DNA of 64,000 nt from Saprospira sp. CCB-QB6 (lineage in GTDB: Bacteria; Bacteroidota; Bacteroidia; Chitinophagales; Saprospiraceae): NCBI RefSeq assembly GCF_028464065.1, contig NZ_CP116808.1, forward strand, positions 3,811,501 to 3,875,500. The letters run 5' to 3'. Positions 1-64,000 of this stretch are shown piece after piece; the first letter of the stretch is position 1, and each line of letters starts with the position of its first letter. Made by a program: the position numbers and the translations under genes. The notes beneath the pieces were generated by a model. The model was given only the letters and a program-made list of their open reading frames with translations. It searched no databases and was not told the DNA's origin.

Positions 1-593
1 TCAGAAACCTTGTGCAAGGCTTGTTTGATCACTTCCTTGAGCCGCTTTTTGTGAAGAATACCCACCAAAGGCAAAAAGAGAATATCATCCCAAATTTGAG
101 AAAGTGGAGCCGCCAAACGACGATTTTCCTCTTCCAAAACCGCTTCCTTTTGCTGGTTATAGCTATCCACAATAATAGCGATCTCTTGCTCAATACGCAT
201 ATGAAAGGCCTCTAAAAGGTCAAAATCACGGATACTGAGCGCCCTAAATACTTCTCGAAAAAGATGGCCAAACAACACCATTCCCTCAAAATAAAATTTG
301 AGCGGCAAGCCAATACGGGCATGCACTAAACCAATGCTTTTTCGGCGCTCTTGATAAGCCGCATCAAAGTCTAAAGTCCAGAAGTCGGTCCAATAACTTT
401 TATGCAAGCTTTTGAGGCGTTTAACCTGATGGTCAGAGGTGAAAAAGTGCTCAAAATCAGGTTGACTCAGCATTTGATCATAAAATTGATCTATAATTTG
501 GGGGAGTTGGCCAAGCATCAAATCGGCATAAGTATGCAAAATCATATCGTCTGCTAGAATTTGTTCTTGACTTAAAACTTTTGGGGTTTGCAT
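1..593 (-). CDS. Globin-coupled sensor with STAS output, RsbR-like (3' end cut by window edge)
   Basis: The frame is open from the ATG at 591-593 to the window edge, giving 197 visible residues. An N-terminal globin-fold sensor spans about 1-150. It carries the motif GLVHARIGLP with His91, which matches the proximal haem-histidine motif (HxxIGLxP) of globin-coupled sensors. The visible part ends at LPLVGILHKKRLKEV, which is where the STAS domain starts in the full-length paralogue at 46886-47761. Established knowledge: globin-coupled sensors bind O2 through haem, and RsbR-type STAS proteins build stressosomes. I infer an oxygen- or redox-responsive stressosome-like subunit. The STAS domain itself lies outside the window, so its phosphorylation site cannot be judged. 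Confidence 0.8.
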   Translation of the reverse strand, partial: MQTPKVLSQEQILADDMILHTYADLMLGQLPQIIDQFYDQMLSQPDFEHFFTSDHQVKRLKSLHKSYWTDFWTLDFDAAYQERRKSIGLVHARIGLPLKFYFEGMVLFGHLFREVFRALSIRDFDLLEAFHMRIEQEIAIIVDSYNQQKEAVLEEENRRLAAPLSQIWDDILFLPLVGILHKKRLKEVIKQALHKVS

Positions 594-751
594 TTTCTTG
601 AGGTACTTGTTCTACTCAAAAATAAGCAATTATCTATTGATATAAAATATGATGAAAAACTTTTTTAAGAAAACCTTAAGTGGGATTTGCCCTCTATTTT
701 ATTTTTTGAAAAGCTCCTACTTAAGGAGGATACAATAAATGCTGTTATTTT

Positions 752-878
752 GGGGCTGCCCCTCGCTTCGCTCGGGTCGCTATGCTGCGCGGCTCGCTGG
801 TCGCTCGGCCCTGCGCAAAATTCGCTACGCTCATTTTGCTGGGTCTGGCCTGCGGCCACTGCTGCCCATCCCTCAGCC
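752..878 (+). repeat. Type-A hairpin element, copy 1 (subtype A1)
   Basis: First of 22 copies. In its own sense the element reads: T-run, GGGGC, a pair of GCTCG blocks, GGCCCTGCG, a variable stem, TGGGTCTG, a GC hairpin, then CATCCCTCAGCC. Here the variable stem is CAAAAT/ATTTTG, the GC hairpin is GGCCTGCGGCC, and the ends GGCTG and CAGCC are complementary. It fills most of the 594-1016 gap; nothing else is recognisable in that gap. Confidence 0.85.
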
Positions 879-1016
879 AAATGCAATTCCTTTGCTATTA
901 TTTTTAAATAAAACTAAATGGCTAAGGGCAAGAAAAACTAAGGCTTTGTTCCTTTGTCTAGCATTTTTGTTTATTATTAGGTAGTCATTCAATTTTTAGC
1001 CTTAAACCTTAATAAT

Positions 1017-1508
1017 ATGCGCAAGCTATTCCAATTGAAAGAAAAGATTTGGAGTTTTGGTGGAAATTATGTCATCCGAGACGAAAATGAAGAGCCCGTT
1101 TATGCGGTCAAGGGAAAAGTTTTTTCTTGGGGAAAAGATCTCTCCTTTCAAGATTATCATACGGGGGAAGAAATATTTCGCATCAAGCAAATTTTGATGA
1201 GTTTTATGCCTCGCTTCGAAATTTTGAAGGATGGAGAGCCATTGGCTGAAATTCGCAAAGAGTTTCAGTGGTTTGGCCAAAAGTTTACCTTAGATGTGCC
1301 TGGTCCAAATGATTATACTATTGAAGGCTCTTTTTGGCAAAGAGAATTTGAATTTCGCCGAGCTTCGGGCCTCTCTGCTCGAGTATCTAAAGCGTTTTGG
1401 AATTGGACGGATACTTATGGCATTGAAATTTATGAGGGCGATGAGGCCTTTATCTTAGCCACCGCTATTGTTATTGATTTGGTGCTGTTTGAAAAGAAAT
1501 CAAACTAA
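1017..1508 (+). CDS. LURP-one-related (LOR/YxjI-like) protein, first of a tandem pair
   Basis: 163 residues with the look of the LOR/Tubby-like beta-barrel family: short repeated strand motifs such as FQLKEKIWSFGGNYVIRDE, then VFSWGKDLSF, FRIKQILMSFMPRFEI, and a hydrophobic C-terminal helix (ILATAIVIDLVLF) that would fill the barrel. No signal peptide, so it is probably cytoplasmic or membrane-associated. The family binds lipid or scaffolds in other organisms; its bacterial role is not settled. Only six bases separate it from the next gene, a paralogue, so the two are one operon formed by tandem duplication. Confidence 0.75.
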   Translation: MRKLFQLKEKIWSFGGNYVIRDENEEPVYAVKGKVFSWGKDLSFQDYHTGEEIFRIKQILMSFMPRFEILKDGEPLAEIRKEFQWFGQKFTLDVPGPNDYTIEGSFWQREFEFRRASGLSARVSKAFWNWTDTYGIEIYEGDEAFILATAIVIDLVLFEKKSN

Positions 1509-1514
1509 GTAGTC

Positions 1515-2006
1515 ATGCCAAAGCGCTTTCAGCTCAAGGAAAAAGCTTGGAGTCTAGATAGTAGCTATCTAATCCGAGATGAGCTAGACCAAATTACTTA
1601 TTTGGTAGAAGGGAAGTTTTTTTCTTGGGGCAAAGCCCTTTCTTTTCGAGATTATAAAACAGGACAAGAGTTATTTCAAATTAAAAGACGGCTTTTTTGC
1701 CTGTTGCCTCAGTTTGAAATAAAACATAAGGGAGAAGTCATTGCCGAATTTCGTAAGCGGTTTTACCTTTGGGGACATTGTTTTAGTTTAAGGTTTTCAG
1801 GAGGGTCAAATTATCAAGTCGAGGGTGGCTTTTGGTCCAGAAACTTTATTGTTAGTGCAAATGAAAAACAATTAGCCAAATTGTCTAAAAAGTTTTGGGC
1901 CTGGACAGATACTTATGCTGTTGAAATCTATGAAGGAGAGGAACAACTAATTTTGGCTGCTGCTGTCATTATTGATTGTGTTTTATTTAATCATGGTTCA
2001 AATTAG
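1515..2006 (+). CDS. LURP-one-related (LOR/YxjI-like) protein, second of a tandem pair
   Basis: Same length (163 residues) and same motif order as the gene at 1017-1508: FQLKEKAWSLDSSYLIRDE, FFSWGKALSFRDYKTG, WAWTDTYAVEIYEGEE, C-terminal helix LAAAVIIDCVLF. The two proteins are clearly homologous but diverged, so the duplication is not recent. A type-A element and a shared terminator follow the stop. Function unknown beyond the barrel-fold assignment. Confidence 0.75.
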   Translation: MPKRFQLKEKAWSLDSSYLIRDELDQITYLVEGKFFSWGKALSFRDYKTGQELFQIKRRLFCLLPQFEIKHKGEVIAEFRKRFYLWGHCFSLRFSGGSNYQVEGGFWSRNFIVSANEKQLAKLSKKFWAWTDTYAVEIYEGEEQLILAAAVIIDCVLFNHGSN

Positions 2007-2020
2007 AGGAAAAAAGAGCT

Positions 2021-2166
2021 GCCTTGGCCCAGCGCTGCGCAGGGGTGGCCGAAGGCCAGACCCAGTTTTTTTGAGCGTAGCGAAAAAAACGCAGGGCCGA
2101 GCGAACAGCGAGCCCCGCAGCATAGCGGCGGCCAACCGAGGCGAAGCCGAGCTGGCCGCGGGCCCC
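2021..2166 (-). repeat. Type-A hairpin element, copy 2 (subtype A3)
   Basis: Minus orientation, in a convergent gap. In element sense the ends are GGGGCCC and GCGCTGGGCC, giving GGCCC/GGGCC complementarity. The variable stem is a T7/A7 pair, and the GC hairpin is GGCCTTCGGCC. Confidence 0.85.
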
Positions 2167-2184
2167 AAAATAAAAACAGAGATG

Positions 2185-2220
2185 AAAAAAGCCAGTAGAA
2201 AAAAACTACTGGCTTTTGTT
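2185..2220. terminator. Bidirectional terminator between the LOR pair and the peroxiredoxin
   Basis: GCCAGTAG (2191-2198) pairs with CTACTGGC (2206-2213). There is an A-run on the left and T's on the right, so it can serve the converging genes on both sides. Confidence 0.8.
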
Positions 2221-2222
2221 GT

Positions 2223-2840
2223 TTATTCTGTAGCCTTGAGGACGGCCAGTAGAATTTCGGGAGAGAGGCGCACCTTAAAATTGGGATTGATATAAGAAAA
2301 CTGAATTTCGCCTTCTGTATTTAGGACAAAAACGGCGGGGGCTGGCAATTGGTAATGGGTTTCGCCAGAATGTTCTTCTAGTTTGACTCCAAATGCACGG
2401 TAGCGTTTTTGGGCGCTATTATCTAGTTGGAAAGCGATGCCTAGTTTGCGAGCATACTCCATTTTAGAATCGGACAGCAATTGGTAGCGGAATTCGCCTT
2501 CTTCTGCGCTTTCTTTTAGTTTTTCGGGTTTATCGGCAGAAATCGCCAAAACTTGAAAGCCCAAATCATGAATTTCCTTTTCAATTTCTTGTAGACCATT
2601 TAGTTGCAAATTGCAGTAGGGGCACCAATTTCCGCGGTAAAAAACTAAAACGGTTTTTTGTTTTTTGATCAACTTTTTAATGTTCAGGCTTTCTCCGTCT
2701 ACATTTTGGAGGCTGCCCGCAGGAATTGTTTCGCCAATCAAAATAGGACAAATATCTTCGGCGGCATTGGGTACGCTTTCTTTTTGGGCAAAAGAAAGGC
2801 TACTCCAAAGTAAAAGCAGAAAAACAAATAACTTTTTCAT
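2223..2840 (-). CDS. Secreted peroxiredoxin-like (AhpC/TSA-fold) protein
   Basis: 205 residues. A signal peptide ends at SFAQ (about residue 19), so the protein is exported to the periplasm or beyond. The thioredoxin fold follows. The active-site stretch FYRGNWCPYCNLQL holds Cys73 and Cys76. This WCPYC form is typical of the AhpC/TSA subfamily often annotated peroxiredoxin-like, which reduces peroxides or acts as a thiol reductase. The conserved PAPAVFVL near the C-terminus supports the fold. It lies 17 bases downstream of the spermidine-synthase-like gene on the same strand and is probably co-transcribed with it. Confidence 0.8.
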   Translation of the reverse strand: MKKLFVFLLLLWSSLSFAQKESVPNAAEDICPILIGETIPAGSLQNVDGESLNIKKLIKKQKTVLVFYRGNWCPYCNLQLNGLQEIEKEIHDLGFQVLAISADKPEKLKESAEEGEFRYQLLSDSKMEYARKLGIAFQLDNSAQKRYRAFGVKLEEHSGETHYQLPAPAVFVLNTEGEIQFSYINPNFKVRLSPEILLAVLKATE

Positions 2841-2857
2841 AAGAGAGGGTTAGTTTA

Positions 2858-4396
2858 TTAGTACCAGTCCCAATTTCCCTTGCGGTAATAGCTACTAAGT
2901 ACTGGATCATGAATGCGATTGACTTGAATTTTTGCCGTGTCGATAGGAACGACTGACTTACCGAAAGAAGTAATATGTAAGAGGCTCTCTTTGTTGAGCC
3001 ATTTGGTCTGAACTTTATCTAAATTAACGTTTCTTAAAGCTTTAAGGAAACCTTCTTGGGGTAAATCTTTGGCGCCTAGGGTCCAGCCCCATTGTCCTAG
3101 GGTGAGTACTTGATTGTGAATTTGCAAAGTACTGAATCCAGCTTCTTTTAGTGTTTTATTGATGCAAACAAAGGCTTTGCTAGCATAATAAGGGCTGCCG
3201 GATTGGATGGAAATGAGCCCGCCTGGCCGCAATTGTTTGTAACACATTTTGTAAAATTCATAAGAGTACAAACGGCCGAGTTCAATACTTTTGGGGTCTG
3301 GAAAATCACAATAAATAAGATCGTAAAAATCTAAAGTTTTTTCCATGTATTGAAAGGCATCGCCATTGAGAATTTCTACTCGAGGGTCTAGCAAAGCGCT
3401 ATCATTCATATGGAGAAAAATAGGGTTAGTTTGGGCTAGTTCGGTCACTTTGGGATCCAAATCAACCAGCATAATTCTTTCAATGCTTGGATATTTTAGT
3501 AATTCTCGGACCACGCAGCCATCGCCGCCGCCTAAAACCAAAGCCGTTTTGGGTTCGGGATGTAAACTAGCGATAGGATGGACCATGGGTTCGTGATACA
3601 TCCATTCATCTAAGGTAGATAATTGTTGGTTGCCATTGATATAAAACCAATGATTGCCTTTCCACTCAGTAATGACCAGTTTTTGATATTTAGATTGGTG
3701 CTGGAAAATTACTTTATCTTGATAACGTTTCTGTTCGCCAAAAAGAACAATAGGTTCTGCTGCAAAAAAACCAGCTAAAAGCACTAAACCCACAGCAAAA
3801 GCCCCAATTTTAAAGGCCAATTTATGCGCTTTGGGAAAAAGTTGGTTCAAAAAGACCAATAATAAAAGAGCCACGCCAAAATTGACGGCGCCCAAAACAA
3901 AAGGCGTATAAGTAAGGCCCAAATAGGGAAGGCCCACAAAAGCAAAAAATAATCCGCCAATCAAACTACCGTAATAATCGTTTTCCATGACGGCTGAAAC
4001 ATTGACCCGCAATTCTTGATAAGCATCATTGAGGCGAACGACTAAGGGAATTTCCATCCCAATCAATAAACCAATCAGGATACAAAAGCTATAAATAAAA
4101 ATGCCAGTGTATTCCATGTAAGCCGTGGCCGTATAGGTAAATAAAGCCGAAAAGGCGACCAAAAGCGAAAGCGTAAATTCAATAATCACAAAGCTGCTCA
4201 GCAAATTCTTTTCAAAGTACTTGGAAATTCTACTGCCCAAGCCCATAGAAAAAAGCATAACGGACAAGACAATTGTAAACTGAAAAACAGAATTGCCTAA
4301 AAAATAAGTGGCCAAGGTGGCCAAGATGTATTCGGCCACAATACCCGAAAGACCTGTGGCAAAAAGAGATAATTTGAGAATGTTGGATTTTAACAT
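2858..4396 (-). CDS. Membrane-anchored spermidine/spermine synthase-like methyltransferase-fold protein
   Basis: 512 residues in two parts. Residues 1-215 hold about seven hydrophobic segments. Residues 230-500 form a Rossmann domain of the spermidine synthase family: YQKLVI at 237, nucleotide-binding LGGGDGC at 288, acidic VDLDPKV at 311, and catalytic-type CDFPDPKS at 363 (Asp364). Soluble spermidine synthases are about 290 residues, so the membrane half is an extra module. Such SpeE-like membrane proteins are widespread but few have known substrates. I infer an aminopropyltransferase-like activity at the inner membrane; polyamine specificity is not shown. Confidence 0.75.
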   Translation of the reverse strand: MLKSNILKLSLFATGLSGIVAEYILATLATYFLGNSVFQFTIVLSVMLFSMGLGSRISKYFEKNLLSSFVIIEFTLSLLVAFSALFTYTATAYMEYTGIFIYSFCILIGLLIGMEIPLVVRLNDAYQELRVNVSAVMENDYYGSLIGGLFFAFVGLPYLGLTYTPFVLGAVNFGVALLLLVFLNQLFPKAHKLAFKIGAFAVGLVLLAGFFAAEPIVLFGEQKRYQDKVIFQHQSKYQKLVITEWKGNHWFYINGNQQLSTLDEWMYHEPMVHPIASLHPEPKTALVLGGGDGCVVRELLKYPSIERIMLVDLDPKVTELAQTNPIFLHMNDSALLDPRVEILNGDAFQYMEKTLDFYDLIYCDFPDPKSIELGRLYSYEFYKMCYKQLRPGGLISIQSGSPYYASKAFVCINKTLKEAGFSTLQIHNQVLTLGQWGWTLGAKDLPQEGFLKALRNVNLDKVQTKWLNKESLLHITSFGKSVVPIDTAKIQVNRIHDPVLSSYYRKGNWDWY

Positions 4397-4414
4397 GACG
4401 GCTTGAATAGGTCC

Positions 4415-4451
4415 ATAAAAAAAACTAGCCGCCCAAAATAGACAGCTAGTT
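4415..4451 (-). terminator. Terminator of the TonB-C gene at 4486
   Basis: On the minus strand AACTAGC (4451-4445) pairs with GCTAGTT (4429-4423), followed by a run of T's. Confidence 0.7.
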
Positions 4452-4485
4452 GCAATTTTGCTAATTTTTAAAGGAGTTCGGCCCG

Positions 4486-5064
4486 CTAATCTTTTTCTGA
4501 CTTAAATCGAATCGGTACAACCATTTTTATCGGAACTTTTTTTCCGAATTCTTCTGCCGCTTCCCATTTTGCCGTTATGGCTACAACTTTTACAGCATTT
4601 AATGCAACTCCCTCTAAACCCAATCCTTCTTCGCCCATAAACCGAAGAAGTTCAATGTTTTCCATTTTCCCCTCGGCAGTTACCACAAATCGAATATAAG
4701 CTACCGAATTGATGTTTTTTCCCTTGGCGGCTTTAGGATAAATAGTGGCGGCCGCTAAATCTTTCATTAATGCTAATTGCCCACATGTTTTTCGCTCTTC
4801 TGGACTTTCGTCTTCTGAACAGCTTTCTGTGAGATAATAACAATCTTTCGGCAGATAATCTATAGTCGGAGCCGGTGCCGGAGGTGGTGGTGGCGGCGGT
4901 GTTTCTTCTACGACTGGCGCTGGAGGAACAACTGGCGGTGGCGGTGGTGGCGGAACTAAAGTATCAACCTCCACAATATATTGTGGAGCTCTTGCGGCTT
5001 GCATAGCCTGAACTCCCCCTACAAAAAAGAGGAGCAAAAATAAATAGCGATAATACATGAGCAT
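4486..5064 (-). CDS. Exported TonB C-terminal-like protein with proline-rich linker
   Basis: 192 residues. A signal peptide (about 1-22), then two proline tracts (about 37-65) in place of the usual TonB linker, then a domain with C-x(5)-C-x(11)-C around residues 76-94, and a TonB_C-like fold with VAYIRFVVTAEGKMENIELL and a C-terminal VPIKMVVPIRF. The N-terminus looks cleavable rather than a long anchor, so classic energy transduction to an outer-membrane receptor is uncertain. The paralogue next door starts at the equivalent of the second Met, so the real start may be 5058. Confidence 0.7.
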   Translation of the reverse strand: MLMYYRYLFLLLFFVGGVQAMQAARAPQYIVEVDTLVPPPPPPPVVPPAPVVEETPPPPPPPAPAPTIDYLPKDCYYLTESCSEDESPEERKTCGQLALMKDLAAATIYPKAAKGKNINSVAYIRFVVTAEGKMENIELLRFMGEEGLGLEGVALNAVKVVAITAKWEAAEEFGKKVPIKMVVPIRFKSEKD

Positions 5065-5162
5065 ATTTTTCGACGGTGAAATAAAATCTTTGCCTAAAAG
5101 ATGTTTGTATCAGCTCTTTTGGTGGAAAATGGAGCAAAAAATCAAAACTAAAATAAGTCTGC

Positions 5163-5648
5163 TTATAATTTAATTAAAAAGGGAACAGTCATTCTCGTCA
5201 GAATATCTCTTCCGTTTTCCTGACCAGCTTCCCATTCCGAATTTTCGGCCACTGTCTTTACTGCATTTAGGATAGCTTCTTCTAAACCAAGGTTTTTTGG
5301 ACCTACATATCCAATCAACTCAATTCTTTCCATTTTCCCTTTTAGATTTACGATAAATGAAATGTATACCGAGGCATTGATAGTTTTGCCTTCGGCTGCT
5401 TTAGGCAGTCTAAATGCATCTATTAAATCATTTCCTAGGGCTCGGTCACCACAAGATTTTCGTTCTTCTGCACTGCCATCTTCTGGGCAATGTTCTTGAA
5501 GATAATAAGGGAATTTATGTACGATTTCAGATGCTGGAATTGGCGGAAGTAAACTGTCTACAACAACATATTGTAAGGCGGTTGTCGCTTGTGAAGCACT
5601 AATGCCCCCAAAGAAGAAAAAAAGTAAAAGTAAATAACGATAATACAT
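5163..5648 (-). CDS. Exported TonB C-terminal-like protein, short paralogue
   Basis: 161 residues, homologous to the protein at 4486-5064 but without the proline tracts. A signal peptide spans about 1-22. The cysteine segment EHCPEDGSAEERKSCG is conserved, followed by the beta-rich domain with VYISFIVNLKGKMERIEL. The spacing and order suggest a tandem duplication in which the linker was lost or gained. The third relative is at 52060-52947. Confidence 0.65.
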   Translation of the reverse strand: MYYRYLLLLFFFFGGISASQATTALQYVVVDSLLPPIPASEIVHKFPYYLQEHCPEDGSAEERKSCGDRALGNDLIDAFRLPKAAEGKTINASVYISFIVNLKGKMERIELIGYVGPKNLGLEEAILNAVKTVAENSEWEAGQENGRDILTRMTVPFLIKL

Positions 5649-5779
5649 AAGTTTGGTTTTTAAATTGATTTTATTAAAATATTTAGGTGAAAATATGAAT
5701 AAAAAATTATAGCTAAGCTAGCTGTGCTGATATTTTGGTTTAAAATGTTTATAGAAGCAGCTCTCGGAAAATCACCCCC

Positions 5780-5817
5780 AAAAAAAAGCGCGCAGAAAAC
5801 TTTTGTTTTCTGCGCGC
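5780..5817 (-). terminator. Terminator of the TIR/TPR/SDR gene
   Basis: A perfect 13-bp stem GCGCGCAGAAAAC (5788-5800) pairs with GTTTTCTGCGCGC (5805-5817). On the minus strand a T-run follows directly. Confidence 0.9.
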
Positions 5818-5839
5818 CTCTCTTTATTTCTCTAAAGTT

Positions 5840-8020
5840 TTACTCAAACTTTTTCCCAGAGCGATCAATAACGGCCGCACTAGCTTGCTGATTGGCAAAA
5901 AGAAGTAAATCCTGAATATTCACTCTTTCTGGGCGACTAGCCACAAAGAAAATAGTTTCCGCTACATCTTCTGCTCGCAAAGGCGTGAAATCATCATAAA
6001 TTTTTGCTTTTTCTTCATCACCATCAAAACGAACTAAAGCAAATTCAGTTTCTACATGCCCAGGATGAATGGCGGCTACCCGAACTCCATAGCGATGCAA
6101 ATCTAAACGCATTCCTTTGGTGAGCATATCTAAAGCAGCTTTTGTAGCGCAATAAACATTTCCGTCGGCATAGGCTTCTTTACCTGCAATCGATCCGATA
6201 TTGATAATGAATCCTTTTTTATTTTGGACCATAATCGGACTAATTGCCCGGCTCAAGTAAAGTAATCCTTTTAGATTGGTATCAATCATAGTTTCCCAAT
6301 CCTCAATTTTTCCCTCATGAATGGGGCCTCTACCTTTTGCCAAGCCTGCATTATTGATCAAAATATCAATGTTGCCCCAAGATTCAGGCAATTTTGCCAA
6401 GGCGGCATCAATTTCTTCTTTATTTCGAACATCAAAAGAAAGGGTTTGTACTTCCAACTGCTCAAAATTTTCACGCAATTGCTCCGAAAGTTGTTCTAAA
6501 CGCTCTGCTCGACGGCCAGCCAATACTAAACGATAACCCGCACGAGCAAATTGCCAAGCTGTGGCTCGACCAATACCAGAAGTTGCGCCCGTAATAAAAA
6601 CAACTTCTTCTGCATGAGGCGAAGGCAAAATTTCTTCTTCCGATTCAGGCAACTGTAATTCTTCGGCTAGTGGTTGCTGTTCTTCTGGACGAATTACTTT
6701 ATACAACTGGTCCAATTCTATCGCCTGCAATTCGGGCTTCAACAAACAAGCTTGCAAATAATTTGCTCTGGCCGCCTCAATTTGTCCCTGTTTAGCCTGG
6801 CAATCGGCCAAAGCCAAATAAGCCAACTCATATTGCGGATCAATTTCTAATGCCCGATGCAATAATTCATTCACTCTAAATAATGACGCATATCTTTTGC
6901 GCAAATGCAAAGCATACTCATAATAAAGCGCTGCCGATTCTTCGTTGACAAAAATCGCTTTTTTATAATATTCTTGCGCCAATTGCTGCTCTTCTTCCTC
7001 AAAATGACGATCAAATAAACGCGCCAACCAAATCAAAGCGCGACCATTACTAGGATCCAAAACTAAAATTCGTTCATAAGCCAAACGCGCTACTTCATAA
7101 TCCGCTTCTTCCGTTTCCGTCTCCGCAATGACAAAAAGCGCATCCAAAGAGCGAATTTCAGTCAAATATTGCTGGGCCGCTTCCAAATTTTCATTTTCCA
7201 AAACGACTTTTTCAGCCAGCACTTCTTCTTTTTCCTCTTTTTCCACAACCGTCGGAATTTCTTCCGCTTTTTCTTCCTCTACAGTTTCTAACTGTTTTTC
7301 TTCCTCCATTTCTTCAACAGCATTTTCGATCTGCTTTTCTTCTTCCAAAATTTCTTCCTCGGCCCGAATATCTGCTTCTTTTTCAGTCTCAGTCTCTGCT
7401 ACAGGCGCTTCAATAATTTCCTCTTCAGCCTCTTCCTCTTCAACAAAGACTGGTTTTTCTTCGCTTTTTTGCAAAACCTTAATATCTAAAGCCTGCAAAA
7501 GGCGACTAAACTCACTGGCTTCAAAGTCAGCCCAAGGACTAGGCGAAAGCGCATTGATTTTTCGCAAAAAACTGCCAATATTCGTCGATAAACGCTTGGC
7601 AAAAAGTTTTTGCGCCTCAATTTCTTCGATTTCATGTGGTGCCGCTTCTCGATTGGCTTTGCGCAAACGAATCCACTCCTCATGCCAATAATCTCGATAG
7701 CGCATGAGCTCATGAATCGTTTTTGTTTGCGTGGGCGTTTCCGTAATATTTCCAGCAGCATCTTTTTGCCGACCATTTAAAAGCACAGGCAAAATTCGCT
7801 CAGTATTTAGCATCAATGCCGCCAAAGCCTGCATGGCTTCCGCATCTTTCAAAAAGTTATCGCTTAAAAGCAAAAGCACTTTTTCTTCGCCTTCTTCCAA
7901 ACTACTCGGTTTAGGATTGGCAACTAATTCGACTTGGCTGCCAGCAAAAAAATGCGCTAAACTTTGAAATTCTTCGCTGTTGGCCGCTACATATAATACA
8001 GGGAGTTGATATTGAGGCAT
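5840..8020 (-). CDS. TIR-like / Glu-rich / TPR / short-chain dehydrogenase fusion protein
   Basis: 726 residues. Residues 5-150 resemble a TIR-like domain (LPVLYVAANSEEF, then KVLLLLSDNFLKDAEAMQAL). Residues 195-290 are a Glu-rich low-complexity linker. Residues 300-440 hold TPR-like helices (YERILVLDPSNGRALIWLA; LALADCQAKQGQIEAARANY). Residues 478-726 are a classical SDR of the YdfG type: GATSGIG at 478, NNAG, Ser610, YCATK with Tyr623 and Lys627. All SDR catalytic residues are present, so it should be an active NAD(P)-dependent oxidoreductase. In the TIR motif the usual catalytic Glu position is Ala, so NADase activity is doubtful. The fusion itself is unusual. No neighbour explains its role. 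Confidence 0.75.
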   Translation of the reverse strand: MPQYQLPVLYVAANSEEFQSLAHFFAGSQVELVANPKPSSLEEGEEKVLLLLSDNFLKDAEAMQALAALMLNTERILPVLLNGRQKDAAGNITETPTQTKTIHELMRYRDYWHEEWIRLRKANREAAPHEIEEIEAQKLFAKRLSTNIGSFLRKINALSPSPWADFEASEFSRLLQALDIKVLQKSEEKPVFVEEEEAEEEIIEAPVAETETEKEADIRAEEEILEEEKQIENAVEEMEEEKQLETVEEEKAEEIPTVVEKEEKEEVLAEKVVLENENLEAAQQYLTEIRSLDALFVIAETETEEADYEVARLAYERILVLDPSNGRALIWLARLFDRHFEEEEQQLAQEYYKKAIFVNEESAALYYEYALHLRKRYASLFRVNELLHRALEIDPQYELAYLALADCQAKQGQIEAARANYLQACLLKPELQAIELDQLYKVIRPEEQQPLAEELQLPESEEEILPSPHAEEVVFITGATSGIGRATAWQFARAGYRLVLAGRRAERLEQLSEQLRENFEQLEVQTLSFDVRNKEEIDAALAKLPESWGNIDILINNAGLAKGRGPIHEGKIEDWETMIDTNLKGLLYLSRAISPIMVQNKKGFIINIGSIAGKEAYADGNVYCATKAALDMLTKGMRLDLHRYGVRVAAIHPGHVETEFALVRFDGDEEKAKIYDDFTPLRAEDVAETIFFVASRPERVNIQDLLLFANQQASAAVIDRSGKKFE

Positions 8021-8216
8021 AATTCGACGTTATTTTTTTTCTTTGGCCTAAAGTAAGGGCTTTTGAAAAGAAATGAAAGTTTAAAACCACAGAACTTTTT
8101 GTTTTACCTATAAATTTAGGCTTCCGAAAAATCAATAATGCGGCGAAGAACTATTTTTTGGGGAGTCACTCTTTTCTGTTGTTGAACTGACTGCTTGTTG
8201 CAGTTTGCTATTTTTT

Positions 8217-8348
8217 GGGGCCTCCGCTGCGGCTTCGCCTTGCGGCGCTACGCTTTGGGGCTCGCTCTTCGCTCGGCCCTGCGTTTTTTTCGCTGCGCTC
8301 AAAAAAACTGGGGCTGGCCTTCGGCCACCCCGCCGCATCGCTAGGCCG
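8217..8348 (+). repeat. Type-A hairpin element, copy 3 (subtype A2)
   Basis: Plus orientation, in the divergent gap between 8020 and 8544. Ends GGGGCCTCCGC and CATCGCTAGGCC (GGCCT/AGGCC). The variable stem is T7/A7 and the GC hairpin is GGCCTTCGGCC. The strong terminator at 8425-8467 follows downstream. Confidence 0.85.
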
Positions 8349-8424
8349 CACAACGGTCTTTTTTTGTTTAGCTTTTTTTCTTCGGCCCTTAAATCTCCCT
8401 TTCAATTAGCGGTTTTCAATTAGT

Positions 8425-8467
8425 AAGCGGCAGAAAAATCAATTTAATTTTTCTGCCGCTTTTTTTC
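8425..8467 (+). terminator. Strong plus-strand terminator with no upstream gene
   Basis: A perfect 15-bp stem AAGCGGCAGAAAAAT (8425-8439) pairs with ATTTTTCTGCCGCTT (8447-8461), followed by T's. The genes on either side diverge from this gap, so no annotated plus-strand transcript needs it. It may end a transcript that covers the type-A element just upstream. Confidence 0.8.
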
Positions 8468-8489
8468 TAAAAAATTATTAGTCAGTCTA

Positions 8490-8520
8490 TTGACATTAGT
8501 ATTTTTTAGCCTTAACTTTA
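8490..8520 (+). promoter_or_regulatory. Bacteroidota-type promoter for the gene at 8544
   Basis: A -33 TTG at 8490-8492, a 20-base spacer and a -7 TAACTTTA at 8513-8520 match the Bacteroidota consensus TTG-n19/21-TAnnTTTG in all but the last base. Confidence 0.55.
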
Positions 8521-8543
8521 GAAACAACAAAAAATATTGCCCC

Positions 8544-8999
8544 ATGATGACTCTCGAACAAAAAATGCAGGATTATAAATTGAGCAAGAAAATACTCAAA
8601 GCTTTTTATGGCATTTCTTATCCGACCTTGCGCAAACGCTTGCGTGCTGCGGGTTTGGATCATTTTATTGGTCGAAGAAAATTTTTGTTTGCCGAATTTC
8701 TTCTCATTTTTAGGGCATTGGGCCAACCCGAACAAATTTTTACTGAGCTGCAAGAGCTAGCGCAAATTTATGAGCAACTCATTAGCTTGGGTTTATTGCA
8801 GGGGCAATCGCAAAAAGATTTGCCACAAAAAGGACAAAAAAAGGAGGCAATTCTTTCTTCTCCGCCAAAATTATGGCTTTTGCAAACCCCTTTGGCTTTG
8901 CTCAACCGCTTTATTGCCCTTTATTATCAAGTTTTACTAAATGGCTTGGACCTTTTATATGGCCCAATAGAAAAATATGCTGTTCAACAAGCTGCCTAG
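8544..8999 (+). CDS. Small HTH-like protein of unknown function
   Basis: 151 residues from the ATG at 8544, which lies 24 bases past the predicted -7 box. Residues 10-55 (LSKKILKAFYGISYPTLRKR and on) look like a helix-turn-helix with a basic recognition helix. The middle is charged and the C-terminus (about 100-145) is helical and hydrophobic (LLNRFIALYYQVLLNGLDLLYG). I do not recognise the family. A DNA-binding role is a guess from the N-terminus only. Confidence 0.55.
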   Translation: MMTLEQKMQDYKLSKKILKAFYGISYPTLRKRLRAAGLDHFIGRRKFLFAEFLLIFRALGQPEQIFTELQELAQIYEQLISLGLLQGQSQKDLPQKGQKKEAILSSPPKLWLLQTPLALLNRFIALYYQVLLNGLDLLYGPIEKYAVQQAA

Positions 9000-9053
9000 T
9001 ACAACAACAGCAAAACCGCCGAAGAAAAAAGCCCAAAGAAAAAAAATGGATGA

Positions 9054-9184
9054 GCGGCTGAGCGATGCGCAGCAGTGCGGCCTAGCCGCAGACCGAGCAA
9101 AAAAACTTGTTTTTTTTGCGAAGGGCCGAGCGAATAGCGAGCCGCGGAGCATAGCGACCCGAGCCAAAGGCGAGGGGCAGCCCC
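9054..9184 (-). repeat. Type-A hairpin element, copy 4 (subtype A1)
   Basis: Minus orientation in a convergent gap. In element sense it has ends GGGGCTG and CATCGCTCAGCC (GGCTG/CAGCC), and the variable stem is an A8/T7 pair, the reverse polarity of copies 2 and 3. Confidence 0.8.
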
Positions 9185-9214
9185 AAAAAAAAGCCCAAAA
9201 GTAAAATTTTGGGC
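9185..9214 (-). terminator. Terminator of the OmpA-family gene
   Basis: GCCCAAAA (9193-9200) pairs with TTTTGGGC (9207-9214). A T-run follows on the minus strand. It is separate from the adjoining type-A element. Confidence 0.75.
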
Positions 9215-9237
9215 TTCAAAGTGCTTATGAAATGCGT

Positions 9238-10428
9238 TTAATCCTCATCGGTATAAGGATTTACTTCTGTTTCGTATTCGATTTCGAGATTTTCGGCATC
9301 TACTTTTGTGACGGTAAACTCTACGCGTCGGTTAATTTGTCGGCCTTCGGCGGTATTGTTGTCGGCAACGGGTTTACTTTCGCCAAAGCCTTTATAACTC
9401 AAGCGATTTGGGGCGACGCTTCCTTTTTGGACCAAATAATTATAGACTGATTTTGCGCGGTTTTCTGATAAGCGTTGGTTGTAGCTATTGTCTCCGCGGC
9501 TATCGGTATGTCCATGAATGGCAATTTCCATTGTTGGATATTCATTGAGCAGGTCAATAACCTCTTGTAATTGCTCATTAGATTCGGGCAGTAGGTCCCA
9601 TTTTGCGGTTACAAAGAAAATGCGGTCCAATTTAACCACATCGCCAACTTTTGGGGGCGGGGGAGGAGGCAATGCGGGAGGCTCTTCTTTAAAGTTGAGT
9701 TCGCAAAGGATAATATCATCAATCAGGTAGTAGGCGTTTTCAAAATCTCCAGCAGGATCGGCAGAACCTTCAATCATTTCTGTTTTTTCATTATCGAAAA
9801 AATTGCCGAGGATGATCCAATTAGAGCGGTTGGGAGAGACAAAAGTACCTGAATATTTTACCCATTCTCGTTTATCTTTATTGATGACCTCCTCCACATT
9901 AAAATCGGGTTTAAGGTCAAGAATTGGGGCCCAAGTTTTTCCCTTGGTAATTCGGGTGGGCGAAAGCGCTAGGCCAATATTATTGCTCACATATTTGGAG
10001 TTAACGGCTCGGCAAACCCAAAATTCAAAGTAATATTCGGTCCCTTTGCGCAAAGTTTGGGTCAATTTGGCTTGCACATATTCTCTATAGGTGCTATGGC
10101 GCTCCGATTGTGGGTTATGGGTTAAGATCGCGGCCATTTTGTAGCCCGAATGTGGTTCGTCAATGATTTCATTGTTTCGTTGGGCGCTCTTTAATGTTTG
10201 GGGAAAAACAATTTTTAGATCGGGGGTGGATAAAGAAGGGCTAGACCAATCGGCAATACTGTAGCGAAAGGTTTTGAAGCCATCTATATCATCTTTCGGA
10301 GGTTTGGCTCTAAGTTTTTCAAAACCAGGGTTGGGCACTAGGTTGGGGCCAGATCCTTCTGGAGCTTGTGCCATCAAATGAAAGGGGAGGGCCAGAAAAG
10401 CTGGCCAAAAAAGGTATTTTTTCCACAT
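9238..10428 (-). CDS. OmpA-family outer-membrane/peptidoglycan-linking protein
   Basis: 396 residues from the ATG at 10426-10428. The frame continues further upstream, but only this start gives a signal peptide (WPAFLALPFHLMAQ), and a longer form would overlap nadD. The N-terminal half (about 25-260) is a beta-rich, carbohydrate-binding-like domain. A short proline tract (PPALPPPPPP) leads to an OmpA-like C-terminus (about 275-385) with the peptidoglycan-binding signature GHTDSRGDNSYNQRLSENRA and RRVEF. Expected to anchor the outer membrane to the cell wall. It diverges from nadD. Confidence 0.85.
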   Translation of the reverse strand: MWKKYLFWPAFLALPFHLMAQAPEGSGPNLVPNPGFEKLRAKPPKDDIDGFKTFRYSIADWSSPSLSTPDLKIVFPQTLKSAQRNNEIIDEPHSGYKMAAILTHNPQSERHSTYREYVQAKLTQTLRKGTEYYFEFWVCRAVNSKYVSNNIGLALSPTRITKGKTWAPILDLKPDFNVEEVINKDKREWVKYSGTFVSPNRSNWIILGNFFDNEKTEMIEGSADPAGDFENAYYLIDDIILCELNFKEEPPALPPPPPPKVGDVVKLDRIFFVTAKWDLLPESNEQLQEVIDLLNEYPTMEIAIHGHTDSRGDNSYNQRLSENRAKSVYNYLVQKGSVAPNRLSYKGFGESKPVADNNTAEGRQINRRVEFTVTKVDAENLEIEYETEVNPYTDED

Positions 10429-10584
10429 AATTATGCTGTTTTTGGTGAGATCGCCTATAAAATACATAAATGGCTTAGAAGCTTGCCATAGTTGCGCCAA
10501 AAATCTCTGTTCAAAATCAAGGAGCAGAAAAAAGCCAGATTTCTTCAGAAGACTGTATATTTCGGCGGATTTAAAATAAACATT

Positions 10585-11160
10585 ATGAAAGTAGGACTCT
10601 TTTTCGGCTCTTTTAATCCCATTCATACGGGACATTTAATGATTAGCAGTTATTTGCTGCAACATAGTCCTTTGGATGAGTTATGGTTAGTGCTTAGTCC
10701 ACACAATCCACATAAAGAACGAAAAACTTTGGCCGATGATTACCTGCGTTTAGAAATGTTGCAGGCTGCGGTGGAAGAGGAGCCCGGTTTAAAAGCTTGC
10801 GCTATAGAGTTTGATTTGCCCAAGCCTTCTTATACCGTAGATACTTTGGCTTATTTGCGAGAAGAGCATCCCGAGCATGAATTTGTTTTGTTGATGGGGG
10901 GCGATAATCTGCGCTCTTTGCCTAAATGGAAGAATTATGAGCAGATTTTGGCGCATCATGCTATTTATGTATATAAACGACCGAATGTAAGTTTGGGCGA
11001 GCTGGAGCATCATCCCCGTATTCATTTATTTCCAGAGGCCCCTTTGGTAGAAATTTCGGCTACTTATATTCGTCGGCAAGTGGCCAATGGAGGAAGTATT
11101 CGTTATTGGGTGCCCGATGCCGTGCGAGAAATTATTGAGAAATCGGGGGTGTATCGTTAG
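10585..11160 (+). CDS. nadD: Nicotinate-nucleotide adenylyltransferase
   Basis: 191 residues. Adenylates nicotinate mononucleotide in NAD synthesis. The nucleotidyltransferase motif GSFNPIHTGHL lies at residues 8-18, and the C-terminal motif SATYIRR is present. MMGGDNLRSLPKWKNY matches the family substrate region. The start chosen (MKVGLFFGSF) is the family N-terminus; a longer in-frame reading upstream has no support. The length is typical of bacterial NadD. Confidence 0.95.
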   Translation: MKVGLFFGSFNPIHTGHLMISSYLLQHSPLDELWLVLSPHNPHKERKTLADDYLRLEMLQAAVEEEPGLKACAIEFDLPKPSYTVDTLAYLREEHPEHEFVLLMGGDNLRSLPKWKNYEQILAHHAIYVYKRPNVSLGELEHHPRIHLFPEAPLVEISATYIRRQVANGGSIRYWVPDAVREIIEKSGVYR

Positions 11161-11200
11161 GTTGCGGATGAGCAATCTACTTTGGAAATAGCCCCCCAAC

Positions 11201-11232
11201 AAAAAAGCCCAGTCTACAGACTGGGCTTTTTT
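11201..11232. terminator. Bidirectional terminator between nadD and katA
   Basis: GCCCAGT (11207-11213) pairs with ACTGGGC (11220-11226), with A's on the left and T's on the right. It suits the convergent nadD and katA transcripts. Confidence 0.85.
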
Positions 11233-11249
11233 ATCTTCCTTCACTAAAT

Positions 11250-12758
11250 TTATTCATGTTTCAAACCAGCCATGACCGCCTCCACATCAACTTCTAGGCC
11301 CTGAGCCACGGCAGCACCCAATTTGGGGTCTACTCTAAAGAAGTGACAAAGTTGGCGATTGATAATCGTCTCTCGTTTTGGACCAGCAATGCCTTGCATA
11401 GCCCCCACAATATTGGCCACCAAATTATGACGATCATAATCGTTCATGACTTCATTGAAAAGAGCGGCGGGCTGACTAAAATGATCGTTTTCGCCAGGCC
11501 CCTCATTCCGATCAAAGAAATCGGCCACAGGATCCTTAATTTCTTCCGCAGGCTCCGTATAACTCGCATCCTCATAAATGTCATCAAAACTATTGGGATA
11601 ATAGTTGGGCCCCTCTTCGCCATTGCCATCTACCCGCATCAAGCCATCTCTTTGGTAATTTTTTACCGCAAAAGGACAACGATTGACGGGAATTTGCTCA
11701 TAATTGGCCCCCAAACGATAACGATGCGCATCGGGATAAGACAATAAACGACCCTGCAACATTTTATCGGGCGAGTAGCCAATACCATCCACAATATGAG
11801 CAGGCGCAAAAGCACTTTGCTCTACCGTAGCAAAATAATTTCTAGGAATTTCATTCAATTCCAAAATCCCCACTTCCTGCAAAGGAAAATCTTTATGCGA
11901 CCAAACTTTTGATAAATCAAAGGGATTAAAAGGCAAGGCCTGCGCCTGCTCATCCGTCATGGTCTGAATCATAAATCGCCATTTAGGGAAGTTGCCTGAC
12001 TCAATCGCTTCCACCAAATCCCGCTGAGAGAAATCCATATCTTTGGCCCGCATCTGATCGGCCTCTGGCCCAGTCATATTTTTGATGCCTTGTAGGGTCT
12101 TAAAATGGAATTTTACCCAAACTCGCTCGTTCTCCGCATTCACCATACTAAAGGTGTGCGAACCATAACCATTCATATGGCGATAACCATAAGGCGTGCC
12201 TCGGTCCGAAAATAAAATCAAAACCTGATGCAAACTCTCCGGATTTAAGCTCCAAAAATCCCACATCATAGTCGGACTTTTCAAGTTGCTCTTAGGATCC
12301 CGCTTTTGTGTATGAATAAAATCGGGAAACTTTTTGGGGTCTTTAATAAAAAAGACGGGCGTATTATTCCCCACCATATCAAAATTGCCGTCTTCCGTAT
12401 AAAATTTCACCGCAAAACCTCTAGGATCTCGCTCGCTATCGGCGCTGCCTTTTTCGCCACCTACGGTAGAAAAACGCAGAAAAACCTTGGTCTCTTTGCC
12501 AATTTGGTTCAAAAACTTAGCACGGCTGTACTTAGATACGTCCTGCGTCACCCTAAAAGTACCAAAAGCACCGCTCCCTTTGGCATGCACCACCCGCTCG
12601 GGAATCCGTTCGCGGTTAAAATGCGCCAATTTTTCATGCAAAATATAATCTTCTAGCAAAAGAGGCCCCCGACGGCCTGCAGATTTACTATTTTCGTGAT
12701 TCGTGTAAGGACGGCCAGAAGCCGAACGCAATTTATGGTTTTGCTCTTTCTTACTCAT
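11250..12758 (-). CDS. katA: Monofunctional haem catalase (small-subunit clade)
   Basis: 502 residues from the ATG at 12756-12758. Breaks down H2O2. Family blocks in order: GRPYTNHENS, catalytic-His region FNRERIPERVVHAKGSGAFG, FLRFSTVGGEKGSADSERDP, VGNNTPVFFIKDP with the conserved Asn, and the proximal haem-ligand block RLLSYPDAHRYRLGANYEQIP with Tyr. The frame extends 57 bases upstream, but that stretch runs toward a type-A element and lacks catalase homology. It diverges from oxyR, so OxyR control is likely. Confidence 0.95.
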   Translation of the reverse strand: MSKKEQNHKLRSASGRPYTNHENSKSAGRRGPLLLEDYILHEKLAHFNRERIPERVVHAKGSGAFGTFRVTQDVSKYSRAKFLNQIGKETKVFLRFSTVGGEKGSADSERDPRGFAVKFYTEDGNFDMVGNNTPVFFIKDPKKFPDFIHTQKRDPKSNLKSPTMMWDFWSLNPESLHQVLILFSDRGTPYGYRHMNGYGSHTFSMVNAENERVWVKFHFKTLQGIKNMTGPEADQMRAKDMDFSQRDLVEAIESGNFPKWRFMIQTMTDEQAQALPFNPFDLSKVWSHKDFPLQEVGILELNEIPRNYFATVEQSAFAPAHIVDGIGYSPDKMLQGRLLSYPDAHRYRLGANYEQIPVNRCPFAVKNYQRDGLMRVDGNGEEGPNYYPNSFDDIYEDASYTEPAEEIKDPVADFFDRNEGPGENDHFSQPAALFNEVMNDYDRHNLVANIVGAMQGIAGPKRETIINRQLCHFFRVDPKLGAAVAQGLEVDVEAVMAGLKHE

Positions 12759-12799
12759 AATATAAGCTATGTTTAGGATGAGGTAAATAATATGATTTT

Positions 12800-12922
12800 G
12801 GGGCCTCCGCAGCAAAGCTGCGGCGCTACGTTTCAGGGCTCGCTATTCGCTCGGCCCTTCGCAAAAATGCGCAGCATTTTTGCTCGGTCTGGCCTTCGGC
12901 CACCCTTTCACATCGCTAGGCC
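12800..12922 (+). repeat. Type-A hairpin element, copy 5 (subtype A2), in the katA-oxyR gap
   Basis: Ends GGGGCCTCCGC and CATCGCTAGGCC. The variable stem is CAAAAATGC/GCATTTTTG (an arm pair also seen in copy 6) and the GC hairpin is GGCCTTCGGCC. It occupies much of the shared control region of katA and oxyR. Confidence 0.85.
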
Positions 12923-13081
12923 AACTCAAAGTTGCTTCGCAAGAAAAACTCCCTTCGGTTGCCCCAGCTTGGGGATGCCATTGAATTTAGTATTTTTTCT
13001 TTGCTTAGGCAAATATAGTTTGCTCATCCAATTGTTTAAAATGATATAGCTGATATAAATATCGACCAAACCGATAATGAA

Positions 13082-14029
13082 ATGAATTTACAGCAACTCG
13101 AATATATTTTGGCCCTAGAAGAGCATCGGCATTTTGTCAAGGCGGCAGAGGCTTGTTTTGTTACGCAATCTACCTTGAGCATGATGGTCAAAAAGTTGGA
13201 GGAAGAACTGGGCGCTCCCATTTTTGACCGAAAACAAAAACCTTTGGCCCCAACGCCCTTGGGCGAAAAAATTTTGCGACAAGCTCGTTTGATTTTGCAG
13301 CAAGCCGGGCAGCTCAAAGCTATGGTCGATTGGGAGCAAAATCAGTTGGGCGGACGCTTGCGCTTAGGGATTATTCCCACTTTAGCACCTTATTTATTGC
13401 CCTTGTTTTTGCCCAGTTTTCTGGCCGCTTGTCCAGATTTGCAACTCGAACTCCGAGAAATGCAAACCCAAGATATGGAACGGGCCATGCTTGCGGGAGA
13501 TTTGGATCTGGGTATTTTGGCTTTGCCTTTTGGCCATCCCGCTTTGGTCCAAGAAAGCCTCTTTTATGAAGACTTCTTATTATATGGAGATGAGTTTGAA
13601 ATGGAGAAAAACTACTTCTTAACCGAAGAGTTGGACCTTTCTCAACTTTGGTTGCTGGAAGAAGGTCATTGTTTGCGCCAACAATTGGTTGATTTTTGTG
13701 CCTTGCAGTTACAAAAAGGCGAAAGCCGACAGCTTAATTATTTAGCAGGCAGTTTGGAAAGTCTCCGCATGCTAGTCGATTATCAGGGAGGATTTACCAT
13801 TTTGCCCAGATTGGCGGGCCAGGCTTTGCCCCCCAAACAACAAGCGAGTTTGCGCAGTTTTGCCGCCCCCCAACCTTATCGAGAAATTGGTTTGCTTAGG
13901 CCCGCCAACTTTGAGCGCCAAGCTTTGTTAGATTTACTCAAAGAACAAATTTGGTCTCATTTGCCTCCTGCTTGCCCCAGAGAATTGCCCGCAGCAGGAA
14001 AATCTTGGCCCGTTCATTTTGAGGATTAG
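13082..14029 (+). CDS. oxyR: OxyR, LysR-family peroxide sensor
   Basis: 315 residues. An N-terminal LysR helix-turn-helix (about 1-60: YILALEEHRHFVKAAEACFV, QSTLSMMVKKLEEELG) is followed by a substrate-binding domain. The redox motif LEEGHCLRQQLVDFC contains Cys197 and Cys206, nine residues apart. These match Cys199 and Cys208 of E. coli OxyR, which form a disulfide on H2O2 exposure. Being divergent from katA makes a direct regulatory link very likely. The stop codon touches the next type-A element. Confidence 0.93.
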   Translation: MNLQQLEYILALEEHRHFVKAAEACFVTQSTLSMMVKKLEEELGAPIFDRKQKPLAPTPLGEKILRQARLILQQAGQLKAMVDWEQNQLGGRLRLGIIPTLAPYLLPLFLPSFLAACPDLQLELREMQTQDMERAMLAGDLDLGILALPFGHPALVQESLFYEDFLLYGDEFEMEKNYFLTEELDLSQLWLLEEGHCLRQQLVDFCALQLQKGESRQLNYLAGSLESLRMLVDYQGGFTILPRLAGQALPPKQQASLRSFAAPQPYREIGLLRPANFERQALLDLLKEQIWSHLPPACPRELPAAGKSWPVHFED

Positions 14030-14200
14030 GGGCGGCGAAGCCGCCCTGGCCCGAAGGGCCAATTGGCCCAGCGCTGCGGAGCGGGTGGCCGAAGGCCAGA
14101 CCGAGCAAAAATGCTGCGCATTTTTGCGAAGGGCCGAGCGAATAGCGAGCCCCGCAGCATAGCGGCGGCCGCCCCAATATAAAGGGCGGCCGCGGGCCCC
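14030..14200 (-). repeat. Type-A hairpin element, copy 6 (subtype A3, extended)
   Basis: Starts on the base after the oxyR stop. In element sense the ends are GGGGCCC and GCGCTGGGCC. The variable stem is CAAAAATGC/GCATTTTTG, the GC hairpin is GGCCTTCGGCC, and extra hairpins (GGCGGCGAAGCCGCC, GGCCCGAAGGGCC) lie on its left flank. Confidence 0.85.
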
Positions 14201-14231
14201 AATATTATAGAAAGATAAAAAAGAATTGAAG

Positions 14232-14924
14232 ATGCAATATTTTGATGCGGATTTCCTCGGTTTTTTTCGAGAGTTGGCCGCCAACAACGAAAGAGAATGG
14301 TTTAAGGCGCGCAAAAAGCGCTATGAGGAGTCGGTCAAGCAGCCTTTTGAGCGTTTGATTGAGGATTTGGGCCAGGAAATGCAGCGGATAGAGCCGGGCA
14401 TTGATTTGCGTTTGCCCAAAGAATTGATCTTTCGGATTTATAAGGACAGTCGATTTTCCAAGGATAAAAGTCCGTATAAGCTGCATGCTTCGGCTATTTT
14501 ATCATCTAAAGGGCGAAAAGCGATTGATTGGCCCGCCTATTATTTGCAAATTGGTCCAGCGGGAATTTGGGTAGGCGGTGGTGCCTATCGTTTATCGCCG
14601 GCTCAAGTTTTGGCTGTTCGGGAAGCTATTTTGGACCAAAGAGAAAGTTTTGAGCATTTATTGGCCCAGCCTGCTTTTGAGCAGTATTATCCAGCGGGTT
14701 TGCAGGGTGAAAAACATAAGCGCATCCCCAAGGAATTTCGGGCTTTGGGCGAGGAATTGCCGATGATTTACCAAAAGCAATATTATTTTATGCGCACCTA
14801 TGAGGAGGAGGACAAAATGGATGAAATTCTGCAAAGCAAAGAGCTTTTGCCTTGGCTGCTAGAACATTTTGAGGCGGCGATGGGGATTAACCGCTTTTTG
14901 CGAGAGGCTTTGGCGGGAGAGTAG
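14232..14924 (+). CDS. DUF2461 family protein
   Basis: 230 residues. The ATG at 14232 is preferred over an upstream TTG in frame. DUF2461 (TIGR02453) hallmarks: FLGFFRELAANNEREWF at the N-terminus, RIYKDSRFSKDKSPYK in the middle, YYLQIGPAGIWVGGG and HKRIPKEF. The family is widespread in Bacteroidota but its biochemical role is unknown. Its stop codon abuts the stop of the minus-strand potassium channel gene. Confidence 0.85.
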   Translation: MQYFDADFLGFFRELAANNEREWFKARKKRYEESVKQPFERLIEDLGQEMQRIEPGIDLRLPKELIFRIYKDSRFSKDKSPYKLHASAILSSKGRKAIDWPAYYLQIGPAGIWVGGGAYRLSPAQVLAVREAILDQRESFEHLLAQPAFEQYYPAGLQGEKHKRIPKEFRALGEELPMIYQKQYYFMRTYEEEDKMDEILQSKELLPWLLEHFEAAMGINRFLREALAGE

Positions 14925-15854
14925 TTAGTTGCTACTCAGATACTCAAAATCAGATATTTTACTCAGTTCGAGTAGCGTTCGGCCATTTCGACCAGCTTGA
15001 AACATAGAAACGAAGCGGGCATTCCAAATAATTTCCTCACTATTATAAGAGTGGTAAGACCGAAGTTGGATGCCATGGCTATCGTCATGGGCCTGAAAAA
15101 TGACAATAAGTTCTAGTTTTTGGCGAGAACAACTGCTTTTTCCCAAATTTTGAATAGGTGAATCCTCATTGAGTGGATGCACTACGGTCCAATTGAGGGG
15201 CATAATGCGCAATTGTTCTCGCTCTAGACTAAGCGGCGAAAACTTTCGACTCAATTGCCCCAATTCATTCTCTTCCAACCAACTGGCCACCAAAGAAATT
15301 TGAGCCTCGGCCAATACTTTTTGTCGGGCATTGGCTATACGAAACATCAGGGCTTTTCCATCTTGATAAGGCGCAATCAAGATGTTTTTGCTATAACGCA
15401 ATTTTAAATTGGGCTTAGAAAAACGGGCAAAAAGCAGCCCCGTAGCCAAGGCAAAACTCAACAAACCCACAAAGGCACCCGCAGCAGCAATGCAATTGGC
15501 CGCAAATCCTTCTGGACTCACACTGCCATAACCTACGGTGGTCAGGGTTTGCACACTAAAAAAAAAGGCCTGCCAAAAATGCGAAAGCTCGGGATTTCCC
15601 GTACTCAATTGCTCAATGCCTACGGCTAAATACAAAAGCGCAAAAAGTGTATTGATGAGCAAATAAAAAGTAGTGAGGACCAAAAAGAAGCTCCACCAAG
15701 ATAGGTCAACTAACCACTGATAGGACTGAAAACGCTCCAAAAAAGCATTATCTCGATAGATGTTGAACTGCCCATTGGGCAAAATTAAACGATCCTGATC
15801 CCCTCGAATGGCGGTGCCAAACCCCAAATCCTGAAAGCGCCTCTTTTTGGCCAT
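14925..15854 (-). CDS. Inward-rectifier (Kir)-type potassium channel
   Basis: 309 residues. Two membrane helices (about 52-78 and 121-146) flank a pore helix and selectivity filter TVGYG at 106-110. The C-terminal half is a beta-sandwich cytoplasmic domain as in bacterial KirBac channels (NILIAPYQDGKALMFRIANARQ is the domain start). Forms a tetrameric K+ channel in the inner membrane. It is last in a minus-strand run dapB - helicase - channel with gaps of 0-6 bases, so it is co-transcribed with housekeeping genes of unrelated function. Confidence 0.9.
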   Translation of the reverse strand: MAKKRRFQDLGFGTAIRGDQDRLILPNGQFNIYRDNAFLERFQSYQWLVDLSWWSFFLVLTTFYLLINTLFALLYLAVGIEQLSTGNPELSHFWQAFFFSVQTLTTVGYGSVSPEGFAANCIAAAGAFVGLLSFALATGLLFARFSKPNLKLRYSKNILIAPYQDGKALMFRIANARQKVLAEAQISLVASWLEENELGQLSRKFSPLSLEREQLRIMPLNWTVVHPLNEDSPIQNLGKSSCSRQKLELIVIFQAHDDSHGIQLRSYHSYNSEEIIWNARFVSMFQAGRNGRTLLELSKISDFEYLSSN

Positions 15855-15860
15855 CTTTTT

Positions 15861-17105
15861 TTATTTCTTCCGTTTTTTACGTCGATTTTTTCTGCTGTCT
15901 TCGGCTTCTTGGATTTCTCGCATTACATCTTTAAACGAATAATTTTGCGAATCACTGAGGTCGATGGTGGCTTCGTAATCCTCTACCGGAATATCCAGCA
16001 ATTTGATTTTTTGGCCCATATAGTCCTCAATTTTCTCCAACATTTCTTCTTCTCTAGGCGCACAAAAAGAAATGGCTTTCCCTCTTTTTCGACCTCGTCC
16101 CGTTCGCCCCACTCGATGCACATAGTTTTCTGCCTGATCGGGCAAATCGTAATTGATGACCAAATGCACATTGGGAATATCAATGCCTCGAGCACTCACA
16201 TCGGTGGCAATGAGCAAACGAACTTCGCCTTCAGCAAAGGCTTTGAGCGCAGCAGTTCGTTCTTGCTGTTCTTTGTCGCCATGCAGACTTCTAGCCTCAA
16301 TATTTACTTTTTGCATGGCCGCCAACAGCCGTTCTGCCCGCACACGGGTGCGCACAAAGGCCAAAATCTTCTGATTGGGACTTTCTTTATACAAACGCTC
16401 CAAGAAAAAGCGTTTATCTTCCATTTCTACAAAGCAAAGGGAGTGGTCAATATTTTTATTGACGGGATCTTTGGGCGAAATCTGAATCCGAATGGGATTA
16501 GAAACCAGCGAATAGGCCAGTTTCTTAATTTTTTGGTCAATGGTAGCTGAAAAAAACAGGGTTTGTCGCTTTTGGGGCAGCCGCTGCAAAAGGTCCTGAA
16601 TATCTTCATAAAAACCAAATTGCAACATTCTATCGGCCTCATCCAAAACCAAGGTCTTTACAGCCTGCAAACGCAATGCGCCCTGAGCTTGTAAGTCGAA
16701 CAAACGACCAGGCGTAGCGACCAAAATATCAATTCCGCTGGCCAATTTGGCCAATTGCTTATCCTGCTTGCTCCCCCCATAAATAGCCAGGGTTTCAATC
16801 CAACTTCCACGAGTTAAATTATGAATAAAGGCCTCAATTTGTTGAGCCAATTCATGCGTAGGCACCATGACTACTACTTTGGGCGCCCGTCCTTTGCTTT
16901 GATCCCTTCCCGCTAGCAGTTGCTGCGCCAAAGGAATGGCAAAGGCGGCTGTTTTCCCCGTTCCAGTTTGGGCCACGGCCAAAACATCCTGCCCTTTCAA
17001 AATGGGCTCAATCGCTTTATACTGAATATCGGTGGGCCGCTTAAATTCTAGGGCGGCCAGACGCTCCTTTAAGATTTGCTCAAAGGGATAACGACTAAAT
17101 TTCAT
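15861..17105 (-). CDS. DEAD-box ATP-dependent RNA helicase
   Basis: 414 residues. Motifs in order: Q-motif region FKRPTDIQYKAI, Walker A AQTGTGKT at 45-52, PTHELAQQ, GGSKQD, TPGRL, LDEADRM at about 150, SAT, and in the second domain ARGIDIP and HRVGRTGR. The tail is short and very basic (RKNRRKKRKK), as in RhlE-type helicases, and likely binds rRNA. Ribosome assembly or RNA turnover is the family role; the exact substrate is not shown. It starts one base after dapB ends. Confidence 0.93.
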   Translation of the reverse strand: MKFSRYPFEQILKERLAALEFKRPTDIQYKAIEPILKGQDVLAVAQTGTGKTAAFAIPLAQQLLAGRDQSKGRAPKVVVMVPTHELAQQIEAFIHNLTRGSWIETLAIYGGSKQDKQLAKLASGIDILVATPGRLFDLQAQGALRLQAVKTLVLDEADRMLQFGFYEDIQDLLQRLPQKRQTLFFSATIDQKIKKLAYSLVSNPIRIQISPKDPVNKNIDHSLCFVEMEDKRFFLERLYKESPNQKILAFVRTRVRAERLLAAMQKVNIEARSLHGDKEQQERTAALKAFAEGEVRLLIATDVSARGIDIPNVHLVINYDLPDQAENYVHRVGRTGRGRKRGKAISFCAPREEEMLEKIEDYMGQKIKLLDIPVEDYEATIDLSDSQNYSFKDVMREIQEAEDSRKNRRKKRKK

Positions 17106-17834
17106 TTATTGCTCTTTTAAAAGGTCTTTCATTCCAAATACACCCTTTTTTCCCGCCAACCATTCGGCTGCTTTGAGGGCGCCCGCCGCAAAACCAATGC
17201 GGCCTTTTGCACGATGTGTAATAATAATTTCATCTTCCGAAGATGCATATTTCAGGCTGTGCGTGCCTGGAACTCCCGCTTCTCTTAGCGCAAAAATGGG
17301 AAAATGATTTTCTTTTTGGCTGCCTTCCAAATTGGGAAATTCGGCCAAATACCAATCTTCAAAGCGTTGGTTATGGGCCAAAACGCCCTGAGCCAAAGAA
17401 ATAGCGGTCCCTGAAGGAGCATCTTTTTTCTCCAAATGATGAATTTCCTCCATTTCCAATCGGTATTGCGGCTGCCCCGCCATCAATTCGGCCAAACGCT
17501 CATTGAGGGCAAAAAATAAATTGACGCCAATGCTAAAGTTAGAGGCATAAAAGAAGGCCCCCTTTTTTTCTTCGCAGGCAGCAGCCATTTGGTCCCAATC
17601 GGCTAACCAGGCGGTAGTGCCCGACACAACGGGAATTCCCCGCTCAAAGCAAGCCAAATAATTGTTCAAGGCGGCATCGGGTTGAGTAAATTCAATGGCC
17701 ACATCTGCTTCCTGCTCAAAATTATCCCAATCGCTAGCTTGGTTAATTTTTCCGACCACTTTATGTCCAGCAGCCTGCGCCATTTTATCTAGGGTTTGCC
17801 CCATTTTTCCATATCCGATGAGTAGAATTTTCAT
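17106..17834 (-). CDS. dapB: 4-hydroxy-tetrahydrodipicolinate reductase
   Basis: 242 residues. Second committed step of lysine and diaminopimelate synthesis. N-terminal Rossmann motif LLIGYGKMG (4-12), GTTAW near 93, and the catalytic/substrate block EEIHHLEKKDAPSGTA. The chain is somewhat shorter than E. coli DapB, as in other Bacteroidota. First gene of the dapB-helicase-channel run. Confidence 0.95.
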   Translation of the reverse strand: MKILLIGYGKMGQTLDKMAQAAGHKVVGKINQASDWDNFEQEADVAIEFTQPDAALNNYLACFERGIPVVSGTTAWLADWDQMAAACEEKKGAFFYASNFSIGVNLFFALNERLAELMAGQPQYRLEMEEIHHLEKKDAPSGTAISLAQGVLAHNQRFEDWYLAEFPNLEGSQKENHFPIFALREAGVPGTHSLKYASSEDEIIITHRAKGRIGFAAGALKAAEWLAGKKGVFGMKDLLKEQ

Positions 17835-17856
17835 TTTTTCTGTTTTTATTTTTTTT

Positions 17857-18016
17857 GGGGCCTCAGCTGCGGCTTCGCCTTGCTGCGGGCTGTTTCGCGG
17901 CTCGCAGGTCTGCTCGGCCCTGCAGTTTTTTCGCTGCGCTCAAAAACTTGGGTCTGCGGCTGCGCCGCCCCGCTGTCCATCCCTAGGCCTGCGGGCGCTT
18001 CGCGCCCTCGTGGACC
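17857..18016 (+). repeat. Type-A hairpin element, copy 7 (A2-like) with 3' hairpin
   Basis: Ends GGGGCCTCAGC and CATCCCTAGGCC (GGCCT/AGGCC). The variable stem is GTTTTT/AAAAAC, the GC hairpin is GCGGCTGCGCCGC, and an extra hairpin GGGCGCTTCGCGCCC follows at 17993-18007. It lies in the divergent gap between dapB and the acyltransferase. Confidence 0.85.
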
Positions 18017-18199
18017 GAAATAGTTTAGACTTTTCGAGAATTTTTTTCATTTCGCCCCAAAGATACGCAAGTCTATAAGAACTCATTTAAAAAAGGCAGT
18101 CTTATAGACTTGTTTTTTTAAGTTTTCCCTAAGCGTTCTTTTTCTATAACTTGTTTATCTTGCCCAAAATTTATTCAACTAACCAACTTGCTAAAGTTT

Positions 18200-18943
18200 A
18201 TGCTTCGCCTCCTCCGCAATATCTTTTGTTTTTGGCTGCTGCTGATGTTTTTATTCACTGGCGCTTTGGTCTTCCCTTTCTTTTGGCTCAGTTTCAAGTT
18301 GCTCAAAGGGCAGCGCGAGGCTTGGACCACTCTTTATATTACCAAGTTTTGGGGCTTTTTGTTGGGCCTTTTGGCGGGACATTGGATTCGGATTCGAGGT
18401 AAGGAAAAAATTGACCCCAACGAACGCTATGTGATGGTAAGCAATCACTTATCTATGATGGATATTCCCGTTTGTGCGGCCGCCGCTCCCATGCCCTTTT
18501 CTTATTTGGCCAAATGGGGCGTGCGAAAAATTCCCGTGGTGGGTTTTGTCTCGCACTACCGAGACGTTTTTGTCGATCGCCGCAGCCCCGAAAGCCGCAA
18601 AGCGAGTATGCTCAAATTGCAAAAGTATTTGGAGGAGCAGCGTTCAATCCACTTATTTATAGAAGGTACCCGAAATGTTTCTGATGAACCGCTGCAAGAT
18701 TTTCACAATGGCGCTTTCAATTTAGCGGTAGACAGCCAACAACCCATTGCAGTGCTGACCATCATCAATACCGATAAAATTCTAAGCTCTAAACATAAAT
18801 TTCAGGCAGGACCTGGCCTTTGCTGGGGCATTTGGTCCGATCCCATTCCAACTCAAGGAAAAACCCGAGCCGATATTCCCTCTCTAAAAGAAGAGGTACG
18901 CCAAAAAATGTTGGCCACACTAAAAGAATTTGGTCGGGCCTAA
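18200..18943 (+). CDS. plsC: 1-acyl-sn-glycerol-3-phosphate acyltransferase (PlsC-like)
   Basis: 247 residues from the ATG at 18200 (an in-frame TTG lies 12 bases upstream). Transfers an acyl chain to lysophosphatidic acid in phospholipid synthesis. An N-terminal membrane segment (about 6-35), the catalytic NHLSMMD (HX4D) motif, and the substrate motif FIEGTRN are present. Its stop codon overlaps the stop of the convergent regulator gene by three bases. Confidence 0.88.
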   Translation: MLRLLRNIFCFWLLLMFLFTGALVFPFFWLSFKLLKGQREAWTTLYITKFWGFLLGLLAGHWIRIRGKEKIDPNERYVMVSNHLSMMDIPVCAAAAPMPFSYLAKWGVRKIPVVGFVSHYRDVFVDRRSPESRKASMLKLQKYLEEQRSIHLFIEGTRNVSDEPLQDFHNGAFNLAVDSQQPIAVLTIINTDKILSSKHKFQAGPGLCWGIWSDPIPTQGKTRADIPSLKEEVRQKMLATLKEFGRA

Positions 18944-19437
18944 ATCATCTTGAGCAAAACGCTCATCAGCCAGTCGCTATCGGCATCCACCAATCTTTCG
19001 AGCAAACCATCAGCTTTTTTAGAAAAAAGCTCAATAGATTGAATGACAGCTACGAAGTCCTGTTTTTCTTTGCTGTCGCCCTCAATATCTTGCACATCTT
19101 CTAGCACTTTGAGAGCAGGTTCTAGCTCTTTTTTCTTGCGGTGAATAATAATTTGCCGCACCACTTTCCACATATCTTTTTCGGCCACAAAATATTCTCT
19201 TCTTTCGCCTGCCTTGAGGCGTTTATAGACCAACCCCCAATCAATTAGGGCGCGGAGATTCATGTTTGAGCTACCTCTAGAAATTTGGAGCTCGGCCATC
19301 ACATCATCGGCAGAAAGGGGATCTTCAGCCACCAACAAAAGGGCATGTACTTGGGCCATACTTCTGTTGATTCCCCAATTGGAGCCAAATCCGCCCCAGG
19401 CTTCAATAAATTTTTCTTTTGCTTCTTGCAGTTGCAT
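18940..19437 (-). CDS. GbsR/MarR-family transcriptional regulator
   Basis: 165 residues. A winged helix-turn-helix of the GbsR type (DPLSADDVMAELQISRGSSNMNLRALIDWGLV, quoted in pieces: SADDVMAELQ, SRGSSNMNLR) is followed by a helical dimerisation tail. GbsR relatives control osmoprotectant genes in other bacteria. No such target is nearby, so the target is unknown. Convergent with plsC. Confidence 0.8.
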   Translation of the reverse strand: MQLQEAKEKFIEAWGGFGSNWGINRSMAQVHALLLVAEDPLSADDVMAELQISRGSSNMNLRALIDWGLVYKRLKAGERREYFVAEKDMWKVVRQIIIHRKKKELEPALKVLEDVQDIEGDSKEKQDFVAVIQSIELFSKKADGLLERLVDADSDWLMSVLLKMI

Positions 19438-19471
19438 AGTTGTTCTTGTTTCTGAGCAGTTTTTTCTTTTT

Positions 19472-19604
19472 GGGGGCCTCAGCTGCGGCTTCGCCTTGCT
19501 GCGCTATGTTTCGGGGCTCGCAGTTCTGCTCGGCCCTGCGTTTTTTTTCGCTGCGCTCAAAAAAACTGGGTCTGGCCTTCGGCCACCCCTGCACAGCGCT
19601 AGGC
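19472..19604 (+). repeat. Type-A hairpin element, copy 8 (subtype A2)
   Basis: Ends GGGGGCCTCAGC and GCGCTAGGCC. The variable stem is T8/A7 and the GC hairpin is GGCCTTCGGCC. Its 3' end lies three bases from the stop codon of the SDR gene at 19607. Confidence 0.85.
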
Positions 19605-19606
19605 CT

Positions 19607-20632
19607 TTAGGGGGCCAGCAAACCAAAAGCTTGTTCTCCGCTCTCGGCCAATTTATACAATTTGGCGCTATCTTGCATACAAACGGACAAGGGACGAAAA
19701 TCTTTGCCCAAAAAATCAATTACTTTTTGGTTGTCGTATTCGTATTTGCTATTCATATTTCGAGCAATTTCTTCCGTAATTAATGGTGGAAGTCCTCTAA
19801 TCCAACTCCGCAGTTTTTCAATTCGCCAGAGTAATTCTACTCCCCAAGCGGGAAGTTTTCTTTTGGGTGGTTTTTTGCCCAAGGCGGTCGCCATTTCGGT
19901 GAACAGTGTTTGATAGCTGCAATTTGTCCCGTTTAAGATAAAGCGTTGTCCTTGCGCCTGAGGATTTTGCAAAAGGGCCAAGGAAAACTCGGCCACATCG
20001 CGTACATCGACAAAACCCGTAGCGCCAGCAGGGTAAAAAGAAAGTCCATTGGCCACTTGCTGAAACATTTGGGCAGTGCCTTTGGCCCAATAACCAGCAC
20101 CCATAATGACAGCGGGATTGACAATGCAGGCGGGCAAACCTTCTTGAATGCCTCGCCAGACTTCGCATTCTGCCTTAAATTTACTAATGGCGTAATTAGA
20201 GTTGTATTTACTGTTTTCCCATTGCGATTGTTCATCAATGCGCAATTTTTTTTCGTCTCGGCCCAAAGCGGCAATGCTACTTACAAAAAGAGATTCAGAA
20301 ATATTGGCGCTTAGGGCTGCATTGACCAAATAGTTTGTGCTATCGGCATTGAAGCGAATCATTTTTTCGGCCTCTTTGGGTTGAAAAGAGACTAAAGCAG
20401 CGGCATGAATCAAACTGTCTACGCCTTCTAGGCAAGACTCTACAAAAGAGAGGTCCAATAAATCGCCTTCTCGCCATTCAATTTTTTGGGCCATATCGCC
20501 TAAAAGATCGAGCGGGCTATTGGGGCGTTTGCTGGCTCGAATGCGGTAGCCGGCCTTTAAAGCTTCTCGGACCAAATAGGCTCCTAAAAAGCCTGTGGCC
20601 CCAGTAATAAAGAGTAGTTTTTTATTGTCCAT
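19607..20632 (-). CDS. NAD(P)-dependent epimerase/dehydratase (extended SDR)
   Basis: 341 residues. An N-terminal Rossmann GATGFLG at about 10-16, HAAALVSF, Ser-Tyr-Lys catalysis with SSIAALG and YAISKFKAE, and NPAVIMGAG. It resembles dihydroflavonol-4-reductase-like and 3-beta-HSD-like members of the extended SDR group. The substrate cannot be named. It ends right beside a type-A element, so its last codons (LLAP) lie in the element border. Confidence 0.85.
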   Translation of the reverse strand: MDNKKLLFITGATGFLGAYLVREALKAGYRIRASKRPNSPLDLLGDMAQKIEWREGDLLDLSFVESCLEGVDSLIHAAALVSFQPKEAEKMIRFNADSTNYLVNAALSANISESLFVSSIAALGRDEKKLRIDEQSQWENSKYNSNYAISKFKAECEVWRGIQEGLPACIVNPAVIMGAGYWAKGTAQMFQQVANGLSFYPAGATGFVDVRDVAEFSLALLQNPQAQGQRFILNGTNCSYQTLFTEMATALGKKPPKRKLPAWGVELLWRIEKLRSWIRGLPPLITEEIARNMNSKYEYDNQKVIDFLGKDFRPLSVCMQDSAKLYKLAESGEQAFGLLAP

Positions 20633-20700
20633 GCGAAAGAGAAAAAAATTCTGAGCGTTCTAAAATAAATAGCGACTGGCTATACTGCCAAGCGCCATTT

Positions 20701-20822
20701 GGCCTAGCGATGTGGAGCAGTGGCCGCAGGCCAGACCGAGCCGCTTTCAGCGGCGCAGGGCCGAGCAGAACTGCGAGCCCCGAAACATAGCGCAGCAAGG
20801 CGAAGCCGCAGCTGAGGCCCCC
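20701..20822 (-). repeat. Type-A hairpin element, copy 9 (subtype A2)
   Basis: Minus orientation. In element sense the ends are GGGGGCCTCAGC and CATCGCTAGGCC. Here the variable stem is the GC-rich pair GCCGCT/AGCGGC with loop GAA, quite unlike the T/A arms of copies 2, 3 and 8. The gap 20633-21013 holds this copy and a type-B element and no gene. Confidence 0.85.
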
Positions 20823-20841
20823 AAAAATCAGCGAGCAGCAC

Positions 20842-20897
20842 AGCGACAACAAGGTCATTAGACCGCGGTTCGACGACCAAAGGGAGTAACGCCCCCC
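20842..20897 (+). repeat. Type-B element, copy 1
   Basis: Reads GCGACAACAAGG, a small stem, CCGCGGTTCGACGACC, AAAGGGAGTAACGCCCC. The small stem is GGTC-ATTA-GACC. It directly follows type-A copy 9. Confidence 0.75.
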
Positions 20898-21013
20898 AAA
20901 AAAATAAAAACAGTTTGTGCCAAGATAAAGCTTTTGGGCAAAAAAAAGGCGGCTAGCTTGGGAAGACAGGGGAATAATGCGACCTTTGGGCCCTTAACCA
21001 ACATCATTTGGAG

Positions 21014-21889
21014 ATGCTATACTCAATGACTGGCTACGGACGTGGCCAAAAACAAGGAAACAAAGGCCATTATTTAGTGGAAATTCGGGCAGTAAATAGC
21101 AAAGGTTGTGATTTGCGTTTGCGTTTGCCTTTGCAGTTTCAGGCCAAAGAAATGGAGTTGCGCCGTTTGTTGCAGCAGCGTTTGGGCCGAGGAAAAATTG
21201 ATTTTAGTTTGCAATTGAGTCAGGCCGAAAAAAGTGATTACCGCATTGATGAGGGCGCTTTTTTGGCTTATGCGAAGCAATTGAAAGCTTTGGGGGCAGA
21301 ATTGGAAGTGCCGGCAGGTGATTTATTATATACGGTAAGTCGTTTGCCCGCTGTGGTGGTGCAAAATGACGATAGTTTATCGGAAGAAAGTTGGGCAGAA
21401 TTATTGGCTGCGGTAGATTTGGCCATTGCTCAATTTGATAGTTTTCGGGCCGAGGAAGGTTTGGCCATGCAAAAAGATTTGTTGGGTCGAGTAGAAGAAA
21501 TTGAGGCGCTTTTGCAAGAATTGCCTAGGCATGAAGAAGAGCGTTTGCAAAATGTGCGAGAGCGTTTGCAAAACAATTTGGAAAGCATTTCTTTGAAAAA
21601 AGAATTGGATGAGAACCGCTTTGAGCAAGAGTTGTTGTATTATTTAGATAAGCTCGACATTTCGGAAGAAAAAGTGCGTTTGGCTCAGCATTGCCAGTAC
21701 TTTAAAGAGGTACTTTTGGCCAAGCAGCCTGCGCAAAAGGGGAAAAAACTCAACTTTATCAACCAAGAGATGGGCCGAGAAATCAATACTTTGGGTTCAA
21801 AAGCCAATCATGCGCCGATTCAGCGACTCGTCATTCAAATGAAAGAGGAAGCCGACAAAATCAAGGAGCAACTGGCTAATGTGCTCTAA
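21014..21889 (+). CDS. yicC: YicC family endoribonuclease-like protein
   Basis: 291 residues from the ATG at 21014 (family start MLYSMTGYG). The N-terminal YicC domain (SMTGYGRG, VEIRAVNSKGCDLRLRLP) and the C-terminal DUF1732 domain (LDKLDISEEKVRLAQHCQYF, GREINTLGSKANH) are both complete. YicC proteins are reported to affect RNA turnover. It sits upstream of gmk, a common arrangement. Confidence 0.92.
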   Translation: MLYSMTGYGRGQKQGNKGHYLVEIRAVNSKGCDLRLRLPLQFQAKEMELRRLLQQRLGRGKIDFSLQLSQAEKSDYRIDEGAFLAYAKQLKALGAELEVPAGDLLYTVSRLPAVVVQNDDSLSEESWAELLAAVDLAIAQFDSFRAEEGLAMQKDLLGRVEEIEALLQELPRHEEERLQNVRERLQNNLESISLKKELDENRFEQELLYYLDKLDISEEKVRLAQHCQYFKEVLLAKQPAQKGKKLNFINQEMGREINTLGSKANHAPIQRLVIQMKEEADKIKEQLANVL

Positions 21890-21979
21890 AAATCGGCCTA
21901 TTTTCCTTATCTTCGTGGCCTATTTCAAAATGGAAGCGTTTTATAAAAAAGCACTTTCTCACAGAATATCGCAGAATAC

Positions 21980-22600
21980 ATGCAGCAAGAAGCCAAACTG
22001 ATCATTTTTACGGCCCCTTCTGGAGCGGGGAAAACCACTATTGTCAAACATTTGCTCAAAACGCGCAAAGATTTGGCCTTTTCGATTTCGGCCTGTACAC
22101 GTAGCCAACGCTATGGAGAGGTAAACGGAATGGATTACTACTTTTTGTCTTTACAAGACTTTAAGCGTCGGATTGAGGCCGATGAGTTTGTAGAATGGGA
22201 AGAAGTTTATGACAATCAGTTTTATGGTACTCTCAAAGAGGAAGTAGAGCGTTTGTTGGCTTTGGGCAAAAGTGTGCTTTTTGATATTGATGTGAAAGGC
22301 GCAGTGAATATTCAGAAACATTATCCAGAGCGCTCGCTCTCTATTTTTGTCAAGCCGCCTTCTGCAGATACGCTTTTTGCGCGTTTGCGCGGAAGAAAAA
22401 CGGAAGATGAAGAAAGTTTGCGCAAGCGCATTGCTCGGGCTAGCGATGAATTGACTTATGAGTGTAAATTTGACTACACTTTGGTCAATGATAATTTGGA
22501 AGTGGCCTTGGCGGAAGCCGAAAAAGTGGTAGAAGCTTTTATTTCGGAAGGAAATTCAGGTTTAGAAAAATTAAAGCATGGAAACGGCCATCACGCATAA
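21980..22600 (+). CDS. gmk: Guanylate kinase
   Basis: 206 residues. Phosphorylates GMP to GDP. P-loop APSGAGKTT at 12-20; GMP-binding residues in SACTRSQRYGEVNGMDYYF; VEWEEVYDNQFYGT; lid and core FDIDVKGAVNIQ. Full length for the family. Its end overlaps the start of apaG by 23 bases, so the two are translationally linked. Confidence 0.96.
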   Translation: MQQEAKLIIFTAPSGAGKTTIVKHLLKTRKDLAFSISACTRSQRYGEVNGMDYYFLSLQDFKRRIEADEFVEWEEVYDNQFYGTLKEEVERLLALGKSVLFDIDVKGAVNIQKHYPERSLSIFVKPPSADTLFARLRGRKTEDEESLRKRIARASDELTYECKFDYTLVNDNLEVALAEAEKVVEAFISEGNSGLEKLKHGNGHHA

Positions 22601-22967
22601 TATAAAGGTATCTGTAGAAGCGGTTTATCAGCCCGATTATTCTCGGCCCTTGCGTTCAGAATTTGTTTTTGCTTATCAAATTCGCATTGACAATTTAGGG
22701 CAGCGGCCTTTGCAATTGCTAAGTCGATATTGGCTGATCTGGGATTCTAATGGCAGCCAAAGAGAGGTAGAAGGCGAAGGCGTAGTGGGGCAACAACCTG
22801 TTTTGGAAGCTGGCGATTTTCATGAATATGTTTCCGCCTGTCCTTTGCATAGCGATATTGGTTATATGCAAGGCTATTATTTGATGCGTTATTTGGATGG
22901 GGCAGAAGAGGAAGTGAAGGTAATTGTGCCTCGCTTTCGGATGCAGACACCATTTAAAAATAATTAG
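22578..22967 (+). CDS. apaG: ApaG (DUF525) beta-sandwich protein
   Basis: 129 residues. A fibronectin-III-like fold of the ApaG/CorD family: VSVEAVYQPDYSRP, FAYQIRIDNLG, LLSRYWLIWDSNG, GEGVVGQQPVLEAG and YMQGYYLM are the family blocks. Linked to Mg2+/Co2+ homeostasis in enterobacteria; its role here is not known. It starts inside gmk. Confidence 0.93.
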   Translation: METAITHNIKVSVEAVYQPDYSRPLRSEFVFAYQIRIDNLGQRPLQLLSRYWLIWDSNGSQREVEGEGVVGQQPVLEAGDFHEYVSACPLHSDIGYMQGYYLMRYLDGAEEEVKVIVPRFRMQTPFKNN

Positions 22968-22970
22968 AAG

Positions 22971-23003
22971 AAAAGCGATTCGAGAGAGTCGCTTTTTTTT
23001 TTT
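22971..23003 (+). terminator. Terminator after apaG
   Basis: AAAAGCGA (22971-22978) pairs with TCGCTTTT (22989-22996), running into a T-run. Confidence 0.85.
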
Positions 23004-23098
23004 GAGTCTATAAAAAAAACACACTAGACTTTAAACCCCTTTAAATAGCCTGCGTCTGAGCTTCAAATTTTTAACCCCACACACAAAAAAGAAGTTTT

Positions 23099-23566
23099 AT
23101 GAAAAATCTACTGATGTTTATAGGATTCGGATTGATTGCGTTGAACTGTAATGCACAAGACCAAAAAAGAGAGCGCCCAGCAAAAGGCGATATGTTTGAG
23201 CAGATGGATGCCAATCAAGATGGCCAGATTTCGGAAGCGGAAGCCAAAGGTCCACTAAAAGAAAATTTTGCTACAATCGATAGCAACAATGATGGCTTTA
23301 TTAGCCAAGAAGAGCTGAAGAATGCACCAAAACCAGAACGCAAAAAAGGTGGAAAAGGACAAAAAGGAGAAGCTGGCAAAGGCAATATGTTTGAGAAAAT
23401 GGATGCCGATCAAGATGGCCAAATTTCAGAAGCAGAAGCCAAAGGTCCACTAAAAGAAAACTTTGCTACAATTGATAGCAATAATGATGGTTTTATCAGC
23501 GAAGAAGAAATGAAAAATGCGCCTAAACCTGAAAGAGGGCAAGGTCGCCAACGTAAAGCAAACTAA
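23099..23566 (+). CDS. Exported EF-hand calcium-binding protein with internal duplication
   Basis: 155 residues. The signal peptide ends near NCNA-QD (residue 19-20). Four 12-residue EF-hand loops: DANQDGQISEAE, DSNNDGFISQEE, DADQDGQISEAE, DSNNDGFISEEE. The first pair and its flanks are repeated almost word for word in the second pair (about residues 31-79 and 94-142), so the gene grew by an internal duplication. Basic linkers (RKKGGKGQKGEAGKG) separate the halves. Likely a periplasmic or outer calcium binder; no partner is evident. Confidence 0.85.
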   Translation: MKNLLMFIGFGLIALNCNAQDQKRERPAKGDMFEQMDANQDGQISEAEAKGPLKENFATIDSNNDGFISQEELKNAPKPERKKGGKGQKGEAGKGNMFEKMDADQDGQISEAEAKGPLKENFATIDSNNDGFISEEEMKNAPKPERGQGRQRKAN

Positions 23567-23591
23567 AGGGATTTTGTTTTCTGTTTAGATC

Positions 23592-23620
23592 GAGAGGAGC
23601 TTCGGCTCCTCTTTTTTTTG
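23592..23620 (+). terminator. Terminator after the EF-hand gene
   Basis: GAGGAGC-TTCG-GCTCCTC (23594-23611) has a TTCG tetraloop and is followed by eight T's. Confidence 0.92.
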
Positions 23621-23729
23621 TCCATTTTTTAAAAACTTATTAAGAAAACAACATTCAAAAAGCTTCTTGAAATTGCTTATCTATGCGCTAATAAGGAAAT
23701 AACTTTTGCATAAATAAAAAAACGATTTC

Positions 23730-25949
23730 ATGAAACCCCTTTTTTTTATACTTGCTGTCTTAGGATGTCCACTAGCTTTGTTGGCGCAAAATTTCTCTGG
23801 AAAACTAATCGACCAAGAGGGAAGTCCCATCGCAGAAGCCACTATTCTCCACCGAGGGAGTAAAGCGCATACCCATAGCGATCAGCAAGGAGAATATCAG
23901 TTAGAAAAAGTGAGTATTGGCGATACGCTAGAGTTTCGACATTTATTATATCGCCCCAGTTTGCTTTTGGTCCAACAAACAGATAGTTTAGTATTGACTC
24001 GTTTGTTCGATATTTCTATGCAAATGGAAGAAGTCTTGATCCATAACAAAATCAATAGCTTACAATTAATTGCCGATCTCGATTTAGCGTTGCAGCCCGT
24101 TAACTCCTCTCAAGAATTGCTGCAAAAAGTTCCCGGCCTTTTTATTGGCCAACACGCAGGCGGAGGAAAAGCAGAACAAATATTTTTGCGTGGTTTTGAT
24201 ATTGATCACGGAACGGATTTGAGTATTACTGTCGATGATATGCCCGTCAATATGGTTTCTCATGCGCATGGTCAAGGCTATTCGGATTTACATTTTTTGA
24301 TTCCCGAAACGGTAGAACAAATACAGTTTGAGAAGGGCAGTTATACGAGCCAAAAAGGAAATTTTGCTACCGCAGGCTTTGTCAATTTTAAAACAAAAAG
24401 CCATTTGGACCAAAATCTCATCAAATTAGAATTGGGACAATATAATAGCGGTCGAGTTTTGGGCCTCTTCAATTTATTAGAAGATGAAAAACAATCCGCT
24501 TATATCGCTACGGAATATCAAGCAACTGATGGCGTTTTTGAAAGTCCTCAACATTTTAATCGACTCAATCTCTTTGGAAAATATACTTTAAATAGCTCGC
24601 CCAATAATCAATTTAGTCTTAGCGCCGCTCATTTTCAAAGTAGTTGGGACGCCTCTGGCCAAATTCCCCTGCGAGCCGTAAATCAAGGACTAATTAGCCG
24701 CTTTGGAGCAATTGACGATACCGAAGGCGGCCAAACAAGCCGTACCAATATTCGCTTGGTCCACAAAAAAATTATTGATGCCAACTCCTTAATTAAAAGT
24801 AGCTTATATTGGAGCAAGTACGATTTTGAACTCTATTCTAATTTTACCTTCTTTTTAGAAGATAGTATCAATGGCGATCAAATTAAACAGCAGGAAGATC
24901 GCAACCTCTTTGGTTTGAATACAGAATATCAACGCTTTTTCCATTTTCATCAGGTAGAAGGACAATTTGTTGCTGGACTGCAATTGCGAGCCGATCAAGT
25001 GAAAAATAATGAGTTGTCGCATACACTTAACCGAAGAACAACGCTCGAACAAATTCAACTTGGCGATATAGAAGAAAAAAATGCCGCTATTTATTTAGGT
25101 GCAAATTTAAATGTCGGCAAATGGTTGCTACAACCCAGTTTGCGACTCGATTATTTTGATTTTGCTTACATCAATCATTTGAGCACGCAATACGATCATC
25201 AATCTACCAAAAAAAATATTTTGAGTTCAAAACTCAATATTGCCTACCAATCTTCCAATCGCCTACAATTTTATCTCAAAGGAGGAAAAGGATTTCATAG
25301 CAACGACAGCCGTTTAGTCTTGGCGCAGGATGTTAAAGAAATTTTGCCCGCTACTTATGGCTTCGATTTGGGAACTAGTTGGAAAATTACACCCAAAATG
25401 TTCATCAATCTTGCTTATTGGTATTTATATATGGAGCAAGAGTTTGTTTATGTTGGCGATGCCGGCATTGTAGAAGCCAGTGGCCGCAGCCAACGGCAGG
25501 GAATTGACTTGAGTTATCGCTATCAACCCATTTCTTCACTCTTTTTTAATTTGGATGCAAATTATACCTATGCCCGAGCAACAGAAGAAGAAAAAGGCCA
25601 AGATTTTATTCCCCTAGCGCCAGATTTTACTTTGCGTGCAGGCTTGAGCTACAAACATCCCAAAGGTTTCTACGGCAGTTTTAATCTGCGTCATATCAAT
25701 GACCGCCCTGCCAATGAAGATAAATCTATTCTTGCCGAAGGCTACACCCTTGTCGACGCAAACATAGGGTGGAGCTACCCAAAATTTGATTTCGCTTTGC
25801 AAGTTCAAAATTTATTCAATACCGAATGGAAAGAAACGCAATTTGCTACTACATCGCGTTTGGCCCAAGAAAATAGTCCAGTAGAAGAAATCCATTTTAT
25901 TCCAGGTAGTCCTTTTTTCCTAAAATTTGTGATGCAATATAAATTTTAG
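23730..25949 (+). CDS. TonB-dependent outer-membrane receptor
   Basis: 739 residues. Signal peptide to LLAQ (20); a carboxypeptidase-regulatory-like domain (about 22-95, FSGKLIDQEGSPIAEATI); plug domain (about 110-225, with LLQKVPGLFIGQHAGGGK and IFLRGFDIDHGTD); then a 22-strand-type barrel ending in the outer-membrane signal FLKFVMQYKF with terminal Phe. The plug contains MVSHAHGQGYSDLHFLIPE, rich in His, which may reflect a metal-related ligand. The substrate cannot be named. No partner SusD-like lipoprotein is adjacent. Confidence 0.92.
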   Translation: MKPLFFILAVLGCPLALLAQNFSGKLIDQEGSPIAEATILHRGSKAHTHSDQQGEYQLEKVSIGDTLEFRHLLYRPSLLLVQQTDSLVLTRLFDISMQMEEVLIHNKINSLQLIADLDLALQPVNSSQELLQKVPGLFIGQHAGGGKAEQIFLRGFDIDHGTDLSITVDDMPVNMVSHAHGQGYSDLHFLIPETVEQIQFEKGSYTSQKGNFATAGFVNFKTKSHLDQNLIKLELGQYNSGRVLGLFNLLEDEKQSAYIATEYQATDGVFESPQHFNRLNLFGKYTLNSSPNNQFSLSAAHFQSSWDASGQIPLRAVNQGLISRFGAIDDTEGGQTSRTNIRLVHKKIIDANSLIKSSLYWSKYDFELYSNFTFFLEDSINGDQIKQQEDRNLFGLNTEYQRFFHFHQVEGQFVAGLQLRADQVKNNELSHTLNRRTTLEQIQLGDIEEKNAAIYLGANLNVGKWLLQPSLRLDYFDFAYINHLSTQYDHQSTKKNILSSKLNIAYQSSNRLQFYLKGGKGFHSNDSRLVLAQDVKEILPATYGFDLGTSWKITPKMFINLAYWYLYMEQEFVYVGDAGIVEASGRSQRQGIDLSYRYQPISSLFFNLDANYTYARATEEEKGQDFIPLAPDFTLRAGLSYKHPKGFYGSFNLRHINDRPANEDKSILAEGYTLVDANIGWSYPKFDFALQVQNLFNTEWKETQFATTSRLAQENSPVEEIHFIPGSPFFLKFVMQYKF

Positions 25950-26152
25950 GGGCGTTATGGCTTTTAGCCGTCGAACTACTGCCTCTTCGGGCTTGCTTGT
26001 CGCAGCTCGCTCTTACTTACTTTGCTGCCAGCAAAGAGCGAGCTGCGATTTAGTTTGCAGTTCGACGACCGAAGGGAGTAAACGTAACGCAGCAAGGCGA
26101 AGACGAAGCGACAATAAGAATTTTTCGACGACTGAAAGGAGTAAGGTCCCCA
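25950..26152. repeat. Type-B cluster with a long inverted repeat
   Basis: Begins on the base after the receptor stop (TAG then GGGCG) and ends in CCCC near 26152. It contains an inverted type-B copy (about 25950-26003) and two direct, diverged copies (about 26050-26093 and 26110-26150) with TTCGACGACCGAAGGGAGTA. Between them TCGCAGCTCGCTCTT (26000-26014) pairs with AAGAGCGAGCTGCGA (26034-26048), a perfect 15-bp stem with TTTGCT/AGCAAA near its loop. Confidence 0.75.
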
Positions 26153-26155
26153 AAA

Positions 26156-27610
26156 TTATTTTCGCAATTCGAGTAGTTCTCGAAAAGAGAGTTGGCCGAT
26201 AAGAAAGGCGCTTAAAAGAGAGGCAGCGCCGGCCAATAAAATTTTGAACCAAAAAATAAAAGGCAAAAATTGGCTGCTATAAAAAATACCGAAGCTCAAT
26301 AGGCTGCCTAAAATAAAACGTAGGAATAAAGCCAGTGAAAAATAATTGCGCAAATTGGGAAAGTAGCGAAAAGTTAAAAAGATTTCGGTTACTGCGATAA
26401 AAAACTGAGTGATTAAGGTGGCTACAGCTGCGCCCAAGGCTCCATAAGCGGGAATCCAAAAAAAGTTGAGGCCAAAATTGAGTAAAACGCCAAAGGCGAA
26501 AAAAATATTCATTTCTTTTAGGCGGGCGGCGGCAGTAAGGAAGGTGCCAAAAATGTAAATTATTCCAGCGGCATTGGCCGAAAACAATAAAATTTGCAGT
26601 AAAAAAGGCGTTTGGCTATTACTGCTTTCATAAAGTGCGGGGGCGAGTTCATCGGCATAGAAAAATAGGGCGATGCTAAGCGAAAGAGATAAAAAACTCA
26701 TCCAGCGAAAAGCAGTTGCCATCAATTGGCCCAAATCTTTGAGTTCTAGTGGCCGCAACAAGCGAGAAAACATAGGCAATAATAAGCCCGCAAATAAATA
26801 AGCGATCATATTAAAGGCATCGAGCAAACGATAGGCAAAAGCATATTGATCGGCTTCCAATTTCCCTTTTTCTATGGGCAGCAAACGCTCAATCATAACG
26901 GCATCCATACGGCTGTATAAAGTCATTAGTAAAACGACAAAGGCGTAGGGCAGGGCTTGTTTGAGCAAAATATAAATTCGCTTGGGCGAAATTTTCCAGC
27001 GCAAAGGGCCTTCAATTTTTTTGGCCAAGAAAAAAGCACAGACCAAAAAAGTAAGGGCATAACCTAATGATTGCGCTTGCACAAACTGCAAAATATTGAA
27101 TGGGCCAAAAGGCTCGAGGGCCAGTAAAGTGTACAGTAAAATAATGAGCAATAATTTATCGAGAGCCGAAAGCAAACTATCGAGTCGATAAAAAGCCATG
27201 GCGGATAAATTGGAGCGCAAAAATAAAATTCCACTCAATAAAAATTGATTGAGTAAAATATAGGGCAAAATTTGCCAAGCCTCTTCGGTATAGCCCATCA
27301 AAAAGGCGCTGCCAAAAGCTAACGCAAAATAACTTAGCCCTAAAATGGCTTTGAGACTCAACAAAGAAGGCAAATAAGCTGAGCGCAAATTCTCTTGCTG
27401 CGAAATAAAACGGCTGTTGAATTGCAAAAGTCCCAAATCAGCCAAAAGTTGGAAAATAAAAGCAAAATTGAACAGACTAAAATAAAGTCCGTACTCGCCA
27501 TCATCCAAGCGGTTTTGAACCTGAAGGTCAATTCCAAAAATATAAAATGGCTTTATCAGCAGGTTGATGCCCACCAATAAAGCCAAATTTAATAGAAATG
27601 TTTTTTTCAT
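26156..27610 (-). CDS. Polysaccharide/lipid flippase of the MATE/MOP superfamily
   Basis: 484 residues from the ATG at 27608-27610, about a dozen membrane helices. Family signs: ASKRNV precedes the start but is outside; GEYGLYFSLFNFAFIFQLLADLGLLQF near the N-terminus (conserved GLYFSLFNF, DLGLLQF), MDAVMIERLLPIEKG after helix 6, AYGALGAAVATLITQF near the C-terminus. Oligosaccharide repeat-unit flippases of this type feed cell-surface polysaccharide synthesis. No glycosyltransferase cluster is nearby. It ends beside the type-B cluster. Confidence 0.85.
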   Translation of the reverse strand: MKKTFLLNLALLVGINLLIKPFYIFGIDLQVQNRLDDGEYGLYFSLFNFAFIFQLLADLGLLQFNSRFISQQENLRSAYLPSLLSLKAILGLSYFALAFGSAFLMGYTEEAWQILPYILLNQFLLSGILFLRSNLSAMAFYRLDSLLSALDKLLLIILLYTLLALEPFGPFNILQFVQAQSLGYALTFLVCAFFLAKKIEGPLRWKISPKRIYILLKQALPYAFVVLLMTLYSRMDAVMIERLLPIEKGKLEADQYAFAYRLLDAFNMIAYLFAGLLLPMFSRLLRPLELKDLGQLMATAFRWMSFLSLSLSIALFFYADELAPALYESSNSQTPFLLQILLFSANAAGIIYIFGTFLTAAARLKEMNIFFAFGVLLNFGLNFFWIPAYGALGAAVATLITQFFIAVTEIFLTFRYFPNLRNYFSLALFLRFILGSLLSFGIFYSSQFLPFIFWFKILLAGAASLLSAFLIGQLSFRELLELRK

Positions 27611-27620
27611 TACATTTCGC

Positions 27621-27926
27621 TTAGAAGCCGAACATTCCACCCAAATCGCCCATGCCTGGAGGCAAGATGTCTTTGAGCATGCTTTCTGTTTCGGCCGCTT
27701 CTTTTTCTGCTGCTGCAGCCAAAACGCGGTTCATGGCAGTAAGCAACAAATCTTCTAGTTCTTCATGATCGTCTAAAGAAAGCTCTGGATCAATTTTGAT
27801 GTCCAAAATTTGACGAGCAGCATTGGCACGAATTTGAATCGCTCCGCCCCCAGCTTGAGCACTCACTTCAATTTGCGTGAGGCGCTGGCGCATTTTCTCT
27901 TGTTGTTCTTGAATATTTCCAAACAT
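27621..27926 (-). CDS. YbaB/EbfC-family nucleoid-associated protein
   Basis: 101 residues from the ATG at 27924-27926 (MFGNIQEQQEKMRQRL). Typical YbaB: N-terminal coiled helix, central strand block GAIQIRANAARQILDIKIDP, helical ELEDLLLTAMNRVLAAAA, and a GMGDLGGMFGF tail. Binds DNA as a dimer. Ten bases upstream of the flippase on the same strand, so probably co-transcribed. Confidence 0.92.
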   Translation of the reverse strand: MFGNIQEQQEKMRQRLTQIEVSAQAGGGAIQIRANAARQILDIKIDPELSLDDHEELEDLLLTAMNRVLAAAAEKEAAETESMLKDILPPGMGDLGGMFGF

Positions 27927-27964
27927 AGTAGTTGCTGATTTTTTGCGAAGATAAGGAATCAAGA

Positions 27965-29923
27965 TTATTTTTCTACATCTTCTTCCAAAATGTAATCGCC
28001 CAACCATGCTTTGCGAATTGTCATTTGCTCTTTGCTTGCTTCTTCAAGTAAGTTGAGCGCATGTTCTTGTGGTACTTTTACTTTTTTGAGTTTTCCTTTC
28101 AAATTAACTTCTTGAAGGGCCAAGGGCTCTACTTTTTTCCCTTTTTTGATTTTGCGATTGCGCTTACGCATTTTACGCTTGCTCAATTTTTCTTCGCGCA
28201 AAACTAAAACTTCCAATTCGTAGCCTTCTTTGGCTTTGGTAGCATAAGAAGTTAATACTTCTTGGGCATTTATGGGCGTCAAATCTTTTCCGTCCCATTT
28301 TTTAAGCATATCGCCTTCTTGCAAGCCCAATTCTTTTCCAAAATCATCAATGAATTTTTCATTGGCAACCATCAAAAGACCTTGTTCTGGATTAAAGCCA
28401 ATTCCACCATTGGGATTAAAGCCCAAAAGCGAAATTTCGGTCCGAAAACCATGATCGCTATATTCAATGCCGGCTTCTTTCATCAATTCTACATAAGGCA
28501 AAGGCTCGGTGCCCGCCACATGCTTGAGCATAAATTCTTTGATTTCGGGAAAACCACTAACGGCCACCATTTCATCAAAAAGTTCTGCATCCTTAAATGG
28601 TTTTTGAATGCCGTATTTTTTGGCCAAATCTTGCATCATTTCCTGAATGCCATAAGCGCCCTTAGACAAAATGCGCAACTTTAAATCAATTGCCATCCCA
28701 ATCAAAGCACCCTGCATATAGACGTTGGGATATTGGTCTTTGTTTTCGTCCAAACAAGTTTTAGACATTTCCGTAAAAGGCAAATCTTTTTTGAAGTAGT
28801 CTGCCGTAGCCATTTTGGTCGACATCTCATTCAAAAAGTGCTCAGCAGAAACTAAACGCTGTTTTACTTGCACATGCTGAGCCGAATATTCTGTTACGCC
28901 CTCGTACAACCAAAGGTGCTCAGACATTTTCGGGTCGATATAATCGAAAAAATGAATTTCTTCCGAATGAATCGATAAAGGCGTTACAATATGAAAAAAT
29001 TCATGCGCCGCAACATCCCGAACAGTTTGGGCAATATCGCCAGACTCGCCCTCAAATAAACAGTAAAAAGAAGAGTAAGAATGCTCTAATGCTCCAGCAG
29101 AACCCGACAAAAAGCTTTGGCCACCTTCATTTAAGAAAATTAAAAAAGCATAATTATCTACCGGAAGTTTTCCGCCCAAATAAGCACGTTGAGATTCTAA
29201 AATGGGTTGAATTTCCTGAACCAAATCTTTTGATTTTACCATGCCCGTAGGCGAATAAGTCTGAATCAAAACATCTGCATTCCCAACTTTGATCACCGCC
29301 GTATCAGGCTTGGCATACAAAATTGGCGCATCTACCAATTTGTGATAATCATCCACCTGAAAAATATCGGTGTCTTCATCGCCAGCCACTCTTTTCATAG
29401 AGGTTCCGCCAAATAATTTTTTCGGACGATCAATTTCAATAGTGAATGGGCGACGCTCTTGCTCTGCGAAAAAACCAAAAATACCATGGTTATTGAAAAC
29501 AAAAACTTCATTTTTTGCATCAATATTGGTCCCCGCAGGCTCAAAAACTACATTTTCTTGCTTCGTATCCCAACTATCTTCTACTTGGTACTCAATGCGG
29601 GCCAATTTTGCGCCCTCTGCAATCACCCAACTGTTATCATCAGGATGCTTTACCGCCAATTCTTTTCCATTGACATCCAAAGCTTTAAAATTGGAAACAA
29701 AGCGACCAAAATCATAAATACTATAAGTGCCAGGCACCATTTTGGGCAAATGAAAACGCAATTCTCCTTGCGTATCAAAATCCTTGGGCTCTAAACTTAC
29801 GGTCAATTTATCATTTTTCACCGCATTTAAATCCACTTTATAGTGGTAAGTTGGGGGGGCGGTTTGTGCTTGGGCCTGCCAAGCAAAGCCACAAAAACCA
29901 AGGGCTAAAAGTAATTTTTTCAT
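27965..29923 (-). CDS. M61-family metalloprotease with PDZ domain
   Basis: 652 residues. Signal peptide to AQAQ (20). An N-terminal beta domain (about 25-190) is followed by the M61 catalytic domain with zinc motif AAHEFFHIVTPLSIH (HExxH) and the third ligand region LWLYEGVTEY. A PDZ-like segment lies near 490-575 (GGIGFNPEQGLLMVANEKF, LGLQEGDMLKKWDG). The C-terminal tail is Lys-rich. Glycyl-aminopeptidase-like, exported, probably at the cell surface or periplasm. Confidence 0.9.
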   Translation of the reverse strand: MKKLLLALGFCGFAWQAQAQTAPPTYHYKVDLNAVKNDKLTVSLEPKDFDTQGELRFHLPKMVPGTYSIYDFGRFVSNFKALDVNGKELAVKHPDDNSWVIAEGAKLARIEYQVEDSWDTKQENVVFEPAGTNIDAKNEVFVFNNHGIFGFFAEQERRPFTIEIDRPKKLFGGTSMKRVAGDEDTDIFQVDDYHKLVDAPILYAKPDTAVIKVGNADVLIQTYSPTGMVKSKDLVQEIQPILESQRAYLGGKLPVDNYAFLIFLNEGGQSFLSGSAGALEHSYSSFYCLFEGESGDIAQTVRDVAAHEFFHIVTPLSIHSEEIHFFDYIDPKMSEHLWLYEGVTEYSAQHVQVKQRLVSAEHFLNEMSTKMATADYFKKDLPFTEMSKTCLDENKDQYPNVYMQGALIGMAIDLKLRILSKGAYGIQEMMQDLAKKYGIQKPFKDAELFDEMVAVSGFPEIKEFMLKHVAGTEPLPYVELMKEAGIEYSDHGFRTEISLLGFNPNGGIGFNPEQGLLMVANEKFIDDFGKELGLQEGDMLKKWDGKDLTPINAQEVLTSYATKAKEGYELEVLVLREEKLSKRKMRKRNRKIKKGKKVEPLALQEVNLKGKLKKVKVPQEHALNLLEEASKEQMTIRKAWLGDYILEEDVEK

Positions 29924-29953
29924 AGTAAAAGGGTTTAATGATTTTTATATTTT

Positions 29954-30124
29954 GGGGCTGCCCCTCGCTTTGCTCGGGTCGGGCTGTGTCGTGGCTCGCT
30001 ATTCGCTCGGCCCTGCAGTTTTTTTTCGCTTCGCTTCAAAAAAAACTTGGGTCTGGCCTTCGGCCACCACTTTCCATCCCTCAGCCGCGTCGCTTCGCGC
30101 CTTTGCGGCGGCTGCGCCGCCTGC
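29954..30124 (+). repeat. Type-A hairpin element, copy 11 (subtype A1) with 3' hairpins
   Basis: (Number 10 was dropped: it is the type-B cluster.) Ends GGGGCTG and CATCCCTCAGCC. The variable stem is GTTTTTTTT/AAAAAAAAC, the GC hairpin is GGCCTTCGGCC, and it is followed by GCGGCGGCTGCGCCGCC-type hairpins to 30124. Lies in the divergent gap between M61 and the SPOR gene. Confidence 0.85.
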
Positions 30125-30429
30125 CAGATGAAAAAACGATTTCGCAACTCATAATACTTCAAAAGAAAAGTTTAAGCGCCTTTTTTCGATTAAGCATATT
30201 GTTTTCTAGATAGAGCCGCAGCCTTGTTTTTAGTCGAAAAAAGAATAAGGACCATTTTTTTTTGATAAACTGTCCGCAATAACTAAATTTTTTTTCAGAG
30301 TCTTCTATTTTTGGACGAACTCAACTGGGAGCTCTTTCCCCATCATCCTACGAACACATTAAAAAACTAACTTTCCTTGAAGAGCGAATTTTTTCTTTTT
30401 AATGCGTTCAACTAACATTTATATATAGT
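30125..30429. other. AT-rich leader before the SPOR gene
   Basis: This 305-base stretch has no credible gene. It is AT-rich and presumably carries promoters for the divergent M61 and SPOR genes. I cannot place a convincing -33/-7 pair. Confidence 0.4.
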
Positions 30430-31980
30430 ATGCGCGTACTACCATTTTTAATGGCTGCATTTATGGCGCTTCCACTTTGGGGGCAGCAGCTACAACAAAA
30501 CATCTATTTTGTGCAGTTGGCTACCTATGCCAATCCCGAGTACAAAGATTTTTCTAAGGTGCACAGCCAAGGCTACCTTTTTGCCGAAATGCAACCTACG
30601 GGCCTTTATCAGGTTCTGATGGGAACTTATAGCAATTATAATTCGGCCAAAAAGAAATTGGATGCCGTAAAAGCGAAGGGCTACAAAGATGCTTTTATTC
30701 AGCGCAGAGCGATTTCGGAGCAAGATGCCGTTTTTATTGTGCAAATGGCTACTTTGGACCAAAACGAAGATATTTATTGGCCCGATTGGGAGCGCCTAAC
30801 GACTCAACTTAGTCTACAACTATCGGATAAAAAATTGCGCATTGCAGCTGGACCTTATTACAGCCAAGCCGAAGCCGATGCGGCCTTAAAAACTATTCAG
30901 GCTAAAGGTGGCCGCCAAGATATGATCGTTCGCCGAGTAAGCGAAAAAGCTTTGCACCCCCTCAGCAATTTTGAGCGTCAAAAATCAAAAAGCTATGGCA
31001 AAAAAACGGCGGTTCGTTCTAGCGTAAAAAGTTTGCAGTTGGCCCTCAACCAAACGGGCGATTATCGAGAAAAAGTAGATGGCCAATGGGGCCCCAATAC
31101 CGAAAAATCGCTTTTGGCTTTTATGCAAAAAGATCGGACGGTCCAGAAATACCAGCTGTTGAGCCAGGACAACTTTTTTAAGGAAGAGGTAGAAAAGTAT
31201 AGCTTGCAATACTATCTTAATCTGATTGACCAAGATCCAGTACAGGCAGAGGCGGGCCTCAAGCAATTTAAGCATCCTTTGGCCAAAGTATACCGTGCTT
31301 ATATGTATCGCAATGGCGATCTTGTTATTGATAATGCCGATGCAACAATTAACCAGTTGATGCAAGCTGCCATTGGCCAAGTATTTATCAATTATCATCA
31401 AAAAACGCGTTACGATTTTAGCCAACAATATGCTTATGGCGATATTCGTCAATTGATTCAGCATTTGCGGGCCATTCATGAGGCCGTAAAAGATGAGCCT
31501 GATGTACCTTGTTGGTTTTTCCGTCGCCACCCACAATTAGCGGCAGAAGCTTTTGCGCCTTATTGGAATAATGAGCGAGATGAATATCAAATTTCTAGCG
31601 ATTGCGGAAGCTTTTTGAGTATGCCTTCTATGCAATTGTTGTTGGCCATGACGCAGGATTTATCTGGCGGAAAAGAAAGTAAAGATTTGGCCCAACTCAA
31701 TTTGCTTTATGCTTTTCCTAGAGGATTGGAATATGACCAAATGAAAGCTTTAGAAGCTTGGAACAATCGTATTTGGGAACAACTAGCGACTTGGAGACAG
31801 GGAGCTCCTTTGCAAGCAAATAGCTACAAAAGTTTGAAAGTAGCTTATTATAATAGCCTTAGAGAACTGGAAGATTATTTTATCCAAAAAGGATTTAGCA
31901 ATCGGGATGCTAGAGGCTTAGGCTTGCAAACTTTGCAATTTGCGATTGGTTGTCAGTTAGATGCAGCTTGCAAAGGATAA
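30430..31980 (+). CDS. Exported protein with two SPOR-like domains and a peptidoglycan-binding-like domain
   Basis: 516 residues. Signal peptide ending near WGQQ. SPOR-like repeats at about 24-98 (YFVQLATYANPEY and YQVLMGTYSNYNSAKKKLDAVK) and 100-173 (FIVQMATLDQNED, LRIAAGPYYSQAEADAAL). A PG-binding-1-like segment follows at about 195-235 (SVKSLQLALNQTG, VDGQWGPNTEKSLLAFM). The C-terminal half (about 240-516) is helical with four or more Cys and no family I know. It probably attaches to septal or lateral peptidoglycan. Confidence 0.75.
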   Translation: MRVLPFLMAAFMALPLWGQQLQQNIYFVQLATYANPEYKDFSKVHSQGYLFAEMQPTGLYQVLMGTYSNYNSAKKKLDAVKAKGYKDAFIQRRAISEQDAVFIVQMATLDQNEDIYWPDWERLTTQLSLQLSDKKLRIAAGPYYSQAEADAALKTIQAKGGRQDMIVRRVSEKALHPLSNFERQKSKSYGKKTAVRSSVKSLQLALNQTGDYREKVDGQWGPNTEKSLLAFMQKDRTVQKYQLLSQDNFFKEEVEKYSLQYYLNLIDQDPVQAEAGLKQFKHPLAKVYRAYMYRNGDLVIDNADATINQLMQAAIGQVFINYHQKTRYDFSQQYAYGDIRQLIQHLRAIHEAVKDEPDVPCWFFRRHPQLAAEAFAPYWNNERDEYQISSDCGSFLSMPSMQLLLAMTQDLSGGKESKDLAQLNLLYAFPRGLEYDQMKALEAWNNRIWEQLATWRQGAPLQANSYKSLKVAYYNSLRELEDYFIQKGFSNRDARGLGLQTLQFAIGCQLDAACKG

Positions 31981-31995
31981 TTTTGCGGTTTTACA

Positions 31996-32143
31996 GGGCC
32001 GAAGGCCCGCAGGCTGAGGGATGGAAAGTGGTGCGGCGTAGCCGCAGACCCAGCAAAATGAGCGCAGCGAAATTTTGCGCAGGGCCGAGCGAATAGCGAG
32101 CCACGACAGAGCCCGACCCGAGCCGATAGGCGAGGGGCAGCCC
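31996..32143 (-). repeat. Type-A hairpin element, copy 12 (subtype A1)
   Basis: Minus orientation between two plus-strand genes. In element sense ends GGGCTG and CATCCCTCAGCC; the variable stem is AAAAT/ATTTT; the GC hairpin is GCGGCTACGCCGC; and a terminal GGGCCTTCGGCCC hairpin is present. Confidence 0.85.
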
Positions 32144-32154
32144 ATAAAAAATAG

Positions 32155-32196
32155 ATCTAAAAAGTCGGCAGCAAAAAAACTGTCGACTTTTTTTGG
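32155..32196 (+). terminator. Terminator after the SPOR gene
   Basis: AAAGTCGGCAG (32161-32171) pairs with CTGTCGACTTT (32180-32190) with one wobble, followed by T's. It lies beyond type-A copy 12, so the element would be inside the transcript. Confidence 0.8.
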
Positions 32197-32247
32197 GCAT
32201 AGAATTAGTCTTTATGAAGGAATAGAACAGTTTTTAAACAGAAAATT

Positions 32248-32901
32248 ATGCGCAACCTACTATATATCTTGCCTTTTTTGGGCCTAAGTTTTTTTGCTCA
32301 GGGGCAGCAAGATAGTTTAATTCGAGAAGGGGAATATTTTGGGACAACCACTTTTAATGGAGAAATTATCCCCATTTTAATTATTGATGGTGACACCTTA
32401 CCTACGATTAGTGGGATTGATGTACAGGTGAGTCGAAAACGCAATTTTGAAAATAGAGAAGAGCGGCGGCGGTATCATCAGTGGCGGCATTATGCGGCCA
32501 AGGTTTTTCCTTTGGCCTTAGAAGCGGTGCGTTTGCATCGGCAGATGGAAGAAGAGACTCGAGGAATGAGCCAGCGAAAAAAGAAGAAGTACATCAAGCA
32601 GTACCAAAAAGAATTGACGCCCGAATATGAGGAGCAGCTAAGAAAGTTGACCAAATCACAGGGGTATATTTTGATTAAAATGGTGGAACGGGAGTTGGAA
32701 CAGCCTTTTTATCAGGTGATTCGGAATTTTAGAGGGCGTTGGACCGCCGTAAAATGGCAGAGCATGGCATCTTGGTATGGCTACAATTTAAAAACGGGTT
32801 ATGACCCCAAAGATGATGAGCTTTTAGAGATGATTCTCAGTGATTTGGACCTTTCGTATGAGTACGATATGTATAATACGGATTGGGAAAAAGAGAAGTA
32901 A
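32248..32901 (+). CDS. DUF4294 family exported protein
   Basis: 217 residues. Signal peptide to FAQGQ (about 20). The conserved DUF4294 core is seen in RRRYHQWRHYAAKVFPLALEA, the basic stretch SQRKKKKYIKQYQKEL, and the tail YGYNLKTGYDPKDDELLEMI. The family is confined to Bacteroidota and has no known activity. Confidence 0.82.
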   Translation: MRNLLYILPFLGLSFFAQGQQDSLIREGEYFGTTTFNGEIIPILIIDGDTLPTISGIDVQVSRKRNFENREERRRYHQWRHYAAKVFPLALEAVRLHRQMEEETRGMSQRKKKKYIKQYQKELTPEYEEQLRKLTKSQGYILIKMVERELEQPFYQVIRNFRGRWTAVKWQSMASWYGYNLKTGYDPKDDELLEMILSDLDLSYEYDMYNTDWEKEK

Positions 32902-32914
32902 AGGATGAGAAATT

Positions 32915-32945
32915 AAAGCGGAAAAAAAACTTTTCCGCTTTTTTG
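32915..32945 (+). terminator. Terminator after the DUF4294 gene
   Basis: AAAGCGGAAAA (32915-32925) pairs with TTTTCCGCTTT (32931-32941), then T's. Confidence 0.85.
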
Positions 32946-33172
32946 TGACATCTAAAAAGCTTTAGACTCTAATAGTAGACGGAATACTTAATATAATCTA
33001 AAATCGCTTTGAAATCGCAACAAAAGCGCCTATATTATTTTATACATACAGCTAATCCTGGGCCCAGATCTAAAATTGCTTTAATCTCTTACAATATGGT
33101 AATTTTGGATGTTGTGCTAAACAAACAACTCGATCATCTTTTTTCTTAAAAGATGTTTTAACTAGAACAAGA

Positions 33173-34411
33173 ATGATTCCTGCTAAAAAACATAAACAAG
33201 AGGCGGCTCGTTTGGCCGCACTAGATAGCTACGGCATTTTGGATAGTCTACCAGAGGAAGACTATGACAACATTGTGGCTTTAGCTTCAAAAATTTGTGG
33301 CACACCCATGTCGATTATCAGTTTAATTGATGAAGATCGGCAGTGGTTTAAGGCCAAAAAAGGGCTAGAAGCGGATGAAACGCATCGCGATTTGGCTTTT
33401 TGTGCGCATGCTATTTTACAAGAAGAGGTGTTTATCATTGAAGATGCCAAAAAAGATGAGCGTTTCTGGGATAATCCCTTGGTTACAGGTGATCTGAATT
33501 TGGGCTTTTATGCGGGCGTGCCATTAGTGGGCAAAGAAGGTTTGCCTTTGGGGACGCTTTGCGTATTGGATCAAGCGCCTCGCACATTTTCTGAAGATGA
33601 AAAGCAAGCTTTAGAAATTTTGGGTCGACAAGTCGTGCGTCTTTTTGAGCTGCGCAAAAAACAAAGAGAAGCAGAAGAAGCTTTGTTGAGAGAACAAAAG
33701 CGGCATGCAGAGTTAGAGCGTTTTGCTCGAGTGGCGCTCAAGGACCTTAAAGCACCTATGCGCAATATTGCGAGTGTAACTCGCCTAATTTTGGCCGATG
33801 GGAAATTGGCCCTGCCCGATTCTAAGCGCCAGATGATGGAAAAGGTTTTGCAATCAGCAGATCGCTTGAAGTCAATGCTAGAGGGGCTTTGGAGTTATAA
33901 TCACGCAGAGGATTATCTCCAAGAAGAGCTCAAAGATATTCCTGTTTTGCCCTTACAACAGCATTTTCAGTTGGCTTATGGGCAAAAGGCGCATTTGGAG
34001 TGGAATCTGCCTTCATCGGTTTATTATCGCCCAAAATTGTTTAAGGTTTTATTAGATGAGTTGATTGATAACAGCTGCCGTTTTGCTAAACAAAATATGG
34101 TTTGGATCAATGTCTCTATTAAAGAGAGTCGACGTGGCTATCATTTAATCATTACGGACAATGGCCCTGGTATTCCTGAAGAAGCGATGGGAAAAGCCAA
34201 AGAACTGTTTTTCTCAGAAACGGATAAGGATAAATATGGCCAGCCTTGCCACGGTATAGGGTTGGCGCTTCTAGAAAAAATCCTTTTAAAGGAGGGGGGA
34301 AGCATTGAGCTATCGGCAGCACCTAAAGGAGGATTAACCGTAGAGATTAAAATTCCACATGTAGATATTCTCGAAGCACAGAATAGCACTATAGATAAGG
34401 AGGAACTTTAG
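33173..34411 (+). CDS. GAF-domain histidine-kinase-like protein lacking the phospho-acceptor histidine
   Basis: 412 residues. GAF domain at about 20-160 (ICGTPMSIISLIDEDRQWFK, FYAGVPLV, LGTLCVLD). A short coiled coil (about 160-185). The dimerisation helix reads VALKDLKAPMRNIAS, where the usual SHDLKAPLRNI has His; here residue 190 is Lys (AAG at 33740-33742). The HATPase domain is intact: N-box DELIDNSCRFA (Asn300), DNGPGIP (329-335), GIGLAL (361-366). No response regulator is adjacent. I infer a degenerate kinase that may bind ATP and act in a complex. Confidence 0.85.
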   Translation: MIPAKKHKQEAARLAALDSYGILDSLPEEDYDNIVALASKICGTPMSIISLIDEDRQWFKAKKGLEADETHRDLAFCAHAILQEEVFIIEDAKKDERFWDNPLVTGDLNLGFYAGVPLVGKEGLPLGTLCVLDQAPRTFSEDEKQALEILGRQVVRLFELRKKQREAEEALLREQKRHAELERFARVALKDLKAPMRNIASVTRLILADGKLALPDSKRQMMEKVLQSADRLKSMLEGLWSYNHAEDYLQEELKDIPVLPLQQHFQLAYGQKAHLEWNLPSSVYYRPKLFKVLLDELIDNSCRFAKQNMVWINVSIKESRRGYHLIITDNGPGIPEEAMGKAKELFFSETDKDKYGQPCHGIGLALLEKILLKEGGSIELSAAPKGGLTVEIKIPHVDILEAQNSTIDKEEL

Positions 34412-34421
34412 TTTTAGGACC

Positions 34422-34465
34422 AAAAAAACAGGGCGCTGGGAAATTTTTCCCAGCGCCCTGTTTTC
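34422..34465. terminator. Bidirectional terminator between the GAF/HATPase and ATP-grasp genes
   Basis: ACAGGGCGCTGGGAAA (34428-34443) pairs with TTTCCCAGCGCCCTGT (34446-34461), with A's and T's outside. Serves the convergent genes. Confidence 0.92.
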
Positions 34466-34478
34466 ATTTGATGAAGGA

Positions 34479-35525
34479 CTAAAAATCAATAACCGCTTCT
34501 TCGGCATTTTCTGCCCCTTCTTTCCGTTTCTTAAAGTATTCACGAGTCACTTTTATACCTTCTAAAGAAGACATATAGGGAATTCCCCTTTCGTGATTTT
34601 GTTTGGCAATCGTATAAATAATTTTCCAGTGGTTGAACAAGCATTTATAGGCCTCTCGGATAGGCATTTCAGGATCATAAATATGGGCAGGCTCCGAGTT
34701 GGTCCCATTGAGCTCCATTACCTGAATTTTTCCTGCATAAAGATCTTCTAAAGAGGCGGCTCGACAATCGTAACGGCCAAAATAAAAGCCCTCAATTTGC
34801 TTAGAAATACGATCAAAAGAAGCTTCTAATTCTGGCGTAATTAGGTGGTTGCGATTGAGAAAAGCCGTACCGCGACAATGATTTCCAATTTCTACCAAGC
34901 GCAAAGATTTCCCCTTGGGCAAAACTTCATCCAAACGATCAGCATACTGCTTGAGCAAAATGTCCAGATAATATTGCCCGCGATCAGAAGTTTGAAAAAG
35001 CGTTTGTAGGTCAGAAACTCCATCGCCCACTACGGTCAAAAAACTTTTTTCTACCAAAGAATTCACATGACCTTTTTCTTCATTGGGTAGGCGATAATAC
35101 AATACCCCAAATTCTAAGGGCATATTGACATAACTTTGCATCAGAATAAACTGATTGTGCTCGGCCAAATACTCTCGCAATTCTAGTTCATCATCAATTT
35201 TGGCCACAGCAAAACCGCGCTCGCCTTTATCGGGCTTCAAAATAAGTGGATAACTAAATTGCCCTTCTGCCACCGCTTTTAAGGCTACTGAAAGCGTATT
35301 TTCATTAGGCAAAAGCAAGGTTTTGGGGACAACATCCTCTGGCAAACGCCCCAAAATATCATACTTGGAATAGTCCACAAACCCACCCATATACATAGCT
35401 GGATTACTGGCACTAAAAAAGGTCATGGAACGTGCCTTGAGGCTGTACCAAAGGTAAACTACATAAACGGGGATATAAAAAAACCAAAAAGGCCAAAACT
35501 CCCATTTCAAGTATTTCTTATTCAT
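34479..35525 (-). CDS. ATP-grasp-fold protein of unknown substrate
   Basis: 348 residues. One membrane-like segment at about 11-28. ATP-grasp features: YPLILKPDKGERGFAVAKI (phosphate-binding strand and Lys), FILMQSYV, and the metal-binding end IQVMELNGTNSEPAHIYDP. Relatives are annotated as D-Ala-D-Ala-ligase-like. The substrate is unknown. The conserved GRYDCRA block suggests an amino-acid or peptide-like ligand, which is only a guess. Confidence 0.7.
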   Translation of the reverse strand: MNKKYLKWEFWPFWFFYIPVYVVYLWYSLKARSMTFFSASNPAMYMGGFVDYSKYDILGRLPEDVVPKTLLLPNENTLSVALKAVAEGQFSYPLILKPDKGERGFAVAKIDDELELREYLAEHNQFILMQSYVNMPLEFGVLYYRLPNEEKGHVNSLVEKSFLTVVGDGVSDLQTLFQTSDRGQYYLDILLKQYADRLDEVLPKGKSLRLVEIGNHCRGTAFLNRNHLITPELEASFDRISKQIEGFYFGRYDCRAASLEDLYAGKIQVMELNGTNSEPAHIYDPEMPIREAYKCLFNHWKIIYTIAKQNHERGIPYMSSLEGIKVTREYFKKRKEGAENAEEAVIDF

Positions 35526-35619
35526 AGGCTAACAGAATTCGTTGTCACATAATACGTCCACTTCTCTTAGATGGATTTTAAAGCGCTTCCCCCTAAGTTA
35601 GAATCTTTTTTTATTTTTT

Positions 35620-35775
35620 GGGGCTGCCCCTCCCTTTGGTCGGGTCGGGCTGTGTCGTGGCTCGCAGGTCTGCTCGGCCCTGCGGCGCAAAGCGCCTTGG
35701 TCTGCGGCTTCGCCGCCCCACTTTCCATCCCTCAGCCGCGTCGCTTCGCTCCTTTGCGGCGGCTACGCCGCCTGT
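35620..35775 (+). repeat. Type-A hairpin element, copy 13 (subtype A1) with 3' hairpins
   Basis: Ends GGGGCTG and CATCCCTCAGCC. The variable stem is GGCGC-AAA-GCGCC, the GC hairpin is GCGGCTTCGCCGC, and a GCGGCGGCTACGCCGCC-type tail follows. It fills most of the gap before the thiolase. Confidence 0.87.
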
Positions 35776-35782
35776 CCGCTGC

Positions 35783-35820
35783 TAAAAAAAAACGGCCCTC
35801 CTTGCCAAGCAAAGAGGGAC
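35783..35820 (-). terminator. Terminator of the thiolase gene
   Basis: On the minus strand CCCTCTTTGC pairs with GCAAGGAGGG (ten pairs, one G-U), followed by a nine-T run. Confidence 0.85.
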
Positions 35821-35842
35821 GCTTTTAGTTTGGACCGAAGAA

Positions 35843-37030
35843 TTAGAGGCGTTCGATAAGCATGGCAGAGGCTCCTCCGCCACCATTACAAATACCGGCC
35901 AAGCCATAACGGCCATTGCGCTCAGTAAGTGCAGTGATCATGGCCATAACAATACGGCAGCCAGACATCCCGATAGGGTGGCCCATAGAAACCGCACCAC
36001 CAAGTACATTTACTTTGTCGTGAGGAATGTTTAGGGCTTGCATATTGGCCAAAGCTACTACAGAAAATGCTTCGTTAATTTCAAAAACATCTACATCTTC
36101 TAGGGCTACGCCAGCTTTATCTAGGGCTTTGGGCATAGCCAAAGCAGGAGTTGTTGTGAACCAAACGGGCTCTTGGGCCGCATCGGCAAAGCTGCAAATC
36201 TTAGCCAAAGGCTTAAGGCCGAGCTCTTCGCATTTTTCTTTGCTCATAAGGACCATTGCCGCTGCGCCATCATTAATTTTTGAGGCATTTACAGCTGTTA
36301 CAGTTCCCTCTTTCTTAAATACAGCGCGAACTTTTTGTACAGAGGCCAAATCTGTTACGCGGCTGTTGCCTACTTCTTCGTCAGTGTCTACTACAGTCAC
36401 TTTGCCTTTACGTCCTTTGATTTCTACAGGAACGATTTCATTGGCAAAAAGATTTTTTTCCTGAGCAGCACGAGCACGCTCATAAGAAGACAAAGCATAT
36501 TGATCTTGAGCCAAGCGGTCAATGTTTTTGCCTTCTGCGCAAACTTCGCCACAAACGCCCATCATATCGCCATTATAAGGGTCTTGTAGACCATCGCGAA
36601 CGATGGCATCTATAACTTGGCCATTGCCATAGCGGATGCCCATACGGCCAGAAGGCAAGTAGTGAGGCGCATTGCTCATGCTTTCCATTCCACCAGCAAC
36701 AACAATATCATTATCGCCTAACATAATAGACTGAGCAGCCAACATCACGGCCTTCATTCCAGAAGAGCACACTTTGTTGACTGTAGTGCAAGGTACTGTG
36801 TTGGGAATACCTGCAGCTAGGGCAGCTTGCTTAGCAGGGGCTTGGCCTACATTAGCTTGCAATACATTGCCCATATATACTTCTTGAACGAGTTCGGGCG
36901 CAATATTTCCACGCTCCAAAGCGCCTTTAATGGCGGTTTTTCCTAATTCAATAGCAGAAACGGCAGCCAAACTACCGCTAAGGTTACCAATCGCTGTGCG
37001 GCCCATGGCCACAATATATACTTCTTTCAT
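35843..37030 (-). CDS. Acetyl-CoA acetyltransferase (thiolase)
   Basis: 395 residues. Joins or splits acetyl-CoA units. Nucleophile Cys88 in TTVNKVCSSGMKA, the FEINEAFS block, GGAVSMGHPIGMSG with the catalytic His, and the second Cys in GICNGGGGASAM. Full length, so it should be active. No neighbouring fatty-acid or PHB genes allow a pathway call. Confidence 0.95.
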   Translation of the reverse strand: MKEVYIVAMGRTAIGNLSGSLAAVSAIELGKTAIKGALERGNIAPELVQEVYMGNVLQANVGQAPAKQAALAAGIPNTVPCTTVNKVCSSGMKAVMLAAQSIMLGDNDIVVAGGMESMSNAPHYLPSGRMGIRYGNGQVIDAIVRDGLQDPYNGDMMGVCGEVCAEGKNIDRLAQDQYALSSYERARAAQEKNLFANEIVPVEIKGRKGKVTVVDTDEEVGNSRVTDLASVQKVRAVFKKEGTVTAVNASKINDGAAAMVLMSKEKCEELGLKPLAKICSFADAAQEPVWFTTTPALAMPKALDKAGVALEDVDVFEINEAFSVVALANMQALNIPHDKVNVLGGAVSMGHPIGMSGCRIVMAMITALTERNGRYGLAGICNGGGGASAMLIERL

Positions 37031-37080
37031 GATAGCTGTTTTTAGATAAACTAGAATCTTTTGATCTGAAGACGGCCGAA

Positions 37081-37093
37081 ATTAGTATTTTTT
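37081..37093 (+). promoter_or_regulatory. Recurrent upstream motif ATTAGTATTTTTT
   Basis: It lies 30 bases before the start of the nucleotidyltransferase gene. The same or nearly the same word occurs at 8495-8507 (before 8544) and 12986-12998 (before oxyR). At 8495 it sits between the -33 TTG and the -7 box, so it may be part of a promoter spacer. Confidence 0.35.
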
Positions 37094-37122
37094 CGCTCAT
37101 TTTTGAAGAAAAAGACCAACTT

Positions 37123-37851
37123 ATGCAAGCGATGATTTTTGCAGCGGGTTTGGGCAGCCGTTTGGCGCCGCTTACCGATCACTGTCCAAAAGCTTTAGTT
37201 TCCTTGGGAAATCAGCCAATTATACAATATTGGATAGATCGCTTATTGAGGACCAATTGTCAGCAGTTGATTGTAAATGTGCATAGCCATGCGCAGCAGC
37301 TAATTGATTACTTAGAAGCTTTAGAGCTTCCTTTTCCGCTTATCATTTCGGATGAGCGAGCTGAACTTTTAGAAACAGGAGGAGGATTGCGGCAGGCGGC
37401 GCGGCTTTTATTGCCCGATCAACCTTTATTTTTGCTCAATGCGGATATCTACTGCAATTTTGATTTTGAGCGGGCGCTTGATTTTTGGCAAAAGAAAGGG
37501 CCTGCTTTAGGGCTTTTGGCCATGCGGGAAAGATCGTCTAGCCGCCAATTATTATTTGTAGAAGGGGAGTTGGTGGGTTGGCAGAACAAAAAAACGGGGG
37601 CTTATCGTTGGGCTCGATCGTTAGAGCAAGAAGAGGCATCGGCTTATGCTTTTTCTGGAATTAGTTTGTTGGGGCCTGCGGCTTTTTCATTATTAGCTGG
37701 ACCAAAGGCTAAATTTTCTATTATTGATTTCTTTTTAGAATGGGCCAAAACAGATTGTTTGTTGGCCTATTTGCATCAGGAAGAAGATTGGTTTGATATA
37801 GGTACGCCAGCGCGTTTGGCCCAGGCCGAGGCTTATTTGCTTGGGCAATAG
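37123..37851 (+). CDS. Sugar-phosphate nucleotidyltransferase (MurU/ManC-like)
   Basis: 242 residues. GT-A fold nucleotidyltransferase: MIFAAGLGSRLAPLTDHCPKAL is the signature loop (AAGLGSRL, PKAL), ETGGGLRQAARLLL and LLNADIYCNFD supply the metal-binding Asp, and FDIGTPARLAQAEAYL closes the domain. It resembles N-acetylmuramate-1-phosphate uridylyltransferase and mannose-1-phosphate guanylyltransferase. The exact sugar is undecided. Confidence 0.85.
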   Translation: MQAMIFAAGLGSRLAPLTDHCPKALVSLGNQPIIQYWIDRLLRTNCQQLIVNVHSHAQQLIDYLEALELPFPLIISDERAELLETGGGLRQAARLLLPDQPLFLLNADIYCNFDFERALDFWQKKGPALGLLAMRERSSSRQLLFVEGELVGWQNKKTGAYRWARSLEQEEASAYAFSGISLLGPAAFSLLAGPKAKFSIIDFFLEWAKTDCLLAYLHQEEDWFDIGTPARLAQAEAYLLGQ

Positions 37852-37862
37852 AGTTGGTCCAA

Positions 37863-38013
37863 CTGGCCCGTAGGGCCAGTGCGGGCCAAAGGCCCGCCAT
37901 GGCCTAGCGATGTGCAGCAGTGGCCCGAAGGGCCAGACCAAGGCGCTTTGCGCCGCAGGGCCGAGCGAGTAGCGAGCTGCGCAACGTAGCGCCTGCCGCA
38001 GGCAGGAGGCCCC
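37863..38013 (-). repeat. Type-A hairpin element, copy 14 (subtype A2) with extra hairpins
   Basis: In element sense ends GGGGCCTCC and CATCGCTAGGCC. The variable stem is GGCGC-AAA-GCGCC, the same arms as copy 13 although the ends belong to another subtype. Extra hairpins GGCCCTACGGGCC and GCGGGCCTTTGGCCCGC-like arms lie at its outer side. Confidence 0.85.
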
Positions 38014-38050
38014 AAAAAAGCCCCTCTACAAGAAAACTTGCAGAGGGGCC
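38013..38050 (-). terminator. Terminator of the giant T9SS gene
   Basis: GCCCCTCT (38020-38027) pairs with AGAGGGGC (38042-38049), with a T-run on the minus strand. Confidence 0.85.
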
Positions 38051-38097
38051 GTCTATTTTAGCACTCATTAAGGAGTGTTTTGCTAAAACGATATTAT

Positions 38098-41000
38098 TTA
38101 TCGTTTAATCACCAAAGGCTGAGTTGTTTGTGTACCAGCTTCTGTATCGATGATACGGAGGGTATACATAGCAGGCGCTAGTTTGGCTGTAGGGATGGTG
38201 TAGCTTTGCTGTCCAACTTGGTTAATTGCCTGACGATAGACGATTTGACCGTGGATGCTTACAATTTGGAGTTCCAGATTGCGGCTTTCAGTTAGGTCAA
38301 AGCTAAGCGTCACTTGTTGGTCGGCAGGGTTGGGGTAGAGCTGGATTTGCTCTAGACCAGCCACATTAGTCACTGCGACAACAATTGTTACTGAAGCGCT
38401 GTCTTGGCAACCATTGGCATCAGTTACGGTAACTGTTTGTAGGCCAGTAGCGACAACTGTATCGCTAGTAGAACCATTGGTCCAAAGGTAGCTGTAAGGA
38501 CTAGTACCGCCAGTAACATCGGCAGTTGCTGTGCCGTCGCCATTGTCAGTGGTGGTAGTAACTAGGGCTGCGGGTTCAGAGATAGTTACTGTAGCAACAT
38601 CTGAACAACCTAGGCTATCCGTAACGGTTACCGAGTAGCTTCCTGCGGCAAGATTGCTGGCTACAGCTGTTGTTTGGTTGGCTGCGGCGCTATCCCAAGC
38701 GTAAGTATAGGGAGCAATGCCTAGAGTAGCAGCAGCAGTTGCTTCGGCTGTGGCATCTCCATTACAGGCAATATTAGTTGTCGTCAAAGCGCCAGCGGTA
38801 ATATTTGAGGCTGTAATGCTAAAGCTAGCCGTATCGTTATTTGCATCTATGTCGCCAGTAAGGCTAATTGTTGCAGTGAGTGTGGTATTTCCTGAAGGCG
38901 CAGGGAAAGGACCGACAGTTACGGTAGCAGAATCGCCTGCGGGAATATTTGTTGCTGATCCAGAAGCGATAGGAATAGGAATACCACTAGCTGTTACGGT
39001 ATAGGTTACTGTAGCGGCAGTATCTGTGCCTAGGTTGTAAATGACAACTTGTCCAGAAACATTGCTACCTGCATTACAGTAAGTAGGCATGAGGCCAGCA
39101 ATAGCAACAGAAGCATCGACAGTAGAGGCACAGTTGGTCCGGCTAATATCTAGCTGGAAAGCCCCTGTATTGCTTGAAAAGCCTTCAACAAGGATGAAAA
39201 TAGTGTCGCCCTCGTTATAAGTAGTATCGTTTGTGATATCGAGGCCTAGCATAGAGGTGCGATAGACTGTTCCTCCATCATCGTCACTGTCTAGTAGGGT
39301 ACTAGCATCTGCAGCATAAATACGGAGGTAGGTATCGAAAGAAGAGTTACTCAAATCGATGTAAAGAGAATCTGTACAAGGTTCAATTACATACATAAAC
39401 CAAGCATCTCCAGCCGCATTTCCAATTGTATTGTTAAAGCAATCAGTATTCCCTGTAAAAGAGGCGGGGGCAGCACCTACAACAGTTGCTCCAGATGCAG
39501 AATCATTGGGGTAGGTAATTGCGCTACTGCTAATATCAAGCACGTAATTACCGCTATTGCTAGCGGCACCTTCTACCAAAATATAGATGGTATCTCCCTC
39601 ATTATAATTAGCATTGTTTAAAACGCTAAAGGTTAGGCTAGAGGTATTATTGACTCCACTATTATCGTCGCTATCTAGCAAGCTGCTATCAGCTGCATAA
39701 ATACTTAGGTAAGTGTCAAAATTAGAGCTGTCTAATCCGATAAACACAGAATCTGTACAAGCTTCAATGATATATTGGAACCAAACGTCATTAGAGGCAT
39801 TCCCCATTGTGTTGGTATAGCAAGCTGTATTACCTGCATTGTTGTAGGGAAGACCATTGATAAGAAGAGGAGCACTCATTGAGTCCCCTACAGCAGGACT
39901 GCCAAAGGTAGCTGTAAAGTCTAGCACATAATTTCCTACGCTTGTTGTGCTATATCCTTCGACTAAGATATAAATCGTATCGCCCTCATTGTAGTCTGTG
40001 TTTCCGCTTAGGGCTAGCTCTAAGCGAGAAGTAGGAGTACCCGATACAATATCATCATTATAATCTAAAACGGTACTGCCATCTGCTGCAAGTACAGAAA
40101 GGTACGTATCAAAATCAGAGCTATCTAAACCAATGTACAAAGAGTCTGTACAAGCCGGAATCACATAGCTAAACCAAACATCAGGTGATGTGCGGCGAGC
40201 AGTTTCTGTATAACAAACGCCAGTATTCCCTGTCATGCTAAATGTAGGGCTGTTGATTGGAATTGCTAAGTGGATAGAATCCCCGGCAGGAACAGCAGTA
40301 CAGCTAGTCGCAAAAGCAACAGGGCCAACCCAGTTAGAAGTGCTAGCATTATTGCCTGCAGGCGTGTAGCTGCCAGCAGGGTAGACAGAAGCACAACTAC
40401 CATTATCCGAACAACCATCATTGGCGTTAGGGCCAGAAAAGGTCCAATCTGCAGCATTGAATGTTGCAGAAGGAGCAGCTGTACCCATACGATAAGCCCA
40501 ACCATCTAGGTATTCCCAAGCTTGGCCAGTACCATCTACGTTTACATCACCAAAAAGATCAATGACTGTCGTATTTTCATAAAGCTCAATAGCATCATCT
40601 CCATTAACGTTTACAGTACCATCAATGATGTCTGCATCAAAGCCCATATAATCACGAAAACCAGCAGAATCACTCGCTACATAAATACGAGTACCTGCAG
40701 TGGCCGGACCAGAAGGGAAATTCATTTCTGGACCTGCAGTTGTTCCACTACCATTGTTGGCAGAACTTAAACCATAAATAGAGAGATCAGCTACGTCATT
40801 GACAACAACCACCTCAACAAATTTAGGCGTGCCACCAGTTAGGGGACCGTCCATAATTCCAGCAATGGCTAGATTGGTAGTAGATCCTGTGCCAGCACTA
40901 CAATAATCGCGAACATAAGCCTCATAAGCTGTAGCAGGCGTTAAACCAGTAGCCGTATAAGGATTGGCCGCAGTAACAGTGCCAGAATTAGGCGTGCCAC

Positions 41001-41649
41001 CAGCAGGAACAATAGCAATCTCCGCCTGAGCTGCACCACCAGAAGTCCAAGCTAACTCAGCTGAGTTAGTTGTTACATTACTTACCGACAAAGCAGACGG
41101 ATCCAAACAAGGAGGAGCTCCAATCGTTACATCATCAATAAACCAACTATCTCCATCATCTTGCTCCATCACAAAAGCAACATAGATAGATTGGCCCACA
41201 TAAGCACTCAAATCTACTACTTTAGAAGTATAAAAGGTTGTAAAGTCAGTTTCTACCTGTGTATCGACAATAGTAAAAGTCGTTGTGTCTGTCTGTGAAG
41301 TTGTAGATACCCGAATCGTGAAGACGGAACCATAGTCAAAGGTAATACCTTGTTTTTGATAAAATGTAAGATCACTATTACCTGAAGTAATAGCTACGGC
41401 AGGCGTTACCATCCAGTCGACCGCATTACCGCCAGTTACATTTTCATAGCGAACATAAGCCGCTTGCGAACCTGTATTTGATGTAGTAGAGGCCTGCCAA
41501 GACTGGGCTGTGCCAATACCATTATCAAAAATAGCCCAACCCGTAGGCGGCACGCTACTCTCAAAATCCTCACTCAACTGAGCGGATAACATACCGCTAG
41601 AAAAGCAAAGACCCAAAAAGAGCAGCCAACTCAATTGTAGTTTTTTCAT
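38098..41649 (-). CDS. Large T9SS-secreted multidomain protein with SprB-like repeats
   Basis: 1183 residues. Signal peptide to LSAQ (24). Apparent order: a MAM/choice-of-anchor-J-like domain (25-178, DFESSVPPTGWAIFDNG); fibronectin-III-like (180-263); a lamin-tail-like domain (265-440); three pre-peptidase C-terminal (PPC) beta domains (about 455-850), each with YLSI/YLRIYAAD and NYNEGDTIYILVEG; a CARDB-like stretch (860-960); two SprB-like repeats (970-1095; YTYAWDSAAANQTT, SYLWTNGSTSDTV); and a C-terminal sorting domain with LYPNPADQQVTLSF and VIKR. The protein should be exported by type IX secretion and attached to the surface. A role in adhesion or gliding is inferred. Confidence 0.87.
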   Translation of the reverse strand: MKKLQLSWLLFLGLCFSSGMLSAQLSEDFESSVPPTGWAIFDNGIGTAQSWQASTTSNTGSQAAYVRYENVTGGNAVDWMVTPAVAITSGNSDLTFYQKQGITFDYGSVFTIRVSTTSQTDTTTFTIVDTQVETDFTTFYTSKVVDLSAYVGQSIYVAFVMEQDDGDSWFIDDVTIGAPPCLDPSALSVSNVTTNSAELAWTSGGAAQAEIAIVPAGGTPNSGTVTAANPYTATGLTPATAYEAYVRDYCSAGTGSTTNLAIAGIMDGPLTGGTPKFVEVVVVNDVADLSIYGLSSANNGSGTTAGPEMNFPSGPATAGTRIYVASDSAGFRDYMGFDADIIDGTVNVNGDDAIELYENTTVIDLFGDVNVDGTGQAWEYLDGWAYRMGTAAPSATFNAADWTFSGPNANDGCSDNGSCASVYPAGSYTPAGNNASTSNWVGPVAFATSCTAVPAGDSIHLAIPINSPTFSMTGNTGVCYTETARRTSPDVWFSYVIPACTDSLYIGLDSSDFDTYLSVLAADGSTVLDYNDDIVSGTPTSRLELALSGNTDYNEGDTIYILVEGYSTTSVGNYVLDFTATFGSPAVGDSMSAPLLINGLPYNNAGNTACYTNTMGNASNDVWFQYIIEACTDSVFIGLDSSNFDTYLSIYAADSSLLDSDDNSGVNNTSSLTFSVLNNANYNEGDTIYILVEGAASNSGNYVLDISSSAITYPNDSASGATVVGAAPASFTGNTDCFNNTIGNAAGDAWFMYVIEPCTDSLYIDLSNSSFDTYLRIYAADASTLLDSDDDGGTVYRTSMLGLDITNDTTYNEGDTIFILVEGFSSNTGAFQLDISRTNCASTVDASVAIAGLMPTYCNAGSNVSGQVVIYNLGTDTAATVTYTVTASGIPIPIASGSATNIPAGDSATVTVGPFPAPSGNTTLTATISLTGDIDANNDTASFSITASNITAGALTTTNIACNGDATAEATAAATLGIAPYTYAWDSAAANQTTAVASNLAAGSYSVTVTDSLGCSDVATVTISEPAALVTTTTDNGDGTATADVTGGTSPYSYLWTNGSTSDTVVATGLQTVTVTDANGCQDSASVTIVVAVTNVAGLEQIQLYPNPADQQVTLSFDLTESRNLELQIVSIHGQIVYRQAINQVGQQSYTIPTAKLAPAMYTLRIIDTEAGTQTTQPLVIKR

Positions 41650-41800
41650 AAATAAGTGTTGTTGTAAAAAAGTTAGAAAATTAGGGCTACAAAATTATTA
41701 AACCAATTAGGCTCGATAGTTTTTTAAGCCCAAAACTCCTCTAATATACACTATTGTTATGAACTTGTAAAGCTTCTGTTTGAAACAGTCTGCTCTTTTT

Positions 41801-41951
41801 GGGGGCTGCCCCTCCCTTTGGTCGGGTCGGGCTGTGTCAGGGCTCGCAGGTCTGCTCGGCCCTGCGCTTTTTTCGCTTTGCTCAAAAAAGCTGGGTCTGG
41901 CCCTGCGGGCCACCCTTATCCATCCCTCAGCCTGCGGGCCTTCGGCCCTGC
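41801..41951 (+). repeat. Type-A hairpin element, copy 15 (subtype A1)
   Basis: Ends GGGGCTG and CATCCCTCAGCC. The variable stem is GCTTTTTT/AAAAAAGC, the GC hairpin is GGCCCTGCGGGCC, and a tail hairpin GGGCCTTCGGCCC follows. Confidence 0.87.
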
Positions 41952-41956
41952 TAAAC

Positions 41957-41988
41957 CTAAAAGGGCAGCCTTAAGGCTGCCCTTTTCT
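41957..41988. terminator. Terminator after the regulatory-domain protein gene
   Basis: AAAAGGGCAGCC-TTAA-GGCTGCCCTTTT (41959-41986) is a perfect 12-bp stem flanked by A's and T's. Confidence 0.9.
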
Positions 41989-41994
41989 ATGCAC

Positions 41995-42453
41995 TTACTC
42001 TTTTCGAGACCAAAATTTCCAAAATGGCCGCTTTCGCTTCCGCTTGCTGGGTGTTTTTTGTGGCTTATATCTAGCCAAAACTTCTTGCAGCTCTAGCTTC
42101 AAACTGTCATTCATCAAAAAACTTTGCCCCTCCATCCCAATTTCTAAAGTCAAAAGGTCCAAAGGCGCTAACTTAACTTCTGTAACCCAAAGCAAAGCAT
42201 AACCTTCTTTTTGCCCCTGCAAAATATATTGCCCCGGCGGAATATTATAAATAGAAAACTGCCCTTTGCTATTACTCTCCGCACTCAACTTCAATGCCCC
42301 ATCTAAGGTCAGCAAACTTAGCTGCATCGCTTCTACAGGATCACCAGAAAGTTCATCATAAATACGACCACCAATAGCTCCCTCTTCCTGCCCCCAAAGC
42401 GGAAGAATCCAAAAAAAACAGATAAATAGGAAAAGGGATTTAGGCATAAGCAT
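41995..42453 (-). CDS. Exported carboxypeptidase-regulatory-like domain protein
   Basis: 152 residues. Signal peptide to LWGQ (about 22). The domain (about 25-105) has GAIGGRIYDELSGDPVEAMQ, SKGQFSIYNIPPGQY, the common pattern of surface CarboxypepD_reg domains. A Lys/Arg tail (SKRKRKRPFWKFW) follows. The start may be at 42447 (second Met). It follows folC by four bases, so it is translated as part of the folC operon. Confidence 0.7.
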   Translation of the reverse strand: MLMPKSLFLFICFFWILPLWGQEEGAIGGRIYDELSGDPVEAMQLSLLTLDGALKLSAESNSKGQFSIYNIPPGQYILQGQKEGYALLWVTEVKLAPLDLLTLEIGMEGQSFLMNDSLKLELQEVLARYKPQKTPSKRKRKRPFWKFWSRKE

Positions 42454-42457
42454 AGGA

Positions 42458-43765
42458 TTATAAAATTTCGGCGACTACAAAAATACTGCCTCCAACAAAA
42501 ATAATATCATCTTTTTGGGCCACTGCTTTGGCCGCCGCCAAAGCCTGCGCTACACTCTCGTAAGCCTGTCCCATTAAGCCAAAACTAGCCGCTTCTTGGG
42601 CCAATTGATCCGCCGCTTTAGCTCTAGGAATCTGAGCCGCAGCAAAATAATAATTCGCCTCCTTGGGCAGGCTACTCAAAATCTTTTCGGCTGATTTATC
42701 CCGAACCATCCCAAAGACAAAATGCAGTTGCGCATATTCCATTTTGGCCAACATCTGTCCCAAATAACGCAAACCATCTACATTATGGGCTGAATCACAA
42801 AGCAACATGGGCGGGCCCTCTTCTAAAAGCTGCCAACGGCCCATAAATCCCGTTAAGGACCGAATATTCGCTAGGGCAAACTTTATTTTCTCCTCCGAGA
42901 TGTCAATAAGCTGCTTTTCTTGCATTAGGTGCAAGGCAGCCAAGGCCAAACGCAGATTGAAAAACTGAAAATCTCCTGCTAGGTCCAGAAAAATATCTGC
43001 CGAATCCGCCGATTTGTATTGGTAGCCATACTGCCCACCCAATAAGTTTTCTTCGCCTTTTTCGAGTTGGACCAATTCTTCGGCATAATAAAGCGGCGCC
43101 TGCTCGGCTTTGGCTTTTTGCGCAAAAGCTTGAGCAATTTCTTCGCTTTGCCGCTCGCCAATAATGACTGGGGTTTGGGCCTTAATAATGCCCGCCTTTT
43201 CGCCTGCAATTAGCCCTAAACTTTCGCCCAAAATATCACTATGGTCCCAACCAATATTCGTAATGAGGCTGAGCTCAGGCGAAATAATATTGGTGGAGTC
43301 TAAACGTCCCCCCAAACCTGTTTCAATAATGGCCCAATCTACTTTTTGTTGTGCAAAATAATGAAAGGCCATGCCTACGGTCAACTCAAAAAAGGAGAGT
43401 TGCTGGCCCAAAATAAACTCCTTTTGCTCCGCTACAAAATTGATTACCTCTTCCTCTGAGATGTACTGCCCGTTAATTTTTATTCGCTCTCTAAAGTCTT
43501 TATAATGGGGCGAACTATAGACGCCCACTTTATAGCCCTGCGCTTGTAGCAGACCCGCCAAAATATGGGTGGTTGACCCTTTGCCATTAGTGCCTGCAAT
43601 ATGGACCGAGCGAAACTTCTTTTCGGGAGCGCCCAAGCGTTCCGACAAGCGCCAACTGTTGTCTAAGGTCTTTTTAAAGGCGCTGCTGCCTTGCCGCTGA
43701 AACATGGGCAGCTGGGCGTATAAAAAATCTAGGGCCTCTTGATAAGGGCGGTTATTCTTCTTCAT
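42458..43765 (-). CDS. folC: Bifunctional folylpolyglutamate/dihydrofolate synthase
   Basis: 435 residues. Adds glutamate to folates. P-loop AGTNGKGS at 57-64, GVYSSPHYKDFRERIKING, EKAGIIK with the catalytic Lys region, and the C-terminal Mur-ligase domain with LLCDSAHNVDG. Its first 14 bases overlap the end of the upstream lipoprotein gene. Confidence 0.93.
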   Translation of the reverse strand: MKKNNRPYQEALDFLYAQLPMFQRQGSSAFKKTLDNSWRLSERLGAPEKKFRSVHIAGTNGKGSTTHILAGLLQAQGYKVGVYSSPHYKDFRERIKINGQYISEEEVINFVAEQKEFILGQQLSFFELTVGMAFHYFAQQKVDWAIIETGLGGRLDSTNIISPELSLITNIGWDHSDILGESLGLIAGEKAGIIKAQTPVIIGERQSEEIAQAFAQKAKAEQAPLYYAEELVQLEKGEENLLGGQYGYQYKSADSADIFLDLAGDFQFFNLRLALAALHLMQEKQLIDISEEKIKFALANIRSLTGFMGRWQLLEEGPPMLLCDSAHNVDGLRYLGQMLAKMEYAQLHFVFGMVRDKSAEKILSSLPKEANYYFAAAQIPRAKAADQLAQEAASFGLMGQAYESVAQALAAAKAVAQKDDIIFVGGSIFVVAEIL

Positions 43766-44279
43766 TCGTTTGTCTTAAGGTCAGACTGATTACCGTATAA
43801 CTTTTACTGGTCAATTTGTCAATTTGGGCTGTGAAGCCATCTTGCAACAAGAGCGGTTGATTGTATTCAAAATTGGGGGCTCTGCGCCCAAATAGCTCGG
43901 CATAGTTGCCCAACATACTGAGCTGAGGATGCGATTGGCCCAATTGTAAGAAAATGCCGGCCAAAAGTCTAGCGCAAGCGCTAGGCGGTAAATCAGCAGG
44001 AATGGGGTCTTGGCTATCGTCTATCTCAAAATGCAGTTCTTGGACCAAATCCTTGCAACCTTTTTGTAAAAACCGAACCTTAATCGGATAGCGCAAAATG
44101 CCATTGAGCTCAAAGTTTTCGCTAGAGCCGCCCTCAAAACTTTCATATTGATAGTTTTTGATGAGCGAAAGATCTTCGGGAAAAACAGCTGGAAATTCAG
44201 TAAAGGTACAGCCTTTTTCCTCGCCCTTACAAGACCAAAGCAGCCCAAGCAGCAATAGTCCCAAACATAGTTTTTTCAT
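43752..44279 (-). CDS. Predicted lipoprotein of unknown function
   Basis: 175 residues from the ATG at 44277-44279. The lipobox LLWSC puts the acylated Cys at 17. The frame runs much further upstream, but that part crosses a type-A element and is not credible. The mature part is a compact beta-alpha domain (PTFTEFPAVFPEDL-like start and DSQDPIPADLPPSACARL). A DUF3298-like periplasmic fold is possible but not shown. Overlaps folC by 14 bases. Confidence 0.65.
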   Translation of the reverse strand: MKKLCLGLLLLGLLWSCKGEEKGCTFTEFPAVFPEDLSLIKNYQYESFEGGSSENFELNGILRYPIKVRFLQKGCKDLVQELHFEIDDSQDPIPADLPPSACARLLAGIFLQLGQSHPQLSMLGNYAELFGRRAPNFEYNQPLLLQDGFTAQIDKLTSKSYTVISLTLRQTNEEE

Positions 44280-44371
44280 GAATGTAGTCATTGTTTTGAG
44301 GGAGCAAATTAGCATTTTTTTGCCCTTTTCTAAAATCCTTTGGGGCTTATGTATTGGGCCAAGAGCTCCTT

Positions 44372-44488
44372 GGCCTAGCGATGTGCAGCAGTGGCCGAAG
44401 GCCAGACCAAGGCGCTTTGCGCCGCAGGGCCGAGCGAAGAGCGAGCTGCGAAACGTAGCGCCGACGAGCGAAGCGAGGCGGAGGCCCC
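44372..44488 (-). repeat. Type-A hairpin element, copy 16 (subtype A2)
   Basis: In element sense ends GGGGCCTCC and CATCGCTAGGCC. The variable stem is GGCGC-AAA-GCGCC. Its core is nearly the same as copy 14. Together with two type-B copies it fills the 44280-44691 gap. Confidence 0.87.
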
Positions 44489-44503
44489 AAAAACAGCAGG
44501 GTG

Positions 44504-44627
44504 CTGCGACAACAAGCCCTTTAGGCCGCAGTTCGACGACCAAAGGGAGTAACCGCCGCAAGGCGAAGCCGCAGCGACAACAAGGACTTTAGTCCGCAGT
44601 TCGATGACTGAAAGGAGTAACGCCCCT
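44504..44627 (+). repeat. Two type-B elements in tandem
   Basis: Copies at about 44504-44552 and 44571-44627. Both read GCGACAACAAG, small stem, CCGCAGTTCGA-GAC, AAAGG(A)GTAAC. Small stems: GCCC-TTTA-GGCC (one mismatch) and GGAC-TTTA-GTCC. The second ends AACGCCCC. Confidence 0.78.
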
Positions 44628-44635
44628 AAAAATAA

Positions 44636-44671
44636 AAAACCAGAAAGCCTCGAAAGACCTTCTGGTTTGTA
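44636..44671 (-). terminator. Terminator of groESL
   Basis: AAACCAGAA pairs with TTCTGGTTT (44661-44669), with a T-run on the minus strand. It lies between groEL and the type-A/B block. Confidence 0.8.
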
Positions 44672-44691
44672 AAATAGTCAGGGGAGATGAT

Positions 44692-46341
<1,650 letters not shown>

Positions 46342-46400
46342 CTAGTGTTTTGAAATTTGAGAAAAAAGATAAAACTAAACCTTTACACTTAAATGAGTGC

Positions 46401-46667
46401 TTAGTCAAGAATAACAAGAATGTCGTCCTCACGCATAATGAGGTAATCTTTTCCCTGATGGCTGATCTCTTGGCCAGCATATTTGCCATAAAGCACAACA
46501 TCATCCACTTTTACAGTAAGGGCATTTCCGTCTTTACCTGGACCAACGGCCACTACTACACCTCTCTGAGGCTTTTCTTTTGCCTGTTCGGGCAAGATAA
46601 TACCACCTTTAGATTTTTCTTCAGCGGCGGCAGGTTGCACAACAACGCGATCGTTGATGGGTCTCAT
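46401..46667 (-). CDS. groES: 10-kDa co-chaperonin GroES
   Basis: 88 residues, close to the usual length. Lid of the GroEL chamber. Mobile loop KSKGGIILPEQAKEKPQRG and VDDVVLYGKYAGQEI are family blocks. First gene of the operon, preceded by a good Bacteroidota promoter and by a cluster of TGTCAG words. Confidence 0.97.
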   Translation of the reverse strand: MRPINDRVVVQPAAAEEKSKGGIILPEQAKEKPQRGVVVAVGPGKDGNALTVKVDDVVLYGKYAGQEISHQGKDYLIMREDDILVILD

Positions 46668-46697
46668 AGCTAAACTGTTTTTTAGTTATAGATGTAT

Positions 46698-46727
46698 CAA
46701 ATTAAAAGACTGTCAGAACGCAGCAAA
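46698..46727 (-). promoter_or_regulatory. Promoter of groESL
   Basis: On the minus strand a -33 TTTG (46727-46724), a 19-base spacer and TAATTTG (46704-46698) resemble the Bacteroidota housekeeping pattern TTTG-n19-TAnnTTTG, with one base missing in the -7 box. It is 31-60 bases from the groES start. Confidence 0.6.
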
Positions 46728-46806
46728 TTAGAGCTTATTCCAAACAGACAATTCTCTCTTAACAGCTCTTGTGCCAGTTGCCAAAAAGAATAAAAGGGCT
46801 GCATAT

Positions 46807-46856
46807 TTGACAGAAATCCGTTCTTTTTGTCAGTTTTTGGCTGACAGAGCTGTCAG
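46807..46856. promoter_or_regulatory. Cluster of TGTCAG inverted words upstream of groES
   Basis: TTGACAG at about 46807, TGTCAG at 46829, CTGACA at 46841 and the palindrome CTGACAGAGCTGTCAG at 46841-46856. Another TGTCAG is at 46711 inside the promoter spacer. No CIRCE element is seen. This may be an operator for groESL, or the palindrome may be a weak plus-strand terminator because six T's follow. Confidence 0.4.
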
Positions 46857-46885
46857 TTTTTTATCCATCGCTAGTTTATCGATTC

Positions 46886-47761
46886 TTAGGCGGGAACAAC
46901 TTTGAGTTGAGTGCACTTAAATGCTTGTTCTAAGGCATCTTGCATATGGCTTCTAGTACTGATCTTTCCTGTATCTACTCCTAGTTCTACAAGTGTTTGA
47001 GCAATGGCTGGCGAAATTCCCGACAAAATTGTTTGGCAGCCCATCAGCGCAGCAGCTTTACTCACTTTTAAAAAATAATTGGCCACAGCAGTATCCACAA
47101 TCGCCACACCACTAATATCTAAAATGAAAACTTTGGTTTGCCGTTGGGCTACTTCATGAAGTACCGTAGACATAATATTTTGAGCCCTTAGAGAATCTAC
47201 AATGCCAACAACGGGCAGCAATAATATTCCTTCCCAGATAGGAGTCACCGGAGTAGATAACTGACTGAGCATATCGTTCTGCTCCTGCAGCTGTTTGTTC
47301 ATCTCATTGTTAAATGTATCGATAGCCACAAAAACCCCAACACTGCTTGTTCGCTTAAAGGCTTGCATCAGCTCAAAGCTCGCTATTTTGTAGTATACAA
47401 AGGCTTTTTCCACAATTTCGTTAAAGGCAAAAACGGCAGAGAGATAAGCCTCAAAGGGAAGACCCATTTGCAAAAAGAATAAGACTAGTTTTGAGCTATA
47501 ATCAATCGAAGAAGAACAAATTTCTACGCTAGTAATATGTTCCCAAAATCGTTCTGACTGACGATCAAAAACCGCTACAACTTCTTCTGTATAAGCGCTG
47601 CCATATTCAGGTTGAGTGGCCATCCAATGATGAAAATCCTCAAAAATAGGTGCTTTATACTGCTTAATTTGTTTCATGGCCGAACGTACAATAAGAAGGT
47701 CTTCTTCTTGCAATAAAAAAATACTTCGATAACGCTCAGGAGTGATCTGGACAATAGACAT
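46886..47761 (-). CDS. RsbR-like STAS protein with haem-less globin-fold sensor
   Basis: 291 residues. N-terminal globin-like sensor (about 10-165), a helical linker, and a C-terminal STAS domain (about 172-285) with LPVVGIVDSLRAQNIMSTVL and VFILDISGVAIVDTAVANYF, the phospho-acceptor strand of RsbR proteins. At the place where the partial paralogue at 1-593 has the haem His, this protein has Phe96 (FLQMGLP), so haem binding is not expected. No RsbT, RsbS or RsbX gene is seen nearby. Inference: a stressosome-like component sensing something other than haem ligands. Confidence 0.82.
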   Translation of the reverse strand: MSIVQITPERYRSIFLLQEEDLLIVRSAMKQIKQYKAPIFEDFHHWMATQPEYGSAYTEEVVAVFDRQSERFWEHITSVEICSSSIDYSSKLVLFFLQMGLPFEAYLSAVFAFNEIVEKAFVYYKIASFELMQAFKRTSSVGVFVAIDTFNNEMNKQLQEQNDMLSQLSTPVTPIWEGILLLPVVGIVDSLRAQNIMSTVLHEVAQRQTKVFILDISGVAIVDTAVANYFLKVSKAAALMGCQTILSGISPAIAQTLVELGVDTGKISTRSHMQDALEQAFKCTQLKVVPA

Positions 47762-47885
47762 ATAGGGGTTATATAATAAAGGATGTGAAAATATCGCTAT
47801 TTGCGATTCATAATAGGGAGTGTTTTTTTTAAAATGGTCACTTTTTATGTTCTGAAAAACGAATAAAATAGGATAATTATTTTTT

Positions 47886-47958
47886 GGGCTGCCCCGCCCT
47901 TCAGCGGCAAAGCCGCTTCGGTCTGGCCTGCGGCCACGGCTGTGTACCGCTCAGCGGT
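47886..47958 (+). repeat. Truncated type-A element, copy 17
   Basis: Only about 73 bases. It keeps GGGCTGCCCC at the left, the stem GCGGC-AAA-GCCGC, GGTCTGGCCTGCGGCC, and ends CGCTCAGCGG. The double GCTCG block is missing. Confidence 0.7.
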
Positions 47959-48552
47959 CTTTTTTCTTCGGCATTTAGTACTGTTTGGAGTCTTGTCTGA
48001 ACCTACTACAAGTCTAGTCAACTTGTAGAACTATCTATGAAAGGATTAGCAATAGGCTTTAGTTAGACTATTGTACTCTTGCAGTGCTGTTTTCTACGCT
48101 TTAGTTGGAGCTCTTTACTCCAATTGGGCGGTCTTAAATCTCTAAGTTTTCACTAAGCTTACTGCCTGAAGAGAGTAAATAAAGTGGACCGTTTTAATAC
48201 TCAACTTCAGTTGCAGATAAAAGAACTGGAGTTAGAGATAAAAAAATAGGAGTTGAGGATAAAAGAACTGGAGCCAAAGGTAAAAGTATATCAACTAAGG
48301 ATTAAACTGCTTCCTGGCTGGAGTTTAGTACTTTATCTAAGCTGTTCAGAAGAGCATTCAAGGAGTTATAGAAGGATATTTATCTGTTTTAGACCTACTG
48401 AATACAGTTAGAGAGGGCTATTCTTGGACCAATAAACTTAGCCAGTAAGTTTTGGATATCTTAAATAGCCGTGTGTGTAGTTGAAAACAAAGCTTAGAAG
48501 GGCTATTTTGGGGTTGATGGACTTCTATTTTCGCTTAAATAACCACTAAACA
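47959..48552. other. 594-base gene-free region with decayed coding remnant
   Basis: AT-rich and with many stops. It contains a hairpin CTACAAGT/ACTTGTAG (48006-48028) and a 21-bp tandem array at 48216-48299, described separately. No intact gene. The general appearance is decayed coding DNA. Confidence 0.5.
48216..48299 (+). repeat. Four imperfect 21-bp tandem repeats, likely coiled-coil pseudogene remnant
   Basis: Units start GATAAAAGAACTGGAG, GATAAAAAAATAGGAG, GATAAAAGAACTGGAG, GGTAAAAGTATATCAA. 21 bp equals one heptad. One frame reads QLQLQIKELELEIKK, a TAG stop, then ELRIKELEPKVKVYQLRIK, a leucine heptad pattern broken by the stop. Confidence 0.55.
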
Positions 48553-49083
48553 ATGAATGAACAATTAAAAGATCGAATAAAAAGAATATCTATTCGTGGA
48601 CGCTTTGCTATAGCCTTACGTATTCTAGAAATAGAACTACCAAAATATCCTGTATTTGAGCAAAGTCCTACTTCAAAAACCCTAATCAGTAGACTGAAAG
48701 AATTTACCAATAGTACGACCGTAGATGATTGGATGGAGGAAACAAATCGAATAACTCCTGCTACAGTTCTAGAAGATGGGGGACGCTATGATGCAGAATA
48801 TTTCGCTGACTTTCTGAAGGAAGAAGATTTTAATGAATTTCACAAGCAGTACAAAGCATTGCCAGAGCGTTTTTTGTCTGCTATAGATTATACGACCTGG
48901 CTTGGTCAAGCCCATATTTATGTGGGAGTTCCAAGTTACTCAGAGGAGACTTATGAATATTTATTAGACGTAATCGAATTAACTACCGTAGATAACTTGC
49001 CTGAAATTATAGCCCGTTATGAGTTTTCTTCTTTTGAGCAACGTCATGGTTGGGGAAATCGCTTTAATTATGATGAGGTTTAG
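48553..49083 (+). CDS. Hypothetical cytoplasmic protein
   Basis: 176 residues, no signal peptide or membrane segment. The mostly helical sequence includes KRISIRGRFAIALRILEIEL and PERFLSAIDYTTWLGQAHIY and ends with FEQRHGWGNRFNYDEV. I do not recognise the family. Size and composition resemble some contact-dependent immunity proteins, but nothing nearby supports that. Its TAG stop shares a G with the start of a type-A element. Confidence 0.6.
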   Translation: MNEQLKDRIKRISIRGRFAIALRILEIELPKYPVFEQSPTSKTLISRLKEFTNSTTVDDWMEETNRITPATVLEDGGRYDAEYFADFLKEEDFNEFHKQYKALPERFLSAIDYTTWLGQAHIYVGVPSYSEETYEYLLDVIELTTVDNLPEIIARYEFSSFEQRHGWGNRFNYDEV

Positions 49084-49202
49084 GGGCCTCCGCTGCGGCT
49101 TCGCCTTGCGGCGCTACGTTTCGGGGCTCGCTGCTCGCTCGGCCCTGCGCGGGCTGCGCCCGCTTGGTCTGGCCTAGGGCCACCCCTGCACATCGCTAGG
49201 CC
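49083..49202 (+). repeat. Type-A hairpin element, copy 18a (subtype A2), left half of a head-to-head pair
   Basis: Ends GGGGCCTCCGC and CATCGCTAGGCC. The variable stem is GCGGGC-TGC-GCCCGC. It is followed by hairpins GGCCTTCGGCC and GGCGGCTTTGCCGCC. Confidence 0.87.
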
Positions 49203-49396
49203 GTTTGGCCTTCGGCCATGGCGGCTTTGCCGCCTGCAATTCATCGCCTAGGGACAAGAATGGAGTCAGCCCTAAAGGGCCTCAAAGGCTGGATGAAAAG
49301 TTCAATTCATGAGGGTTTCAACCCTCATTCATCAATCATTGCGAAGCAATATCAACTGTTGTATGGCTGCAGGTTTTAAGCTGCAGCCACAGCTAG
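49203..49396. repeat. Hairpin-rich centre between two inverted type-A copies
   Basis: Includes GCCCTAAAGGGC (about 49269), ATGAGGGTT-TC-AACCCTCAT (49309-49328), ATTGC-GAA-GCAAT (49338-49350) and GGCTGCAG/CTGCAGCC (49365-49388). No gene. Confidence 0.7.
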
Positions 49397-49529
49397 CAGG
49401 CGGCTTCGCCGCCGCAGGCCTAGGGACTTGTAAGGGGGGCCGCAGGCCCGACCGAGCTGCTTTAGCAGCGAAGGGCCGAGCAGACCTGCGAGCCCTGAAA
49501 AGGCCCGGCGGCCGCAGGCCGCAGGCCCC
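49397..49529 (-). repeat. Type-A hairpin element, copy 18b, right half of a head-to-head pair
   Basis: In element sense starts GGGGCCTGCGG and ends CCCTAGGCCTGC (GGCCT/AGGCC). Variable stem GCTGCT-AA-AGCAGC. Bases 49397-49497 are the exact reverse complement of 54043-54143 in copy 19. Confidence 0.87.
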
Positions 49530-49662
49530 AAAAAAATAAGAATAAAAAAATGTCTCTGTAAGTAGAATCACCTAGAAATAGAAGCAATAAAGCTTAACTT
49601 TGGAATAGAAACAACAGGCAGAAAAAATCTGCTTTTCGCTAAGCCAATAAATCTAAAAAACG

Positions 49663-50130
49663 ATGAGCTTTCTATCTAAAATTAAGGACTTTGTAGGTTT
49701 TACAGGACTAAAAGTGAATAATGAGCGGCCCAATTTGGAGCTCCCATATCAAACCAAGCAATATGCTTTTCCCTATGTTCTGCAGGCGGGGCATCGTTTG
49801 GATATTATAGACATTCGGCAGACGGTTCGGGTGCAGCGCTCTGGTTTCGATGAATGCGTAGAAGAACTTGTTTTGGCCGATAAACTGGCCAGTAAAACAG
49901 CTCCAGAGAATTTGCATTTCCCCTTAGCCATTGAAAAAGGAGAGCAATTGCATTATCCATTAAGCTTTGAATTTGATTTGGCGGAGGCGCTTAAAAAATG
50001 GGAGATCAACAGTGTAGAAGAGGCCTTGAAAGCAAATTTGAAATTTGAAGTATTGCTTCAAATTGATATTAAAGAGACCTTTTATGCTTTTGATCCAGAG
50101 GTCCGTTTTATCTTGGAATTGAAGGCTTAA
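49663..50130 (+). CDS. Hypothetical beta-rich protein, possibly arrestin-like
   Basis: 155 residues, no export signal. Starts MSFLSKIKDFVGFTGLKV, then alternating strands (FPYVLQAGHRLDIIDIRQTV, YPLSFEFDLAEALKKWE). The opening is reminiscent of Spo0M/arrestin-like proteins, a weak resemblance only. It is followed ten bases later by a haem-c lipoprotein and a permease and may share their operon. Confidence 0.55.
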   Translation: MSFLSKIKDFVGFTGLKVNNERPNLELPYQTKQYAFPYVLQAGHRLDIIDIRQTVRVQRSGFDECVEELVLADKLASKTAPENLHFPLAIEKGEQLHYPLSFEFDLAEALKKWEINSVEEALKANLKFEVLLQIDIKETFYAFDPEVRFILELKA

Positions 50131-50140
50131 GGCAAAATAG

Positions 50141-50749
50141 ATGAAAAAACTAAAAATAGCAGGCCTACTTTTTAGTGCTTCCTTACTGCTAGCCTATTGT
50201 AGCACTCCAACAAAAGCAGCATGGGTCTATGAGGGGGAAGAGGCGCAAGACCTAAAAAATAAGGGGGCTGAGGCAGCCTTAAAGGCCCAACAGACTTTGC
50301 TGAAAACGGTAAAAAACGCCATGACCCAAAAAGGAGTGGCAGGGGCTTTATCCTATTGCAATTTGGAAGCTTTAGGCTTAAAAGCTAAATTGGGGGAAGA
50401 AATGGGGGTGGAAATCGCTAGGCGATCCGCCCGTTATCGGAACCCAAAAGATGCTCCAGAAAATGATTTTGAGGCGCAGATTTTGGCAGCTTATGAACAG
50501 GCCAAAAAAGAGGGAAAGGACCTCAATAGCCAAATTTTTGAAAACGAGACCCACTATATATACTATCAGCCCATCATGATCCCCAATGCTAGCTGTTTAA
50601 AATGCCATGGAAAGCCAGGGCAGGATATAGCAGAGACCGATCTGAAAAAGCTGAGAGCGCTTTATCCAGAAGATAAAGCGCAGAATTACAAAGTTGGTGA
50701 TTTTCGAGCTACTTGGCGTATTCAGTGGGCTAAAAATCTGAAGGAATAG
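50141..50749 (+). CDS. DUF3365-type haem-c lipoprotein
   Basis: 202 residues. Lipobox LLLAYC with Cys20. A helical N-terminal part, then the DUF3365 (Tll0287-like) pattern GALSYCNLEAL, VEIARRSARYRNPKDAPENDFE, YYQPIMIPNASCLKCHGKPG. The CxxCH (CLKCH) motif would bind one c-type haem. Likely a periplasmic redox or haem sensor protein. Directly upstream of a MacB-like permease. Confidence 0.8.
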   Translation: MKKLKIAGLLFSASLLLAYCSTPTKAAWVYEGEEAQDLKNKGAEAALKAQQTLLKTVKNAMTQKGVAGALSYCNLEALGLKAKLGEEMGVEIARRSARYRNPKDAPENDFEAQILAAYEQAKKEGKDLNSQIFENETHYIYYQPIMIPNASCLKCHGKPGQDIAETDLKKLRALYPEDKAQNYKVGDFRATWRIQWAKNLKE

Positions 50750-50815
50750 CCTTTTGGTCGAAACAGCTTGGAAAAGCCTTTGAAAGCGCTTAATTTGAGG
50801 AAAACATCCCCGCTT

Positions 50816-52057
50816 ATGCGCATTCAGGAATCTATTAGTATGGCTTTTTCTGCTATACAAGCCAATTTTATACGAACATTTCTCACCTTGCTCATCATTG
50901 CCATTGGAATTATGGCATTGGTGGGCATTTTGACGTCTATAGACAGCATAAAGGCCTCTATGTCGGACAATTTTGCCAATATGGGGGCCAATACCTTCAA
51001 TATTATCCCTTCTGGAACGGGGATTCAGGGCGGACGCCGTGGTCGTCGGCAAAAGCGAGGGGAGTCCATTAGTTTTCAGCAAGCTATTGCTTTTAAGCAG
51101 CAGTATGCCTTTCCGGCCAAGGTTTCGGTTTCTGCTTTAGGAACAACCATTGGCGTAATTAAGCGTGGACCAGAAGAGACCAACCCCAATACCACAGTTT
51201 ATGGTATAGATGAAAACTATCTATCAGTAGCAGGCTACGAGATTGCTCGAGGGCGAAATTTTACCAAAACAGAGGTAGAGTTTGGGCGCAACTTAGTCAT
51301 TTTAGGAAAGGGCATTGCGGAGCAACTTTTCCCTAAGCAGAGTCAAGAGCGGATTTTAGGCCAGCAGATTAGCTTGCGAAATATAAGTTATACCGTAGTG
51401 GGGATTTTACAAGAAAAAGGCTCCAGTATGAGCTTTTCAGGAGACAGAATTGTTTTAATGCCTTTAATGAGCTTGCGTAAATATTTAGGTTCGCAGACGA
51501 ATTCCTATAACTTATCGGTAGCGGTGCAAGATGCTCAGCAAATGGAATTGGCCATGGGAGAGGCTGAGGGCATTATGCGAGCTGTTCGGCAAGTTCCATT
51601 AGGCAAAGAAAATAACTTTGAACTGGAGAAAAGCGATGGATTATTGGACGTTTTAGATGAAAATACCGCTAGCATTCAAATAGCGGCTATCTTTATTGGT
51701 TTGGTCACCCTTTTAGGGGCGGCTATTGGCCTGATGAATATTATGTTGGTCTCGGTGACCGAACGAACCCGAGAGATTGGTATTGCCAAATCTTTGGGAG
51801 CCACCAAAACCAGCATTCTACAACAGTTTTTAATAGAGGCTTTGGTTATTTGTCAAATAGGCGGAATTCTAGGCATTTTTCTAGGTATTATGATGGGAAA
51901 TGTAGTGACTTTGGCTATGGGGGGGCAGTTCTTAATCCCTTGGGCCTGGATGGGCTTAGCCTTTGCGCTCTGTTTTCTAGTGGGCTTGGCTTCTGGAATT
52001 TATCCTGCCCTAAAAGCAGCAAGCTTAGACCCAATCGAATCCTTGCGTTATGAATAA
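50816..52057 (+). CDS. MacB/FtsX-like ABC transporter permease
   Basis: 413 residues from the ATG at 50816. Four membrane helices: one at about 17-40 (FLTLLIIAIGIMALVGIL), three near the C-terminus (about 297-320, 345-375, 380-405). The periplasmic MacB_PCD domain lies between them, and ERTREIGIAKSLGATKTSIL is the signature permease loop. No ATPase gene is adjacent, so the partner must be elsewhere. Probable lipoprotein or efflux substrate, unknown. Confidence 0.88.
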   Translation: MRIQESISMAFSAIQANFIRTFLTLLIIAIGIMALVGILTSIDSIKASMSDNFANMGANTFNIIPSGTGIQGGRRGRRQKRGESISFQQAIAFKQQYAFPAKVSVSALGTTIGVIKRGPEETNPNTTVYGIDENYLSVAGYEIARGRNFTKTEVEFGRNLVILGKGIAEQLFPKQSQERILGQQISLRNISYTVVGILQEKGSSMSFSGDRIVLMPLMSLRKYLGSQTNSYNLSVAVQDAQQMELAMGEAEGIMRAVRQVPLGKENNFELEKSDGLLDVLDENTASIQIAAIFIGLVTLLGAAIGLMNIMLVSVTERTREIGIAKSLGATKTSILQQFLIEALVICQIGGILGIFLGIMMGNVVTLAMGGQFLIPWAWMGLAFALCFLVGLASGIYPALKAASLDPIESLRYE

Positions 52058-52059
52058 AT

Positions 52060-52947
52060 TTAGTTGTTCAACTTAAATTTGATCGGGACAACCATGCGCA
52101 CAGCTACTTTTCTCCCTGCTTGATGGCCTGCTCGCCAACTAAATTTTTGTGCTAAACGCTCTAGGCTTTTGCGTGCAGCCTGTTCAAATCCTTTATTGGG
52201 CTCTCCTTGGAGTCGAAGGAGTTTGAGATTACTCATTTTGCCCTCAGGAGTAATCGTAAATTGAAAATAAACAGTAGCTTCTAAGTTTTCTTGGCTAGCC
52301 AGGCTAGGATATTGGGTGTACTTGGCCAATTCGTTTAAAAGTTGTTGGTCCGCACAGTTTTTCTGGCTGAGATAATCTCCAGAACTTGGACATTTATCAC
52401 TCAGCAAATAAGGCATTTCTTCTGCAAAATCATATTCTTTTTCCAGCTTAATTTCTGGCTGCTCTCTTCGTGTAGGTGCTGGCGGCGGCGGTGGAGGTGC
52501 TGGCAAAATACCTTTTTCCCCTCTAGCTGGCCCCGTTGGGCCTTTTTCCCCTATAGGGGCATTGATTGGCGCTTCTACTGGATCAATGGGTAATTCAGGA
52601 ATAGCCAAATCACTAATTTTAATGACCTCAGAAGCTACTTTGGGAGGTGGAATACTAAACACAGGAGTGCTTGCCAGGGGAACCATCTCTTCGTCAAATT
52701 GGCTACCCCAACTGCCAAAACGATCAGCAACCACTGTAGCCGAATGAATATTGGTCCAACTGAAAACAATAGCAACAGCAGCCAAGGCCGCACTTAAGCC
52801 TAATAATTTTGGGGCCTTAGACGTTCGTAAATCAAAGTCCTTTTGTTGCTTACGCCAAAAAACATAAATAGCCAAACAGAGAGAGAGCAAAAGCAAGGAT
52901 AATAAAACCTCTTGGCCCGAAGGCGTGAATAAACGAAAACAAAACAT
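52060..52947 (-). CDS. Inner-membrane TonB C-terminal protein
   Basis: 295 residues. Two membrane segments (about 13-31 and 47-66), a collagen-like and proline linker (GEKGPTGPARGEKG, PPPPPPA), a conserved Cys pair (LLSDKCPSSGDYLSQKNC), and a TonB_C-like domain with TVYFQFTITPEGKMSNLKLL and VAVRMVVPIKF. It is the membrane-bound relative of the exported proteins at 4486 and 5163. It may energise outer-membrane receptors, or be a BlaR-like N-terminus fused to TonB_C. Ends three bases from the permease stop. Confidence 0.75.
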   Translation of the reverse strand: MFCFRLFTPSGQEVLLSLLLLSLCLAIYVFWRKQQKDFDLRTSKAPKLLGLSAALAAVAIVFSWTNIHSATVVADRFGSWGSQFDEEMVPLASTPVFSIPPPKVASEVIKISDLAIPELPIDPVEAPINAPIGEKGPTGPARGEKGILPAPPPPPPAPTRREQPEIKLEKEYDFAEEMPYLLSDKCPSSGDYLSQKNCADQQLLNELAKYTQYPSLASQENLEATVYFQFTITPEGKMSNLKLLRLQGEPNKGFEQAARKSLERLAQKFSWRAGHQAGRKVAVRMVVPIKFKLNN

Positions 52948-53342
52948 TTAGTTAAGAATTTAAAAGCAGTAGGAGAACACTACTGACTTAGTTTAACAAA
53001 ATGCCTCAATCAAATAATGTTGTGTCTTTTTAGAGATGTCAATCTCTTCTTTTTTGGTGCTACAGGAAGATGAAAATTAACTTTTGCTAATTAAGGGTTT
53101 TGCGCTTTATTTTTTTAGTTAAAAGAGCTTGCAGCTTAAAGAATTGTGCAGGACTTCTTTTGAAGCTACCAATGACTATGAAAAATTTATTTTAATAAGG
53201 TTATGTTATTCCTTTTTTTAAAAAGAAATAAGTTTTATATTCGTGCTTATAGGGAGCTAAGGCTGTCACAAGTCCTCCAACTTGTTGCAAAGAATTTAGC
53301 TCTCTTTAAAGATCAACTAACTTAACTTAAAAACTTTATTTT
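52948..53342. other. 395-base intergenic region with a long inverted word
   Basis: No gene. GAGCTAA (53254-53260) and TTAGCTC (53296-53302) could close a leader hairpin just ahead of the gene at 53343. The rest is AT-rich. I see no clear promoter. Confidence 0.4.
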
Positions 53343-53918
53343 ATGGATTTCTCTAATTTGAAAGAAGAAGATGCTAAGCAACTGCTCATGCAGTATGATG
53401 CGCAACAACGTCAACTCTTTTTCCAGCTACAACAAGTACAATCTGCTATCGGACAGCTACATGCTGTTTTGAATGGCGATCAGGCTGTTGAACTAAATGG
53501 AGCGCCTCAGGTACAACCTGTAAACAGTGCTTTTATTCCTGTTGGTTATATGTATAATGGCGAGCGTGTGGTTACTCAAGCTCCTGCAGAACAACCTCGC
53601 AAACGCCCATATACACGGAATAGCCCATGGCCTAAGTTTATTCTCAGTAAGCTAGAAGAAGGACAAAAAACATTGAGTAGCCGCGAAATCTATGAGTTGG
53701 GTATCAAAGCTAATGTAGAAGAAGATATGGGCTTCCCCGATGCAGGAGAAGTACGTCGCCTAATCTCTAGAGCATTACACCGCCTAAGCAATCAGGAGAA
53801 AAAAATCTCTAAATTCCCTCTTCGCGAAGGACAAGGAAAAGGCTATAATTACGCACTACCTAACTGGTTAGACAAAAAAGGTAATCTTCCAGATAAGTAC
53901 AAATCAGAAGACTTCTAG
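53343..53918 (+). CDS. Hypothetical protein with N-terminal coiled coil and possible winged helix
   Basis: 191 residues. Gln-rich coiled coil at about 8-45 (KQLLMQYDAQQRQLFFQLQQ), a Pro/Gln linker, then a basic domain from about 85 (RKRPYTRNSPWPKFILSKLE, LSSREIYELGIKANV, VRRLISRALHRLSN) that resembles a winged helix-turn-helix, ending in GYNYALPNWL. A DNA-binding role is inferred from this weak pattern only. Confidence 0.55.
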   Translation: MDFSNLKEEDAKQLLMQYDAQQRQLFFQLQQVQSAIGQLHAVLNGDQAVELNGAPQVQPVNSAFIPVGYMYNGERVVTQAPAEQPRKRPYTRNSPWPKFILSKLEEGQKTLSSREIYELGIKANVEEDMGFPDAGEVRRLISRALHRLSNQEKKISKFPLREGQGKGYNYALPNWLDKKGNLPDKYKSEDF

Positions 53919-54006
53919 TCTGAAAGACGCTTAACGAAACTAAAATGTCTCTTTGTTTTTACGAGGAGGCATTTTTTTATTTGGACTTTCCATATATTCC
54001 TTTTTT

Positions 54007-54143
54007 GGGGCTGCCCTGCCCAAAGGGCAGGTCGGGCTGTGCCAGGGCTCGCAGGTCTGCTCGGCCCTTCGCTGCTAAAGCAGCTCGGTCGGGCCTGCGG
54101 CCCCCCTTACAAGTCCCTAGGCCTGCGGCGGCGAAGCCGCCTG
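54007..54143 (+). repeat. Type-A hairpin element, copy 19 (hybrid ends)
   Basis: 5' end GGGGCTG as in A1 but 3' end CCCTAGGCC as in A2, so the ends do not pair well: the one exception among the copies. Variable stem GCTGCT-AA-AGCAGC. Bases 54043-54143 are the exact reverse complement of 49397-49497. Confidence 0.85.
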
Positions 54144-54209
54144 TAGGACCTAAAAGACAAAACGTATTTATATCATAGTGCCTTCGAGCACAATAAAAAT
54201 TGAGTAATT

Positions 54210-54827
54210 ATGACTAAGTGTTTCTTATCTTGCTTGTTAGCCCTAGGCTTGCTATCATCTTGTAAAACAGCCAATAGTAGTGGCAGTTTTACCGATAACC
54301 GAGATGGACAAAGCTACAAAACAGTAAAAGTTGGTGGCAATGTTTGGATGGCCGAAAATCTCCGCTTTGAGCAGGCAGAAGGACAACCTTATGGAAAAAA
54401 AGAAAGTGAAAAATCAAAAGGATTGCTCTATACCTTGGCTGGTGCCCGAAACGCTTGTCCGGATGGTTGGCATTTACCTTCTGTTCAAGAGTGGGAGTTT
54501 TTACTCAAAAAAGCTGGAGGCTATTATCATGAAGTACTTACTGGACAAAAGCCTAAGATTGAAGGAACACCTTCTTCTGTCTTTCTAAAAATTAAAGAAG
54601 GAAGTGGTTTTGGCTTTCCTGTTCAGCCAATTGGTTGGGGAAGCCCAAAAAATGGGGGCTTATTTATGGCGCAGGGACAACAAACTGCTTTTTGGACTAA
54701 CACTGAACATCCGACAATGAAAAAAAGTCACAAATTTGTCTATTTTGATTTTAATGAGCAGAAAGTTAGTGTAACACAAAAACCTTTTGATGATTTGCTT
54801 TTGCCCTGTCGTTGTGTGCAGGATTAA
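54210..54827 (+). CDS. FISUMP-domain lipoprotein
   Basis: 205 residues. Lipobox LLSSC with Cys18. The domain begins FTDNRDGQSYKTVKVGGNVW and continues MAENLRF, ACPDGWHLPSVQEWEFLL, the usual Fibrobacter-succinogenes-major-paralogue pattern, with FWTNTEH and a final Cys pair (LPCRC). Surface lipoprotein of unknown role, common in large Bacteroidota families. Confidence 0.85.
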   Translation: MTKCFLSCLLALGLLSSCKTANSSGSFTDNRDGQSYKTVKVGGNVWMAENLRFEQAEGQPYGKKESEKSKGLLYTLAGARNACPDGWHLPSVQEWEFLLKKAGGYYHEVLTGQKPKIEGTPSSVFLKIKEGSGFGFPVQPIGWGSPKNGGLFMAQGQQTAFWTNTEHPTMKKSHKFVYFDFNEQKVSVTQKPFDDLLLPCRCVQD

Positions 54828-54860
54828 GTAAGCACTGAGGCCGAGAGACCAAAAAGCCGT

Positions 54861-54989
54861 TGGCCCAGCGCTGCGCAGCAGTGGCCGCAGGCCAGACCCA
54901 GCGGGCGAAGCCCGCGCAGGGCCGAGCAGACCTGCGAGCTGCGAAGCATAGCGGCGGCCGCCCCAAATTGGAGGGCGGCCGCGGGCCCC
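54861..54989 (-). repeat. Type-A hairpin element, copy 20 (subtype A3)
   Basis: In element sense ends GGGGCCC and GCGCTGGGCC. Variable stem GCGGGC-TTC-GCCCGC, GC hairpin GGCCTGCGGCC. The outer part GGCGGCCGCCCC/GGGCGGCCGC is shared with copy 6. Confidence 0.87.
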
Positions 54990-55080
54990 AAAAAAATAGG
55001 ATTAAAGCGAATTCATAAACTTTGGAAATCAGAACAAGCTGCTTATATTAGGCGCCTAAAATCAAAATCTCATCAACATT

Positions 55081-55665
55081 ATGTGGGTAGACATTATCCA
55101 AATCACTTTGCCAGCCCTGTTGCTATTTGTGGCCACCTTATTTTTGGTCAACAACTTTTTGAAGAACCAAAGAGAGGCGATGCACAGCTTTTTGCTCAAA
55201 GAAGCTGAGTTTAGAAAAATTGAGGGCGAGCGCCGTAAAATTGAGCTACAAAAAGCCAATAAAGAAACGACTTTGCCCCTGCGTTTACATGCTTATGAGC
55301 GCCTTTCGCTCTATTGTAACCGCCTTGATATTATCGATATTTTGCAGCGTTTTGATCCTGATGAACTATCGGCTAAGGCTTATAGTGCACAGCTACAAAT
55401 TGCATTAGAGGAAGAGTTTTCGCATAATGTGACTCAGCAAATGTATATGTCTGAGGAGCTTTGGCAGATTATTTTGTTGGCCAAAAAAGAGGCAAAAATG
55501 ATTTTGCAAAGCGTACAACAGCAATTAGATGCTGTGGCTGAGGGGAAGCAATTGCCTGCTCAGAAGTATGTAGAAGTACTGCTCGTTTACCTCGAAGAAA
55601 CTCCGCAAGAAGGGCATTTACATGCGCTTTCTGCGATTAAAAAAGAGGTGGCTCTTTTGTTTTAG
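55081..55665 (+). CDS. Membrane-anchored hypothetical protein (DUF7935-like)
   Basis: 194 residues. One N-terminal membrane helix (about 7-28, TLPALLLFVATLFLVNNFL), then a long charged helix (about 30-65) and a helical domain (PLRLHAYERLSLYCNRLDII, LQIALEEEFSHNVTQQMYMS). Bacteroidota-specific; the DUF number is from memory and tentative. It is 53 bases upstream of ftcD and may be co-transcribed. Confidence 0.65.
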   Translation: MWVDIIQITLPALLLFVATLFLVNNFLKNQREAMHSFLLKEAEFRKIEGERRKIELQKANKETTLPLRLHAYERLSLYCNRLDIIDILQRFDPDELSAKAYSAQLQIALEEEFSHNVTQQMYMSEELWQIILLAKKEAKMILQSVQQQLDAVAEGKQLPAQKYVEVLLVYLEETPQEGHLHALSAIKKEVALLF

Positions 55666-55718
55666 AAGGCCACTCATTTGGACCAGTTTAGGTCAAAACA
55701 ACAGCTAATTAACAACTT

Positions 55719-57404
55719 ATGTCTAAGCGTCTCATCGAATGCGTGCCCAACTTTAGTGAAGGCCGCCGCCCCGAAGTTATTGCCGAAATCACTGCTGCTA
55801 TTGCGGCCGTAGAAGGTGTAAAATTGCTTAATGTGGACCCTGGAAAGGCGACCAACCGCACGGTGGTTACTTTTGTTGGTGAACCCGAAGCGGTGATTGA
55901 AGGAGCTTTTCAGGGGATTAAAAAAGCCAGTGAGCTCATTGATATGAGCAAACATAAGGGAGAGCACCCTCGTATGGGGGCCACCGATGTTTGTCCACTC
56001 ATTCCCATTTCGGGCGTTTCTGTAGAAGAAGCCGTTGCTTATAGCCAAAAGTTAGGCGAAAGAGTGGGGCAGGAGTTGAATATTCCCGTCTTTTTGTATG
56101 AGCATTCAGCGAGTCAGGCTAAATGGAAGAATTTGGCCAATATTCGCTCTGGAGAATATGAGGCGATGGCCGATAAATTGGCTACGCCAGAGTTTACGCC
56201 TGATTATGGTCCCAAAGCTTTGCATAAAGAAGCAGGAGTTATGGCTATTGGCGCTCGTGATTTCTTGATTGCTTATAATATCAACCTAAATACAACCTCA
56301 GTTCGTCGAGCTAACTCTGTTGCCTTTGATATTCGAGAAGGGGGCCGCGTTAAGCGAGAGGGAGATCCCATTACGGGCAAAAAAGTATTGGATGAGAATG
56401 GGCAGCCGGTCCGAATTCCTGGTGCTTGTAAGGGGGTAAAAGGAATTGGTTGGTTTATTGAAGAATATGGGGTGGCTCAGGTGTCGATGAACATTACAAA
56501 TATTGCACAAAGTCCCTTGCATATTGTTTTTGAGGAAAGCTGTAAGTCAGCAACCAAAAGAGGAATGCGCGTGACGGGTTCTGAGCTAGTTGGTTTAGTG
56601 CCACTTAAAGTGATGCTAGATGCTGGTCGTTATTTCCTCCGTCAACAGCAGCGTTCTGTTGGCGTTTCAGAACAAGAATTGATTAAGATTGCGGTCAAAA
56701 CTATGGGCTTAGATGAGCTCTCTCCCTTTGATCCCAATGAGCGCATTATTGAATATCAATTGAAGGATGCTAGCCAGCAGCCATTGATTCAGATGAGTTT
56801 ATCGGATTTTGCTGCAGAAACCTCTTCAGAAAGTCCAGCCCCAGGTGGTGGCTCTATTTCTGCCTATGTAGGTGCTTTAGGTGCTGCTTTAGGCGGTATG
56901 GTGGCCAATTTGTCTAGCCACAAAAGAGGCTGGGATGATCGCTGGGAATACTTTAGTGATTGGGCTGAAAGAGCTCAGGTCCTAGAGCGAGAACTGGTTG
57001 ATCTAGTCGATAAAGATACCGATGCCTTTAATGGAATTATGGCGGCTTTCCGCTTGCCTAAAGGTAGCGAGGCCGAAAAAGCAGCCCGCAAAGAAGCAAT
57101 TGCCGAAGCCACCCGCCAAGCGATTTTGGTGCCTTTTCAAGTGATGAAAGCCTGTATAGCTACTTTGCCGCTTTTGGAGGAAATGGCCAAGGAGGGAAAC
57201 CCCAATTCAATTAGTGATGTGGGAGTTGGAATGCTTTGCGCTAGAGCTGCTCTCCGTGGCGCTTACCTCAATGTAAAGATTAACAGCAAAGGTATGGAAA
57301 ACGATAGTATCGTTAGCGATTGCCTACAAGAAGGAGCGCTAATGATTGATAAAATGCAAGCCGCTGAAACGGCTGTATTAGCCATTGTGGAAACTAAACT
57401 CTAG
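55719..57404 (+). CDS. ftcD: Glutamate formimidoyltransferase / formimidoyltetrahydrofolate cyclodeaminase fusion
   Basis: 561 residues. N-terminal transferase (about 1-180 and 181-325: LIECVPNFSEGRRPEVI, EHPRMGATDVCPLIPI, KGIGWFIEEYGVAQVSMNIT) and C-terminal cyclodeaminase (about 350-561: SESPAPGGGSISAYVGALGA). Converts formimino-glutamate and THF to methenyl-THF during histidine breakdown. The two activities are fused as in animals and other Bacteroidota. No other hut genes are nearby. Confidence 0.93.
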   Translation: MSKRLIECVPNFSEGRRPEVIAEITAAIAAVEGVKLLNVDPGKATNRTVVTFVGEPEAVIEGAFQGIKKASELIDMSKHKGEHPRMGATDVCPLIPISGVSVEEAVAYSQKLGERVGQELNIPVFLYEHSASQAKWKNLANIRSGEYEAMADKLATPEFTPDYGPKALHKEAGVMAIGARDFLIAYNINLNTTSVRRANSVAFDIREGGRVKREGDPITGKKVLDENGQPVRIPGACKGVKGIGWFIEEYGVAQVSMNITNIAQSPLHIVFEESCKSATKRGMRVTGSELVGLVPLKVMLDAGRYFLRQQQRSVGVSEQELIKIAVKTMGLDELSPFDPNERIIEYQLKDASQQPLIQMSLSDFAAETSSESPAPGGGSISAYVGALGAALGGMVANLSSHKRGWDDRWEYFSDWAERAQVLERELVDLVDKDTDAFNGIMAAFRLPKGSEAEKAARKEAIAEATRQAILVPFQVMKACIATLPLLEEMAKEGNPNSISDVGVGMLCARAALRGAYLNVKINSKGMENDSIVSDCLQEGALMIDKMQAAETAVLAIVETKL

Positions 57405-57427
57405 TTTCTATTAGTAGGTAGAAATGA

Positions 57428-57463
57428 AAAGAGCCACTAGCTTATCGCTAGTGGCTCTTTTTT
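57428..57463. terminator. Bidirectional terminator between ftcD and the DPP-IV gene
   Basis: GAGCCACTAGC (57431-57441) pairs with GCTAGTGGCTC (57447-57457), A's before and T's after. Confidence 0.92.
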
Positions 57464-57476
57464 GTACCCTCAATTT

Positions 57477-59633
57477 CTAGAGCTCTTCCAAAATGAATTT
57501 TGTCATTTTGTTGTAGAGATGGAGACGGGTATAGCCGCCATAAATCCCATGGTTTTTATTGGGATAAAATTGCTGATCGAAGGGAATATTGTTGTTAATC
57601 AACTCTGAAGACATTTCGGCTGCATGCTGAAAGTGTACATTATCGTCGGCAAAGCCATGCACCAATAAGTAAGCGCCTTCAATATTTTCTACAAAGTTGA
57701 TGGGCGAGTTTTGCTCATAGCCCTCATTGTTTTCTTTGGGCGTGCGCATATAGCGCTCGGTATAAATGCTGTCGTACCATTTCCAGTTGGTTACTGGAGC
57801 CACAGCAATGGCCATTTTGAAGATTTTGTTTCCCTTGGCCAAGCAAAGCGAAGAAAGATAGCCGCCAAAGCTCCAGCCAAAGATGCCAATGCGATCACCA
57901 TCTACATAATCTAAGCTAGCCAAATAGTTGGCGGCCGCAATTTGGTCCATTGCCTCATATTTACCCAACTGCAAATAGGTCGCTTTTCTAAAGGCCTCTC
58001 CTCTGGGTTCTGTACCGCGATTGTCTACAGAAACTACAATGTAGCCCTTTTGGGCAAGCAACTGAAACCACATATTGTTGCCATCTTTCCAAGCATTGGT
58101 GGCCGTGGGAGCAGAAGGACCGCCATAGACATACATGAATACGGGATACTTTTTTTGGGGATCAAAGTTGGGAGGCAATACTCTCCAACCATTGAGGGTA
58201 AGGCCTTCGGGATTTTTGAAAGAGAAATATTCCGTTTTGCCCAAATTGTAGTTTTCCAAACGCTTTTTGAGCGCCGCATTGTCCTCAATTACACGCAACT
58301 GTTTGTTGTTTTTGGTCTGATAAACCGTAAAGCTAGGCGGCGTATTGATGTCCGAATGCTTGTTGATATAAAAGGCAAAAGTAGGACTAAACTCTGCGCT
58401 ATTGCTGCCCGAAGCTTTGCTCAACTTCTTCATTTTCTTGCCCTTTAAGCTGACCCAATAAACCTCTCTTTCAGTCGATTTCTCAGCAGCAGCCTGAAAA
58501 TAAAGCCGCTCATTCTCTTCGTCTAGACCATAAAAATCAGTGATGTCCCATTTGCCTTTGGTCAACTGCTGAATCACTTTGCCCCCCTTGTCATAGAGGT
58601 AAAAATGACGGTAACCATCGGTTTCATCCGACCAAACAAAGCGTCCATCTTTTAAGAAGACCAAATGATCTTCAATGTCAATGAAGTATTTATTTTCTTT
58701 AGACATCAATAATTGGGGCGCTGCTGCATCAGCAGCCAATAAAAAGAGGTCCAATTGATTCTGATGGCGATTCATCCGATAGATGCAAAGCTCATTATTA
58801 GGTGTCCAAAGCAAACGCGGAATGTATTGATCCGCTTCTCCTCCTACTTCCAATTGACGGAGCTTTTTGGTCTTCAAATCATAGAGATGTACCGTTACAA
58901 GAGCATTTTTTTCTCCCGCTTTGGGGTACTTAAAGCTAACGGGATTTGGATAGAGATTACCCAAATAATAGGTCATTCCAAATTCTTTTACGGCTGATTC
59001 ATCAAAGCGAAGAAAGGCAATTTTGCTCCCGTCAGGTGACCAAAAGAAGGCTTTGTCAATGGCAAATTCTTCCTCATAAACCCAATCTGTGGCCCCATTG
59101 ATAATCTTATTTTGAGCCCCATCTGTGGTCAATTGTAATTCCTCGCCCGTTTGCAAATCTTTGTAAAATAGGTTGTTGTCTCGAACAAAAGCTACCTTGT
59201 CCGCCTGCGGGTTAAAGCTAGCGTAACGCTGCTTTCCAGCTTCCGAAAGGGCCTCCAATTTCTTGCTCTTGCGCTCATACACAAAGTAATTGGCACTATA
59301 AGAATAACGGTAAATTTTGGCCGGCTCGGTTTCCAATAAAATCTTTTCCTCTTTTGGTCCAAAACTATAGCCCGAAATATCAAAGCCATTTTCTGCGGTG
59401 AAAAGAACTTGGCTTTCTTGGCCCGTTTTCAAATCAAACTCCCGAATCTTATTGCCGTCTAACTGGCTGTAATGTTGCCCATCTTGCATAAAATTAAAAC
59501 CCTGAGCCGATTGCGAAAAAAATTGATAGTTCCGCCAAATTTCTTCCAGTTGAATGTCCTTTTTTTGGGCCCAAAGCGAGTTGGGCGCTGCTACTAGCAA
59601 CAAAAAGGCTAGTCCAAAATAATGTTTTATCAT
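57477..59633 (-). CDS. Dipeptidyl-peptidase IV-type serine protease (S9)
   Basis: 718 residues. Signal peptide to LWAQ (about 23). An eight-bladed propeller (about 30-470) with TDWVYEEEFAIDKAFFWSPDG, the double-Glu motif (EEE) that binds the substrate N-terminus in DPP-IV. The alpha/beta-hydrolase domain has Ser588 in GWSFGGY, the acid in HGFADDNVHF (Asp663 or 664) and His695 in NKNHGIYGG. Removes Xaa-Pro dipeptides; exported. Full length. Confidence 0.92.
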   Translation of the reverse strand: MIKHYFGLAFLLLVAAPNSLWAQKKDIQLEEIWRNYQFFSQSAQGFNFMQDGQHYSQLDGNKIREFDLKTGQESQVLFTAENGFDISGYSFGPKEEKILLETEPAKIYRYSYSANYFVYERKSKKLEALSEAGKQRYASFNPQADKVAFVRDNNLFYKDLQTGEELQLTTDGAQNKIINGATDWVYEEEFAIDKAFFWSPDGSKIAFLRFDESAVKEFGMTYYLGNLYPNPVSFKYPKAGEKNALVTVHLYDLKTKKLRQLEVGGEADQYIPRLLWTPNNELCIYRMNRHQNQLDLFLLAADAAAPQLLMSKENKYFIDIEDHLVFLKDGRFVWSDETDGYRHFYLYDKGGKVIQQLTKGKWDITDFYGLDEENERLYFQAAAEKSTEREVYWVSLKGKKMKKLSKASGSNSAEFSPTFAFYINKHSDINTPPSFTVYQTKNNKQLRVIEDNAALKKRLENYNLGKTEYFSFKNPEGLTLNGWRVLPPNFDPQKKYPVFMYVYGGPSAPTATNAWKDGNNMWFQLLAQKGYIVVSVDNRGTEPRGEAFRKATYLQLGKYEAMDQIAAANYLASLDYVDGDRIGIFGWSFGGYLSSLCLAKGNKIFKMAIAVAPVTNWKWYDSIYTERYMRTPKENNEGYEQNSPINFVENIEGAYLLVHGFADDNVHFQHAAEMSSELINNNIPFDQQFYPNKNHGIYGGYTRLHLYNKMTKFILEEL

Positions 59634-59880
59634 TTTTTCTAAATTGATGAATGAAAATACAGTTTGATAATCAATTGTTTAGGGGCTGATTGTTGCTGTA
59701 TTTAAATAAATAGATATGAAAATAGAATCTTTTTCCCGAACTTAGGGTTGTTTACTAGTACGCCCCAGACGATATTCCCCGAACTTATCTAAAAAAGGAA
59801 GTTCTTCCCAAAAGGACTATTCTTTTCTACAAAAAAGAAAAAAAGTTCGACGATATCTAGCCTTTAGTAGCGCTTATTTT

Positions 59881-60094
59881 GGGGCTGCCCCTTCCGTTGA
59901 GTTAAAACCCAGCGCAAAGCGGTATCGCTTTGCGAAGCGATACAAAATGAGGGTTGAAACCCTCATGAATGATCGGGCGGGTCGGGCTGTGTCGTGGCTC
60001 GCAGGTCTGCTCGGCCCTGCGCAGCAGCAAGCTGCTGCTGGGTCTGCGGCTGCGCCGCACCACTTTCCATCCCTCAGCCGGCGGCTTCGCCGCC
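59881..60094 (+). repeat. Type-A hairpin element, copy 21 (subtype A1) with an internal insert
   Basis: Ends GGGGCTG and CATCCCTCAGCC, variable stem GCAGCAGC-AA-GCTGCTGC, GC hairpin GCGGCTGCGCCGC. Bases about 59893-59973 replace the short CTTTGG segment of other A1 copies. The insert holds GTATCGCTT/AAGCGATAC (59922-59943) and ATGAGGGTT/AACCCTCAT (59947-59966), the latter also found at 49309-49328. The rest of gap 59634-60146 has no gene. Confidence 0.87.
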
Positions 60095-60146
60095 TCTAGA
60101 CGCACAGATAATCAAAACAACTTTTTCAACAAAAAAAAACAATATC

Positions 60147-60554
60147 ATGGCAGAACTAAGATCTATCCACCTGCACCAAAATGGCAAAAAAGTATGGCGA
60201 TTGCAGGCCCTCAGCACCGAAATGTATGATGTAGATAAAGGCGGTATGGTCATTACTGACTTAGTCGATTTCAATCAAGCTGATTTTACTGGCCGATTTG
60301 GTGGTTATGTCCCCGTACAAATTACATTCTATGACAACCGCAACTTTGACGTTCTCTATCACACCGCTGATGGCCCCATTGAAGGCACTGGCCGTTGGAT
60401 CAAAAATGCGGATCATATTGTCCTACAACAAAACACAGGCGATGAAATCGAACTCCCTGCAGCTACGCTAGATGCCGAGGACCAATTCCATTGTCAATAT
60501 GCTTATCTAGGTGGTAATATGGATATCCAACAGCTCAAGTATAGAGCCATTTAA
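60147..60554 (+). CDS. Small hypothetical beta-rich protein
   Basis: 135 residues from the ATG at 60147. The longer frame upstream runs through a type-A element and is not credible. No signal peptide. Strand-rich: AELRSIHLHQNGKKVWRLQA, FGGYVPVQITFYDNRNFDVL, HIVLQQNTGDEIELPAATL. I do not recognise the family. Confidence 0.6.
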   Translation: MAELRSIHLHQNGKKVWRLQALSTEMYDVDKGGMVITDLVDFNQADFTGRFGGYVPVQITFYDNRNFDVLYHTADGPIEGTGRWIKNADHIVLQQNTGDEIELPAATLDAEDQFHCQYAYLGGNMDIQQLKYRAI

Positions 60555-60575
60555 TCCCTAATTATAATGGATGAA

Positions 60576-60620
60576 AAAAGGCCCAAGCGCAATATGTGTT
60601 TGGGCCTTCGCTTTTTTTAA
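60576..60620 (+). terminator. Terminator after the gene at 60147
   Basis: GGCCCAA (60581-60587) pairs with TTGGGCC (60601-60607). A T-run follows a few bases later. Confidence 0.65.
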
Positions 60621-60664
60621 AAAAAGAGGCCGAAGAAAATGGCCAAAAGAAAAAAGACAGTTGA

Positions 60665-60795
60665 GCGGCTGAGGGATGGCAGGGGGTGGCCGCAGGCCAG
60701 ACCAAGCTTTTGAGCAAAGCGAAAAAGCGCAGGGCCGAGCAGAATTGCGAGCCCCCGCACAGCCCGACCCGAGCCCTTGGGCGAGGGGCAGCCCC
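60665..60795 (-). repeat. Type-A hairpin element, copy 22 (subtype A1)
   Basis: In element sense ends GGGGCTG and CATCCCTCAGCC. Variable stem GCTTTTT/AAAAGC-like (one unpaired base), GC hairpin GGCCTGCGGCC. In a convergent gap. Confidence 0.85.
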
Positions 60796-60809
60796 ACAAA
60801 AAATCAAAA

Positions 60810-60838
60810 AAAATCCCAAGCAGAAAAAATGCTTGGGA
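60810..60838 (-). terminator. Terminator of bioA
   Basis: TCCCAAGCA (60814-60822) pairs with TGCTTGGGA (60830-60838), with T's on the minus strand. Confidence 0.88.
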
Positions 60839-60845
60839 GAAAAGT

Positions 60846-62144
60846 TTATTGTCCAATAGAGCTGTCTAAAAGGGCCAAAATACCTTGATGAACTCTATTC
60901 ATTTGTTCTTCGGTAATGCAGTAGGGGGGCAAAACGTAAATGGTATTGCCTAGGGGGCGTAAGATTAGGCCTTTTTGGATAAAAAACTGCCAAATTTGAT
61001 CGCGAATATTGTTGAAGTAAGAGGTCGACTCTGAAGTTTGCAAATCAAAGGCCCAAACGACTCCTTTTTGTCGGAGGTTACTCACTTTTGGGTGGCTAAT
61101 AATTTGTTGGCTAAACTTCTGATGTTGTTTTTCGATCCAGCGAATTTGTTCCCAAGTTTTTTCATCATTGGTTAGTTCAAAGCTGGCTAAAGCGACTGCG
61201 CAGGCTAGGGGGTTGCCGGTGCAGCTATGGCCGTGAAAAAGGGTTTTATATTTATCGTCGGACCAAAATGCTTGAAAAATTTTGTCGCTGCAAGTTGTGG
61301 CGCCCAAAGCCATAGTGCCGCCAGTGAGGCCTTTGGAGAGACAAAAAATATCGGGATCATCTGCTAAAAAGTCGCTGGCCCACCAGCTTCCCGTTCTGCC
61401 AAAGCCAACCATCACTTCATCGGCGATAATGAGGATATTTTCGGCTTTACAATGGGCCAAAAATGGGTCAAGGGCTTGGGCTTCGTAGATGCGCATGCCG
61501 GCAGAGCCTTGAATGAGTGGTTCGAAAATAAATCCGGCAATTTCACCTTGATATTGATCTAAAAGTTGTTCAAAATTGGCTAAGCTTTCGGCTTCTTGTC
61601 CGGGCAGAGGGGGTTCTACAAAAAGCACATCAAAAAGATAGGGCGTAAAGGGGGCTGAAAAAGCAGAGCGGCCGCCAACGGACATTGCGCCAAAGGTGTC
61701 GCCATGGTAGGCGCCTTCAAAAGCAATAATTTTTGTTTTGGCTTGGCCGATATTGTGCCAATATTGAAAGCACATTTTTAGACCAACCTCAACGGCAGTA
61801 GAGCCATTATCGGAAAAAAAGAAACGTTCTTGATTATCGGGGAGTTTGCTCAAGACTTTTTCGGCAATTTGCACGGCGGGTTCATGCGTAAAATTGGCAA
61901 AAATAACGTGTTCCAATTGTTCGGCCTGTTGTTTTAGGGCTGCGGCAAAATTGGGGTGGCTATGGCCATGTAAATTCATCCACCATGAAGCGATGGCGTC
62001 AATATATTCTTTTCCGTTTTCATCCCAGAGCAAAGCGCCCTTTCCTTTGCTAATGGCAATCGGCGCTTGGGCCGTTTTCATTTGCGTGAAAGGATGCCAA
62101 ACGACAGCTTGGTCTCTTTGGACCAAAGAACTTGTTTTTTGCAT
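60846..62144 (-). CDS. bioA: Adenosylmethionine-8-amino-7-oxononanoate aminotransferase
   Basis: 432 residues from the ATG at 62142-62144 (an in-frame TTG lies 21 bases upstream). Makes 7,8-diaminopelargonate in biotin synthesis. Fold-type I PLP enzyme: VVWHPFTQMK, ASWWMNLHGHSHP, FFSDNGSTAVEVGLKM, GAYHGDTFGAMSVGG, ADEVMVGFGRTG, and Lys in CLSKGLTGG. No other bio gene is in the window. Confidence 0.94.
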   Translation of the reverse strand: MQKTSSLVQRDQAVVWHPFTQMKTAQAPIAISKGKGALLWDENGKEYIDAIASWWMNLHGHSHPNFAAALKQQAEQLEHVIFANFTHEPAVQIAEKVLSKLPDNQERFFFSDNGSTAVEVGLKMCFQYWHNIGQAKTKIIAFEGAYHGDTFGAMSVGGRSAFSAPFTPYLFDVLFVEPPLPGQEAESLANFEQLLDQYQGEIAGFIFEPLIQGSAGMRIYEAQALDPFLAHCKAENILIIADEVMVGFGRTGSWWASDFLADDPDIFCLSKGLTGGTMALGATTCSDKIFQAFWSDDKYKTLFHGHSCTGNPLACAVALASFELTNDEKTWEQIRWIEKQHQKFSQQIISHPKVSNLRQKGVVWAFDLQTSESTSYFNNIRDQIWQFFIQKGLILRPLGNTIYVLPPYCITEEQMNRVHQGILALLDSSIGQ

Positions 62145-62179
62145 AAGATTCTTTTTTGTGAGCAAAATTTTGGGCGCAA

Positions 62180-62213
62180 AAAAAGCGCCCTGGCAAATTT
62201 AGCCAGAGCGCTT
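62180..62213 (-). terminator. Terminator of dps
   Basis: AAGCGCCCTGGC (62183-62194) pairs with GCCAGAGCGCTT with one mismatch, followed by T's on the minus strand. Confidence 0.85.
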
Positions 62214-62234
62214 AAGATATAAAACTATTTAGAA

Positions 62235-62711
62235 CTAGCCCAAATAAGCATTATACATCCAAGCTAGTTTTTCTTGCTCGCGAATATAGTCGCTCATCAA
62301 TGCATTGGTTCCTTCGTCATTGGCTTCATCAGAAAGGCCAAGTAATTCGCGTTGTAGTTCAATAATGACTGAAAAAGCGCGAAGAACATGGGCTAAGCCT
62401 TCTTTCCCATTAGTTACATTGGTAATTTCATCGATAGAAGATTGATCGAGATATTGGCTATAGGCGTGCAAGGGTTGTTGGCCAAGCGTTAAAATACGTT
62501 CTGCAATTTCATCAATTTTGATTTGCAGGTCGGTATAAATTTCTTCAAACTTTGCGTGTAGCTCAAAAAAATTATCGCCTTTGATATTCCAGTGAAAACC
62601 ACGGGTGTTTATGTAGAGTAGTTGATAATTAGCGAGTAATATGTTTAGCTTTTCTGCTAATTGTAGGCTTTCTGCATGGTCTAGACCAATAGTTGTTGTC
62701 TGTTTTTTCAT
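62235..62711 (-). CDS. dps: Dps-family ferritin-like DNA-protecting protein
   Basis: 158 residues. A four-helix ferritin-like fold with the Dps ferroxidase pattern: NTRGFHWNIKGDNFFELHAK and FEEIYTDLQIKIDEIAERI supply the His, Asp and Glu iron ligands. Stores iron and uses H2O2 as oxidant, a natural OxyR target. It is a short distance from the parS-like site. Confidence 0.93.
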   Translation of the reverse strand: MKKQTTTIGLDHAESLQLAEKLNILLANYQLLYINTRGFHWNIKGDNFFELHAKFEEIYTDLQIKIDEIAERILTLGQQPLHAYSQYLDQSSIDEITNVTNGKEGLAHVLRAFSVIIELQRELLGLSDEANDEGTNALMSDYIREQEKLAWMYNAYLG

Positions 62712-62839
62712 CTATATTTTTTTAAATGAGTTTATAGCCAATTATACGCAAAAAAGGAGGCTTAGTCAATATTTTGGATAAATTTAAGGAAAGCTTTTAT
62801 TTTGTAGTCCGTTAGCTTTTTCTAGGGTGACTACAGAAA

Positions 62840-62855
62840 TGTTCCACGTGGAAAA
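62840..62855. promoter_or_regulatory. parS-like centromere site
   Basis: TGTTCCACGTGGAAAA matches the 16-bp consensus parS (TGTTCCACGTGGAACA) at 15 positions and contains the perfect palindrome TTCCACGTGGAA. Such sites bind ParB and usually lie near the chromosome origin. Confidence 0.8.
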
Positions 62856-62955
62856 ATAGACAAAAGAATAGCAGAAATTTGATGATCAATCAATAATTTG
62901 TGCAGCTCGTTATTGAAAATAACTTTTAGAATACTTATAAAACATAAAATATTTG

Positions 62956-63504
62956 ATGAAGAACAAGTTGATGTTATGGAGTACAATGTTTCTATTCGGC
63001 TATGTAGCGATTAGGTTGTTATCTGGAACTGTATTGAGTTTTATACCTATTCCCTTAGTCTTAATTAACATTTTTGGAAGGCATTTATTGGTAGTGATTA
63101 CTTTAGTGATAATCTTGATAAGGTTTTTACATCAAAAAGCTAATATAGTAACTGCTGTTAGTGCTATTTTAATTAGTTTGTGTGGATATGGATTTGATTT
63201 TTTATATAAAATAAATAACCCATTGCCTCAGCTTGTCATTTATCGTGATTCTGTAATGGGGAGTATCGATATAGCTTTTTATAAAGACAAGCATTTTCGA
63301 ATTATTGAATCTAGTTTATTGGGGGATAAACATTACAAGGGGACTTATCAGCTGAAAAATGATACAATCACCTTAGATAAAGGTATTGATCTATTTAGTG
63401 GTTGTAATCAGTTTATTCTCTCCAAGGAGTTTGTCACTTGTGCAATAAATGAAAAATTAACTTTTTATATTATGGATGATCCGAAAGGGTATGGTAACTA
63501 TTAG
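62956..63504 (+). CDS. Membrane protein of unknown function
   Basis: 182 residues from the ATG at 62956 (TTG three bases before). Three membrane segments at about 5-30, 34-58 and 63-82, then an extracytoplasmic or cytoplasmic beta-rich tail (YRDSVMGSIDIAFYKDKHFR, YKGTYQLKNDTITLDKG). The tail resembles small lipocalin-like or META-like sequences only loosely. It is more AT-rich than its neighbours, which could mean recent acquisition. Confidence 0.6.
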   Translation: MKNKLMLWSTMFLFGYVAIRLLSGTVLSFIPIPLVLINIFGRHLLVVITLVIILIRFLHQKANIVTAVSAILISLCGYGFDFLYKINNPLPQLVIYRDSVMGSIDIAFYKDKHFRIIESSLLGDKHYKGTYQLKNDTITLDKGIDLFSGCNQFILSKEFVTCAINEKLTFYIMDDPKGYGNY

Positions 63505-63563
63505 TAGGCTCATACTCTAGCAGAGAGAATTTAAATGGCCGAGCGATTACAAATAAAATAAGG

Positions 63564-64000
63564 ATGGAAGAGATACAAATTGTGCTTAGAACGGAAGAGG
63601 AGTTATGGGAACTTTTTGATAAAACACTAGATCACATTATGTTAGATCGTTTGTATCCCTATGCTCGGCAAGATTGGCAAAAGGGCAGCTTAAAGATGGG
63701 GAATAGGGTGAATTTAGAAGATGTAGAGTTTCGCTATCTGAGTTGCGACCTACGTACAAATTTAAAGGGACTAAAATCAATTTTAAAGCTCCCAATTTAT
63801 GGATTAAGAGTTTTTCAGTCTAGCAAACCTTGGCCTAGCTCTCTGATATTAAATCGCTTAAATGAGGGGTCTGTAGATAAGGTTCTCGCCATGAATGGCG
63901 TAAGGCATTTTTTTGCCCTTTCTTATGAGTTTGTCACTATTCGCAGTTTTGATCCCCAATTCATAGCGCGAATTAAACATAATTTTGAAAGCTGTCCCAA
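63564..64000 (+). CDS. Hypothetical protein, 3' end cut by window edge
   Basis: Open from the ATG at 63564 to the window end (145 residues visible); AGG lies just upstream as a start signal. It begins MEEIQIVLRTEEELWELFDK and includes RLYPYARQDWQKGSLKMGNR and VRHFFALSYEFVTIRSFDP. Not recognised. It follows the membrane protein by 59 bases on the same strand. Confidence 0.6.
   Translation, partial: MEEIQIVLRTEEELWELFDKTLDHIMLDRLYPYARQDWQKGSLKMGNRVNLEDVEFRYLSCDLRTNLKGLKSILKLPIYGLRVFQSSKPWPSSLILNRLNEGSVDKVLAMNGVRHFFALSYEFVTIRSFDPQFIARIKHNFESCP

Follow-up and report, generated by a model that had tools for sequence, protein, structure and literature searches.

The window is a 64,000-nt stretch of the chromosome of Saprospira sp. 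CCB-QB6, a marine bacterium (NZ_CP116808.1, 3,811,501 to 3,875,500). It carries copies of an intergenic element that lies in both orientations and has the ends TTT-GGGGCNN and NNGGCC. A covariance model made from 30 genome copies, two of them window copies, gives 22 matches in the window, 21 to the whole model and one truncated. This confirms an earlier note on this DNA, which had counted at least 22 intergenic copies in both orientations. Positions below are those of the window, and copies were located by the model and a helix parse unless another source is named.

The first pair is composed of a plus-strand copy at 752..878 (ends GGCTG/CAGCC) and its inward-facing minus-strand mate at 2026..2166 (GGCCC/GGGCC). 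The next is 8217..8347 (+, GGCCT/AGGCC) with its inward mate 9056..9184 (-, GGCTG/CAGCC). The copy at 12800..12922 (+, GGCCT/AGGCC) is the reference for the helices. It is flanked by catalase-like and LysR/OxyR-like genes, named from their translations, and its inward mate is at 14065..14200 (-, GGCCC/GGGCC; model, ends read from the sequence). Two plus-strand copies with GGCCT/AGGCC ends follow, at 17857..17989 (model, ends read from the sequence) and 19472..19605; the latter has an inward mate at 20701..20822 (-). Plus-strand copies at 29954..30086, 35620..35737, and 41801..41932 have inward minus-strand mates at 32012..32143, 37901..38013, and 44372..44488, respectively. The truncated copy, already recognized as partial, is the plus-strand model match at 47888..47936 (model positions 45-99, 23.7 bits). 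The copies at 49083..49202 (+) and 49417..49529 (-) are inward mates with a spacer of 214 bases.

Both ends are found by eye in 20 window copies and are Watson-Crick complementary in 19. The three matched end sets described in the earlier note stand for these copies, but a fourth set, GGGGCTT/AAGCC, is present in the chromosomal sample and was not listed. The single hybrid said to break the end rule is the copy at 54007..54123 (+), where GGGGCTG is combined with AGGCC. Its inward mate is at 54862..54989 (-, GGCCC/GGGCC; model, 5' end read from the sequence). One copy cited for the rule, 59951..60079 (+; model and sequence), cannot support it, as another repeat, GGGTTGAAACCC, stands in place of its 5' arm and it has no GGGGCTG end. 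The inward mate of this copy is at 60667..60795 (-).

Helices and covariation

The reference copy is described on the plus strand. P1 pairs GGCCT (12802..12806) with AGGCC (12918..12922), and the base that follows is almost never C in sampled copies. P2 (12807..12823) is the hairpin CCGCAGC-AAA-GCTGCGG, in which the stem sequence is free and the structure is kept. P3 has its 5' strand at 12824..12837 and its 3' strand at 12903..12917; the last three bases of the 5' strand, together with 12838 (AGGG), pair with 12903-12906 (CCCT). P4 (12838..12856, GCTCGC..GCTCGGCC) contains a TC/TC internal loop that is GA/GA on the reverse strand. P5 (12857..12885) is a variable hairpin arm. P6 (12890..12902) is the hairpin TGGCC-TTC-GGCCA, with a GAA triloop on the reverse strand; read on that strand, the P6 loop is GNA in 165 of 215 parsed copies.

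The ends were compared at 323 core sites from the window and the sample. Both ends were found at 249, and the 74 without them include many coding matches. The P1 end dinucleotides are complementary in 222 of the 249 copies, against a mean of 92.4 and a maximum of 118 in 10,000 shuffles. These 222 are composed of CT/AG (112), TG/CA (82), CC/GG (20), TT/AA (7), and CA/TG (1). Because GGC and GCC are set by the search patterns, the free test extends to just two of the five end pairs. The inner P3 helix is fully paired in 182 of 213 copies (shuffle maximum 74), and P3 and P1 contain the top-ranked covarying column pairs. Partners are distant: the 5-95% range of spacing is 100-124 bases for P1 and 54-69 for inner P3, with hairpins in between. 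Immediately 3' of the last P1 pair, C occurs once among 337 Saprospira copies and once among 126 copies from four other genera. At least three T precede GGG in 181 of 215 parsed copies. The RNAalifold consensus behind the detection model R1 holds only 21 pairs. Because this consensus is poor, R1 was used for detection alone and the helices were taken from a separate parse.

The earlier proposal of a closed, branched fold is thus supported by the covariation of P1 and P3, by two-sided changes between orthologs, and by the same architecture in other genera, and nearly every copy could adopt this shape. Whole arms are swapped together, so independent compensatory events are fewer than copies. The earlier account did not include the inner P3 helix, the inward pairing, the spread of the element across the genome, or the replacement of arms in blocks.

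Scale, inward pairs, and orthologous loci

In 864 kb of sampled chromosome, 280 core sites (CTCGGCCC) are found, of which 272 were judged element-like. In about 8 of the 280, P4 is missing its upstream half, and these probably represent coding sequence. Extrapolation from this sample gives an estimated genome total of ~1,330-1,370 copies; the count of the own genome by model R1 is at least 150. Copies are present in 41 of 41 sampled stretches, on a 53-kb contig (C2), and on two S. grandis plasmids. Strict parsing, which favours intact copies, retained 215, with a median length of 120 bases (5-95% 112-136). These alone cover 26,343 of 864,000 bases, and if the reading is right, ~3-4% of the Saprospira chromosome is element. 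A replication-strand bias is rejected, as plus and minus copies are near equal (142 and 138) and differ by at most three in every stretch.

Neighbouring copies alternate in orientation in 203 of 239 cases (p=1e-29), producing inward-facing pairs. The median gap is 1,246 bases between inward neighbours and 3,507 between outward neighbours; 49 of 110 inward gaps are below 1 kb, compared with 1 of 93 outward gaps. Mates can be up to ~4 kb apart, and a called gene lies within 73 of the 110 inward intervals. Mates at least 600 bases apart are more similar than random pairs (mean 0.52 versus 0.42; n=43, p=1e-4), whereas those less than 600 bases apart are less alike (0.36 versus 0.42; n=26, p=0.02). 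The four gene-orientation contexts hold similar numbers of copies (70/63/49/42 of 224 sites; 40 further sites lie inside ORF calls and the remainder have no neighbour gene in the stretch), and gene orientation is therefore rejected as the source of the alternation. Foreign cargo between mates is rejected as well: GC and GC3 show no difference between 116 inward and 252 outward genes, which are distinguished by length alone.

In relatives, the element or its core was recovered in 51 of 60 ortholog comparisons. It was not found in the other nine, where only one flank was mappable in eight. P1 is unchanged in 34 of 35 parsed comparisons; these are not all independent loci, since a window copy could be matched to as many as three strains. 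Of 17 changes in inner P3, 13 altered the two strands together and keep the helix paired in each species; the other four do not. Arms change block-wise between orthologs, and inward mates can change in concert, e.g., the mates 14282/16294 of locus L039 share the same new interior in a relative. No clean empty target site was seen at the ortholog loci that were read (L039 and L027). Both keep element remnants in the relative and thus look like deletions; at L039, a pair is lost with its content and the two outer ends are joined. By eye, the outer flanks have inverted T/A runs and no direct repeats. Length differences of at least 200 bases number 27, with 10 of them in inward intervals spanning 39.5 kb, 8 in outward intervals spanning 73.0 kb, and the other 9 elsewhere. 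The window's long non-collinear stretch accounts for two of the inward differences, and several represent a single locus observed in as many as three strains; the excess in inward intervals therefore does not establish pairs as cassettes gained or lost whole. No inversions between mates were seen in the aligned sequence, which covered eight stretches and a portion of the window.

Model matches occur in at least 13 of 112 sampled Saprospiraceae genera. This family-wide scan, which had stricter filters and scored up to 30 candidates per genome, was positive in at least 14 of 120. By eye, the same architecture is built from other stem sequences in other genera, and the unpaired core and the P4 GA/GA internal loop recur. 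Some P1 sets have a fixed C.T mismatch, GGCCA/TGTCC in G052 and GGCCT/AGTCC in G014. Unpaired counts for inner P3 in G113, G018, and the remaining genomes were excluded, since the rough 3' anchor makes them mostly anchor misses. Alternation is found in MAG-63 (19/25, p=0.007), is moderate in G018 (19/28 scripted, p=0.04; 19/25 by model matches), and is weak in G113 (11/16 scripted, p=0.11; 13/16 by model matches). One exact element pattern had no match in viral contigs, and one 135-base element query found no phage.

Explanations of the paired elements

The reading preferred here, though tentatively, is that of interspersed ~120-base DNA elements (TTT-GGGGC...GGCC) that adopt a branched fold in a single strand and are arranged in REPIN-like inverted pairs, larger than REPINs and with kilobase spacing. 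The folding molecule would be DNA, and the folding strand would be the complement of GGGGC...GGCC. A structure-specific enzyme may once have spread the pairs by acting on the folded strand, and copies may now be mostly fixed in place. Gene conversion between copies, chiefly with the inverted mate, could maintain their similarity. The conversion tracts that survive would then be those carrying the two strands of P1, or of P3, as a unit, and they would leave covariation behind.

If this is true, a folded DNA element in facing pairs makes up a few percent of the chromosome. With very many copies per genome and several genera, it would be a natural system for the maintenance of inverted repeat pairs. 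The family lets one ask whether single-strand DNA folds are selected in vivo and how conversion preserves a fold yet replaces its sequence. The alternation is an easily scored, unexplained pattern that every model must meet.

A more elaborate version is somewhat unlikely. It holds that many Saprospiraceae possess a DNA-folding system of several hundred inward-facing pairs per chromosome, in which every copy would form a closed, branched single-strand fold, a dedicated protein would read the outer helices, arms would be exchanged between mates under guidance of the structure, and the pairs would organise or recombine the stretch of chromosome that they enclose.

The earlier note had left RNA and single-stranded DNA open. 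The low number of wobbles and the even spread of copies over gene contexts point to a DNA-level fold, short of proof. In the own genome, 3,541 stem cells hold 30 G.T (0.85%) and 24 A.C. The tRNA control, in which ARAGORN brackets standard pairs only and so leaves A.C without a counterpart, has G.T in 37 of 459 pairs (8.1%, 22 tRNAs). The relatives' copies have 6 G.T (0.3%) and 0 A.C in 2,025 stem cells, an RNA-like direction on the forward strand in tiny numbers. DNA parameters give the reverse strand the lower fold energy in 190 of 215 copies, and RNA parameters also do so in 146 of 215; energy z-scores over 25 copies are modest, with means of -1.63 for the reverse and -0.77 for the forward strand. 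The conserved purine-rich internal loops would suit RNA as well.

A structured RNA is an unlikely alternative. Each copy would be transcribed, within a UTR or as a small RNA, and the transcript of the reverse strand would be multi-branched, with purine-rich internal loops to which a protein would bind. The lower RNA energy of that strand, the recurrence of the unpaired core and GA/GA loop in other genera, and the mostly non-Watson-Crick nature of the covarying P3 column pairs agree with this. Against it, tRNA stems hold wobbles at ~10 times the frequency seen here, G.T and A.C are about equally scarce in the own genome, copies have no strand preference relative to genes, and Rfam holds no match. 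Rfam 15 gave no match in the window, and three matches at six loci were all far below the gathering score; the earlier statement that no named family was known agrees with these searches.

Chromosome-organising sites are improbable to a similar degree. Here, a host protein would bind the folded or duplex element and bridge mates into short loops. The presence of alternating copies in every sampled stretch, their retention in most ortholog comparisons, and the recurrence of pairing in other genera fit such a role. Copies on small plasmids, the pair deleted with its content at L039, and the 99 of 112 sampled genera with no match among up to 30 candidates scored per genome do not, and no binding protein is known.

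It is very unlikely that the elements have no function and are relics that owe their perfect stems to template switching and conversion at replication forks. Almost purely Watson-Crick stems, with G.T near A.C in the own genome, and the exchange of arms in blocks would be expected of such relics. The lower similarity of mates less than 600 bases apart would be too, if long perfect palindromes are lost. The distant P1 and inner P3 partners with hairpins between them, the unpaired core that recurs in other genera, the near absence of C after P1, and the T run before GGG are opposed to it.

Relation to known repeat systems

REPINs are inverted REP doublets associated with RAYTs (PMC3116915). The Saprospira elements resemble REPINs in their high copy number, intergenic location, palindromic arms, inverted pairs, less conserved spacer, and predicted folding in single-stranded DNA. 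They differ in a unit of ~120 bases with at least six helices, in covarying closing helices, and in mates up to ~4 kb apart with genes between them. No RAYT link was found. The GTAG/CGTC REP families are 20-40 bp hairpins with a tetranucleotide tag (PMC3733652). That source also describes dimers, a preference for unlike partners, and DNA inserted between partners, whereas the Saprospira elements are multi-branched and untagged, with neither GTAG nor CGTC at their ends.

That the elements are simply a REP/REPIN family mobilised by a RAYT (Y1 transposase) of the same genome is extremely improbable: the doublets are inverted, intergenic, and palindromic and the own genome has three Y1_Tnp genes, but an element lies within 1.5 kb of only two of these, on one side only, the length is 120 rather than 20-40 bases, and relatives without R1 matches (such as G006, G007, and G008) carry 4, 7, and 4 Y1_Tnp. 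Membership is unsupported because the element-bearing G018 (97% complete) has no Y1_Tnp match.

The BIMEs of enterobacteria are mosaic, intergenic repeats in which palindromic units alternate in inverted orientation within one short cluster. Compared by description only, the Saprospira elements share the mosaic, intergenic character and the alternating inverted units, but their alternation spans kilobases. Integron attC sites are recombination sites that are folded from one DNA strand and conserve structure over sequence, and those of one array share a single orientation. The Saprospira elements are similar in their proposed single-strand fold and in keeping structure over sequence; unlike the sites of an attC array, their copies alternate in orientation.

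Fold and covariation of the element

The element is an intergenic repeat with a median length of 120 bases. On the forward strand, it opens with TTT-GGGGCNN, which holds the first strand of the end-closing helix P1. Then come P2, which is a variable hairpin, the first strand (14 bases) of the inner helix P3, and the arms P4, P5, and P6. The other P3 strand follows, and NNGGCC completes P1. P4 reads GCTCGC..GCTCGGCC on the forward strand, and P5 is a variable hairpin arm between P4 and P6. The four inner pairs of P3 (P3-inner) are formed by strands 54-69 bases apart.

The end dinucleotides are complementary in 222 of the 249 copies with both ends found, against a maximum of 118 in 10,000 shuffles. 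P3-inner is completely paired in 182/213 copies (shuffle maximum 74). These counts bear out the co-varying ends and the closed branched fold claimed in the earlier note. The top eight pairs by corrected mutual information (37 columns) comprise six in P3 and two in P1; the Watson-Crick share is 87-94% in six of the eight, and 55% and 8% in two P3 pairs. Covariation of the helices is real, strong, and found in several genera, and within our reading of the element, the closed branched fold has the strongest support. Because arms are exchanged in blocks, independent compensatory events are fewer than copies, but orthologous loci and other genera still provide many.

The base 3' of GGCC is C in 1/215 Saprospira copies of the CCB-QB6 sample and in 0/122 copies of its relatives, which are Saprospira grandis DSM 2844, Lewin, and the type strain WH. 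Among other genera, the counts are 0/30 (CSSed162cmB_533), 0/18 (G113), 1/9 (G014), and 0/69 (MAG-63); CSSed162cmB_533 and MAG-63 are both MAGs of Saprospiraceae. Since a C here would lengthen P1, the helix end seems to be kept unextended. At least three T precede GGG in 181/215 copies. The T run is similarly frequent whether the 5' neighbour gene points toward the element (0.83) or away from it (0.86), and is therefore taken as part of the element.

Folding molecule and known families

In P1, P3-inner, P6, and simple P2 stems, G.T and A.C occupy 30 and 24 of 3,541 cells in CCB-QB6, and 6 and 0 of 2,025 in the relatives; of the five P1 pairs, three are set by the parse itself, and P6 and P2 were screened for pairing with G.T and A.C treated alike. 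P3-inner, which is free of parse constraint, has 16 G.T and 12 A.C in 860 cells. Looser counts give 59 and 9 over all P2 hairpins, much of it from one common hairpin type, and 14 and 24 in P5. As a control, 22 tRNAs from these strains' stretches have G.T at 37/459 pairs (ARAGORN, which brackets standard pairs only). The reverse strand is lower in energy in 190/215 copies with DNA parameters and in 146/215 with RNA parameters, with modest z-scores. On this strand, the P6 loop is GNA in 165/215 copies, and P4 contains CGAG..GAG in 215/215, mostly forced by the parse. GNA triloops are stable in DNA, as are tandem GA pairs, a point for which our literature search found no support. We infer that DNA rather than RNA may be the folding molecule, and any function assigned to the fold would be an inference of the same kind.

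The Rfam search proposed in the earlier note was run and returned no family matching the element, and no description of such a family was found in the open-access literature listings searched. The element is thus novel relative to these sources, in line with the note, which knew of no named family with this layout. REPs and REPINs share the inverted doublet with the Saprospira element; their tag and size are not shared, nor was a RAYT link found. Y1_Tnp was not found in the element-bearing CSSed162cmB_533.

Copy number, orientation, and spread

The window spans bases 3,811,501-3,875,500 of a 4.24-Mb genome in two contigs and contains 22 matches to R1, a covariance model trained on 30 copies. 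Together with 40 evenly spaced 20-kb stretches, it makes up an 864-kb sample, in which the core GCTCGGCCC[TA] occurs at 280 sites, 272 of them with the upstream half of P4. Scaling from this sample gives ~1,330-1,370 copies per genome. In a ten-stretch cross-check, R1 found 65 matches versus 64 core sites.

Neighbouring copies alternate in orientation (110 inward, 93 outward, 36 same; p=1e-29), inward meaning that mates face each other. Median distance is 1,246 bases for inward and 3,507 for outward neighbours, with spacing under 1 kb in 49/110 and 1/93, respectively. Called genes of at least 100 aa are absent from 37/110 inward intervals and present in each of the 93 outward ones. Inward pairs that follow one another without overlap would produce both the alternation and the short inward spacing; gene orientation does not account for the alternation. 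In other genera, within stretches mostly picked around element matches, alternation is seen at 19/25 neighbours in MAG-63 (p=0.007, no double counting), 19/25 in CSSed162cmB_533 by eye from model matches (19/28 by script, p=0.04), and 13/16 in G113 by eye, likewise (11/16 by script, p=0.11).

R1 matches (E<=1e-5) occur in at least 14 of 120 Saprospiraceae genomes and at least 13 of 112 genera, own included. A GTDB pattern scan has Saprospiraceae MAGs, Phaeodactylibacter luteus, a Chitinophagales MAG, and S. grandis among the matches listed. Two S. grandis plasmids bear the element; none was found in viral contigs with one exact pattern, or in phages with one 135-base query. In CSSed162cmB_533, P1 is GCATCA/TGATGC, and P4 has AC/GT or CC/GG where Saprospira has GC/GC. 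G014 has further P3-inner sets, e.g., ATGG/CCAT, ATAG/CTAT, and GTAG/CTAC, and some P1 sets of MAG-63 and G014 contain a fixed C.T mismatch.

Orthologous loci and neighbouring repeats

There were 60 copy-by-relative comparisons, in which several window copies were set against three strains. The relative's copy could be parsed in 35 of them and was seen as a core alone in 16; in the remaining 9 it was not found, with only one flank mapped in 8 of these 9. Among the 35 parsed, P1 is unchanged in 34, and none is identical over the whole element; 29 have a different P2, 30 a different P5, and 31 a different P6. P3-inner is altered in 17/35; of these, 13 are paired in both species and 4 are not. 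In the sampled stretch L039, mates 14282/16294 have an identical new interior in S. grandis WH. Mates are more similar than random pairs at 600 bases or more apart (43 pairs) and less similar below 600 (26 pairs). At L039 6602-7909 (whole pair with its 1.3-kb content, 6540-7893), WH retains just two joined outer ends, and at L027 2938-3057, just one outer arm is left in the relative. These reduced loci look like deletion remnants.

A second repeat of ~68 bases, CAGCGACAAC...GGAGTAACG, lies at 20829-20908, by the GGGG end of the 20701-20822 copy of the element. About 66 bases of this site are missing in the S. grandis Lewin and WH alignments, where the relatives show an 11-base overlap resembling a target duplication. 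More copies are present at 44504-44639 and 26049-26158, two in tandem, and the repeat also breaks up element copies elsewhere. The 5' arm of the element is recurrently swapped for a module made up of a GCAAAGCG.TATCGCTTTGC hairpin and a ATGAGGGTT..AACCCTCAT-like hairpin (window ~59900-59990; L010, L015, L019, L043, L045). Some copies in L009, L012, and L042 carry a P4-loop insert of ~40 bases, CTGTTACTTGCTTCGCTGCG...GGTCGGGTC. Window ~23000-60850 is unaligned to the S. grandis stretches compared, except for a 0.6-kb piece near 48454, and both sides are aligned. The window also contains a 21-base tandem repeat and two long direct repeats (48209-48292, 23183-23533, and 39307-39836).
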